Shown piece after piece: positions 1 through 39,239 of a stretch of DNA of 39,239 bases. The notes beneath the pieces were generated by a model. That model had not been told where the DNA came from. It did not search any database and worked only from the letters and a program-made list of their open reading frames with translations. Location of the stretch: contig JALEHU010000125.1 in the NCBI GenBank assembly GCA_022770365.1, positions 1 through 39,239 of the forward strand, read 5' to 3'. The position numbers and the translations under genes were made by a program. The stretch comes from Blautia sp. Lineage in GTDB: Bacteria > Bacillota > Clostridia > Lachnospirales > Lachnospiraceae. Each line of letters begins with the position of its first letter. Position 1 is the first letter of the stretch.

Positions 1-86
1 CTCCGCACTTTGTGCTCCCGAAATCCTAAAAACATTCGAAATCCGCCCTATTCGGGCTACTTTCTCATGTTTTTGCGGGTCCCAAA

Positions 87-121
87 GTCATGTTTTTTCA
101 TGCAAGCATGAAACACATGAC
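87..121 (+). other. Stem-loop upstream of the methyltransferase
   Basis: Nested inverted repeats: GTCATG at 87-92 pairs with CATGAC at 116-121, and TTTCATGC at 96-103 pairs with GCATGAAA at 106-113 around a two-base loop. It lies about 50 bp before the methyltransferase start. It could be the terminator of a gene left of the window or a leader hairpin. There is a short CCTTTTG after it but no clear U-run. Bases 1-86 hold nothing else I can name. Confidence 0.4.
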
Positions 122-169
122 CTTTTGACCCTTGTATCATACTATAGAAAACAGAAAGGTTTGTATATT

Positions 170-1030
170 ATGTGGATTGCCGATGGTTGGAAAGAATATG
201 AAGTCATTGATACATCCTGCGGAGAGAAGCTGGAACGATGGGGTGACTATCTGCTGGTAAGACCTGACCCTCAGGTCATCTGGGATACCCCCAGAACCCA
301 TAAAGGATGGAAACATATGAATGCTCATTATCACCGGAGCAAAAAAGGCGGAGGCGAATGGGAATTCTTTGATCTCCCCCAGCAGTGGGATATCCACTAT
401 AAAGATCTTACGTTTCATCTGAAGCCATTCAGTTTCAAGCATACCGGACTTTTTCCGGAACAGGCCGTCAACTGGGACTGGTTCGGAAATAAGATCCGCA
501 GTGCGGGAAGACCTGTGAAAGTCCTGAATCTGTTCGCCTATACCGGAGGTGCGACTCTTGCTGCCGCAGCAGCAGGTGCTTCCGTTACCCACGTAGATGC
601 ATCCAAAGGTATGGTGACCTGGGCAAAAGAAAATGCCGCCGCGTCCGGACTGGGAGATGCTCCCATCCGCTGGCTTGTAGACGACTGTGTAAAGTTTGTG
701 GAACGGGAAATCCGCCGGGGAAACCATTACGACGGAATCATTATGGATCCGCCTTCTTACGGCCGTGGTCCCAAGGGCGAGATTTGGAAGATCGAGGATG
801 CGATCCATCCTCTGATCAGACTGTGTACACAGATCTTAAGTGATGAGCCGCTGTTTTTCCTGATCAATTCCTACACCACGGGGCTGGCTCCCGCGGTACT
901 GACCTATATGCTCTCCACAGAGCTGAAAAAATACCACGGAACCGTTGACTCCCAGGAAATCGGACTGCCGGTATCCTCCAACGGGCTTGTTCTTCCCTGC
1001 GGAGCATCCGGACGGTGGGAGGCACTCTGA
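170..1030 (+). CDS. RlmI-like class I SAM-dependent RNA methyltransferase
   Basis: The 286-residue protein has the class I methyltransferase fold. The SAM-binding motif is VLNLFAYTGGATLAAAAAGA, followed by the acidic HVDASKGMV strand end, and the catalytic-type motif is DPPSYGRG. This arrangement is typical of the RlmI/RlmK family that methylates 23S rRNA, acting in the cytoplasm. It is much shorter than RlmI (about 390 residues) and lacks the N-terminal PUA RNA-binding domain, so its substrate is uncertain. I chose the ATG at 170 because it follows AGAAAGG at a workable distance; an upstream in-frame start at 125 has no ribosome site. It is on the opposite strand to the pst operon. A role in rRNA modification is family-based inference. 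Confidence 0.85.
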   Translation: MWIADGWKEYEVIDTSCGEKLERWGDYLLVRPDPQVIWDTPRTHKGWKHMNAHYHRSKKGGGEWEFFDLPQQWDIHYKDLTFHLKPFSFKHTGLFPEQAVNWDWFGNKIRSAGRPVKVLNLFAYTGGATLAAAAAGASVTHVDASKGMVTWAKENAAASGLGDAPIRWLVDDCVKFVEREIRRGNHYDGIIMDPPSYGRGPKGEIWKIEDAIHPLIRLCTQILSDEPLFFLINSYTTGLAPAVLTYMLSTELKKYHGTVDSQEIGLPVSSNGLVLPCGASGRWEAL

Positions 1031-1070
1031 GGCTATTATTTCACAATGCCGAAAATTTTCTTCCGGGCTC

Positions 1071-1099
1071 TTGAATACACTTTTTTTCAGGACTATAAT
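1071..1099 (+). promoter_or_regulatory. Sigma-A type promoter for the Cys-rich protein
   Basis: The -35 box TTGAAT (1071-1076) and a perfect -10 box TATAAT (1094-1099) are separated by exactly 17 bp and lie 23 bp upstream of the ATG at 1122. This is the best vegetative promoter in the window, so the small Cys-rich gene is probably transcribed separately from the methyltransferase. Confidence 0.75.
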
Positions 1100-1121
1100 T
1101 AGGGAAAAGGAGCGTGATTTC

Positions 1122-1307
1122 ATGAGCAGTGAACATCAGAGTAAGGACCCTTATACCTGTACACCTGCCTATAACCGCAAGGCATGCGGCAACTGTACCT
1201 GTGCCACCTGTTATCAGCAGGAATTCTGCGACCGGTGCAGTACCTGTGAGAATCTTTCCCACAAAAAAGAGCATTGCTACCGTTACGAGGGAGCGTACAA
1301 CTACTAA
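1122..1307 (+). CDS. Small nine-cysteine protein (61 aa)
   Basis: This 61-residue protein starts with ATG after AAAAGGAG and has its own consensus promoter and terminator, which argues strongly that it is real. Nine cysteines lie at residues 13, 22, 25, 27, 30, 36, 39, 42 and 52, including the run CGNCTCATC and the CxxCxxC set CDRCSTC. The pattern suggests binding of one or two metal ions or an Fe-S cluster. It has no signal peptide and ends in an aromatic tail (YRYEGAYNY). It is not SCIFF: length, Cys spacing and neighbours differ and no radical SAM gene adjoins it. I do not recognise the family and give no function. Confidence 0.8.
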   Translation: MSSEHQSKDPYTCTPAYNRKACGNCTCATCYQQEFCDRCSTCENLSHKKEHCYRYEGAYNY

Positions 1308-1347
1308 AATCAGAAGAGGGGTGCTGCGGCATCCCTCTTCTGATTTT
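1306..1347. terminator. Bidirectional rho-independent terminator
   Basis: A 15-bp perfect stem (AAAATCAGAAGAGGG at 1306-1320 with CCCTCTTCTGATTTT at 1333-1347) has a 12-nt loop and T-runs on both sides. It begins inside the stop codon of the Cys-rich gene and lies 53 bp beyond the convergent histidine kinase stop, so it can end transcription from both directions. Confidence 0.85.
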
Positions 1348-1399
1348 TCAGATATGTTATTCTGTTCTCTCCTGAAGTCTTTTAAATTTTTTCTTTCTT

Positions 1400-3064
1400 T
1401 TAAACTTTTTCTTTTGGAAAAATCACGGTGATTTCCGTTCCTTTTCCTTCCTCGCTGCTCATCTCCATAGAGCCTCCCAGAAAAGCCACTCCATGCTTTA
1501 CAATGGAAAGTCCCAGTCCGGTACCGCCAATTTCTTTTGAGTGACTCTTATCCACCCGATAAAATCGTTCAAATACGCGATTCTGATCTTCCTTGGGGAT
1601 TCCGATTCCGTTATCTGCTACTGTAACGCGGACCTCCGCCGGAGTCTGCCGCAGGATAATACTGGCCGTTCCTCCCTGCCGGTTATATTTCACAGCATTA
1701 TCGCAAAGATTATAAAGAACTTCTTCCATAATGGGGCGGACAGTACTGCAGATCATCCGCTCACCGTCAATATACAGATGAACGTCCCTCTTATATGCAG
1801 CATCCTTCAGTGTATTGAAAACGCTTCTGGACATTGCATACAGATCCACTTTTTCCCATTCATAAGGCATTTCTCCCTCGTCAAGCTGGGATATTCTGAT
1901 GGTATCCTCCACAAGCTGGATCAGACGCTGTGCCTCTTTATAAATCCTGCCTGCAAACTTCTTCACATCCTCCGGCTGCACAAAACCATCCTGAATAATT
2001 TCGGCAAAACCGGAAATAGACGTCAGAGGTGTCTTCAGTTCATGGGAAACATTGGCGGAAAATTCCCTTCTCAGATTCTCCCGTTCCACTTTTTCCGTCA
2101 CATTCATAAGAAGAAGAACCGCTCCCATTGGATTTGCGGAGCGTATGACGGGATTGGCCAGCATCTGCACATATCCGCCGTCCATTTTAAGGAGTACACT
2201 GCTGTGTCTGCCTCCAAGAACCTGCTCCACTGTTTTGCGAAATTCCTCGCTGCGGTCCAGACAGTAAACACTGCTTCCCACCTTTTGGTCTTTTACTTTG
2301 AAAATTCTCCAGGCACTGGTGTTGCCGGATAAGATCATGGTATACCGGTCGATCACAAGCAGTCCTTCCTGCATGTTTTCTGTAATAATTGTAAACTCTT
2401 CCTGCTGTTGTCTGGCCAGATCCAGCTGTTCCTGAATCTGTTTGTTCTGTTTGTGTATTTTACTGAGAAGAGGGGACAGCTCATCATAAATCTGAACCTC
2501 TTCCGGATGATCCAGATTCAGTTCGTTCACCGGCTGTACGATCCTGTCGGACAATTTTGACGCAAAAATCCCCGACAGAATTATCATCAGGAGCAATACC
2601 CACATCATTGGCTGAACCAGTTGAAGAATCAGTTCAAAAACGGAATACTGCGTGCTTGAAACTCTCAAAATATTACCGTTATCCAGTTTCAGGGCATAAT
2701 AAATCGTCTTTTCCGAAAGTGTCCGGGATATTCTTCTGCAGGTACCGCTTCCGCTCTCAAGAGCCGCTTTCACTTCCTCACGGTCACTATGGTTCTCCAT
2801 GGACTCTGCCTCTGCCTGGCTGTCATAAAGAACGACTCCGTCACCGGAAATATATGTGATCCTGGCGTCTTTATCTTTAATTCCGCGAAGGTATTCCTCT
2901 CCGTCCGCTTCCACTCCCTGTACCAGATAAGACGCCTCTTTTTTCAGCTCGCCAACAAGTTCTCTGTCAAAATACCGGTACAGAATCCCTAATATAAAAG
3001 CCAGTCCCAGGGCAAACACAATCCCTGAGACCAGCATAATGGATTTAAAGATTTTTTTTGTCAA
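1400..3064 (-). CDS. phoR: PhoR-like sensor histidine kinase
   Basis: A 554-residue sensor kinase. TM1 is at about 8-29, an extracellular sensor region at about 30-145, TM2 at about 147-168, a linker and PAS-like domain at about 215-325, then HisKA and HATPase_c. The phospho-acceptor is H341 in the H-box SHELKTPLTSI. The N-box (LYNLCDNAVKY, about 450-460), the G1 box DNGIGIP (484-490) and GGTGLGLS (513-520) are intact, so it should be active. It is the last gene of the pst operon and its ATG overlaps the phoU stop (ATGA). The family senses phosphate status through the Pst/PhoU complex and phosphorylates PhoB/PhoP. No response regulator gene lies beside it, which is unusual. A shared terminator follows. 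Confidence 0.9.
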   Translation of the reverse strand: MTKKIFKSIMLVSGIVFALGLAFILGILYRYFDRELVGELKKEASYLVQGVEADGEEYLRGIKDKDARITYISGDGVVLYDSQAEAESMENHSDREEVKAALESGSGTCRRISRTLSEKTIYYALKLDNGNILRVSSTQYSVFELILQLVQPMMWVLLLMIILSGIFASKLSDRIVQPVNELNLDHPEEVQIYDELSPLLSKIHKQNKQIQEQLDLARQQQEEFTIITENMQEGLLVIDRYTMILSGNTSAWRIFKVKDQKVGSSVYCLDRSEEFRKTVEQVLGGRHSSVLLKMDGGYVQMLANPVIRSANPMGAVLLLMNVTEKVERENLRREFSANVSHELKTPLTSISGFAEIIQDGFVQPEDVKKFAGRIYKEAQRLIQLVEDTIRISQLDEGEMPYEWEKVDLYAMSRSVFNTLKDAAYKRDVHLYIDGERMICSTVRPIMEEVLYNLCDNAVKYNRQGGTASIILRQTPAEVRVTVADNGIGIPKEDQNRVFERFYRVDKSHSKEIGGTGLGLSIVKHGVAFLGGSMEMSSEEGKGTEITVIFPKEKV

Positions 3065-3732
3065 ATCTTTTCTCCTCCCATTTGATGTTCATTATTTCTG
3101 TGAATTCCGGTGATTGAGTATTCCACCCATTCCGCTATATTAACCGCGTGGTCTCCGATGCGCTCAATGTATTTTGCGGTCATGAGCAGATCCAGGCCTG
3201 CTTTGGCGTCAAGATTCTGCTCATAGATCAGGTCGGCAAGTTTTTCTTTTACTTCATTGAATGCCGCGTCAACACGGTCATCATCATCAATGACTTTACG
3301 GCACAGATCCAGATCTCTCTTGACAAATGCATCAATACTTTCTGTAACCATCTCCACTGTGGCCTCTACCATGTCACCGATAATATCCGGCACTTTCACT
3401 TTCGTCTTGTCAATAAAAAGAGACAGGTCTGCAATATCTGCGGCCTGGTCTCCGATCCTTTCCATATCGGAAAGCATCCGAAGAGCCGCGGAAATTTCCC
3501 TCAGGTCTCCTGCCACCGGCTGCTGATGGAGAAGAAGATGCATGCAGAGAGTTTCCAGCTCCCTTTCCTTTTTTTCGATTTCATGATCTGTCTCAAAAAC
3601 CAGTTTTGCCAGTTCTTCTTCCTGACTCTGGATGGCTTTTGCAGACAGCGTGATTGCCTTCTCGCAAAAGCTTCCCAATGTGATCAGATGCACATGAAGC
3701 TCTTCAAGCTGACGCTCAAAACGTGTTGCCAT
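3061..3732 (-). CDS. phoU: Phosphate transport regulator PhoU
   Basis: A 223-residue PhoU made of two repeats of a three-helix bundle. It carries the metal-contact type motifs SDMERIGDQAADIA and YIERIGDHAVNIAEW, one per repeat. PhoU is a peripheral cytoplasmic protein that links PstSCAB to the PhoR kinase and damps Pho signalling when phosphate is plentiful. I set the start at the ATG at 3732 (MATRFERQLEELH), two bases after the pstB stop and preceded by GGGAGG; a longer frame reaching to 3810 would overlap pstB and has a non-PhoU N-terminus. Length and start match the family. Confidence 0.94.
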   Translation of the reverse strand: MATRFERQLEELHVHLITLGSFCEKAITLSAKAIQSQEEELAKLVFETDHEIEKKERELETLCMHLLLHQQPVAGDLREISAALRMLSDMERIGDQAADIADLSLFIDKTKVKVPDIIGDMVEATVEMVTESIDAFVKRDLDLCRKVIDDDDRVDAAFNEVKEKLADLIYEQNLDAKAGLDLLMTAKYIERIGDHAVNIAEWVEYSITGIHRNNEHQMGGEKI

Positions 3733-3733
3733 A

Positions 3734-4492
3734 TCAACCGAACCTCCCTGTAATATAATCTTCTGTTCTCTTGTCGGACGGCATGGAAAACAGTTTATCA
3801 GTACTGTCAAATTCCACCACTTCTCCCAGAAGGAAGAACGCGGTTTTGTCAGAAATACGGGTTGCCTGCTGCATATTATGCGTTACCATAACAATGGTAT
3901 AATCTTTTTTCAGCTCCGCTGCCAGTTCCTCGATCTTGGATGTGGAAATGGGATCAAGTGCGGATGTGGGCTCGTCCATCAGAAGGACTTCCGGCTGTAC
4001 AGCCAGAGCTCTTGCAATACAGAGACGCTGCTGCTGGCCGCCCGACATACCAAGGGCGCTTTTTTTCAGACGGTCTTTTACCTCATCCCAGATGGCGGCA
4101 TCTCTTAATGATTTTTCCACGATATCATCCAGTTTCGCTTTGGAACGGATCCCATGAGTCCTGGGACCATACGCAATATTATCATATATACTCATTGGAA
4201 ACGGGTTCGGTTTCTGAAATACCATTCCCACTCTTTTGCGGAGAAGGTTTACATCCATATCACCATAAATATCTTCCCCGTCCAGGGTAACATTTCCGGT
4301 GATCACACAGCCTTCCACAAGGTCATTCATGCGGTTCAGGGATTTCAGGAGAGTGGATTTTCCGCAGCCGCTTGGTCCGATAAATGCGGTGATCTCCTTT
4401 TCCGGAATATGCATATTAATATTTTTCAGTGCATGGAATTTCCCGTAATGCAGGTTCATGTCTTCTATGGAAATCTTGGTTATTTCACTCAT
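3734..4492 (-). CDS. pstB: Phosphate ABC transporter ATPase PstB
   Basis: A 252-residue ABC ATPase with Walker [10 protein letters not shown], the PstB-typical SLNRMND after it, signature [16 protein letters not shown], Walker [14 protein letters not shown] and the switch His in MVTHNMQQ. It powers phosphate import by the PstC-PstA permease pair at the membrane. Length and motifs are those of PstB rather than another ABC family. It starts 5 bp after pstA with AAAGGA upstream and ends next to phoU, as in the standard pst operon. Confidence 0.97.
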
Positions 4493-4497
4493 ATCTT

Positions 4498-5403
4498 TTA
4501 TCCTTTCGCGATTCGTTTTGCAGCCATACCTGACAGGCCGTTAATAATCAGTACAAAAATCATGATGACAACAGCTGTGGCTGATGCCTGGTTCATATGC
4601 AGGCCTTCACTGGACAATACATACATGTGCAGTGCCAGCGTACGTCCGGAACCCATAAGATTCTCCGGTACTGCCGCAACCGTTCCTGCTGTGTAGAGAA
4701 GCGCTGCTGTTTCCCCTATGATTCTTCCGATTGCAAGGATGATTCCTGCCAGAATTCCGGGTACTGCTGAAGGAAGGACGATGGTGAAAATGGTGCGCAG
4801 CTTGCCTGCACCCAGCCCAAAGCTTGCCTCTCTGTAGGAATCCGGAACTGCTTTCAGGGCCTCTTCGGAAGTACGCATGATCAAAGGAAGCACCATGATC
4901 ACAAGTGTACATGCACCTGCCAGAAGAGACATTCCCCACTTCAGAGTCGTTACAAAAAACAGCATTCCAAACAGGCCGTATACAATGGAGGGAATACCGG
5001 AAAGCGTCTCTGCTGTAATGCGGATCAGTCCCACAAGTTTATTTCCTTTTCCGGCATATTCCACAAGAAAAATAGCTGCAAAAATCCCGAGAGGAGCCGC
5101 AATGACCAGGGATACCACCGTCATGATAAGTGTGTTGACAAGAGACGGCATCAGGGATACATTTTCCGAAGTATATTCCAGACTGAAAAGACTTGGCGTC
5201 AGATACGGAATTCCTTTTACCAGGATATAAACGATCAGAAACAGAAGCATTGCAAAAGTTGCAGCCGCTGCCAGTCCTGTCAGAGCTGCCAGGATTCCGG
5301 AACCGGGATGGCGTGCATAGGATCGGATCTGGTCGATAAAGGATAATTCATTTCTCTTTTCTGTGCTTACCTCTGCATCTGCAGCTGCAGTATTAGTTAA
5401 CAT
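4498..5403 (-). CDS. pstA: Phosphate ABC transporter permease PstA
   Basis: A 301-residue inner-membrane permease. After a roughly 40-residue cytoplasmic N-terminus it has about six hydrophobic segments. The ABC-permease EAA-type loop is [25 protein letters not shown], followed by [15 protein letters not shown], the signature shared by PstA/PstC. It pairs with PstC to form the phosphate channel. The ATG at 5403 overlaps the end of pstC by 11 bp and follows AGGAGG, suggesting translational coupling. Confidence 0.95.
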
Positions 5404-6250
5404 TGGAAGACCTCCTGTTCAGTAATGAAAGACTCAGGTTGATGATCAGAATAAATACGAACAGAACAACCGCGGTAGCGATCAGAGCTTCTCTGTGAAG
5501 CCCTGTTGCATAGCCCATTTCTGTTACAATATTGGCAGTCAGTGTACGGACGCCTTTCAGCAGTCCCTGAGGCATTCTCGCCTGGTTTCCGGCTACCATG
5601 ATAACTGCCATCGTCTCACCGATCGCACGGCCGATACCGAGAACGACTGCTGCCAGAATTCCGGATTTTGCCGCCGGAAGCATGACACAGAAAATACTTC
5701 TTTCTTTCGTCGCCCCAAGCGCCAGGGAACCTTCATAATAGCTTTCCGGAACACTCCTTAATGCGGACTCTGTCGGTCCGATGATAGTAGGCAGGATCAT
5801 CATTCCAAGGAGCAGAGAAGCGGCCAGCATACTACTTCCAGTGCCTCCGAAAAGCTGTCTGATCAGCGGAACCAGAAGAATCAGTCCAAAGAAACCGTAT
5901 ACAATAGAGGGAATTCCTGCCATCAGCTCGATGCCGGATTTCAACGGACGGTAGATTTTTTTAGGACAGTAACGTGCCATGAATACGGAGGTAAACAAAG
6001 CGATGGGAACTCCCACAATGATCGCGCCGGCAGTTACGTAAATGCTTGCTACGATCATCGGGAAAATCCCGTATTTATCATTGGATGGTTTCCATGTGGT
6101 ACCAAACAGGAATTGTAGCGGACCGATTTTCGCGATTGCCGGAATTCCGTTCGCAAACAGAAAAACACAGATCAGAAATACGGCGAGAACGGATGTGCAT
6201 GCGGCAATCATAAAGATAAATTTCATACCTTTTTCTTTTATATGTGTCAT
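5393..6250 (-). CDS. pstC: Phosphate ABC transporter permease PstC
   Basis: A 285-residue permease with about six membrane segments, the EAA-type loop ESALRSVPESYYEGSLALGATKERS and the conserved GRAIGETMAVIMVAGN. It is the PstC half of the phosphate channel. Its start follows GAAAGGAAATCTT. It lies 174 bp downstream of pstS, and that gap holds a long hairpin, so its expression relative to pstS is probably set after transcription. Confidence 0.95.
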   Translation of the reverse strand: MTHIKEKGMKFIFMIAACTSVLAVFLICVFLFANGIPAIAKIGPLQFLFGTTWKPSNDKYGIFPMIVASIYVTAGAIIVGVPIALFTSVFMARYCPKKIYRPLKSGIELMAGIPSIVYGFFGLILLVPLIRQLFGGTGSSMLAASLLLGMMILPTIIGPTESALRSVPESYYEGSLALGATKERSIFCVMLPAAKSGILAAVVLGIGRAIGETMAVIMVAGNQARMPQGLLKGVRTLTANIVTEMGYATGLHREALIATAVVLFVFILIINLSLSLLNRRSSNVN

Positions 6251-6282
6251 AAGATTTCCTTTCTTTACTATACTATGTGCCC

Positions 6283-6346
6283 CGAATTGCCTCCCGCGTT
6301 CTGGAATCCTTATTTTTTCAGGCTCCAGAACGCGGGAGACAATTCG
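6283..6346 (-). other. Long stem-loop between pstS and pstC
   Basis: A 23-nt arm at 6283-6305 pairs with 6324-6346 around an 18-nt loop. The single DNA mismatch (6290/6339) becomes a U.G wobble in minus-strand RNA, so the RNA stem is continuous. No U-run follows in the direction of transcription. It therefore looks like an mRNA-stabilising or processing element for the upstream pstS message, or a partial attenuator, rather than a full terminator. A second, weaker pair (GGCTGG/CCAGCC) lies at 6348-6374. Confidence 0.75.
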
Positions 6347-6424
6347 AGGCTGGTGTTCGATTCTGTTCCAGCCCCGATTTGCTCTTATTCAGGTTTTATT
6401 CAGAACCGGGGTGCGGTATCTGAG

Positions 6425-7285
6425 TTATTCAGCAAGTGCTTCCCATTCTGTAGTCTCACCTGTGAAGATGGATTTTACCTGTTCGCTTGTAAGATCATCA
6501 ATTTCGTTGGTATTGTTTACAACAACTGCGATACCATCAGATGCAATGACTGTTGCGGTAAGTCCAAGATCAGATTCTTCATCCTTCAGACCACGGGATG
6601 CCATTCCGATATCACAGATGCCTTCTGCTGCGGAGTTTACACCTGTGGTAGAGTCACTCTGCTGTACTTCTACTGTTACGTCAGCGTTTACTTCCTCGTA
6701 TGCTTCTTTCAGTTTTTCCATAACCGGTGCTACAGAAGAAGAACCTGCAACTACAACCTTTCCGGATACATCACCTGCTTCATAAGCTGCTGCCTCGGTA
6801 TCAACTTTGATGTAGCCATTGTCTTCAATGATCTGCTGTCCCTCAGCGCTCATGATGTAGTTAATGAAATCCTGTGCTGTGTCGCTGACTTCCTCACCTG
6901 TTACAATATTGAACGGACGGGATACTTTATATGTACCGTCAGCTACGTTTTCTGCTGTTGCTTCTGCACCGTCGATTTTAACTGCTTTTACAGTATCGTT
7001 CAGGGAACCAAGGGAAATATATCCGATTGCATTCTCGTCGCCGGCTACTGTTGTCATCATAACGGAAGTGCTGTTCGTAATGATGGCATCTTCTGTTGTC
7101 ATATCCACTTTTTCATCGCCCTGTTTCTCTTCAATACCGAACAGTTCAATAAAAGCGCCTCTTGTGCCGGATCCATCTTCACGGGATACAACATTGATCA
7201 TGCCGCTTGCAGCAGATACGCCGGATGCAAATACAGTGGTTCCGATAAGTGCAGCTGTTAAAATACTTACGATTTTTTTCTTCAT
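6425..7285 (-). CDS. pstS: Circularly permuted phosphate-binding protein PstS
   Basis: A 286-residue exported protein. A signal peptide (KKKIVSILTAALIGTTVFA) ends near SGVSA, with no lipobox Cys, so it may be released or held by other means. The two halves of PstS occur in reverse order. The segment usually C-terminal comes first: VVSREDGSGTR at 32-42, GDENAIGYISLG at 82-93, and RPFNIVTG...NYIMSAEGQ to about 150. The segment usually N-terminal follows: VVVAGSSSVAPVMEKL at 177-192, GICDIGMASRGLKDEE at 222-237, and DGIAVVVN at 250-257. All phosphate-contact motifs (GSGTR, GSSS, the SD of IASDG) are kept, so binding should be intact. Position at the head of pstCAB-phoU confirms the role. I recall similar permuted sequences in other Clostridia but cannot verify that here. 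Confidence 0.92.
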   Translation of the reverse strand: MKKKIVSILTAALIGTTVFASGVSAASGMINVVSREDGSGTRGAFIELFGIEEKQGDEKVDMTTEDAIITNSTSVMMTTVAGDENAIGYISLGSLNDTVKAVKIDGAEATAENVADGTYKVSRPFNIVTGEEVSDTAQDFINYIMSAEGQQIIEDNGYIKVDTEAAAYEAGDVSGKVVVAGSSSVAPVMEKLKEAYEEVNADVTVEVQQSDSTTGVNSAAEGICDIGMASRGLKDEESDLGLTATVIASDGIAVVVNNTNEIDDLTSEQVKSIFTGETTEWEALAE

Positions 7286-7398
7286 GATGAAATCTCTCCT
7301 CTTTCATAATTGACTATATTTGTTTTTTGTAACTGTCCTCAGCTACTGTTTATATTTCTGACAGCCGGGAACAGATACATTTCTTAATGACAAGTGCA

Positions 7399-7453
7399 AT
7401 TATAGGTGCGGAAAGTAAAATACAAAATCTTTTTCATGTAAAATGTTCGTTAA
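7399..7453 (-). promoter_or_regulatory. pst operon promoter with a likely Pho box
   Basis: The minus strand has a perfect -10 TATAAT at 7399-7404. Upstream are TTTACA (7437-7442) and TTAACG (7448-7453) separated by 5 bp, the spacing of Firmicute PhoP direct repeats (TTHACA-like, 11-bp period). A third, weaker copy, TTTTAC (7415-7420), lies two periods further on. The -35 region is poor, as expected for an activator-dependent promoter. Pho control is inference from this spacing. Confidence 0.6.
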
Positions 7454-7490
7454 AAAAAGAAAAGGCCTTCCCCATCAAAGGAAAGCCTTC
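7450..7490 (-). terminator. Rho-independent terminator after the deoR-type gene
   Basis: On the minus strand an AAGGCTTTCC-type arm (7480-7489) pairs with GGAAGGCCTT (7462-7471) with one wobble, followed by TTTTCTTTTTTT. It lies about 25 bp after the regulator stop and separates it from the pst promoter, partly overlapping the Pho box. Confidence 0.8.
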
Positions 7491-7514
7491 TGCTTTTACA
7501 TCAGTTCGTTCAGG

Positions 7515-8276
7515 TTAATATAACTGTACTCCTGCGGATTCCAGTGTTCCGATCGCTGCAGGATCCGGTCTTTCATCGGTAATGATGCCGTCTATATCAT
7601 CAAAATGTGTAAACTTGTAGGAATCATTGAAATAAAACTTGTCTTTCTCCATCACCACATACGTATGCCGGCTGCTGGATATTGCGGCTTTTTTGGTCAG
7701 TCCATCCTCCACACCAAAGGTTGTTACCGACATATCTGTCATATCCAGTCCGCAGGTGCCGATAAAAGCCCGGTCAAAGCTGTACTGCTTGATCACTTCA
7801 ATAGCAGCGGATCCCATAAATCCGTTAACCGTCCGATACATGATTCCTCCGGTCCCCACAGCGGTGATCACGGAAGACGTTGCAAGTATCTGTAGAATAT
7901 CGATCATATTGCTCACAACCACCAGACGTCTTCCTGACTCTACCAGCAGCTTTGCAAGTTTGATATTACTTGTGGAAATATCAAGAAAAATCGTCTCATT
8001 GTCTTTAATCAGGCTGAATGCCTTCTGTGCAATGATATCCTTTTTTTCCACATTTACAGTTCTGCGGTCAATGACATCCCGGTCCAGAGGATAATCTCCC
8101 GATAAAATAGCTCCCCCGTAAGTTCGCTTCAAATGTCCGGCTTTTTCCAGTGTTTTCAGGTCTTTGCGGATACAGTCTTCTGTCACATGAAATTCTTCAC
8201 TGAGAGAACGTACCTTGACCTTTCCGTACTCGCGCAGTTTTTGTAAAATCGCATCCTGTCGTTCTTCTGTAAACAA
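7515..8276 (-). CDS. DeoR-family transcriptional regulator
   Basis: A 253-residue regulator. An N-terminal winged helix (RQDAILQKLREYGKVKVRSL, then HVTEDCIRKDLKTLEKAGHLKRTYGG) is followed by a DeoRC sugar-phosphate-sensing, isomerase-like domain (FLDISTSNIKLAKLL, VVVSNMIDILQIL, GTCGLDM). DeoR proteins are usually cytoplasmic repressors of sugar catabolic genes released by a phosphorylated intermediate. I placed the start at the TTG at 8276 (MFTEERQDAI), which fits both the family N-terminus and a GGAGG 8 nt upstream; the frame also runs to a TTG at 8303 without a ribosome site. It has its own promoter and terminator. No catabolic genes adjoin it, so the target is unknown. Confidence 0.9.
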   Translation of the reverse strand: MFTEERQDAILQKLREYGKVKVRSLSEEFHVTEDCIRKDLKTLEKAGHLKRTYGGAILSGDYPLDRDVIDRRTVNVEKKDIIAQKAFSLIKDNETIFLDISTSNIKLAKLLVESGRRLVVVSNMIDILQILATSSVITAVGTGGIMYRTVNGFMGSAAIEVIKQYSFDRAFIGTCGLDMTDMSVTTFGVEDGLTKKAAISSSRHTYVVMEKDKFYFNDSYKFTHFDDIDGIITDERPDPAAIGTLESAGVQLY

Positions 8277-8327
8277 CTCGCTCACCTCCGTCCTATTGTT
8301 CAAAGCAATTCTTATATCTCTGATTTT

Positions 8328-8356
8328 AACCTAACATACATTCCACTTTTTGTCAA
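8328..8356 (-). promoter_or_regulatory. Promoter of the deoR-type gene
   Basis: On the minus strand a perfect -35 TTGACA (8351-8356) is followed after 17 bp by TAGGTT (8328-8333), a weak -10. It lies about 50 bp upstream of the chosen start and downstream of the last gene of the large operon. Confidence 0.5.
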
Positions 8357-8430
8357 TTTGTGATATTATTTCGAATTACTTATTATTATTTTGTATCATA
8401 TTTCATAGTCTTCAAAACGCACTTCCCGCA

Positions 8431-8625
8431 CTAAAACACAGAAAAAATCAGCGAAATAATCCCCCCTACCAGAACTGCGCATACTCCAACCAGATTGAGA
8501 TAGGCTCCGAATGTATTACAGCATGCAGAAACCACATCAGACCAGTGCACAGCAAGCGATATGATACACAATCCAAGAATGATCAGGAGCCAGATACATA
8601 AATATCTTTTGAAAATTTGCAGCAT
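8431..8625 (-). CDS. Small two-helix membrane protein (64 aa)
   Basis: A 64-residue protein with two hydrophobic segments (about 9-27 and 41-62) and almost no soluble part. A strong ribosome site (GAGGAGGAAGG) precedes its ATG. It is the last gene of the large ubiquitin-like operon, 120 bp after its neighbour, with a 13-bp tandem repeat between them. I do not recognise it. The operon has a second two-helix miniprotein at 25208-25384, so small membrane subunits seem to be a recurring part of the system. It could also be an unrelated gene at the operon edge. Confidence 0.6.
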   Translation of the reverse strand: MLQIFKRYLCIWLLIILGLCIISLAVHWSDVVSACCNTFGAYLNLVGVCAVLVGGIISLIFSVF

Positions 8626-8677
8626 GACTTTCCTTCCTCCTCTGTTAACCGTCTCTTCCTGTTTTCAAACTTTCCGG

Positions 8678-8735
8678 ACACATTTTTATGATACATTTTT
8701 GCGATACATTTTTGCGATACATTTTTGTAATACAT
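8678..8735. repeat. 13-bp tandem repeat, about 4.5 copies
   Basis: Units start at 8678, 8691, 8704, 8717 and 8730 (partial), each close to ATACATTTTTGCG, with a strict 13-bp period. The array lies just beyond the stop of the upstream gene (8746) and before the 64-residue membrane gene. A period of 13 is not a multiple of 3 and the array is non-coding, so copy number would change only spacing. Confidence 0.85.
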
Positions 8736-8745
8736 GATAATTCTT

Positions 8746-10035
8746 TTACAGATTATCATATTCCTCTATTTTATATACATAATTACGATCTCCCAAAGCC
8801 TCGTAGCCCCGGACAGCATGATTGTACACAACGACCGGAAAACTCTCCATAATTTTTCTTACTCCCTGAATAACTGTCTCATCTCCGTCAAAATCATCAT
8901 TTACAAAGAACAAAAAAAATACACCGCAGCTTTCCAGCACATTATACATTCGATAAATCTTATCCGGAATACCCGCATGAACTCCATAAGGAAAATCCCA
9001 TAGAGCAATCCCTTTATACGGCAGCTTTTCTGCCGGATGTCTGCTGTTATAATTCCAGATTGTATCATACTCCTCTCCCAGGAAGTTCTCCTGAATACAG
9101 GTGCAATACCCTTCCAGTTCATAAAGGACCTCCTCCAGGTTCCGGGGATGAATCACATTTATCTTCGTACGGCTGTCAAAGTCCCGGATATCTGAAAGGA
9201 AGCAGCTCTCATTCTGTCTGTCCTTCTCCTCGAGAACAACCGTAATTTCATAGTCAAAGCATCTGTGAAGTATCATCTGACCCAGGCACATTGTCTGAAA
9301 ATGCTGCCAGACAGTATCCTTATCCGGTTCCTTATATAAAAACAACTGGTACACGGCATGATTCCTGTCCAGTATGTACGGCACCTCCAACTGTCTCCCG
9401 ACCACCGCATCCGGGTACATGCGGCTCAGTAATTCTCCGCCTTCTTCCGAGCATTCATGACAAATGATCCCCGGTTTACACTGACAGATATATTTTTTCT
9501 CACGCTTCAGATTGCGGATATGAAACTGATCAATGGCATGTACTGCGCTCCTGTACACAGAAGGCGGTATCTGCCCCGTAATTCTGCAAAGGAGCTCTGC
9601 CGAACTGCTTCGCTTACTCCCCCGGATACTCATGGATTCCTTTTTCATTGCTTCCATTTCTCTTTCCATATTCGCAGTAAAACATCGGAAACGCTCTTCC
9701 ATATTTTCCAGTTCGTCCTGCAAAAGGCGAATCTGATGTTCTCTGTCTTCCTCAGAAATATGAGCTGCATTTCTCAGGTAAGTCTGCCGGTTAAGTGTAA
9801 GAGAACGGAGCAATTCCAGTTTTTCCTTTTTTTCTGTGATATTATTCCTGATACTGCTGATATCATTCTGAATATCCAGGATTCTCTGTTTCTCTTCCTG
9901 TTCTCGTGAGTTTCGTCCTGGCTCCGCGCAACACTGGTCCGCGTTTACAAAACGCTTCAAACATTCGCTCATAATCTCATCTTTATTCTCACAGTTCAGA
10001 AACTCTTTTTTGCTGATAACAGGTTTTTCCCTCAT
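8746..10035 (-). CDS. Coiled-coil protein with FtsK-like C-terminal region, probably inactive
   Basis: A 429-residue protein. A coiled coil spans about 45-140, then a Cys-rich patch (CQCKPGIICHEC, about 185-196) that could bind zinc, then a globular region to the end. The C-terminal part (LGEEYDTIWNYN, LPYKGIALWDFPYG, LESCGVFFLFFVND) resembles to my eye the middle of FtsK/SpoIIIE-type ATPase domains, but I see no Walker A, so it would not hydrolyse ATP. The start at 10035 follows GGAGGAGAAGGAG encoded inside the poly-Arg tail of the preceding gene. The FtsK relation is tentative; the coding call is firm. Confidence 0.8.
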   Translation of the reverse strand: MREKPVISKKEFLNCENKDEIMSECLKRFVNADQCCAEPGRNSREQEEKQRILDIQNDISSIRNNITEKKEKLELLRSLTLNRQTYLRNAAHISEEDREHQIRLLQDELENMEERFRCFTANMEREMEAMKKESMSIRGSKRSSSAELLCRITGQIPPSVYRSAVHAIDQFHIRNLKREKKYICQCKPGIICHECSEEGGELLSRMYPDAVVGRQLEVPYILDRNHAVYQLFLYKEPDKDTVWQHFQTMCLGQMILHRCFDYEITVVLEEKDRQNESCFLSDIRDFDSRTKINVIHPRNLEEVLYELEGYCTCIQENFLGEEYDTIWNYNSRHPAEKLPYKGIALWDFPYGVHAGIPDKIYRMYNVLESCGVFFLFFVNDDFDGDETVIQGVRKIMESFPVVVYNHAVRGYEALGDRNYVYKIEEYDNL

Positions 10036-10039
10036 CTGA

Positions 10040-10546
10040 TCACCATCTCCTTCTCCTCCGCCTTCTGCTTCTCCATCGGAAACCTGCAAACAGCACACAT
10101 CCGACCACTCCCATGATCACGATTATAAACTTCCCAATTGCAATAACGATATATGCGATACCTCCTGCCAAAATCCATGTAATAGCTTCAAAACTCAAAA
10201 TGATCCAGATAATTCCGCCAACCGTCGCAGCAAGAAGTACCGCCTCCAGTACTCTCTCAGGAGTTATACCGGAAGCAAACCCGTCAAACAGATTTCCAAC
10301 ACGTCCCTTGTGTGCTCCAGGTCTCTGAATGACTGCTGAAGTACTGTCATTCTCACAGTCCGCCCCCGTGTCCCAGTTACTGCTCTGTTCCTCCTCTTCC
10401 TGATCATCCCAGTTATCCCGCCCGCTGTCCTGTCTCTGTCTGTGATCATTCCCCCTTTCAGAACAACGGTTACTATCTGATTCGTTCTGCATTCTTTCCA
10501 GATTACGGATCGCATTCTCCAGATCTTTATCCAGTATATCCTTCAT
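10040..10546 (-). CDS. Acidic membrane protein with a poly-arginine tail
   Basis: A 168-residue protein. The N-terminal half is soluble, charged and low-complexity (WDDQEEEEQSSNWD) and probably disordered. Two hydrophobic segments follow at about 98-118 and 123-151. It ends in RWRSRRRRRRRW, a strongly basic tail that would stay in the cytoplasm and bind acidic protein, lipid or nucleic acid. The purine-rich codons of this tail also supply the ribosome site of the next gene. The ATG at 10546 lies 10 nt after GGAG; a GTG at 10552 is an alternative. It sits next to the VirD4-like ATPase and its relative, so it may be their membrane anchor, since the ATPase has none. No family recognised. Confidence 0.75.
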   Translation of the reverse strand: MKDILDKDLENAIRNLERMQNESDSNRCSERGNDHRQRQDSGRDNWDDQEEEEQSSNWDTGADCENDSTSAVIQRPGAHKGRVGNLFDGFASGITPERVLEAVLLAATVGGIIWIILSFEAITWILAGGIAYIVIAIGKFIIVIMGVVGCVLFAGFRWRSRRRRRRRW

Positions 10547-10628
10547 ACCCACTCATCTCCTGTTGTTGAAACTTCGCCTGTATATCTGATGTTACAACAA
10601 CATGATAGAGGACATACCAATAATTTTT

Positions 10629-11849
10629 TTATTTTTCCACGCTATAATCCAGTTGTTTTGTCACAAACATAATATCAACCCCCGAATGGCCGTATAATAT
10701 GGCATTCTGATATCCGATCTCACAAATTTCACCGGGTTCCAGGACTTCCATTTTCACCCTGGCTTTCCCCGGGGCTTTGGCAAAAACAAGCTGCCATGGT
10801 TTCTTTGGAGCTCTCACCTCCACAGTCTGCTCCATCATATAACTGGCAAACAGATCACTGATTCTGGATGCCGCACGGGCATCACTGTATGACAAAATCA
10901 TCCATTTTTTTATCCTGGCTCTGGATATTCCGAAATACTCCACAGCGTTACCGCTGAACATTCCGGCTACCTCTGCCGAACAGATTCCAAGGGTAAACCT
11001 GTTCTGGGTATTTCCGAGAAGCTCTCCTATCCCGTTTTTTTCGTTAACAGTGATATCATACATTACCAGAAGAAATTCATTATTATTTAAAAGTATAAGC
11101 TCATCCCGCAGAGCCATAAGCATTTTATCCGTATCCGCGCCTCCAATATAAAGAGACAGGACACGGTTTCCCGTACCCTGTTTCACAAACCGGCCAATAT
11201 TGATCCAGTCTCCTTCTCTTCCGCTATAGATTTCCGAGAAAGATTTTTTCAGTCCCTTTACCATTTCCCGGACTTCCATTCCCGCATTTGTATTCATCTG
11301 TATTCCGTTTCGGGTTATCTGATCAACATCTGCTCTCTGTGCAAGATCAATGATTTCTTCATCCGATGAACTGCACAGCTGCGAAATATAACAAAGAGCA
11401 TTACTGGTTTTATACTCTTCCAGAATGCTGATCAGGCTATCCATATATTGTCCTATCGCAAGCTCATTGGCACTGCTGATGTTTCTGCACTGATTTTTCA
11501 TGCAGGTAACAACCGATCTTTTGCTCATGCCATCAAACGGCATGTAATTCCTGCGTTTTCCTCCCACTCTTTCATAACGAAGTCCTGGAAATTTCAATAA
11601 AAGATTCTGCTGAAGAACCCCGTCCAGATTCCGGTTATTATGCAGGATCACCACTGGGCGCTGCTTTCTCCTGATATAATCTTCCACTGCATGATAAAGC
11701 CCCCATATCTGCTCATCTTCCTTCCCTCCGGTAATGACAAATCCTTCTCCCGGCTCTCCGCTTCTCCAGAAATCAGACAGGCGATATCTGTTTTTTCTTA
11801 CCACATGTCTTGCTTTATCATTCTTCGGATCCGCAATCTTAAATGCCAT
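10629..11849 (-). CDS. Putative degenerate VirD4/TraG-like ATPase paralogue
   Basis: A 406-residue protein directly downstream of the VirD4-like gene. Its N-terminus mirrors the P-loop core of that protein: GFVITGGKEDEQIWGLYHAV in place of LLLLGGIGSGKTTVFNHI, then RPVVILHNN in place of DVMVILDSK. The Walker A GKT is absent (GGKEDEQI), so it probably cannot bind ATP normally. The middle is helical and the C-terminus (about 345-406) is a beta-rich tail. It starts after AGGGGGCATAAGAT. I read it as a structural partner of the active ATPase, perhaps in a mixed ring. The paralogy is my alignment by eye and needs a profile search. Confidence 0.75.
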   Translation of the reverse strand: MAFKIADPKNDKARHVVRKNRYRLSDFWRSGEPGEGFVITGGKEDEQIWGLYHAVEDYIRRKQRPVVILHNNRNLDGVLQQNLLLKFPGLRYERVGGKRRNYMPFDGMSKRSVVTCMKNQCRNISSANELAIGQYMDSLISILEEYKTSNALCYISQLCSSSDEEIIDLAQRADVDQITRNGIQMNTNAGMEVREMVKGLKKSFSEIYSGREGDWINIGRFVKQGTGNRVLSLYIGGADTDKMLMALRDELILLNNNEFLLVMYDITVNEKNGIGELLGNTQNRFTLGICSAEVAGMFSGNAVEYFGISRARIKKWMILSYSDARAASRISDLFASYMMEQTVEVRAPKKPWQLVFAKAPGKARVKMEVLEPGEICEIGYQNAILYGHSGVDIMFVTKQLDYSVEK

Positions 11850-11946
11850 ATCTTATGCCCCCTGTTTCTCTTTTTGGTCTTATATCAACTCTTTATGCCG
11901 CCAGATTCATAAGATATTTTAACCCCGGCAACATTTACATCAGATT

Positions 11947-13488
11947 CTATGACGGATAATTTGAAAAACGGAATAGAAACGGGTTCTGCGGATCTTTATC
12001 CCACAGATCAATAATCGCTTCTCCTCTTGAGAGATTCTGGACATCCCATTCCTCTACCACTTTGCTTTCTCTCTGAATATGTCTCGGTTCGGTACCTTCA
12101 TTCCAGATCTTGATATCCGTATAATTACAGCCGAAATGTTCTGAAACAAACTTCCTTGTCTGTGCATCTGCGGTGCGGAAACAGAACATATTGGAAAATC
12201 CGGACATGATGACCTTCCCCCTTGCCTCTCCGTAAATATCATAAATCTGATTTACACTCTGAAGACCTGCCACAATTTTAACGCCGAGGCTGCGCCCCAC
12301 GTTCAGTCCGTCATCCAGGTGTCCCATTTTTCCTAAAACTTTCAGCTCGTCGCAAAGCAGAAAAACATTCCCTTTTCCCTCATCCGTTTCCGAACCGCTT
12401 CTTCCCAGAGCCTCTTTCAGCGCCTGGTCATACAAAAGCTGATAGATTGGTCCGAGAATTTCTCCTACACTGAGATCGTATTCCAGAAAAACGACTCTTT
12501 TATTTTTCTCTCTTACCAGATCCCGCATCGCAAATTCTCCCGAAAATTCCCAGATGTCCCTGGTATTTCCATTCCTGATCCCGAAATGGGGCATCTCATC
12601 TCCGAAAATACCTACAAAGCACTCAGATACAAGACTGTTGATATATGCAAAAACAGCAAGCGCCTGTGGTGTAGTACCGTCTCCATAATACTGCTTTCCG
12701 CTTGCAAAATCCCTGTTGTCAGGGTCACAGGTAAGTGCGTCATAATCTGCCACCTGTGCGCTTTTAAAGAATTCTTTTAATTTATATGTATGCATCTCTT
12801 CCAGGTTTCTCTTACGGAGGACGCTGATTATTTTCATTGTTATCAGATCTGCCGCCGCGTCTGCAAAAAACGGCTGGGTAGAAGATCTCCGGTCCTTGAA
12901 CAAAGACTTCATAATCTCTCTTGCATTCAGATCCCATTCTTTTTTGTACTCGTATCTTTCTCCGGGACGCGGCAGTCTTCCCATAACCTCACCATAAATA
13001 TTCCAGACAGCGCTTTTCCTTTTAAACTGGGCACTGTTCCCGATCACCACATCCCCGGGCTCATAAAACTCTCTGTAAAAATCCCCTTTTGAATCAAGAA
13101 TTACCATTACATCCTGACTGGTCATTGTACGTCTCAGCGAATGGATAATGTGATTAAACACTGTTGTTTTGCCTGATCCGATTCCACCCAGAAGCAGAAG
13201 GTGCATGGAATACTGTTCCAGGCTCATAGTAAAACATGATCCGTCCGGAGAACGGAAAACAGTTCTTGGATTATTCCCGGAGCGGGGTCTCCCCTTTTTC
13301 AGATCCATTCCCAGAAGGACTCTTGGTATGATCTCCGAAAAAATTTTTTTCTTCTGTTCATTACGGCCGTTATCACCATGATCGTCGGCATTTTCATAAA
13401 TATTGATTCTTCCTCCTGTTTTATTTTCTGATTCGGAAGACTGCTGTTGATTCTTGTTTCTAGGCGTACATCCACTGATTGCAAACAC
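11947..13488 (-). CDS. Soluble VirD4/TraG/TraD-type coupling ATPase
   Basis: A 513-residue ATPase of the type IV coupling protein/HerA-FtsK class. Walker A is GGIGSGKTT (101-109), followed by VMVILDSKGDFYREF (128-142), the Asp-containing strand typical of TraG/TraD. Walker B is VFLLCDELKVLG (375-386), then the Gln motif VAGLQSVNQIY (406-416). Homologues in conjugation have N-terminal membrane helices; here residues 1-60 are polar, so it is soluble. No relaxase, VirB proteins or other conjugation genes are present, which argues against DNA transfer. It starts at a GTG after GAGGAGGGAAT. It probably moves or unfolds a protein (or DNA) substrate within this operon's machine, possibly with the degenerate partner that follows. 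Confidence 0.88.
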   Translation of the reverse strand: MFAISGCTPRNKNQQQSSESENKTGGRINIYENADDHGDNGRNEQKKKIFSEIIPRVLLGMDLKKGRPRSGNNPRTVFRSPDGSCFTMSLEQYSMHLLLLGGIGSGKTTVFNHIIHSLRRTMTSQDVMVILDSKGDFYREFYEPGDVVIGNSAQFKRKSAVWNIYGEVMGRLPRPGERYEYKKEWDLNAREIMKSLFKDRRSSTQPFFADAAADLITMKIISVLRKRNLEEMHTYKLKEFFKSAQVADYDALTCDPDNRDFASGKQYYGDGTTPQALAVFAYINSLVSECFVGIFGDEMPHFGIRNGNTRDIWEFSGEFAMRDLVREKNKRVVFLEYDLSVGEILGPIYQLLYDQALKEALGRSGSETDEGKGNVFLLCDELKVLGKMGHLDDGLNVGRSLGVKIVAGLQSVNQIYDIYGEARGKVIMSGFSNMFCFRTADAQTRKFVSEHFGCNYTDIKIWNEGTEPRHIQRESKVVEEWDVQNLSRGEAIIDLWDKDPQNPFLFRFSNYPS

Positions 13489-13565
13489 CTTTATTCCCTC
13501 CTCTCAATGTATCCCTGCCTTTGTGTGTCAGTTCACATACTTGCAATCTCACATTTTTCTGCAAT

Positions 13566-13919
13566 CTACATTCCGGCACCTGTACCGGCACTGCCAGCGC
13601 CTGTGCCGCCCATGCCGCCTCCGGTTCCTGTTCCGCCTGTACCTGATCCGCCATGACCTGCGGCTCCCTGACCGGAAGATCCATTTGCGCCGCTCTGGCT
13701 GCCGTTTTTCGCCCCACTGTTAAAGCTTCCCGGATTCGCACTGCTGCTTTGCGCCTTTCCGGATAAGCTCACTTGTTTCCCGGACAAATTCACCGACTCA
13801 CTGCGGTTCTGAGTATTATGATTCTCCCGATCCATTTCAGGAAGATTTTTCTTCCGGTCCAGCATTTCCTCAGATTCCTTTTGTTTCTGCGTTTCGATAA
13901 AACGTGCTAATAATCCCAT
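13566..13919 (-). CDS. Gly-rich-tailed small protein, next to a radical SAM gene
   Basis: A 117-residue protein. A short amphipathic head (MGLLARFIETQKQKESEEML) is followed by a polar Ser/Asn-rich stretch with a repeated LSGK motif (NLSGKQVSLSGK), then a tail of nearly pure Gly/Ala/Ser/Thr from about residue 75 to the end. It begins 5 bp after the radical SAM gene with AAAGGATAACAGGT. The tail is likely disordered and resembles the Gly-rich tail of the HExxH protein at 29622-30545. It could be a modification substrate of the radical SAM protein or a conjugation target, but nothing in the sequence proves either. No family recognised. Confidence 0.75.
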   Translation of the reverse strand: MGLLARFIETQKQKESEEMLDRKKNLPEMDRENHNTQNRSESVNLSGKQVSLSGKAQSSSANPGSFNSGAKNGSQSGANGSSGQGAAGHGGSGTGGTGTGGGMGGTGAGSAGTGAGM

Positions 13920-13924
13920 ACCTG

Positions 13925-14629
13925 TTATCCTTTCTTCTTACCAGACTCACGAATCATCTTTTTCCACTGCTTCTCCATTTTTCTTGACGGCACACCTGCC
14001 AGAAATGCCTGTGAATCACTCTGATACAGTTCATTTTTTCTGCCGGTTCCGGGATCATTATAAAGATAGAACTCATCTTTGTATCTGTCTGTCAGAAGAA
14101 TCGTTCTCTGATTGACAGAACCTTTCATTCCATAATCCAGGTTATGCGCTTCTTCATATGGCCCGTCAATGAGGAGATCTGTCAATGCAAGCAATCTGCC
14201 CATTTCAGGATGAACCCGGGACAATTCCAGAAGCTTTTCATAATAAAAACCTGTATACACAATAACACCAAGATCTTTTTTCGCTTTTATCAGTTCCAGA
14301 AGTGATGCCAGTTCCCCTGCCTGCAGAAAAGGCTCTCCCCCGCTGATGGTGATTCCCTCGATCCCTTCTGTTCCCAGGATTTGTTCTGCAAGTTTTTCTG
14401 CTGCCATCAGATAGCCGCCATCCAGATCATGCATGGACGGAGCGATGCATCCGGGGCAGGAAAACGGGCATCCCTGCACCCACACGCAAAAGCGTTCTCC
14501 CGGCCCCAATACTCGGCATCGTTCTCTCACTGCTGCAAGCAGAATCTGTACTCCTTCCTCTTTTAACTGCAGTCTTTCATCTGTAAACTGCAATTCTTCA
14601 TCTGTTAACTGTAATTCTTCATCTTTCAA
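13925..14629 (-). CDS. Radical SAM protein, NrdG-like single-cluster type
   Basis: About 234 residues. The radical SAM cluster motif is CPFSCPGC (CxxxCxxC) in FCVWVQGCPFSCPGC, with the SAM-binding GGEPFL further on (GITISGGEPFLQAGEL) and VIVYTGFYYEKL, as in anaerobic ribonucleotide reductase activating enzymes. No NrdD or other glycyl-radical enzyme is nearby, so it is probably not nrdG. The N-terminus has a heptad repeat (LQLTDEE, LQFTDER, LQLKEEG) encoded by 21-bp DNA repeats. No ATG is available; TTG at 14629 or 14635, after AGGGGGAAGG, overlaps the end of the upstream gene by about 11-17 bp. Its neighbour encodes a Gly-rich protein, a plausible substrate. Confidence 0.88.
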   Translation of the reverse strand: MKDEELQLTDEELQFTDERLQLKEEGVQILLAAVRERCRVLGPGERFCVWVQGCPFSCPGCIAPSMHDLDGGYLMAAEKLAEQILGTEGIEGITISGGEPFLQAGELASLLELIKAKKDLGVIVYTGFYYEKLLELSRVHPEMGRLLALTDLLIDGPYEEAHNLDYGMKGSVNQRTILLTDRYKDEFYLYNDPGTGRKNELYQSDSQAFLAGVPSRKMEKQWKKMIRESGKKKG

Positions 14630-14636
14630 CTGCAAC
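14565..14636. repeat. 21-bp coding tandem repeat at the start of the radical SAM gene
   Basis: The motif AACTG starts at 14565, 14586, 14607 and 14628, a strict 21-bp period, giving a seven-residue repeat (LQLTDEE-like) in the radical SAM N-terminus. The array also covers the last codons of the upstream ATPase-like gene. A unit of 21 bp keeps frame, so copy number can vary without breaking the protein. Confidence 0.85.
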
Positions 14637-16220
14637 CTTCCCCCTGTTCACAAGCGTTTCATCTGATTCTTCTGCGGCCTCCCTGGACAATTCCAGAATG
14701 TTCTTTTCAGGAATCTCATATCTTTCCATATCCGCTTCTCCGAAAACAGATCTTGCCTTCGATGTATTGACAACCATGATCAGATGGATCCCTCTGTCTC
14801 TGCTCAGTTCTCCCAGCAGACATCTGTGAAAACTCCTGAGCAGTTTTTTGCTGTCATCCATTTCCGTAAGCACATCCAGATCATCCAGAATCAAAACTGC
14901 ATTTTCCGCCTCCCGTACCAGACGTGCCAGAATCTGTTCCATTTCCCGGGCTGTCCATCGGCTGATGTCCTCTCTTCTGACAATCACATGACGTTTACTG
15001 GAAACCTCATCAATATAATACAGAAAATCCGCTATCGCGATGGCTGTCTTCGTCCGGTTGGATTCTTCAACTCCCTTCAGCAGAAAACGGCATCCATAGG
15101 AAGACACAGCCGGTTCCGCTTTCATAAACCTGTCAATCTCAGAGGATTCCCTCTCTGGTTCCAGCTGCTTATATTTCTTTATTGCCTGAAGCCGCATGAC
15201 AACATTCCCGGTGTATGGAAGTCTTGAAAATGTTTCCAGCGGAAGTTCCACTTCCCTGACGCGCGGATACATTTTCTTCAGCAGTTCTCTGGTCACCAGG
15301 ATCCTGTCTTCTTCAAAGGAATCCATCATTTCCTGCAGCATACGGTTGATCTCATTCAGAGAAGTCCCTCCTGCCTTCTCTGCATAACATTCCAGAAGAT
15401 ACGCATATTCATCCAGACCGGATATGGGATAAGTGAGAAATTTTTTCTGATGACCGTACAGACGATAGTACTCCAGCAGATTTCTGATTTCATCCTTCCC
15501 CGGTTTTCCGATCTCGATAAATTTTTCTCTGCGAACAGTCGGATTTCCTGTCTGTTCCTGGAAAAAGACACCCCCAAGCCAGTCATTGTTCCCGATCTGT
15601 CCATATATCTGGTTATAATCCATATTCATTGCCAGGAAAAATACTTTATTCTGATTATCATCCAGCGAATCACTCAGAAAATACTGAAATGTGGCTTCAA
15701 ACTGTGTCCTGTCATCCGGGCTGAGCTGTACATAGTCCATAAGACTTTCAAAGATAATGGCAGTTTTTTTGCCGGGATCCCTCAGAAGCTGATCCATAAG
15801 ACTGGCAAAATCAGACACTTCGCGTCTTTCGGAATATGACAGTCTGCGGTCTTTGGATTTGTCAGAAACCCCTTCCTCCGGAATCGGATTATCAAATACC
15901 AGAAAATCATCTTCAGCGTCTTCTTCCTCCGGTATTTCATATTCTCTGCTTTTGTCCGGTTCCTCATATTCACTGTACTCTGTTTCATTCTCCCCGGACA
16001 GCTCACGGTTGGCTCCGATCAGTTCCATGGCACTTCTGTCATCAAAAACACGCATGCCCCGTGAAGCAAGGTAAAAGACAACATAGTCGAATTGCTCATA
16101 TGTTTTCAAATACTCGCCAAAATACTGATTAAATGCCATTTTTCTCAGGCTGTTATCACATATCATATCATCCAGATTGCCGCAGATACAATAGATCTGC
16201 TCCGTAAATTTACCTGCCAT
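14619..16220 (-). CDS. AAA-like protein with an atypical P-loop
   Basis: A 533-residue protein. Its N-terminus (IYCICGNLDDMICDNSL, then YVVFYLASRGMRVFD) matches the N-terminal domain of the AAA+ protein at 19509-21248 (FILTGNIVDYCSENLDL, then VYFYDVESLGRRVYP), suggesting paralogy. Residues 75-130 are acidic and probably disordered. The C-terminal half looks like an AAA domain with a strange Walker A (FLLKGVEESNRTKTAIA, 379-395: the final KT is kept, the glycines are lost), a good Walker B (AVLILDDLD, 441-449) and a sensor-1 Asn (MVVNTS, about 485). ATP binding may be weak or lost. It starts after GGCAGGTGG. Probably a partner of the active AAA+ protein. Function unknown. Confidence 0.8.
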   Translation of the reverse strand: MAGKFTEQIYCICGNLDDMICDNSLRKMAFNQYFGEYLKTYEQFDYVVFYLASRGMRVFDDRSAMELIGANRELSGENETEYSEYEEPDKSREYEIPEEEDAEDDFLVFDNPIPEEGVSDKSKDRRLSYSERREVSDFASLMDQLLRDPGKKTAIIFESLMDYVQLSPDDRTQFEATFQYFLSDSLDDNQNKVFFLAMNMDYNQIYGQIGNNDWLGGVFFQEQTGNPTVRREKFIEIGKPGKDEIRNLLEYYRLYGHQKKFLTYPISGLDEYAYLLECYAEKAGGTSLNEINRMLQEMMDSFEEDRILVTRELLKKMYPRVREVELPLETFSRLPYTGNVVMRLQAIKKYKQLEPERESSEIDRFMKAEPAVSSYGCRFLLKGVEESNRTKTAIAIADFLYYIDEVSSKRHVIVRREDISRWTAREMEQILARLVREAENAVLILDDLDVLTEMDDSKKLLRSFHRCLLGELSRDRGIHLIMVVNTSKARSVFGEADMERYEIPEKNILELSREAAEESDETLVNRGKVAVER

Positions 16221-16299
16221 CGTTCCACCTGCCTCACATATATTTCCCTTTTTTTCTGCAGTCGGGATATCCCTTGTCAGATCATCCGTTTCTTCTCCG

Positions 16300-17871
16300 T
16301 CAGCGGGTTACTTTTCTTCTTCGTACTTCTCTCAGATTGCCTGCAGACGTATCTTTTGTCAGCTGATTTTCGGTTCCTTTCACACATCCCATGCTCGTCT
16401 GTGCGCCATCTACAGCGGCGTTCAGATAATCACAGATTCGATTTCGCAGCTGACGCCGTTTCTTCTCACTGATCTTATTATCTTTCATCACTTTGAGATC
16501 TACTTCTGTGTTCAGAACCGCCTGTCCGTCTTCACCGTCATCCCAGCCGCCGTTTTTCAGCACTACACAGATCTGCTCGTCCGGGTTTTTGTCTCTTTCA
16601 AAAACAATATGCTTTTCACCGTTATGAATATTGCCGCCTCTGGCGCTTCCTGTACTGTGATAGCCGCCTCCCAGAGCGTTATTCAGCTGCATCTCCACCC
16701 GGTCAATAAGAAGTGCTTCATTCAGGTTCATCTTTGCCTCAAACAGAAGTTTTCTTGTGCGTGCGCCGTATTTCACATTCAGGTCATCCACAATGGTATA
16801 CATCTCTTCCAGAGAAACAGCCTGTCCGTCATTTTTATACAGTTTATCATACATCTCATCAAATTCTTTTTTTAAGTCGGCAAGCTCCCCGTAAACATAT
16901 TCATCAGCAGAAAGCTCCCGGATATCCTGCACATTCCATCCATGTTCCCGACAGACCTCTTCAGCTTCTTCTCTTGTCTGTTTATAAATGCCGTTCACAA
17001 GGTATCCGAGCGTGTTTTCATATGTAAAAACAGACCTGACCTCTTCTGCCAGAACAAGAGCTGAGCGATACTGCATCATCCACTCCTGCTCCAGATTTTC
17101 CGCCTTATTAATAGCCAGGAGTGTCTTTTCCGCTGCATCCCAGATAATTGCATACGCTGCCTGAGGAGCTGTATCCAGAATCTCCTCACTCTTCTCCATC
17201 AGTTCCCGGATTTCAAGAAGTTCATTGCTGCAGAATTTTTCACCCTGATAATCTTCTGTCAGAGTTTTCAGCAGCAGTTTTACGCTCTTATGATACTCCT
17301 GTGCATAGGCTTCGCTTTCCTTTGCTGCATTTTTCATCTCTGTTTTCAGCTTCTGAATATTCGCCTCAATCTGCGCATTCACTTTGCGAAGGGCAGCATT
17401 CAGTTCCCTGTCCTGTGCATCTGTAAGATCCTGAAGCTCTCCACGCAGGGCATTCGCCTTTTCTTTTTCATATTCCGCAAGATTTTTTCGAAGATCAGTC
17501 ACTCTCTCCTGGAAATCCATCTGGAGCTTTACATCATTGTTCTGCAAAATTGTCTCCCATTCTTCCCGGCGGTCCTCCATCTCTTTTACTACACGCAGTG
17601 TCTGTGTGTTATAAATAGACGCGATTTTTTTATTTTCCGTAACCAGGCTGTTGTATGCAGAAGCAATCTGTGGAACCAGTCCGCTGTCTTCCAGCTCTTT
17701 CACCCGTTTTTCTTTGTTTTTATTATAAGCGCTAAATACTGCTCCGCCAAGTTTCACTGCTCCTCCGATTGCAGCCACGGTTCCGGCAATTGCAAGCCCG
17801 GTAACTACAATAGGAGCAGCCACACACAAAACAACCGGTACAATAATCATTCCCTCAATATCTCCGCTCAT
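16300..17871 (-). CDS. Membrane-anchored coiled-coil protein
   Basis: A 523-residue protein with an N-terminal hydrophobic hairpin or helix (about 8-45, Ala/Gly/Val-rich), then a long coiled coil (about 50-215) and a C-terminal mixed domain. The last 130 residues include GGNIHNGEKHIVFER and a Lys/Arg-rich helix. The layout parallels the upstream 515-residue protein (coiled coil, then a small alpha/beta end domain), so the two may be distant paralogues, one anchored and one soluble. I placed the start at the ATG at 17871, 8 nt after GGAGG; the GTG at 17877 is too close to that site. Perhaps a structural strut at the membrane. No family recognised. Confidence 0.75.
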   Translation of the reverse strand: MSGDIEGMIIVPVVLCVAAPIVVTGLAIAGTVAAIGGAVKLGGAVFSAYNKNKEKRVKELEDSGLVPQIASAYNSLVTENKKIASIYNTQTLRVVKEMEDRREEWETILQNNDVKLQMDFQERVTDLRKNLAEYEKEKANALRGELQDLTDAQDRELNAALRKVNAQIEANIQKLKTEMKNAAKESEAYAQEYHKSVKLLLKTLTEDYQGEKFCSNELLEIRELMEKSEEILDTAPQAAYAIIWDAAEKTLLAINKAENLEQEWMMQYRSALVLAEEVRSVFTYENTLGYLVNGIYKQTREEAEEVCREHGWNVQDIRELSADEYVYGELADLKKEFDEMYDKLYKNDGQAVSLEEMYTIVDDLNVKYGARTRKLLFEAKMNLNEALLIDRVEMQLNNALGGGYHSTGSARGGNIHNGEKHIVFERDKNPDEQICVVLKNGGWDDGEDGQAVLNTEVDLKVMKDNKISEKKRRQLRNRICDYLNAAVDGAQTSMGCVKGTENQLTKDTSAGNLREVRRRKVTR

Positions 17872-17940
17872 CTTCACTGCCTCCTTTGTGCAATCCCATT
17901 ATTTAATCTCCTTCATGCTATCTCTTTTATACAATTTCTT

Positions 17941-19488
17941 TTATGCAATCTCATTCACACATGTACCGCGCCTCTGCATTTTTGAATTTCTGTGCGTCAT
18001 TTCTGTCCTGCGGCTTTTTGCCGCCTCTCCTTCATTCTCCCGGCGAGAAGTTCCTGAATTCTTATGTGTATGACTGATCAGAAGTTCCCCGCAGCCGCTT
18101 GCCGACTGCTGCAGGGAATACTCTTCATCGTTCGCTCCGGATAATACAGCAGGATCTGTTCCCACTGCTATATATGCCGTTTTCTCTCCGATAGAACGAA
18201 GCAGTTCCGCAATATATTTTACTTCCTGCTTTTTCTGATACTTGTCTGTACCCAGTTTGAAGTTCATGAAAACGCGGATATGATTCTGCGTATCTCCGTC
18301 TGCAGATACCGGAACAATATGAATCGTATAATGATCCGTTCGGCCATTACCGTTCGGCTTTTCGAATTCCATATGGTAGAGCGCCCTTTCATCTGCGCTC
18401 TGACCGTTCTCTTCATAGAAGCCATTGTAGCAGGGAGTTCCGGTGCAGTGCTTTTCCCGCATATATTTCTCAATCTTTCCTGCCCACACCTTGCGCTGTG
18501 CACAGCACCGGTATGCAGATGACAGCTCTTTTTTCAGATTATCCAGCTTCTGTGGAATCTCGTATTTCAGTATTCTGGTATTCTCATCCAGTTCCCTTCC
18601 AGTCGGAGCTTCTCCGGTTTTGATATAGTCTTCGGCAGAAACCACCGTGAGCACATCGTCTCTGACCAGTCTCTTGTGATACTCTGTTTCATCAATTATT
18701 TTCTTCACTCTTTCCAGACATTCAAAAACCATATCATACTTATGTCCGGTCCAGTGCATTGCAGTATCTTGACTGATTTTTTCACCGTCGATGGTCAGAA
18801 TCTCCTCATCCACTCTGTCTGAAATCCGCTGACAGTTCTGCTCCATGGGCAGATAACTCTGTATCCACTGTGCCAGCTTATCATTAATGCTGTATTCCAG
18901 ATCCTTCAGATTTACTTTCAGCATTACAGAAGTCGCAGCAGAGGCCTCATACTGCCTCTGCTCCTCCATCATCCGCTGTGCCTGCTGAAGTGTTCCGTTA
19001 TAGATCATCAGCTTTCCCGGAAACAGTTCATTATGGGCACGTCCTGTCAGAATCCGGTACTGCTCACAGGCAGCATGATACTCTTTCTGCGCCAGTTCCA
19101 GTTTCCGGGCATCATCTTCCTTCATCACCTCCGTCACTTCCGTATCAATACGTTTCTGTACATCCTGATAATACTGTTCCAGCTGCTGCAGCAGCTCACG
19201 GTGACGTGCCTCCAGATTTTCTGTCAGCTCCCGCTTCAGAGATTCATGATTTCTCGCTATTCTGCTGAGCATTTCTCTGTTCAGTTCTTCCATTTCACGC
19301 TGTGTCTGCTGCACAAGCTGTGTGTTATGCCTTTGAAGAGCATTCTCCATGGTGCGTTTGAGCTGATTCATACGGAGCTGATGTTCCTGCTGATATCGTC
19401 TGTCCCGTTCTGCCGATTCTCTCTGCAGTCCGGCAATTTCAGCCTGAAGCTCATTCATCTGTCTTGTAAGCTGTCCAACCCTGCTCAT
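17941..19488 (-). CDS. Long coiled-coil protein (515 aa)
   Basis: A 515-residue protein. Residues 1-155 form an almost unbroken coiled coil rich in Gln/Glu/Arg (MNELQAEIAGLQRESAERDR onward). The middle is helical, and the C-terminal part has a beta-type stretch (HYTIHIVPV ... IRVFMNFKLGT) followed by a helix (YIAELLRSIGEKTAYIAVG). The final 70 residues are polar. AAGGAGATAATC precedes the ATG, and it lies 20 bp after the AAA+ gene. No membrane segment or catalytic motif is seen. It may scaffold the AAA+ and VirD4-like motors. Function not recognised. Confidence 0.75.
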   Translation of the reverse strand: MSRVGQLTRQMNELQAEIAGLQRESAERDRRYQQEHQLRMNQLKRTMENALQRHNTQLVQQTQREMEELNREMLSRIARNHESLKRELTENLEARHRELLQQLEQYYQDVQKRIDTEVTEVMKEDDARKLELAQKEYHAACEQYRILTGRAHNELFPGKLMIYNGTLQQAQRMMEEQRQYEASAATSVMLKVNLKDLEYSINDKLAQWIQSYLPMEQNCQRISDRVDEEILTIDGEKISQDTAMHWTGHKYDMVFECLERVKKIIDETEYHKRLVRDDVLTVVSAEDYIKTGEAPTGRELDENTRILKYEIPQKLDNLKKELSSAYRCCAQRKVWAGKIEKYMREKHCTGTPCYNGFYEENGQSADERALYHMEFEKPNGNGRTDHYTIHIVPVSADGDTQNHIRVFMNFKLGTDKYQKKQEVKYIAELLRSIGEKTAYIAVGTDPAVLSGANDEEYSLQQSASGCGELLISHTHKNSGTSRRENEGEAAKSRRTEMTHRNSKMQRRGTCVNEIA

Positions 19489-19508
19489 GATTATCTCCTT
19501 ATTGATCC

Positions 19509-21248
19509 TTATCGATCCGTATTGCTTCTGTTAATGACTCCGGAAATCTCGTTCTGTTCCGGATTCAAATGCATCAGTTTCTTGTGATACTCCCGCTTCT
19601 GTTCCGGGATAAATTCCGCATCATTACAGTCTGCCAGAGCCAGATCTTCCATATTTTTAATGTTCGCATTCTGTGCGGAAATCATATAGCTCTTGGCAAG
19701 CATCAGCATCTCCATAGCCTCTGCCCGGTTATTTTTGCGTTTCATAAGTTCCTCGGCTTTTACAACTACCGCTTCAATTTCCGCCTGTGTATAGCCATCC
19801 GTGTCGGATACAATTCTGTTCAGGCTTTCCACATCCTCAATCACAAAACCGTGTCTCTTCAGATGATACAGAAATACCTCACGGCGTTCTTCTTCATTCG
19901 GTGCAAAAAACGGAACCTTCTTGTCAAATCGTCCGGCTCTTTTCAGCGCCTCATCCACTTTATTCGGATAGTTAGTTGCAGCCAGCCACAGTATCCTGCC
20001 CCTGTTTTCCGGCTTTGCCATCTCCGTCAGAAGCATGCCGAACAGATTGTTGTTCACACTGGAACCCGTACCTCCGTCCGTTCTTGTGGCAAACGCCTGG
20101 TCTATTTCATCAATGAACACTCCCACCGGAGCCAGCGCACGGAATACAGAAAGGGCTCTTTCCATGGATTTTTCCGACTCTCCCACATATTTGCCGAGAA
20201 TCCGGGACATTTTGAATTCAATAAAATTAATTCCCGCATCCCCTGCCATACAACGGGCAAAGTAGGTTTTTCCGGTTCCCGGAGGTCCCATCATGATAAT
20301 TCCTTTTGGCGCGATCGATGCAATTTCCCTGTTCTGGAAGGAAGCGATCACCACCTCCTTGAAGTATGCTTTCAGATCCTCCTGCCCTGCAAAGTCTTCC
20401 AGCCGGAGCTTCGCAGTATCAAAAATCTCAATTACATCTCCGTATTCTTTGGTAATGACTTCTTTCTTACGGTCCATGACGGTTTCATGGCTGATGCAGA
20501 CCGTATCTGCCGGGAGCTTGCCCTCCAGTTTTTTCCGTTCTTTTGTGAATGCGGAAAGAAGTACGTCCTCAATGGCTACCAGCTGCAGGCCGGCTGTGAG
20601 ATTGGTGAGCTGATCCACACTCAGCGGCCATTTCTCAATACACGCTTTATATCTGCTGTCACGTCTGATCTGGGAATCCAGATAGTACTCAATAAAAGCT
20701 TTTCTTCCGTTCTCATCCGGAAGGGGAATCTCGCACACGGCAGTTTTGGAATTTGCACCGGTGAATTTCTCATTAATATCTTTTGTACTCTCTGTGATGA
20801 TAAATACGGTATTGTTGGAATTGATAAATTCATAGGAATTCAGCGTGCTGTGCAGGGATACGATCCGTTTCTGCTCTTCCTCATATACCTTGTTTGACTC
20901 CGGGACCAGAAATTCAGGATACAGGAAAACAAAAGCCCTTCTCTCATCAGAAGGAATGTTTTCCTTGATTTTCTCCATAAAGGTTCTCCAGGAAATATTA
21001 CTCTCATCCTTACTGTCTGCCGCAGACGGATAAACACGGCGGCCGAGAGACTCCACATCATAAAAATAAACTTTTGTCATACGCATATCGTCCTGACCGG
21101 TCTGTGTAATGTAATCACAGAGAAATTTTTTCAGGTCCAGGTTCTCACTGCAGTAATCCACGATGTTTCCTGTAAGAATAAATGCATTTGCCACAGCAGT
21201 CTTGTATTTTTCACGGATATCCTCCATCCATGCCGGTATGTATGTCAT
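19509..21248 (-). CDS. AAA+ ATPase, Ycf46/CDC48-like
   Basis: A 579-residue protein. Residues 1-250 look like an inactive or altered AAA-like domain (FILTGNIVDYC, RAFVFLYPEFLVPES, TVFIITES, VCEIPLPDENGR), an arrangement also seen in Ycf46-type ATPases. The active AAA+ domain follows: Walker A GPPGTGKT (321-328), pore-loop type KYVGES (353-358), Walker B VFIDEID (377-383), sensor 1 ATN (424-426) and Arg fingers in RAGRFD (437-442). The C-terminal helical lid carries YTQAEIEAVV. Such enzymes form hexamers that unfold or remodel proteins. Among E1/E2/JAB genes it could act like an unfoldase on tagged substrates (inference). The ribosome site is AAGGAGG. Confidence 0.92.
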   Translation of the reverse strand: MTYIPAWMEDIREKYKTAVANAFILTGNIVDYCSENLDLKKFLCDYITQTGQDDMRMTKVYFYDVESLGRRVYPSAADSKDESNISWRTFMEKIKENIPSDERRAFVFLYPEFLVPESNKVYEEEQKRIVSLHSTLNSYEFINSNNTVFIITESTKDINEKFTGANSKTAVCEIPLPDENGRKAFIEYYLDSQIRRDSRYKACIEKWPLSVDQLTNLTAGLQLVAIEDVLLSAFTKERKKLEGKLPADTVCISHETVMDRKKEVITKEYGDVIEIFDTAKLRLEDFAGQEDLKAYFKEVVIASFQNREIASIAPKGIIMMGPPGTGKTYFARCMAGDAGINFIEFKMSRILGKYVGESEKSMERALSVFRALAPVGVFIDEIDQAFATRTDGGTGSSVNNNLFGMLLTEMAKPENRGRILWLAATNYPNKVDEALKRAGRFDKKVPFFAPNEEERREVFLYHLKRHGFVIEDVESLNRIVSDTDGYTQAEIEAVVVKAEELMKRKNNRAEAMEMLMLAKSYMISAQNANIKNMEDLALADCNDAEFIPEQKREYHKKLMHLNPEQNEISGVINRSNTDR

Positions 21249-21297
21249 CGTCTACCTCCTTGTTATACATTGTGATGTCTGCGTAAGCAGGCATTTC

Positions 21298-22422
21298 TTA
21301 ATAGTCATTATACTGTGCAAAGCCAATAATATTTTTAATTTTCAGGAATTTTCCGGTTACTGTCTGCATACTGCGAAGTGTTTTCTCCAGCTCCTCCAGC
21401 GCTTCTTCGGCTTCCCGACGGTATTCTTCCGTGGTTTTCACATCATCGGCTGCCGGATCACCGTCATATTCATAATTCTCTACCAGATTTCTCAGATTCT
21501 CCATGATATCAGTAAACTGGTTTTTGTTTGCTTCCAGTTCTTCCAAAAGGCTGTTTCCACGGAAAATGTAAGCCTTCCGAAGTCCATCGTCCAATAATCG
21601 GGACAGTTTCTCATCCAGCTTCCTGATCTGGCTGCGGAATAATTCCAGTCCATTGATTTTTTTCTCCGGAACCTTTTCATAAAATTCTACGTATTTCATG
21701 TCCTTTTGGAAACGAAGGTTCATTTCCCGGAGCTGTTCAAATGCTCTGCCTTCCTCCTGCTGTGCCTCCTCAAGCTGTCTCTTCAGATTCTCCGTGTTCT
21801 CAAGATGCTGTCTGAGCTCTTCTGTCATTTCGCTTTCCATACCCATGTATCCTGCCAGATTTTTCTGAGCTGTTTCTTTTTCCCGGCGCTCATTCTCCAG
21901 TTCCTCTCTCAGATGCAGAATCTCAGCAGCCTGCTCCTGCATGCTTTGTCGGTTATTGTCCCGAAGCTGTTCCTCCAGTTCCTCATTTCTTGCCTGCAGC
22001 TCCTCATTTCCTGCCTGCAGTTCCTCATTTTCTGCCTGCAGATCCCTGTTTCTTTCCTGCAGTTCCCCAATCATGCTGTCCTTGTCCTCCAGATCCTCTG
22101 TCGTAATCTCTTCTCCTGATCCGGTCCGGTTCATTGCTTCCAGAAGCTCCTGTTCCTTTCTGTCCAGTTCATTTTTCAGCCATTCACTTTCTTCTTCAGC
22201 ATCCATAAGAGCCTGCTGCTTCTGTTCAAGTTTCTGCTTCAGCATCAGAAGCTCTTCCCGTACAGATGCCAGCTCCTGCTGTGTATTGTCCTCTGAATAA
22301 ATGCGGATACGTCCTTCGTTATTATCAGCAGGTCCCGGCTGCGGTATCAGCTGCGTTCTCTCTCTGTTTACAGTATTTCTTCTATGTTCTTCCTGACTGG
22401 AATCTATTAATTGTATTCTCAT
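21298..22422 (-). CDS. Coiled-coil protein with heptad tandem repeats
   Basis: A 374-residue protein that is mostly one long coiled coil (about 50-280). It contains an internal exact-heptad array (LQAENEE, LQAGNEE, LQARNEE) encoded by 21-bp DNA repeats around 21979-22062. The C-terminal 100 residues are helical and ordered. The first residues, MRIQLIDSSQ, fit the short beta-strand-like N-terminal motif shared by several proteins of the operon. No membrane segment. Ribosome site GGGAGAGGAAAATTC. Its place between the AAA+ and transglutaminase genes suggests an adaptor or scaffold; no enzymatic motif is seen. Confidence 0.75.
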   Translation of the reverse strand: MRIQLIDSSQEEHRRNTVNRERTQLIPQPGPADNNEGRIRIYSEDNTQQELASVREELLMLKQKLEQKQQALMDAEEESEWLKNELDRKEQELLEAMNRTGSGEEITTEDLEDKDSMIGELQERNRDLQAENEELQAGNEELQARNEELEEQLRDNNRQSMQEQAAEILHLREELENERREKETAQKNLAGYMGMESEMTEELRQHLENTENLKRQLEEAQQEEGRAFEQLREMNLRFQKDMKYVEFYEKVPEKKINGLELFRSQIRKLDEKLSRLLDDGLRKAYIFRGNSLLEELEANKNQFTDIMENLRNLVENYEYDGDPAADDVKTTEEYRREAEEALEELEKTLRSMQTVTGKFLKIKNIIGFAQYNDY

Positions 22423-22482
22423 GAATTTTCCTCTCCCTGATCTTCAAAACCATATCTTTAAAACCGTATCTCCAACATACTA

Positions 22483-23601
22483 TCAGACCGACCTACGTGA
22501 CATTGGATGTGCCTTCATAAATTCCGGTGTCAAAAAAGGCGCCTCTCTGACATGATCCGGGAAGTCCTTATCTGATTTCATAAAATACTTTCTTTCCGTG
22601 ACCTTAATACGCTTTCCGGCACAGAAATGCTCCCAGGTCGTATCGACATTGTACCAGTGCCTTCCCAGCTTCACGATATTCCATGCATGTCTCCCCTCAC
22701 CCGGCACAGCCAGGCCTGTGATATATTCTGCCGGTATATTCAGCTTTCGCATAAACAGTAAAAACAGCAATGCACAGCCCATACAGACTGCTTTGTGCTC
22801 AACCATTGCATGATATGCGGTATATCGTTCATAGCTGTAATCATATTCCACTTCTTTTGTTATATAGCGGTAGACCATTGCAATTTTATTTGAAACTGCC
22901 ATCCGGGGCTGATCCAGCCCCATTCTGTGTATTTCCGCGTCTACTGCTGCCATTAACTGTTCTTCCTGTTCCCGTGTGGTACGGTATTCCATCGTATAAT
23001 GCAGCATATAGATACCCAGACACAAATACCTGGTGACTCTTCCGCCGGATTTGCTGTGACTTCTGAGATAGGCCCCGTCATCCACACGTCCCGGCTTGTG
23101 GGTATAATATGCAGCATCCTGAAAATCATCATATTCCGGCATGCTTCTGCCGTCGCAGGGCATGAGAATGGTAATCTCTTTTCTTGTCTCCAGGATCCCG
23201 CGGGTGATTGCCTCAATTGCTTCTTCCTTATTTTTGCAGTATTTTACCCAGGAAAGACCTTCCTCCTGATCCAGATATCCAAAGGTTTTCGCTGCCTGTG
23301 ATGTCTGATTGTTTCTGTCAGAATAAGTAATACTCAGGTTTACCGTATGCTCCCGGCTATCCCAGGACTGAACTCCGTAACTGTAAACTCTGCTCAGCAC
23401 TCTCAGCATCTTCGCCGGATCTTCTTTTGCTTTCTCCCGGATCGCATCATGTGCCGCGCAAAGAGCATCATCTCTGGTACCCGGAACTGTATCCGAGGAA
23501 ACAGGGATGCTGATCATGGTCTCATTTCTCAAAAAAGCATCCAGAATGCCCGGCGATGTTCCGGTCAACTGATATTCTTTTACAACTCTGATTCTTCCCA
23601 T
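22483..23601 (-). CDS. Transglutaminase-fold protein
   Basis: A 372-residue protein whose C-terminal half has the transglutaminase-like (papain-type) triad: Cys273 in HKAVCMGCALLFLLFMRKLN, His305 in EGRHAWNIV, and Asp320 in WYNVDTTWEHF. Spacing and flanks fit the superfamily well. It may form or cut isopeptide bonds, or act as a protease or peptide N-glycanase. Residues 1-230 are an unknown alpha/beta domain starting with MGRIRVVKEYQLTG, nearly the same as the start of the JAB protein at 24491-25198. The start after AGGGGGAAGGAAA overlaps the previous gene by 80 bp in another frame. In a ubiquitin-type operon it could be a second isopeptide enzyme (inference). Confidence 0.88.
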   Translation of the reverse strand: MGRIRVVKEYQLTGTSPGILDAFLRNETMISIPVSSDTVPGTRDDALCAAHDAIREKAKEDPAKMLRVLSRVYSYGVQSWDSREHTVNLSITYSDRNNQTSQAAKTFGYLDQEEGLSWVKYCKNKEEAIEAITRGILETRKEITILMPCDGRSMPEYDDFQDAAYYTHKPGRVDDGAYLRSHSKSGGRVTRYLCLGIYMLHYTMEYRTTREQEEQLMAAVDAEIHRMGLDQPRMAVSNKIAMVYRYITKEVEYDYSYERYTAYHAMVEHKAVCMGCALLFLLFMRKLNIPAEYITGLAVPGEGRHAWNIVKLGRHWYNVDTTWEHFCAGKRIKVTERKYFMKSDKDFPDHVREAPFLTPEFMKAHPMSRRSV

Positions 23602-24196
23602 TTTCCTTCCCCCTGTTTCCGCTTCTTTTCCTGAAAAATTCTGCTATTACGACTCCGAATACTGCTGCGGCAGCGGCAGATACAAGGAATATCACGAATT
23701 TCCGGCTGCAGATACATCTGCTGTTGTTCGCTTCTCTGCTGTTGTTCGCTTCTCTTCCCTTACACGGTTCCGGAGCTTTTGTTTCAGATTCCTCTGTTTC
23801 TTCTGTTGCTTCTGCCGCCGCGGCAGGTTTTTCATCTGCTGTATCTGCCGGTTTCCCTCCGTTTGTCACCAGTCCTGCTCCGATCACTCTGATATATTCC
23901 AGAACCTCATCCGCGCATTCCCGGGACAGATTCTGTTCATTTCTGTAAAACTCCAGGATCCTGGCTTCCACAAAATCCAGTTTTCCTTCATAACAGGGGG
24001 CAGATTTTCTTTCATAAGCCAATTTCCAGATACGGAAAATATTTCTGTATACTGCCGTATCCAGCTCCTTCTCATAACCGCCAAGAAGATCTTTCTCCTT
24101 CAGCATCTCCAGAACTCGTCTGATGTCCGATCCCGGCCATTCCCGGCTGTCTGCCAGTATTCTTATTTTCTCAAGATTGTTTCTTACTTCGTCCAT
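23522..24196 (-). CDS. Tail-region membrane-anchored helical protein
   Basis: A 224-residue protein with a soluble helical N-terminal domain (1-110; EWPGSDIRRVLEMLKEKDLL and KLDFVEARILEFYRNEQN), a disordered Ala/Glu-rich linker (115-145), a duplicated REANNS motif, and one membrane segment at about 167-187 (FVIFLVSAAAAAVFGVVIAEF). A basic tail follows. I set the start at the ATG at 24196 after AAAGGAG; the open frame reaches 24310, but the extra region holds only a DNA repeat. The last 80 bp overlap the transglutaminase gene in another frame, which is long for an overlap and could mean a shorter true end or a past frameshift. Not recognised. Confidence 0.7.
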   Translation of the reverse strand: MDEVRNNLEKIRILADSREWPGSDIRRVLEMLKEKDLLGGYEKELDTAVYRNIFRIWKLAYERKSAPCYEGKLDFVEARILEFYRNEQNLSRECADEVLEYIRVIGAGLVTNGGKPADTADEKPAAAAEATEETEESETKAPEPCKGREANNSREANNSRCICSRKFVIFLVSAAAAAVFGVVIAEFFRKRSGNRGKENGKNQSCKRISVDRNIAGHSGCFFEK

Positions 24197-24227
24197 TTCG
24201 TGTCTCCTTTTATTATCACCAGCTGCT

Positions 24228-24290
24228 CGATTTTGTTCCTCCCTTATCAGCCCCAGCCGATCGATTTTGTGCCTCCATATCAGCCCCAGA
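24228..24290. repeat. Imperfect direct repeat of about 30 bp, two copies
   Basis: Copies at about 24228-24256 and 24262-24290 share the core CGATTTTGT...CCTCC...TATCAGCCCCAG. They lie between the zinc-ribbon gene stop and the start of the membrane-anchored helical protein, touching the former's last codons. It is a local duplication, probably of no coding value. Confidence 0.6.
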
Positions 24291-24528
24291 TGTGCTGGCA
24301 TACTGTACATCGAAAATGTCCTTCTGTTCCTCTGTAATACGCAATTTTATCAGTTGAAAGACAAATGGGGCATACACTCGGTTTTTCCATCCTGACAATA
24401 CTGATCTTCGTCGTATTACTATGCAGGACCCTGTCGATTTCCTTCCCTTCCAGAACCTTCCTGCTGCTTAATACATAATCAGCAGGTCTTTTAGAAGCTT
24501 GTGTCATATTTACAATCCTGATTCTCAT
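24280..24528 (-). CDS. Small zinc-ribbon protein
   Basis: An 82-residue protein ending in a classic zinc ribbon: CPIC (PSVCPICLST) and CTVC (FRCTVCQHIWG) 20 residues apart. The N-terminus MRIRIVNMTQ matches the short motif at the start of neighbouring proteins. The start at 24528 follows AAGGCAGGAAA and overlaps the JAB gene by 38 bp; the ATG at 24510 is an alternative. Zinc ribbons of this type mediate protein or nucleic-acid contacts. It may be an adaptor in the conjugation set. No specific family recognised. Confidence 0.75.
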   Translation of the reverse strand: MRIRIVNMTQASKRPADYVLSSRKVLEGKEIDRVLHSNTTKISIVRMEKPSVCPICLSTDKIAYYRGTEGHFRCTVCQHIWG

Positions 24529-25198
24529 TTTCCTGCCTTTCTCCAAAATCAAGTACGTTATTCAGCAGTCTTTTCTTTCCGAATTTCTGAAATGTCTGAT
24601 CACCAATGAGCAATTCCGCTTTTGTATCCGCACAACACTGTGAACGGTAGCATTTCCATATCTTTCTGTGAGGATTCAGTACCAGGGCGATTGCTCTTTC
24701 TCCCGAGAAAAGACTGCCCTGTGTCATTCTGTCCGTTACTGACATAAAAACATCCAGTGAATTGGGATGTGTATGGAACCATCCTATTACATCCTTTTTC
24801 TCATTCGCAGGATACAGGGCATTTATTTCATCAAGTTCCCGGTACATCTCCTTTGTGTCCTCATGACTTATTTCCAGAAAACCCGGGCTTCCCACTGCCC
24901 CGCGGGCAGGCAGAACCCTTTCCACTATGCAGAAATTCCTTTTTTTCTCTTCGTCATAACAGTTTCTGCCCACCAGAAAACCGCCCTGCTCCACCCTGTT
25001 CTCCGGCATCTTTATACCCCAGCCGATATATTCCAGCATCACTTCAGAAGCCTCCGGCAGAGCAATCACCTGATAATCATTCTCTGCTGCAGAATCATTA
25101 TCACACATGAGAACATATTTTTTTTCAAAACACTCATCCTTATATTGAATCTTCCCGATTTCCGGCTCATATTCCTTCACAATCTGTATTCTTCCCAT
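24491..25198 (-). CDS. JAB/JAMM metalloprotease 2
   Basis: A 235-residue MPN/JAB domain protein with a full JAMM zinc site: Glu70 in VEQGGFLVG, His142 and His144 in GWFHTHPNSLDVF, Ser153 and Asp156 in MSVTD. In eukaryotes this fold removes ubiquitin (Rpn11, AMSH); in bacteria JABs trim or release Ubl or sulfur-carrier tails. The N-terminus MGRIQIVKEYEPE nearly repeats the start of the transglutaminase-fold protein. The catalytic residues fall at the same positions as in the larger JAB (142, 144, 153, 156), showing close parallel architecture. GGAGAAGATT precedes the ATG. Likely roles are Ubl maturation or deconjugation. Confidence 0.93.
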   Translation of the reverse strand: MGRIQIVKEYEPEIGKIQYKDECFEKKYVLMCDNDSAAENDYQVIALPEASEVMLEYIGWGIKMPENRVEQGGFLVGRNCYDEEKKRNFCIVERVLPARGAVGSPGFLEISHEDTKEMYRELDEINALYPANEKKDVIGWFHTHPNSLDVFMSVTDRMTQGSLFSGERAIALVLNPHRKIWKCYRSQCCADTKAELLIGDQTFQKFGKKRLLNNVLDFGERQENENQDCKYDTSF

Positions 25199-25207
25199 AA
25201 TCTTCTC

Positions 25208-25384
25208 CTATCCGATCAGCCAGCTGATGTACCACAGAAGCAGCGCACTGATCATTGCCTGAACAGAAATCTTTTTTCTCTCACTGCGTGACTGATCAAT
25301 GATGATTGCAGCCAGTAAGGACACCACTGCTATAATCATCATAAGAATACCTGCAGTTCTGATTAAGTCACTTAAATTCATCAT
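25208..25384 (-). CDS. Two-helix membrane miniprotein (58 aa)
   Basis: A 58-residue protein with two hydrophobic segments (about 9-28 and 39-57) joined by a basic loop (DQSRSERKKIS). The ATG at 25384 lies 9 nt after GGAG and 5 bp after the RING-like gene stop. An upstream ATG at 25405 would overlap that gene and lacks a ribosome site. It resembles the terminal 64-residue gene in layout but not clearly in sequence. Perhaps a membrane anchor for the conjugation proteins. Confidence 0.65.
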   Translation of the reverse strand: MMNLSDLIRTAGILMMIIAVVSLLAAIIIDQSRSERKKISVQAMISALLLWYISWLIG

Positions 25385-25388
25385 CTGA

Positions 25389-25973
25389 TTAATCTCCAAT
25401 TCCATACTCCTCTTTGATCGCAGTCATCTGTTTATCTATAGCACCTGAAAAAGAGGCAGAAGCTCTGGATTCTATTTTTACAAACACCTCCTGATAATAG
25501 GCATCCTCTCTGCTCCTGCCGTTAATCGGTGACTCTTCATTGCGAAACTGCAGCAGACTCAATCCCAGACACGCTATCAATCCTGCCTTGAAAATACATG
25601 AAACAATTTTACCGGTCCAGTGCATCAGGATTCTGTCCGCCTTATCCAGACAGCCGGATACGGTCGTCATGACCCTGTCAGCACCGGTAAATCCGGAATT
25701 GGCATTTTTGATGATTTTTATTCTGGAATCAGAACTTGTCTGAATTCTGATCTTCTTTTTGCCAAAAGGTTCTGTTTCCTTATGACGACATCTGTTGTTC
25801 GGACAGCAATTTTTCAGTTCCCATGTATCAATAAGCCACACACGATGGCATTTTGCACAGACAACCACCGTATCTCCCGGATGAAATTCTTCCAGAAGAT
25901 ACTCATCTGTTCTATGCTGTTCCAAAAACCATTTGTCCCGTATCCCGGACAGTTGATAGCTGTTCTTTACCAT
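25389..25973 (-). CDS. RING/treble-clef-like zinc protein with a membrane segment
   Basis: A 194-residue protein. Residues 35-64 hold a zinc site of treble-clef/RING type: C39 and C42 in VVVCAKCHRVW, W51, then C56/C57, C62 and H64 in ELKNCCPNNRCRH. This matches the VVC..C...CW...C...C outline of prokaryotic RING-like domains linked to ubiquitin systems, but the second metal site (the H..C of a full RING) is missing, so only one zinc is likely. A hydrophobic segment at about 122-143 could anchor it. The C-terminus is helical. It starts 7 bp after the E1 gene. MVKNSYQLSG echoes the N-terminal motif of the transglutaminase protein. A membrane E3-like adaptor is the tempting reading, unproven. 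Confidence 0.75.
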   Translation of the reverse strand: MVKNSYQLSGIRDKWFLEQHRTDEYLLEEFHPGDTVVVCAKCHRVWLIDTWELKNCCPNNRCRHKETEPFGKKKIRIQTSSDSRIKIIKNANSGFTGADRVMTTVSGCLDKADRILMHWTGKIVSCIFKAGLIACLGLSLLQFRNEESPINGRSREDAYYQEVFVKIESRASASFSGAIDKQMTAIKEEYGIGD

Positions 25974-25979
25974 AATTGT

Positions 25980-27266
25980 TTACCGTTCAATCATTCTCTG
26001 CTGTTCTGAAGCATTCTTTATCAATGACTCCCGTACAGTAAGTGATCCAAGTACATCCGGAAGATCTGCCGTCAGTTCATAGTACCTGCATTTCGAATCC
26101 TCCGAACAGCTTCGTACTGTTACGATGTGTCCTTTCGCAATGCCAAGCTCCTCCAGTGTCATATGAGAAATTCTTTCATCCGATGCCCGAAGCTCAACAA
26201 TCTCGTCACTGCTTGATAATCCCTTCTGAAAGTCTTTCTTTGCAATACAGTCGCTGCAGTAATAGTCCTCCGCATAGATCAGATAATCCGGTTTATGGAA
26301 ATCGATCGTACTGCCGCAGGTCTTGCATCTTCCGGTAAATGTGAATCTGTGTTCTCCTGTAATATCAATGTAAAACTCTTCACCGTCATTCTGCTCCTTT
26401 ACCCATTCCAGAAACTCTCCGAGAACCGCCTGATTCGTCCAGTGAGTTGTCTCCACTTTGTCGTAACTGTTGTGATACATACAGTTATCCCGCCGCGGAA
26501 TACGGATTGATTCAAAAGAGTTGGTCAGCCCCTCGAAATAGTACTTCATGCCGTACTGTGTCTGCCCCATACCATGAAGGATCTTAACCGCTTCCTGCAC
26601 AGCCAGTGCTCCCGCAACCGCTGTAGATATCTGAATCGTGGGTGCCTTCTTTTCTTCCACGAAACGCTTTCTTTTTTCATCACAGGAATAACGGATCATT
26701 TTCTCATTCGCAAGCTGTTTCTTTGACACACTGCAAGCCCAGCAGGAAGATTGCGGATAATGGAACACAGAGACACTCATTCCAAGTTCCCTGATTCCTC
26801 CGTCAACATATGGAATTTTTAAAAGATTACACCGTTTGTTAACACTTGTCCGGGCTTCATAATTGTCCAGGCAGCCGATGACCACATCAAACTGTCTGAA
26901 AACACCGTTTCCCAGAAGATGCATGATATCTCCGATAAAATAATCCACTTCAACGTCCGGACATACCGACATTTCTCTTACCCGCTGTGCGGCAATCTCT
27001 GCCTTGTATTTCCCCACATCCTTTTTTCCAAACAGTACCGTACGGCTCAGATTCGAGGTGGAGATCACGTCCATATCACAGATAAAAATATGTCCGATAC
27101 CGATCAAGGCCAGGTTCTTCAGTACTTCATTTCCAATAGCTCCCGCTCCGATAACGAGAACATAGCTGTTGTTCACCACATCCTGCTCCCACCAGGGAAT
27201 CAGTTTCTGACGGTCCACCATGGACTCCTCATCCCTCTGGACTTCGCCTATTACGGTTCTTCCCAT
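25980..27266 (-). CDS. ThiF/E1-like ubiquitin-activating enzyme with extra zinc ribbon
   Basis: A 428-residue E1-type adenylating enzyme. The nucleotide loop is VIGAGAIGNEV (38-48); D64/D66, N72 and R75 lie in CDMDVISTSNLSR; K86 and CLDN (132-135) complete the ATP/Mg site. A structural zinc site is formed by CWAC (175-178) and probably CMYH (262-265), a CxxC/CxxH variant. C195 (IRYSCDE) sits where the catalytic Cys or crossover loop occurs. Residues 314-340 are an added zinc ribbon (CKTC, CSDC), with a further domain to the end. It should adenylate the Ubl C-terminus and pass it to the E2. The ATG at 27266 follows AGGGAGG; an in-frame start at 27290 has no such site. Confidence 0.93.
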   Translation of the reverse strand: MGRTVIGEVQRDEESMVDRQKLIPWWEQDVVNNSYVLVIGAGAIGNEVLKNLALIGIGHIFICDMDVISTSNLSRTVLFGKKDVGKYKAEIAAQRVREMSVCPDVEVDYFIGDIMHLLGNGVFRQFDVVIGCLDNYEARTSVNKRCNLLKIPYVDGGIRELGMSVSVFHYPQSSCWACSVSKKQLANEKMIRYSCDEKRKRFVEEKKAPTIQISTAVAGALAVQEAVKILHGMGQTQYGMKYYFEGLTNSFESIRIPRRDNCMYHNSYDKVETTHWTNQAVLGEFLEWVKEQNDGEEFYIDITGEHRFTFTGRCKTCGSTIDFHKPDYLIYAEDYYCSDCIAKKDFQKGLSSSDEIVELRASDERISHMTLEELGIAKGHIVTVRSCSEDSKCRYYELTADLPDVLGSLTVRESLIKNASEQQRMIER

Positions 27267-27323
27267 TTTACAATTCCTCCCTTTTTGCATCGATTTTGTT
27301 TTGTTTCGATTTTGTTGTTTTTC

Positions 27324-27444
27324 TATTCTTTCTCCATTTTTTCGTTATTGCTTCGCTATTCTTTCGCTATTACTTCGCCATCCTATCGCTATTACTTCGC
27401 TATTACTTCGCCATCCTTTCGCTATTCTTTCGCTATTCTTTCAT
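27324..27444 (-). repeat. 11 x 11-bp tandem repeat between JAB and E1 genes
   Basis: On the minus strand eleven consecutive 11-bp units follow the consensus GCGAAAGAATA, starting with the last codons and TAG stop of the JAB gene and running toward the E1 start. Variants include GCGAAGTAATA (three copies) and GCGAAAGGATG. The period equals one DNA helical turn. It fills most of the 166-bp gap, by far the largest at this point of an otherwise tight operon. No open frame runs through it. It may set E1 translation or message stability by copy number. Confidence 0.9.
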
Positions 27445-28620
27445 TAATATCTCAAAACCATACCGGCTGCTGTACAAGTCCGTCTGCGGGCTGCACAATA
27501 CGAAGGTATATGCCCCCCAGTTCGTCATGAGATTCCACATGATACTGTTATCATGGAAAAAATCCGATTCTGACTTTGCTGCAAGAACTGCGATTTTCCC
27601 CGGCTCTCTGCTGCCCCGGATTTTCAGCAGTTCCTGAGGATCATGGTAGAAATAAGAACTTACAAACTTTAGTTTGTAGTGTCCGTATTCTTCCAAAAGG
27701 ATCCCTTCCAGCAAAATTCCTTCCAGTCCATCGTCCATGTCTCCCATGGTATCAAGATTACGCTTCAGCATTCCGGCTACCGCACACGTCAGATCCCGGA
27801 AGAAACGGCCGGGAAGCGGTTCCATCCGGATCCTCTCGATCATCGGTCTGTCAAACAGTCTTCTCTGGAAGTCCCTCCGTACTCCCAGAGTGTACCAGTC
27901 GTATTGAAAAATTTTAAAATCTCTGCCGTTTTTCCGTACGTCAGGCCTCATGGATACTTCCATTCTCCCCGGTATCTCATTCCTATCCCGGTACCGGTAT
28001 CCGTCATGACGATTCCTGACCTCGCCCGTCATCAGATAGCTTTCACATTCCGTACTGTCCGGCCCATAATATGCCTTCCAGGTTTTCCGGTTCGGATTAA
28101 ACACAATGCCAATGCTGTATGGATATTCACACTTCTGAGCCTGCGTTTCATAATCGATGTTGGAATACGCAGCAGGAATATCGCGTGGATGCGTATGGTA
28201 CCATCCTACCGGAACAAGTTCCGAATTTTCCTCCTCATTCAATCTGTCAAGTTTCCTGCTCATATCTGCCCAGTTTACAGCCGACATGTGGATAAAAGAG
28301 TTTCCGCTCTCCTTCGGATTTATACAGGAAATAATATGGCATACTTCCACCCATATTACTTCCCTGCCTTCCTCCGAAGAATCTTTGCAGAAATGCCCGG
28401 CCAGAATACCTCCCTGTTCTTTTCTGTTCTTCTTTGTCATTTGTCCCCAGGAAATATCCCGGAACAATTCTCTTACAGCTTCGCTGCGGACAATGATTTT
28501 CAGATCATTGTCTCCTCTGCTGCGATACCCCGAAGAGATCATATCGGATAAATCCCCGGGAAACGTTTTTTCCACCAGCCGGTACGTCTGTGTTACATCA
28601 TAAATAATGGATTTGCCCAT
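27433..28620 (-). CDS. JAB/JAMM metalloprotease 1 with C-terminal extension
   Basis: A 395-residue protein. The N-terminal MPN/JAB domain has a complete zinc site: Glu68 in KEQGGILAG, His142 and His144 in GWYHTHPRDIPAAY, Ser153 and Asp156 in SNID. About 190 residues follow, a mixed alpha/beta domain with no motif I know (FVSSYFYHDPQELLKIRGSR). It starts 6 bp after the Ubl gene with no clear ribosome site, implying coupled translation and therefore matched production with the Ubl. The likely job is maturing the Ubl tail (removing residues after a Gly) or removing it from targets. Which of the two JABs does which cannot be told from the sequence. Confidence 0.93.
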   Translation of the reverse strand: MGKSIIYDVTQTYRLVEKTFPGDLSDMISSGYRSRGDNDLKIIVRSEAVRELFRDISWGQMTKKNRKEQGGILAGHFCKDSSEEGREVIWVEVCHIISCINPKESGNSFIHMSAVNWADMSRKLDRLNEEENSELVPVGWYHTHPRDIPAAYSNIDYETQAQKCEYPYSIGIVFNPNRKTWKAYYGPDSTECESYLMTGEVRNRHDGYRYRDRNEIPGRMEVSMRPDVRKNGRDFKIFQYDWYTLGVRRDFQRRLFDRPMIERIRMEPLPGRFFRDLTCAVAGMLKRNLDTMGDMDDGLEGILLEGILLEEYGHYKLKFVSSYFYHDPQELLKIRGSREPGKIAVLAAKSESDFFHDNSIMWNLMTNWGAYTFVLCSPQTDLYSSRYGFEILMKE

Positions 28621-28626
28621 ATGCAG

Positions 28627-28887
28627 TTACGCCATCGCACCGGAAAACAGACGAATCGTGGAATACTCACCTCCACCGTTTTCCTCAAGTGTTTTGTCCA
28701 GATCCATATTCGTGATATCCACACCGTCTTTAAGAGCAGCCGTATATCCGTCAGGAATCTCATTAACAAAATGGCTGTCGATCAGATCATCAATCAGTTC
28801 CTGAATCGTCATATCCACAGGCATATCCACGTCTACTACATTACCGGATGTCGGGTGCATTACTTTTACTCTTTTCATTTCTTCCAT
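28627..28887 (-). CDS. Ubiquitin-like (YukD-type) beta-grasp protein
   Basis: An 86-residue protein with a beta-grasp pattern: strands RVKVMHP and VVDVDMP, helix TIQELIDDLIDSHFV, strand YTAALKDG, the ubiquitin-like LDKTLEENGGGEYSTIRLF near the end (compare STLHLVLRL of ubiquitin), and a short tail, SGAMA. It resembles YukD/EsaB-type ubiquitin-like proteins. There is no GG at the end: the tail is FSGAMA, so either a JAB trims AMA to expose SG, or the E1 activates the terminal Ala. It sits between E2 and JAB and upstream of E1, as expected for the modifier. The start at 28887 follows AAGGAG. Confidence 0.87.
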   Translation of the reverse strand: MEEMKRVKVMHPTSGNVVDVDMPVDMTIQELIDDLIDSHFVNEIPDGYTAALKDGVDITNMDLDKTLEENGGGEYSTIRLFSGAMA

Positions 28888-28995
28888 GTTTTTATCTCCT
28901 TTTGTTTTGCTTTATTTTGGGTTTAATATTTTTTTGAAACTGTGGTCCTGTTTTGCCTCCATTGAAGTATTACCTTTTGTTTCTTATCATTTGTT

Positions 28996-29511
28996 TCACA
29001 AATGGATCACGCATCTGCGTTTTTTCTCTTCCCCAATGGGAAGTTCCTGTTTGTCTGTCGGGAAAAGATTCGTTCCTGCATTTTCATTCCAGAAAGATAC
29101 CGCATTTGGATTCGCCGGGCTTTTTACATTGGAATAACGTTTATCAAACTGAAGAGTTTTTGCCATACGTCTTACATAACTCCACAGCTGTTCATCTGAA
29201 GACCACACTCCCGGACACCATGCTCTGTCAGTATACCAGTTCACATGAAACGGCTGCTGTTCTCTCATGACAGCCCTGGGCTTCACCGTCGGGTATTCCG
29301 GCGGAAAGGTGATATCCACAGTGCTTTTGTCTCTGTAAATCGGCTTTCCCTTGGCATCCAGGCCAATAATTGTACGGATATTAAATGTAACCACGTAGTG
29401 TTCCGGATTATCCGGATCATCCACAGTCCAGTCAACTGCACTGTTTCTCATTCCGGCCATCAGTTTATAATCATTTTTCAGACGGATGGCTCTTAATTCT
29501 TTCTGATTCAT
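28996..29511 (-). CDS. E2-like ubiquitin-conjugating enzyme (UBC fold)
   Basis: A 171-residue UBC-fold protein. The strand region TVDITFPPEYPTVKPRAVMR matches the YPxxxP core of E2s. It is followed by H89-V90-N91 and, exactly seven residues later, C99 in RAWCPGVW, the same spacing as HPN-x7-Cys in eukaryotic E2s. Thus the catalytic Cys and the oxyanion Asn are conserved. The C-terminus (about 120-171) is polar and ends KKRRCVIHL. It should carry the Ubl as a thioester and transfer it to lysines or other nucleophiles. The start at 29511 follows AAGGAGG; an in-frame start at 29550 is not supported by a ribosome site. Confidence 0.93.
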   Translation of the reverse strand: MNQKELRAIRLKNDYKLMAGMRNSAVDWTVDDPDNPEHYVVTFNIRTIIGLDAKGKPIYRDKSTVDITFPPEYPTVKPRAVMREQQPFHVNWYTDRAWCPGVWSSDEQLWSYVRRMAKTLQFDKRYSNVKSPANPNAVSFWNENAGTNLFPTDKQELPIGEEKKRRCVIHL

Positions 29512-29621
29512 GTTCTGTACCTCCTTATGAATATTCTGTTCCGGAAACACTTTTATTGTATAGCCTTCCGGATTATTTTTTTAATTTTTTATGCGTATAT
29601 GATCAGTAAAATCTTGTCACA

Positions 29622-30545
29622 TTATTCCAGACCTCCTGAAAATGCCCCCATACTGCTTCCGGAACCTCCTGAAAATCCGCTTCCGCCAAAACCTCCGTGA
29701 TTGGAGTGACCAAGGGTGCCTTTTTCCCCGGCATCTGTTTCTGTCTTGTTGGTCTTAAGGGCTTCCAGCATACTTCTGTCCAGAACGCTTTCCACCTTCT
29801 GTGCAGAGGATTTATTGAAATATTGTACATTTTCCATGTAATAACGTTCATTCATTTTTCCCTGGAGCGTATTCTGGATATTTGTATCTCCATATATCTT
29901 CTGCGCCATACTAAGGTTACAGGCATAGCTGTTTTGGCTGATTCCTGTTATGTATTCTCTGAAATTCGGGTCCTCTCCATACTTCGCATTCAGAAATCCG
30001 AATGCTTCCAGTGTATGTTTTTCGCCGGCTGCAAAAGCACTTCGCTCCAGCCCCTGAATTCTGTAAAGCACTCCGTCCACTTCCGGGTCCACGTAATTCA
30101 GAACCGAATTATTTGACTGCCAGTTGTGCAGTGTTTTCTCCGTAATTCCCATTGCTTTCAGCGTTTCCATGGGAATTTCACCATTCACAGCCTGTTCCTG
30201 AAAAGAATGATAATCTTCGTGGAAAATCGTATCCATCATCTGAATATTGGCATCCGGAACCGGGTGGGTCATCTGTTCAATCTTTCCGGTATTCTCATCC
30301 TTCACATTTGCCACCATGATGCCTTTTTCCAGAATATGTTTATTTACCACGATTCCATTTCCGTCATAATAACCATAACTGGCGCCTTCCAGTTCTTTTG
30401 CCGTGACATTCCGGGGGGCAGAATGATTCAACGAAGCAGAAAGATTTTCCAGTTCCTGAAGAGCCTCCAGGCGCTTGGACAGATCCATTTTTTCCCAGTT
30501 TTCATTTCTGAATTTACTGTATATTTCTGCTGTTCTCTCGTCCAT
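29622..30545 (-). CDS. HExxH metalloprotease-like protein with Gly-rich tail
   Basis: A 307-residue protein with an HExxH zinc motif, HEDYH at 109-113 (MDTIFHEDYHSFQEQ), and a likely third ligand E167 in YRIQGLERSAFAAGE, the pattern of minimal gluzincin-type proteases. No signal peptide or membrane segment. Residues about 270-307 are a Gly/Ser-rich tail ending SMGAFSGGLE. The last six residues, FSGGLE, resemble the Ubl end, FSGAMA, so this protein might also be processed by a JAB or be a conjugation partner. The ATG at 30545 follows GAGGTGAGCT. It could be a processing protease, a toxin-like effector or a structural substrate. The motif is clear; the role is not. Confidence 0.8.
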   Translation of the reverse strand: MDERTAEIYSKFRNENWEKMDLSKRLEALQELENLSASLNHSAPRNVTAKELEGASYGYYDGNGIVVNKHILEKGIMVANVKDENTGKIEQMTHPVPDANIQMMDTIFHEDYHSFQEQAVNGEIPMETLKAMGITEKTLHNWQSNNSVLNYVDPEVDGVLYRIQGLERSAFAAGEKHTLEAFGFLNAKYGEDPNFREYITGISQNSYACNLSMAQKIYGDTNIQNTLQGKMNERYYMENVQYFNKSSAQKVESVLDRSMLEALKTNKTETDAGEKGTLGHSNHGGFGGSGFSGGSGSSMGAFSGGLE

Positions 30546-30553
30546 AGCTCACC

Positions 30554-30886
30554 TCATCCGCGTGCGCCGGGATGCAATGCTCTTCTTGGTCTCCAGATCT
30601 GCGCTTCTCCTTTGACAGAATCCGCTTTGTATTCATTCAGCAGCTTCAGGGCAAACAAAAAGTCTGTTGTGTTCTGAATGCTCATGATCCGTCCTATTGT
30701 GTATTTGCCTTCGTTAATCACCGGCAGTTTCTCTCCGGCGATCCAGGCAGCCACTAATGGTTCAAATTTTTCATCAATTGTTCTGCAGAATTCCTCTGCA
30801 TAAGCACACGCACTTTTTTCCGTTTGAGAACGGTATGATTTCAAAATTACCTCTGCAAACTTTTGTTTATTAATGTTTCTCAGCAT
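30554..30886 (-). CDS. Hypothetical helical protein (110 aa)
   Basis: A 110-residue protein, mainly helical, with the stretch YTIGRIMSIQNTTDFLFALK followed by LLNEYKAD and a basic end. No cysteines in motifs and no membrane segment. The ATG at 30886 (MLRNINKQKF) has GAGGTG upstream and overlaps the ATP-grasp stop by 17 bp, which supports coupled translation. Not recognised. Its place at the operon head beside the ATP-grasp protein suggests a partner of that enzyme or of the metalloprotease that follows 8 bp later. Confidence 0.7.
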   Translation of the reverse strand: MLRNINKQKFAEVILKSYRSQTEKSACAYAEEFCRTIDEKFEPLVAAWIAGEKLPVINEGKYTIGRIMSIQNTTDFLFALKLLNEYKADSVKGEAQIWRPRRALHPGARG

Positions 30887-31982
30887 CTTTACACCTCTTT
30901 CCATATACTTCCCACAGCACTTCTTCCGTTAATTCATGAAACAAAGGACCATTATTGATCTGGTGAAAATCCAGTTCTCCGTTCATCAGATTTGCCTCTA
31001 TCAGCACAGGATTTCCCTCGCAGTCCACTGCAAAATCCCAGGATATCAGACGAAAATGAGGAAGAAATTTATGTGCATCCACGATATGTTCACATATCCG
31101 GTCATAGCATGGAATCCTGCATTCACGGAAAACAGCCCCATCAGGATGCTCCGGGAAACAGGTTCCATATTTGTCAAATCCCCTGTTTTTTAGCCTGCCG
31201 TTCTCCAGAATTCCTGCTGAAATCCCCCCTGCACTGACATTATCCACCTCGCTTTCACCAACCCCCATCCGCACTACAGAAGACAGAAGATGAGTCTTAT
31301 TTTTATGATAAAAAGATATGGTACGGATGGTATTTACCGAAGAACGATGAAGCTTTTCCATTTCGCAGTGCTGCTTCAGGAATACCTGTATCACTGTGTC
31401 AACAACGGTGCGTCGAAGGATATTTTCCAGTCGGCCGATTCCTTCTTTTTGAGCATCCCAGATGAAAATTCCCGCTCCTCCGCAAAAGTTTACCGCCGGC
31501 TTTATAATCACTTTTCCTGCCTCCTGACATCTTCGAAGAATTTCATCCATCTGAATACTGTCAAAGTTCGCATCCAGCCAGAACCCGTTTATCTTTTGCG
31601 CAATGGTCTCCGGCTGCTTTATCTGCGGAAACAGACGGCTGTAAAAGCATTTATGGTCAATATACTTTGCTGCAGATCTGTTGTTATAAAATGGATCAAT
31701 ATCCATGTAATAAACCGTATCCGGCAGAAATCTCACATCATATTCTCCATACAGTCCCGAATAGTATTCTATCCATCCTTTCGCATTCGAATCTGTATAA
31801 GGATCCCAGTATGTATGAACCTGTTCTTTCTGCTCTGCGGATAACACAAAAGGACTTTTCTGATTGTCTTGCAGGCGCCTGTCGATCTCCCGGATCATTG
31901 CTTTTCTCCTTCGCAGCTCTTCGTCCTTTTTCTGAAGATTTTTCTGTCTCAGATGCTCGCTTATCTGTGTTCCCTCAATCAT
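30870..31982 (-). CDS. Sugar-transfer-associated ATP-grasp protein
   Basis: A 370-residue ATP-grasp enzyme. It shows the outline of the sugar-transfer-associated ATP-grasp family: DVRFLPDTVYYMDIDPFYNN (82-101), then a cation-binding IDHKCFYSRLFP, the ATP-binding Lys161 in GKVIIKPAVNFCGGAGIFIW, and the metal-binding end LISWDFAVDCEGNPVLIEAN (312-331, with E329 and N331). These enzymes usually sit in polysaccharide clusters and join an acid to an amine or similar. Here none is near and it opens the ubiquitin-type operon, so it may ligate a small molecule or peptide in that pathway. The first 40 residues are a charged helix. ATG at 31982 after AAAGGAGGAGGGGAG. Confidence 0.85.
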   Translation of the reverse strand: MIEGTQISEHLRQKNLQKKDEELRRRKAMIREIDRRLQDNQKSPFVLSAEQKEQVHTYWDPYTDSNAKGWIEYYSGLYGEYDVRFLPDTVYYMDIDPFYNNRSAAKYIDHKCFYSRLFPQIKQPETIAQKINGFWLDANFDSIQMDEILRRCQEAGKVIIKPAVNFCGGAGIFIWDAQKEGIGRLENILRRTVVDTVIQVFLKQHCEMEKLHRSSVNTIRTISFYHKNKTHLLSSVVRMGVGESEVDNVSAGGISAGILENGRLKNRGFDKYGTCFPEHPDGAVFRECRIPCYDRICEHIVDAHKFLPHFRLISWDFAVDCEGNPVLIEANLMNGELDFHQINNGPLFHELTEEVLWEVYGKRCKDAEKH

Positions 31983-32032
31983 ATACGCTCACTCCCCTCC
32001 TCCTTTTTTTGAGATACGATATGTTTATCTTC

Positions 32033-32060
32033 ATTTTAAAATTATCATGACACACGGAAA
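32033..32060 (-). promoter_or_regulatory. Candidate promoter of the ubiquitin-like operon
   Basis: On the minus strand TTTCCG (32055-32060) and TAAAAT (32033-32038) are 16 bp apart, about 50 bp before the first gene. The -35 match is weak. This is the only non-coding stretch (31983-32091) between the dipeptidase terminator and the operon, so the promoter should be here even if the exact boxes are wrong. Confidence 0.3.
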
Positions 32061-32091
32061 TTTTTTTACATTATTCTCTTCTTCAAGATAA

Positions 32092-32133
32092 AGAGCCCGG
32101 CGAAAATATCCTGGAATATTTTCGCCGGGCTCT
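32092..32133. terminator. Strong rho-independent terminator after the dipeptidase
   Basis: A perfect 18-bp stem (32092-32109 with 32116-32133) closes a 6-nt loop, with a GC-rich base and T-rich flanks on both sides. It is 60 bp past the dipeptidase stop and insulates the downstream operon from read-through. Confidence 0.92.
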
Positions 32134-32192
32134 TTTTAATGATTATAAGATTTAAATTATTAAATTATGCATTATCAGGACAGATTTCTCCG

Positions 32193-33677
32193 TTATGCAT
32201 CCGATCTGGAATACCCATTTTTCATCTGATTGCTCAGTTCATACAGAACTTTGTCCAGAGTATCGGATGTTTCTTCTTTCAGCATATCCGCGATTTTCTG
32301 ATTTGCCTCTGTTCTAAGCTGTCTGCGTTTTTGTTCATCCGATTCTTTTGCAAGAAGGGCATCGTAACGATTGATCAGTTCATGTCCCCTTGACATTACA
32401 CGCTCCTGGTAGCGTTCGATATGGAAAACAGAGGTTCTGTAGGAAGCATCCGCCATAGCTGCGATCAGGCGGCTGCACCAGTAGAAATTATCTGTGGAAA
32501 CCGTTCCTGTAGTATTGGAAAGGTACTCCGGTGTTACGTCCACATCTGCATAGAAAGGCGCCAGAACATTGAACGCATTGGATGCATAGGCTATCCACTC
32601 AACAGCGCTGCAGTCCGGTGTATGGTCCGGGCGCATCTGGATCACGGAAAGGAAATCATTCCGGTTGATTCCAATGGAACGATATGCCCCGCGCATGGAT
32701 GCTTCTCCATATGCTGCATAGGGATCATATGGTGTTCCCTGATAGTGGGAAGAAAGCACATATTTCACATCCTCAACGGTCACTTTTTTCTCCGGAACCA
32801 TGCACCATGGAAGATCGTCGGAGCATGGAGTAAATTCCGCATCAGGACCGTCCCAGACCTTTGTACGCGGGTTCAGACAACGCAGCATATACCATGCACG
32901 CGGAGTATTATACACATGATCCGCGTCATCGTGGCTTCCAAAAACATCGCGGGGATTGATGCTTCCGTCCATGGATACATTCAGGTGATTTTTTTCAATA
33001 AATTCACGCATATCAGGAGAGCACATGTATTCTTTCTGCTCTGTCAGCGCATCCACCAGATTAAACTGATCCAGTCCAAGCTGATTCGGCATCACTACAT
33101 AAACATCATCCGGGACACGGCGTGCAATCCAGTGATGTCCTCCTATCGTCTCCAGCCACCAGATCTCATCTTTATCCTGGAATGCGATACCGTTCATTTC
33201 GTATGTACCGTACTGCTCCAGAAGGCTTCCCAGACGCTGTACGCCTTCCCGCGCGCTGTAGATATAGGGAAGGACAAGATATACAATATCCTCTTCACCG
33301 ATACCGCCCGGAATTTCTTCCTTTCCGTCTTTTGCCGGGTGATAAACCACCAGCGGGTCAGCTCCAAGTACACGGGGATTGGAAGTGATGGTTTCCGTTG
33401 CTGTCATAGCTACATGCGCTTCGTTCACACCGCTGGCTGCCCAGATTCCTTCGCCCTCTACTGCATTGGGCATTGCCGTGCAGCGCATGGGATTTTCCGG
33501 AAGAGTGATCTCCACATGAGAAAGAACAGATTTATAAACTTTCGGCTGTTCCTCGGGATGAACGATCACAAATTTCTTCGCGGTGAAACGTCCGGATGGC
33601 GAATCGTCATTTCGTGCGATCATTGTAGATCCGTCGTAACTCGCCTTTTTTCCAACAAGTATTGTAGTACAAGCCAT
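32193..33677 (-). CDS. pepD: C69-family dipeptidase
   Basis: A 494-residue Ntn-hydrolase of peptidase family C69. The N-terminus MACTTILVGKKASYDGSTMI holds the nucleophile Cys3, exposed after removal of the first residues. Conserved downstream stretches are IARNDDS, GVNEAHVAMTATETI, WWLETIGGHHW and VYVVMPNQLG. Length matches the PepD family. It hydrolyses dipeptides in the cytoplasm. AAAGGAGATATG precedes the ATG. It has its own promoter and terminator and no functional tie to its neighbours. Confidence 0.95.
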   Translation of the reverse strand: MACTTILVGKKASYDGSTMIARNDDSPSGRFTAKKFVIVHPEEQPKVYKSVLSHVEITLPENPMRCTAMPNAVEGEGIWAASGVNEAHVAMTATETITSNPRVLGADPLVVYHPAKDGKEEIPGGIGEEDIVYLVLPYIYSAREGVQRLGSLLEQYGTYEMNGIAFQDKDEIWWLETIGGHHWIARRVPDDVYVVMPNQLGLDQFNLVDALTEQKEYMCSPDMREFIEKNHLNVSMDGSINPRDVFGSHDDADHVYNTPRAWYMLRCLNPRTKVWDGPDAEFTPCSDDLPWCMVPEKKVTVEDVKYVLSSHYQGTPYDPYAAYGEASMRGAYRSIGINRNDFLSVIQMRPDHTPDCSAVEWIAYASNAFNVLAPFYADVDVTPEYLSNTTGTVSTDNFYWCSRLIAAMADASYRTSVFHIERYQERVMSRGHELINRYDALLAKESDEQKRRQLRTEANQKIADMLKEETSDTLDKVLYELSNQMKNGYSRSDA

Positions 33678-33727
33678 TTTTCATATCTCCTTTATCATTT
33701 GTCGGCATTGATGTCTGCTGTATGTAT

Positions 33728-33756
33728 AACATAACACAATTTCCAGGACGTTTCAA
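33728..33756 (-). promoter_or_regulatory. Promoter of the dipeptidase gene
   Basis: On the minus strand -35 TTGAAA (33751-33756) and -10 TATGTT (33728-33733) are 17 bp apart, about 50 bp before the dipeptidase ATG. The match is good (5/6 and 4/6), which supports independent transcription from the upstream sugar operon. Confidence 0.6.
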
Positions 33757-33770
33757 ATGAATACCCGCTG

Positions 33771-35555
33771 TCACGATATATTAGTTTTCTCAATTGCTTC
33801 TTTAATTCTTTGGTTTACCATTTTTCTGACATTAACAACATAATCTTCCTGATGCGGATAATGATCAAAAGTCAGCTGTCCATATACCTTTTCATCCAGA
33901 CATGCAATAGCCTCATTACGATTTGTAAGTTTTTCCAGAAGTTTTAATGCACGATAGTCCGAAAACGCTTCATTCATTATCATTATTCGAATCGATTCTT
34001 CGGGAGTACCATTTTCTCCCGGATATACAAGAAATGGATCACCCGCCGGGAATGCACCATCAGCATCCGTTATCTGATACGGATCAATTGCATATAAAGA
34101 ATATTGGCTATTATAAAAATTAAATCCCCAATGTAAAAATCCATCTATTCTGTGCCGGTAAATCATATCTCCAAGTATTCTGGTTCTGGATCCCGGCATA
34201 GCTATAAAACGATTGGATACATTTAAGTTTTGTACCGTGCAGTAATATACCCATAATATCTCCGGTCTTTTCTCATCTGTAAGAAAATCCTTAATATGAT
34301 CTGAAGAACAAACCGGCTCATCGATCAAATGTTTTTCGTAGAACTCATAGTTTGAAATGGCATCAATAAGATGGTAGTCTTTCAGATAATCAATTACCTG
34401 TTCTTTTGCTGACATGTAGGTTCCAATCTGATCTTTAGAAGGTTCATCAGATATATGAAAATACACTCTGTCCTGAATACCGAGTTTATGTATTTCTTTA
34501 TTCAATGCTTTTAAAAATTGTGATAAAAAATTAACATATTCTTTTCCGCAGGCTTCCGTATTCCAACCGAATATCTGTTTTATTTCGTTTTCAACAACAG
34601 CCATTATCTTCGGTGCAGATCTGGCTCCCCATTGTGTAAAGAGATGACTCATCTCAAAGTATTTGATCCCACATTTTTCACCAAGAGCAACCCAATATTC
34701 AAATTTATCAAAGCCAAACTCATAATCACTTTCGGGGGTAACTTTGTTATCCTTCAAATACACATCAACTAATTGAACTGTTAACCTTTCTCCACCAATT
34801 GCTGTATCTAATGGCGGTGTAAAGAGCGGTGTGTATATCATATTACAGCTTCTTTTCACAGCTGTCGTGATAAATTTTTCAATTATTCTCCAGTGTTCAT
34901 CACTAAAAACAGGAACTTTGTAATATTGTGCCAGACAATCACAATGAAGCCATTCCGTATGTGGAATATCCAATTCAGGCAATTCATAATCTAATATTTC
35001 CAATCTTACTGCTGCAGTTTTTTTGAACACTTCCTCACTATTCACTGTCGTATTATTTCTTAATACAAATGAAATCTCATATATACCTGCAGCTGCATCT
35101 TTTGGAATATTAAAATCAATCCATAGAGATCTCCATTGATCAGATACCACCGGAAATCCCATGGAATCCATCTCTCGCAGCAGATCCGGATAAACTCCCG
35201 GTTCTGTTATAAGATAATCATCATCATATTCCGCATGATTCGTATACTGACATGGAACTAATAATACTTTACGTATCGAAATGTCTTTAATAGAGAATAG
35301 ATTCTGAGCATCTTTCACAGAACAGCTTTCAATTGTTGTTTCTGAAATATCTCCATAGATTTTATTTTTTCCCTCCCAAAAATAGGCAATCTGGAATGAA
35401 ACTGTTTCTCCCTTCAATGCCACCAGAGTGTTCTCGCATTCTTCCGGTTCCTTTTTAGGAAATACTTTATCCAAAGAAGAGACTATCTTACAGTTCAGGT
35501 TTGTATCTATCTGTCTTTCATTAATGTTTTCATGTTGCTCATTCCATTTTTTCAT
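33771..35555 (-). CDS. GH123-like glycoside hydrolase (DUF4091)
   Basis: A 594-residue protein with a beta-sandwich-like N-terminal part (about 20-190) and a TIM-barrel catalytic domain of the DUF4091/GH123 type (about 200-520). The family's Asp-Glu pair is D370-E371 in RVYFHISDEPSKDQ; other family-like stretches are YTPLFTPPLDT, HWGFNFYNSQY and MIMNEAFSDYRALKLLE. GH123 enzymes are beta-N-acetylgalactosaminidases using substrate-assisted catalysis. No signal peptide, so it acts in the cytoplasm on sugars brought in by the adjacent ABC importer. It is the last gene of that operon, 95 bp after the second permease. The exact sugar (GalNAc-containing glycan) is inference. Confidence 0.85.
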   Translation of the reverse strand: MKKWNEQHENINERQIDTNLNCKIVSSLDKVFPKKEPEECENTLVALKGETVSFQIAYFWEGKNKIYGDISETTIESCSVKDAQNLFSIKDISIRKVLLVPCQYTNHAEYDDDYLITEPGVYPDLLREMDSMGFPVVSDQWRSLWIDFNIPKDAAAGIYEISFVLRNNTTVNSEEVFKKTAAVRLEILDYELPELDIPHTEWLHCDCLAQYYKVPVFSDEHWRIIEKFITTAVKRSCNMIYTPLFTPPLDTAIGGERLTVQLVDVYLKDNKVTPESDYEFGFDKFEYWVALGEKCGIKYFEMSHLFTQWGARSAPKIMAVVENEIKQIFGWNTEACGKEYVNFLSQFLKALNKEIHKLGIQDRVYFHISDEPSKDQIGTYMSAKEQVIDYLKDYHLIDAISNYEFYEKHLIDEPVCSSDHIKDFLTDEKRPEILWVYYCTVQNLNVSNRFIAMPGSRTRILGDMIYRHRIDGFLHWGFNFYNSQYSLYAIDPYQITDADGAFPAGDPFLVYPGENGTPEESIRIMIMNEAFSDYRALKLLEKLTNRNEAIACLDEKVYGQLTFDHYPHQEDYVVNVRKMVNQRIKEAIEKTNIS

Positions 35556-35650
35556 TTCAAATCTCCATCTATCTTCTATTTTTCATTGATTTTTACTTTT
35601 AATTTATGCAGTCTCAGAAACCTTCCAAGACTGCATATAAAATTGATAAA

Positions 35651-36481
35651 TTACCCTTTTATTCCACTTAACGCAATACCCTCAACAAATTGTTTTTGAA
35701 GAATCGCGTACAGAATAAACGGGAAGATAAATGAAACAGTTGCTCCCGCCAGAATCAATCCATAGTTTGTCTGATACTGTGTTTTCAGCAATGACAATGC
35801 AACTGTCAATGTATACATATTCGAATCCGTTGTTGAAATCAACGGCCACATAAAATCATTCCATGCGGTTACAAACGTAAATACCACCAATGATATAAGT
35901 ACAGGTTTAATTAATGGAATTACAATTCTGAAGAATATCCTGTATTCCGGACATCCGTCGACTTTAGCAGCCTCCAGCAATTCATCCGGCACACTGCTCA
36001 TAAACTGCCTGATCAAAAACACTCCAAACGCATTGATAATCAAAACAATCAGAGCAAAATAGGTATTTAATAGATTTAATTTATTCATAATGATAAATAC
36101 GGGAATCATCGTAACCTGTCCCGGAATCATAAGGGTAATTAAATATATTCTGAATACTATTTCTTTGCCCGGAAAATTCTTTTTTTCGAATCCATATGCA
36201 GCCATTGATGCTATTAAACAGTTAAAAAAGCAGGCACAGGCAACAACTATCAAACTATTAAGCAAGGAACGCAGGAACCCGCTCTTTGTAAATACATAAG
36301 TAAAATTGCTGAAATCTGTAAAATCTACATCATTCAAATGAATTGCCAGCGTTGTAGACTTTGTAAATGACATTACAACCATATAGATAAATGGAAAAAT
36401 ACATAATACAGCAAATAAACAAATGATGATGAGGCCTAATACAGAAGGCAGGTTCCATTTTTTTTCACTTTTCGTCTTCAT
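35651..36481 (-). CDS. ABC sugar transporter permease, MalG/UgpE type
   Basis: A 276-residue permease with about six membrane segments and the EAA loop LLEAAKVDGCPEYRIFFRIVIPLIKP, typical of the carbohydrate CUT1 family. It pairs with the permease encoded just upstream (1-bp gap). The ATG at 36481 follows AAGGAGGAACGCTGAT. No ATPase gene is in the operon, so a shared MsmK-type ATPase elsewhere probably energises it. Confidence 0.93.
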   Translation of the reverse strand: MKTKSEKKWNLPSVLGLIIICLFAVLCIFPFIYMVVMSFTKSTTLAIHLNDVDFTDFSNFTYVFTKSGFLRSLLNSLIVVACACFFNCLIASMAAYGFEKKNFPGKEIVFRIYLITLMIPGQVTMIPVFIIMNKLNLLNTYFALIVLIINAFGVFLIRQFMSSVPDELLEAAKVDGCPEYRIFFRIVIPLIKPVLISLVVFTFVTAWNDFMWPLISTTDSNMYTLTVALSLLKTQYQTNYGLILAGATVSFIFPFILYAILQKQFVEGIALSGIKG

Positions 36482-36482
36482 A

Positions 36483-37358
36483 TCAGCGTTCCTCCTTGAA
36501 TACTTTATCCTCGATCGCATTTATTACAACAACTACTATCAAAAGAAACATTGCCTGAGCACATGCATAGCCCATACGATGCTGTTTAAATGCAGCATTA
36601 TAGATACTCATTACCAGAGTTACCGTCGATTTTCCCGGTCCTCCGCCAGTCATCAGATATGACAGATCAAACACCTGGAATGACCAGATAATTCCCAATG
36701 TAACAACAAGATATGTGATCGGTTTCAACATCGGGAACGTAATCTTCCAGAATTGCTGCCACGATGTTGCCCCATCAACTGCAGAAGCTTCGTATACCTC
36801 TCTGGATATCCCCATAATTCCAGCATAATAAATAACCAAAAAATAACCAACGTTTTTCCAAACCGCTACAATACATATACTGATCAATGCCGTATTGGTG
36901 TCTCCCAGCCAGTTCACTGCCGGAATGTGAAAAATTCCCAAAAAAGAATTAAGCAAACCGTTATCGGCACCATAAATAATCCTCCAGATCGTACCTGCTG
37001 TTACTGCTGATGCAATTACCGGAATAAACATGACACTTTTCAAAAAGCCACCCGTTTTCATATCTGACATTTTTTTTGCCAGAAAAGCAGCAAATACAAG
37101 AGACAATATCGTTTGTAAAGGTACCGTTACCAATACATAAATCAGCGTATTCTTCAGCGAAGCAACAAAATAGGCATCCTGAAACATTTTCTGATAATTT
37201 GAAAAACCACAAATTGACGGAGCTTTCATTACATTATAATCGGTGAAACTAAAATAGACCGACATCACTATCGGAATCAGACAAAAAATCATAAGTAAAA
37301 TAAAACTCGGTAAAACATAAAGAATACCTTCAACAGTTTCTCTTCTTTTTTTAGTCAT
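36483..37358 (-). CDS. ABC sugar transporter permease, MalF/UgpA type
   Basis: A 291-residue CUT1-family permease with about six membrane segments; the EAA loop is YEASAVDGATSWQQFWKITFPMLKP. The N-terminus MTKKRRETVEGILYVLPSF is typical. It forms a heterodimer with the next gene's product. It is separated from the binding-protein gene by a hairpin, so the permeases are likely made at a lower level. Ribosome site AAAGGGAGACGGGAAA. Confidence 0.93.
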   Translation of the reverse strand: MTKKRRETVEGILYVLPSFILLMIFCLIPIVMSVYFSFTDYNVMKAPSICGFSNYQKMFQDAYFVASLKNTLIYVLVTVPLQTILSLVFAAFLAKKMSDMKTGGFLKSVMFIPVIASAVTAGTIWRIIYGADNGLLNSFLGIFHIPAVNWLGDTNTALISICIVAVWKNVGYFLVIYYAGIMGISREVYEASAVDGATSWQQFWKITFPMLKPITYLVVTLGIIWSFQVFDLSYLMTGGGPGKSTVTLVMSIYNAAFKQHRMGYACAQAMFLLIVVVVINAIEDKVFKEER

Positions 37359-37400
37359 TTTCCCGTCTCCCTTTCCGTAAATATAGACGTTATATATAAA

Positions 37401-37439
37401 GACCAGACTTCTCCACTATTATTTCTGGAGAAGCTGGTC
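37401..37439 (-). terminator. Hairpin between binding-protein and permease genes
   Basis: GGAGAAG/CTTCTCC and CTGGTC/GACCAG form a stem of about 13 bp (37401-37414 with 37427-37439, one bulge) followed on the minus strand by TTTATATATA. It is probably a partial terminator or 3' stabiliser that raises binding-protein message over permease message, a common layout in sugar ABC operons. Confidence 0.65.
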
Positions 37440-37481
37440 CATATATGGTTGTTCAGGCATTAATCAAACATTGCATCTGCT

Positions 37482-38711
37482 TTAGAATTTCAGATTATCG
37501 TTATAATATGCAGTCGTATCTGTTAAAACATCTGCAGGTTCCATTTCTCCAAGCATCATAGACTGGAGATTTTTAAACAAATAATCATAAAGAGATGCAG
37601 CCGCCTGGAAAACCGGCAAGGAAACAAAATTATCTGCATATTCTGTAAAAAGATTCTCAAATCTTGCATCGCCGACATAAGTATCATCTGCAGTTATAGG
37701 AGGCTGCTGAGAAACCTTTGTATGGAACTGCGACATAACATCTGCACTTGTAATATGTTTCATCAGGTCTGCTGCCAACTCTTTATTTTCGCATGATTCA
37801 AACAATACCAAACTATCTGCGGCAACAAATGTTTTTGCGCAGGCACTTCCCTGTACCACAGCAACAAAGTCCCAATTAATATTATCTACTGATATAATAT
37901 TAGAGGATGGTGCATAGATCATAGCAACTTCTCCGTTTCTAAATGGTTCAATAGAATCATCGCAGGAAGTGCATGTTTCTGAAAGATATCCTTCATTGTA
38001 AAGGTTTTTAAGAAACTCAACAGTCTGAATACCTGCTTCCGAATCGATCGTCAGGTTTCCTTCCTCATCAACAATCTCACCGCCATTGCCCCAGAAGAAA
38101 GGCCAGAAAATTCCACCCATAACTCCATAGTGTGAATTGCCCCAATCCTGAAGGAATGGTGTATAGTCTGTTTTTTCTTTAATTGCCTGACATGCAGCAA
38201 GGAATTCTTCAGTCGTTGCAGGCACAGCATCAATACCTGCTTCGGAAAGAATATCCATGTTGGCAACAAGAATACGAGGATTTCCAACAACAACCGGTAA
38301 TCCATACTGTCCGCCCATATGATTACCCAGACTATAATATAAATAGTTTTGTTTCTCTTCCTCTGTGAAATATTCATCTATATCTACAAGCTGTTCATTA
38401 TCGATATAATCATAGAACATTTCTGCATACATATATCCAATATCAGGCCCATTATTAGAATTCGCACCCGAAAGATATTTTTCTTCATAGTTATCCCAAG
38501 GTATAATCTCAACATTTACCTCACAATTGTTTTCTTCCTCCCAGGGTGCAATTACCTCTTCCCAAAACTCGACATCTGTCACTTCACCATCAGATGATGC
38601 AAATGTCGGAAACCAAAAGTTTAAAGTTTCTTTCGCATCAGCACTGACCGGAACAGCACTTATGAGCATTGTTGCTGTCAAAGCAACTGCAAACAATTTC
38701 TTACATTTCAC
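37482..38711 (-). CDS. Extracellular sugar-binding protein, family 1
   Basis: A 409-residue solute-binding protein. A signal peptide (MKCKKLFAVALTATMLISAV) has a likely cleavage after PVSA; there is no lipobox Cys. The mature part has family-1 features: LNFWFPTFASSDGEV, WEEENNCEVNVEIIPWDNYEEK, NNGPDIGYM, QYGLPVVVGNPRILVANMD and NGEVAMIYAPSS. It binds a sugar or oligosaccharide outside the cell and hands it to the two permeases. The start is a GTG at 38711 after AAGGAGG. Lack of a lipid anchor is unusual for a Gram-positive binding protein. The neighbouring GH123-like enzyme hints at a GalNAc-containing ligand. Confidence 0.93.
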   Translation of the reverse strand: MKCKKLFAVALTATMLISAVPVSADAKETLNFWFPTFASSDGEVTDVEFWEEVIAPWEEENNCEVNVEIIPWDNYEEKYLSGANSNNGPDIGYMYAEMFYDYIDNEQLVDIDEYFTEEEKQNYLYYSLGNHMGGQYGLPVVVGNPRILVANMDILSEAGIDAVPATTEEFLAACQAIKEKTDYTPFLQDWGNSHYGVMGGIFWPFFWGNGGEIVDEEGNLTIDSEAGIQTVEFLKNLYNEGYLSETCTSCDDSIEPFRNGEVAMIYAPSSNIISVDNINWDFVAVVQGSACAKTFVAADSLVLFESCENKELAADLMKHITSADVMSQFHTKVSQQPPITADDTYVGDARFENLFTEYADNFVSLPVFQAAASLYDYLFKNLQSMMLGEMEPADVLTDTTAYYNDNLKF

Positions 38712-38775
38712 TGAATTATTCCTCCTTAATTATAACTTTTTCATATTATTACATTCCGTGCACGAATATAATCCA

Positions 38776-38792
38776 TTAGTGAGATTCACTAA
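38776..38792. promoter_or_regulatory. Palindromic operator near the sugar operon start site
   Basis: TTAGTGA-GAT-TCACTAA is a perfect 7-bp inverted repeat with a 3-bp centre. It lies just downstream of the proposed -10, where a repressor would block transcription. The size and symmetry suit a dimeric regulator; which one is unknown. Confidence 0.65.
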
Positions 38793-38802
38793 ATTTATAA
38801 TT

Positions 38803-38831
38803 AATTTATCCAATTTTTGTTGCAGACACAA
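38803..38831 (-). promoter_or_regulatory. Candidate promoter of the sugar ABC operon
   Basis: On the minus strand TTGTGT (38826-38831) and TAAATT (38803-38808) are 17 bp apart, about 95 bp before the GTG start. Each box matches 4/6. The palindrome at 38776-38792 covers the expected start of transcription, which supports the placement. Confidence 0.45.
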
Positions 38832-38859
38832 TAACCATTCAATAGATTACCTTGTATTC

Positions 38860-38887
38860 TTGTATCAATTTCCCGGATATGATACAA
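38860..38887. promoter_or_regulatory. Inverted repeat upstream of the sugar promoter
   Basis: TTGTATCA and TGATACAA (8-bp perfect arms, 12-bp spacer) lie about 30 bp upstream of the -35 box; a further TGATACA half-site follows at 38888-38894. The placement suits an activator or a second regulator site. Confidence 0.55.
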
Positions 38888-38922
38888 TGATACAGGTACA
38901 ACATTTTTTTTGCAAGCACTTT

Positions 38923-38986
38923 TTGGAGAAAATTGAAAAATATTTTTGGAGAATGTTGCATCTCCAAATTGGAGAAAGTTGCAAAG
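38923..38986. repeat. Three 23-bp direct repeats upstream of the sugar operon
   Basis: TTGGAGAA(A/T)(A/G)TTG starts at 38923, 38946 and 38969, a strict 23-bp period. The last two copies also share the TTGCA that follows. They lie between the terminator-like hairpin of the upstream gene and the inverted repeat, so they look like iterated binding sites for a regulator. Together with the sites above they fill the 330-bp gap 38712-39041; no gene is seen in it. Confidence 0.7.
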
Positions 38987-38989
38987 CCT

Positions 38990-39012
38990 GGCCGGCAGCT
39001 ACCCTGCCAGCC
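38990..39012 (-). terminator. Hairpin after the right-edge gene
   Basis: GGCTGGCAG and CTGCCGGCC form a 9-bp GC-rich stem (one wobble) on the minus strand, 30 bp after the stop of the partial gene. Only a short CTTTGC follows, so termination may be incomplete. Confidence 0.4.
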
Positions 39013-39041
39013 GCATGGCCATTGCAGACAGTATTTAATTG

Positions 39042-39239
39042 TTACAGCGTGAGGCACGAAAAAGGAAGTTCCGAATTTTCATCCTCATGCGCATGTTTCC
39101 TGAAATAGCGGAACTCTTCGTCCAACTTTTTGTAATGAACAAAGTCATGAAAGTATCTTAAATCTTCTTCTGCGCACCGGTGTTCCTCTATAAGATCAAG
39201 AAGATAATCATTCATCTCCATATAGCGCTCGTGAAGATT
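39042..39239 (-). CDS. C-terminal fragment of an unidentified protein
   Basis: The minus strand is open from the window edge to a TAA at 39042, giving 65 residues. They are charged and helical (RYMEMNDYLLDLIEEHR, then CAEEDLRYFHDFVHYKKLDE) and end ELPFSCLTL. The start lies outside the window. Codon use and the hairpin after the stop suggest a real gene. It could be a regulator of the adjacent sugar operon, but there is too little to assign a family. Confidence 0.6.
   Translation of the reverse strand, partial: NLHERYMEMNDYLLDLIEEHRCAEEDLRYFHDFVHYKKLDEEFRYFRKHAHEDENSELPFSCLTL

Follow-up and report, generated by a model that had tools for sequence, protein, structure and literature searches.

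A 25-gene Blautia cluster combining homologues of ubiquitin-like conjugation enzymes and of two types of motor ATPase

Related Systems

The bacterial Bub (type II) operon is a ubiquitin-like conjugation operon in which a ubiquitin-like protein (Ubl), E1, E2 and JAB-family peptidase are encoded together. To our knowledge, Ubl conjugation in bacteria is established and the fate of the tagged proteins is mostly open. The Bil (type I) operon is described, in the part of the source used here, as four genes, with two Ubl domains in BilA and an inactive plus an active adenylation domain in the E1, BilD (PMC11354881). Types 6a-6e of Iyer 2006 are sporadically spread groups of E1, E2, JAB and small Ubl genes, which in the portion of the paper used extend this core by about three genes at most; the main text has VirD4 and AAA zero times and transglutaminase in the references only (PMC1779556). 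FtsH-ternary vWA-MoxR conflict systems, as far as the excerpt goes, unite Ubl, E1, E2, RING-type and JAB proteins with a second AAA+ and helical proteins (PMC7159879).

Here, we describe a cluster from a Blautia sp. contig of 39,239 nucleotides (the window). It resembles Bil in having Ubl, E1, E2 and a JAB-family peptidase in one locus, as well as the sporadic types 6a-6e, but, unlike Bil, it has a single Ubl domain and a single ThiF domain, a pair of JABs and both motors, with some 18 genes besides. Paired adenylation domains as in BilD are absent from the 436-aa E1, which has one ThiF stretch, and the PADLOC BilD model matches it only at 9.9e-8 over residues 45-106, ranked behind 22 E1-E2 models. 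Unlike the vWA-MoxR systems, the cluster gives no vWA or MoxR (AAA_3) match (Pfam, 24 cluster proteins and the 82-aa protein), and its AAA+ protein lacks a Pfam match to the FtsH peptidase, the NCBIfam FtsH match spanning the AAA region only. The ubiquitin-Cdc48/p97 pathway with its Rpn11-type deubiquitinase shares with the cluster E1, E2, JAB/MPN and tandem AAA+ homologues and a likely Ubl, whereas a p97 N-domain and, among the cluster proteins scanned, any proteasome or Ufd1-Npl4 match are missing and a VirD4-like ATPase is present instead. Seven Bacillota loci (L024, L026, L043-L047) share E1 (33-36% by BLAST), E2-like, JAB and YukD-like Ubl genes with the cluster, but homologues of its AAA+, VirD4-like, p406 and HExxH proteins are absent from the stretches compared; L043, the one locus scanned, instead encodes a full Prok-RING_1, a trypsin-like protease and an FHA domain on the E2 protein. 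The literature searched, which did not extend to Burroughs 2011, contains no description of this gene set that we found.

Gene Content and Conservation

Twenty-five minus-strand genes fill positions 8431-31982 of the window (ORF list plus an added 82-aa gene, which occupies the largest gap; Table 1). Neighbouring genes overlap or are at most 142 bp apart, confirming the run of about 25 closely spaced same-strand genes that a sequence-only reading had reported. The encoded set comprises a YukD-like Ubl, an E2, a single-ThiF E1, two JAB proteins, a tandem AAA+ ATPase and a TrwB/VirD4-like ATPase, together with transglutaminase-like and radical-SAM proteins, coiled coils and small membrane proteins. 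Profiles and motifs bear out the Ubl, E1, E2, two JABs and two motor families of that reading, the Ubl being least certain, and the cluster falls within Iyer's type 6 in the broad sense of E1, E2, JAB and Ubl together. The description as membrane-linked is only partly right, as a convincing hydrophobic segment was found in 6 of the 24 cluster proteins run.

Table 1. Genes of the cluster, from first to last (G300, second Blautia genome; values beside profile names are match scores as reported).
Feature	Position	Strand	Basis
ATP-grasp protein, 370 aa, first gene	30870..31982	-	PF14397 4.8e-39; G300 69-71%
p116, small protein, VirD4 module	30554..30904	-	no Pfam match over cut-off
HExxH (zincin-type motif) protein, 307 aa, Gly/Ser-rich tail, VirD4 module	29622..30545	-	motif
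E2, likely start at internal ATG (171 aa), HVN motif, Cys112	28996..29550	-	PF00179 0.0036 (below cut-off)
YukD-like Ubl, 86 aa	28627..28887	-	YukD 0.0072 (below cut-off)
JAB1, 395 aa, complete JAMM motif	27433..28620	-	PF14464 1.4e-7 (over cut-off)
E1, single ThiF domain, C-terminal CxxC pairs	25980..27290	-	PF00899 2.9e-52
Degenerate RING-like zinc protein, one TM (123-141)	25389..25973	-	Prok-RING_1 0.044 (below cut-off)
Membrane protein, 65 aa, two hydrophobic segments	25208..25405	-	G300 69%
JAB2, 235 aa, complete JAMM motif, N-terminus MGRIQIVKEY	24491..25198	-	PF01398 3.8e-4 (below cut-off)
Zinc-ribbon-like protein, 82 aa, N-terminus MRIRIV	24280..24528	-	weak Pfam zinc-ribbon; in G300
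Protein of 262 aa, one TM, dN/dS 0.40 (fastest evolving)	23522..24310	-	hydropathy, dN/dS
Transglutaminase-like cysteine hydrolase, N-terminus MGRIRVVKEY	22483..23601	-	PF01841 1e-13
Coiled-coil-like protein, 374 aa, EGRIRIYSED near N-terminus	21298..22422	-	G300 60%
Tandem AAA+ ATPase	19509..21248	-	PF00004 1.1e-31
Coiled-coil-like protein, 515 aa	17941..19488	-	G300 74%
Coiled-coil-like protein, 525 aa, N-terminal hydrophobic segments	16300..17877	-	G300 84%
Degenerate AAA-like protein, 533 aa	14619..16220	-	weak KaiC/AAA matches
NrdG-like radical SAM protein	13925..14635	-	PF13353 2e-28; NrdG 1.4e-24 (below cut-off)
Gly/Ser-rich protein, 117 aa	13566..13919	-	G300 52% over 87 columns
TrwB/VirD4-like ATPase, variable N-terminal tail with GRINIY	11947..13488	-	PF10412 6.1e-35
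p406, adjoins VirD4-like ATPase gene	10629..11849	-	homologues beside VirD4-like genes in G118, G1350
Membrane protein, 170 aa, two TM, Arg-rich C-terminus	10040..10552	-	hydropathy
Coiled-coil-like protein, 450 aa	8746..10098	-	G300 54%
Membrane protein, 64 aa, last gene	8431..8625	-	hydropathy; in G300

All 25 genes are present in the same order in G300, where they are split over two contigs, and purifying selection acts on each of the 20 cluster genes for which it was measured (dN/dS 0.042-0.400, window against G300; AAA+ 0.042, E1 0.098, E2 0.102, Ubl 0.155). Hence, the cluster is more than a chance assembly. The view that it is one gene set of unusual size also holds, in that this conserved set exceeds the Ubl operon types of the literature compared, to the extent that those sources were drawn on. 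On the question of a single transcript, promoter-like sites are about as frequent in the cluster as in shuffled sequence (22 versus 22.8, and 26 versus 23.6 in a second test).

Conjugation Enzymes and Proteases

In Bil/Bub operons, the JAB peptidase exposes a Gly end on the Ubl. The Ubl of the cluster lacks a Gly-Gly end and carries one glycine in a tail common to the two species (LFSG-AMA in the window, LFSG-ATA in G300). The G300 orthologue matches OTU1_UBXL (4.5e-4) and YukD (0.0015), both below cut-off. The window/G300 pair alone retrieves no ubiquitin from the PDB and aligns with the Ubls of sister loci at an hhalign value of 73.6% (E=2.9e-5). In the E2, residues H102, N104 and C112 are invariant in nine sequences, whose profile fits RAD6/UBE2-type E2s best (5.4e-11), compared with only 0.0058 for the window/G300 pair alone. 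The weak individual calls of E2 and Ubl become firmer because profiles and alignments with relatives score better.

Eukaryotic E1s are the best match of the E1 profile (8.7e-40), followed by ThiF (7.5e-30) and MoeB (1.4e-27), and Cys203, invariant in a 29-sequence alignment, is the candidate catalytic cysteine. The JAMM residues E, HxH, S and D are invariant in eight JAB sequences and complete in both window JABs, and the JAB profile is closest to Rpn11 (3.2e-16). The RING-like zinc protein is the weakest identification in the cluster, and its RING is degenerate.

The Two Motors and the VirD4 Module

Domain 1 of the tandem AAA+ protein has no P-loop, and domain 2 has Walker A and B. Its AF2 model (579 aa, pLDDT 85.5) is matched by Foldseek to DRG1/p97/Cdc48 over both domains, as in the tandem arrangement of Cdc48/p97 despite the missing P-loop (567-616 columns, TMq 0.44-0.64, among the best 50 listed), and, in our reading of the model, no domain precedes the first AAA-like one where p97 has its N-domain. 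In p97, the AAA+ profile fits best in the AAA region 238-443. The earlier idea of a machine that first tags proteins and afterwards moves or remodels them agrees with this Cdc48-like predicted fold. The AAA+ protein is not tied to Ubls, since copies 43-44% identical in five Paenibacillaceae plasmid records include four viewed records with no Ubl genes near the AAA+ gene in their incomplete gene tables. Paralogy between the degenerate AAA-like protein and the tandem AAA+ is not supported (hhalign 7.9%).

The VirD4-like profile matches TrwB (8.6e-27). According to hydropathy, the protein has no N-terminal TM segment, and its sole hydrophobic segment (277-295) lies inside the ATPase domain. Two modules are visible in the cluster, the second of which (p116, HExxH, VirD4-like, p406) occurs alone, without E1, in genome G118. 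In G1350, a JAB-E1 fusion and a Clp-type AAA+ come after p116-HExxH-VirD4-p406, and the two Blautia genomes have the Ubl block between the HExxH and VirD4-like genes; the module thus recurs alone and beside Ubl enzymes in two arrangements. Homologues of p116 in G118 (29.6%) and G1350 (39%) adjoin the HExxH and VirD4-like genes, and the HExxH motif is kept in three sequences, with homologues in G118 and, via the G118 protein, in G1350. Small TM genes follow p406 in G118 (after an intervening YbjN-like gene) and in G1350 too. A large gene of G118 reads as STAND-like by eye, a weak hint of defence. An idea from reading the sequences only, that p406 is a degenerate VirD4 paralogue, is not supported (hhalign 0.4%, AF2 pLDDT 43).

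Distribution

The cluster is rare. A window-type E1 was found in 2 of 64 Blautia genomes and, in draws from the family, class and phylum, in its own genome only. In Bacillota, eleven loci with a related E1 belong to a different type; their E1s are 33-40% identical, with one broken fragment at 52%. Whether such E1s occur apart from the motors, a point on which the sequence-only reading had staked the unity of the cluster, has a divided answer. By BLAST, AAA+, VirD4-like and coiled-coil genes are absent from the nine sister loci compared, but E1 relatives 53-63% identical seem to lie near VirD4-like or AAA+ genes, as identically sized long contigs suggest. Contig sizes above 10 kb shared by the top matches of the E1, VirD4 and AAA+ protein searches are 132976, 133509, 50847, 51876 and 19056 (compared by eye among the best 120 listed per search). 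This linkage is indirect, since two sizes under 5 kb (4591 and 2342) are shared as well, and chance accounts for at least one of them.

E1 relatives 40-46% identical occur in Bacteroidota, Cyanobacteria and Planctomycetes, with the gene context seen for one Crinalium plasmid, in the order E1, two small Ubl-like proteins, E2, JAB and VirD4-like. The last has no BLAST match to the window protein and the plasmid is mobilizable; it could thus serve conjugation. Synteny, which the sequence-only reading had suggested looking for across Clostridia, was seen within Blautia only; beyond this one genus, parts of the gene set were seen but not all of it. Orthologues of the C69 flank are present in 21 further Blautia genomes, and around six of them several contexts were found (G278 like G305, G295 like G250) and no empty insertion site was identified. 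A phage origin was discarded: 0 of 16 pattern matches in viral contigs encode a relative, and the phage E1 matches (four records) are MoeB/ThiF-like and cover at most 54% of the E1.

Proposed Mechanism and Alternatives

From homology, motifs, one predicted fold, the 25-gene recurrence and selection, which are established, we infer the chemistry, step order, targets and purpose. We consider it probable that the cluster conjugates the Ubl to target proteins, which the two motors are predicted to extract and unfold in turn. A JAB would cut the Ubl tail behind the glycine in LFSG-A(M/T)A, and the E1 would adenylate the Ubl and pass it via a cysteine to Cys112 of the E2. The E2 would attach it to targets, perhaps positioned near the membrane by the degenerate RING and small TM proteins. 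The AAA+, with its P-loop in domain 2, might then thread the modified protein in a Cdc48-like manner, and a JAB would recycle the Ubl. The VirD4-like protein with p406, HExxH and p116 would probably assemble into a soluble ring for handling or cleaving the client once extracted, and the transglutaminase-like and radical-SAM proteins may add further modifications. If true, this would be a bacterial counterpart of the human ubiquitin-Cdc48 pathway and would show the E1-E2-Ubl-JAB-segregase combination within a single bacterial gene cluster. The presence of a predicted Cdc48-fold AAA+ and a TrwB-like ATPase in the locus opens extraction after tagging to direct tests in bacteria.

A defence-type (conflict) role is plausible and is favoured over housekeeping because of the rarity of the cluster and the neighbours of the VirD4 module elsewhere, such as the TIR-NACHT-TPR gene that lies roughly 2 kb away from it in G1350, itself a weak hint. 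In PADLOC, the AAA+ matches IetA (1.4e-21) and the VirD4-like protein matches mad8 (1.1e-13), in both cases through generic ATPase resemblance, and the 10 cluster proteins scanned indicate no whole known defence system. The same tag-and-extract chemistry might instead serve protein quality control or regulation in the host, with no defence role. Purifying selection, the general unfoldases that are the nearest folds of the AAA+, and the Pfam matches of 26 proteins, among which no integrase, transposase or phage gene was noticed, agree with this; the rarity of the window-type E1 is unlike housekeeping, and we regard host quality control as unlikely.

Alternatively, two unrelated systems, a Ubl-conjugation operon and a VirD4-like/AAA+ operon, might share the locus, as the VirD4 module without E1 in G118, the sister Ubl loci without motors and the AAA+ standing apart on plasmids would suggest. 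The nesting of the Ubl block in both Blautia genomes, the adjoining VirD4-like and Ubl genes in G1350 and, less clearly, Crinalium, and the identically sized contigs tying E1, VirD4 and AAA+ relatives speak against such a coincidence, which appears distinctly improbable. A type IV/VII-like secretion machine, with the VirD4-like protein as coupling ATPase and the YukD-like Ubl as a never-conjugated assembly factor, is very doubtful: the PF10412 family match, the YukD profile, several TM proteins and a B. subtilis YukD reported as unconjugated (PMC1779556, in the portion used) would fit, but the link to type VII secretion drawn earlier finds no support in a genome (85% complete) with 0 WXG100 matches, nor does a secretion channel, as the VirD4-like protein lacks an N-terminal TM, VirB4 is absent from the window with three matches on other contigs of the genome all below cut-off, and YukD operons are not described with E2 or JAB in that portion of the paper.

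A Possible N-terminal Peptide Tag

Short [GR]RIxI-type N-terminal peptides occur in JAB2, the transglutaminase, the zinc ribbon, a coiled coil, E1 relatives and the VirD4-like tail. They might be Ubl-binding tags, a SUMO-SIM-like code that would gather the processing enzymes and both motors on a Ubl-coated invader protein and thereby assemble a Cdc48-style extraction machine by tagging alone. We hold this to be quite unlikely and keep it as a conjecture, because the pattern tests are post hoc and an unbiased shared-4-mer test on 25 proteins finds no excess (7 pairs versus a null mean of 8.5); shared 5-mers (1 versus 0.8) and gapped matches (12 versus 8.7, p=0.17) behave alike. Within the first 50 residues, the strict pattern occurs in 4 of 24 system proteins versus 0 of 423 controls (whole length, 4 versus 1) and a looser one in 4 of 24 versus 4 of 423 (p=0.0004; whole length, 4 versus 16, p=0.017). 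In G300, the count is 3 of 22 proteins. With a still looser pattern, the VirD4 tails match in 9 of 12 near relatives versus 0.35 expected by shuffling but, among the far relatives with their shorter tails, in 2 of 108, and the E1 tails match in 46 of 114 versus 15.6 expected.

Conservation and distribution of the gene set

The cluster comprises 25 minus-strand genes between a C69 dipeptidase gene and a gene that appears DeoR-like from a reading of its translation, on contig C88 of a 3.0-Mb draft genome (85% complete). Profile matches name about half of these genes. An E1 relative with 81% identity was found in an ‘uncultured Blautia sp.’ assembly (locus L004), and counterparts of all 25 genes are present in a second Blautia genome, G300, on two contigs. 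Both contigs stop within the RING-like gene, each shows the same gene order as the window, and we infer their junction. An 82-aa gene was recognized after G300 revealed a gene in the corresponding gap. For the 20 genes compared between window and G300, leaving out five short or split ones, dN/dS amounts to 0.042-0.400 at dS 0.56-1.84, and these ratios are approximate because dS is near saturation.

E1 matches were obtained in 16 of 250 genomes of the family draw at 1e-20 (beyond the source genome, three are stronger than 1e-40), 3 of 64 of the genus draw at 1e-30 (source, G300 and G276), 7 of 391 of the class draw and 3 of 398 of the phylum draw (both at 1e-45), counts that include the source genome and come from partly overlapping draws. 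Across all four draws, the window-type E1 occurs only in the source genome and G300. According to their ORFs, the matches in genomes G098, G056 and G276, six class matches and two phylum matches are sister loci of another type, and the match in G097 looks to sit on a foreign contig. The AAA+ ATPase was recovered at 1e-90 in one of 291 class genomes, the source itself, and is also present in G300. No relative was found in the viral contigs searched.

G276 and G665 are short contigs. Loci L043-L047, L024 and L026 of other Bacillota hold a different Ubl system with a YukD-like Ubl, E1, E2, JABs and Prok-RING-type proteins; L043 encodes a trypsin-like protease, and its E2 protein carries an FHA domain. 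In G300, JAB2 and the ATP-grasp protein have a common C-terminal peptide, TQQVRQERGKD, that their window counterparts do not show at their ends; we read it as a repeat or assembly artifact. The last stretch of G300 contig C52 starts with an odd, adapter-like sequence.

Positions of features in the window and in related loci
Feature	Sequence	Positions	Strand
Clostridiales-1 RNA (Rfam RF01699), truncated by contig end	window	1-139	minus
Flank: phosphate-uptake genes (reading of translations)	window	1400-7285	
AAA+ C-terminal tail	window	19509-19600	
82-aa gene	window	24280-24528	
Other flank: C69 dipeptidase, GH123, apparent sugar ABC transporter genes	window	32193-38711	
JAB2	L054 (G300)	17611-18351	
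ATP-grasp protein	L029 (G300)	2169-3380	
TIR-NACHT-TPR gene	L110 (G1350)	2709-5732	
HExxH C-terminal part, recurring as own gene in G118	L088 (G118); L110 (G1350)	13339-13650; 8052-9221	
LxW[RQ] stretch	L031 (Crinalium epipsammum plasmid pCRI9333.03)	21736-26268	

Conjugation enzymes

E2, Ubl, JAB1 and E1 are encoded by four neighboring genes. The E2 carries HVN in place of HPN, and its H, N and Cys are invariant in an alignment of nine relatives. Both JABs retain the E, HxH, S and D residues in the alignment. Cys203 of E1, the Cys of RYSC, is invariant in 29 of 29 aligned sequences, at what we take to be the position of the catalytic crossover-loop Cys expected in MoeB/UbaA-type enzymes. The Ubl tail, LFSG-A(M/T)A, differs at one residue between the two species and has a single Gly with three more residues after it, so a JAB probably has to cleave it.

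Profile searches match E1 to UBA1-type E1s (8.7e-40), JAB to Rpn11 (3.2e-16) and E2 to RAD6/UBE2-type E2s (5.4e-11, but only 0.0058 with the own pair alone), placing these three with eukaryotic enzymes. The ubiquitin match of the Ubl profile is driven by the sister Ubls, and the window Ubl and its orthologue alone gave no ubiquitin match.

Motor proteins and proposed mechanism

Both halves of the tandem AAA+ ATPase, modeled from 40 sequences (pLDDT 85.5), align to DRG1, p97 and Cdc48 in Foldseek. Walker A and Walker B are found in the second half, and the sequence of the first lacks a P-loop. Taken at its simplest, the component list would point to tagging, followed by extraction through the Cdc48-like AAA+ and recycling by the JABs. 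TrwB is the nearest solved structure to the VirD4-like protein (8.6e-27), in which no N-terminal membrane segment was found. The source genome, at its 85% completeness, yielded no WXG100 protein.

The model is of low confidence at the C-terminal AAA+ tail, yet most of the relatives listed end in a similar Ile/Val-x-Arg ... Arg pattern. Near full-length tandem AAA+ copies (43-44% identical) lie on Paenibacillaceae plasmids (L038-L041), whose gene tables list no Ubl genes nearby.

The VirD4 module in other genomes and possible roles

At 1e-50, the VirD4-like ATPase was matched in 3 of 160 genomes of the family, and at 1e-40 in 13 of 363 genomes of the order, the source genome counted in both. 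Two of these, G118 and G1350, hold further module genes. In G118, p116, HExxH, VirD4-like and p406 genes lie together, followed by a YbjN-like gene and one for a small TM protein, and this locus has no E1, E2 or JAB match. In G1350, a TIR-NACHT-TPR gene lies upstream of p116-HExxH-VirD4-p406. After these four come two genes for small TM proteins, one for a 150-aa protein that matches no Pfam family and one for a 650-aa protein combining a JAMM-like motif (hhalign 27%, E 6.7e-4) with a ThiF domain (1e-22), and then genes for a TM protein and a Clp-type AAA+ (1.6e-22). The window has its conjugation and AAA+ genes as a block between the HExxH and VirD4-like genes.

The C-terminal part of the HExxH protein (MSFDPKPVxLEEYNQ) occurs again in G118 as its own gene of 103 aa, listed in the table. 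Other VirD4-like relatives lie beside Hsp70-like genes (L102, by profile; L104, by the gene's N-terminus), have vWA, PP2C and kinase genes as neighbors (L103) or occur close to genes whose starts resemble zinc ribbons; L102-L104 are possibly another stress or conflict system. We read the VirD4-like proteins as a family of soluble ATPases that several stress or conflict systems have recruited, with one branch of the family working with Ubl enzymes.

For the cluster as a whole, a conflict role is favored because of its rarity and neighbors, and purifying selection would also fit a regulatory role. For the 10 of 25 cluster proteins run through PADLOC, the matches were generic resemblances to JAB, E1-E2, IetA, TRIP13, mad8 and HerA, and no complete defense system emerged. 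This gene set is not described in the accessible parts of PMC1779556, PMC7159879, PMC11354881 and PMC1949818 or the literature searched, and an earlier mention is possible.

The Crinalium plasmid encodes, in succession, E1, two small proteins (one matching YukD at 0.06), E2, JAB and a VirD4-like protein that has no BLAST match to that of the window. In this stretch, a short motif, LxW[RQ], occurs in ten copies, nine of them LxWR, and is common to five of nine proteins (E2, JAB, VirD4-like, 214 aa and 89 aa). The other 24 CDS examined contain zero LxWR and one LxWQ, and whether the motif might be a shared docking tag is a question raised post hoc.
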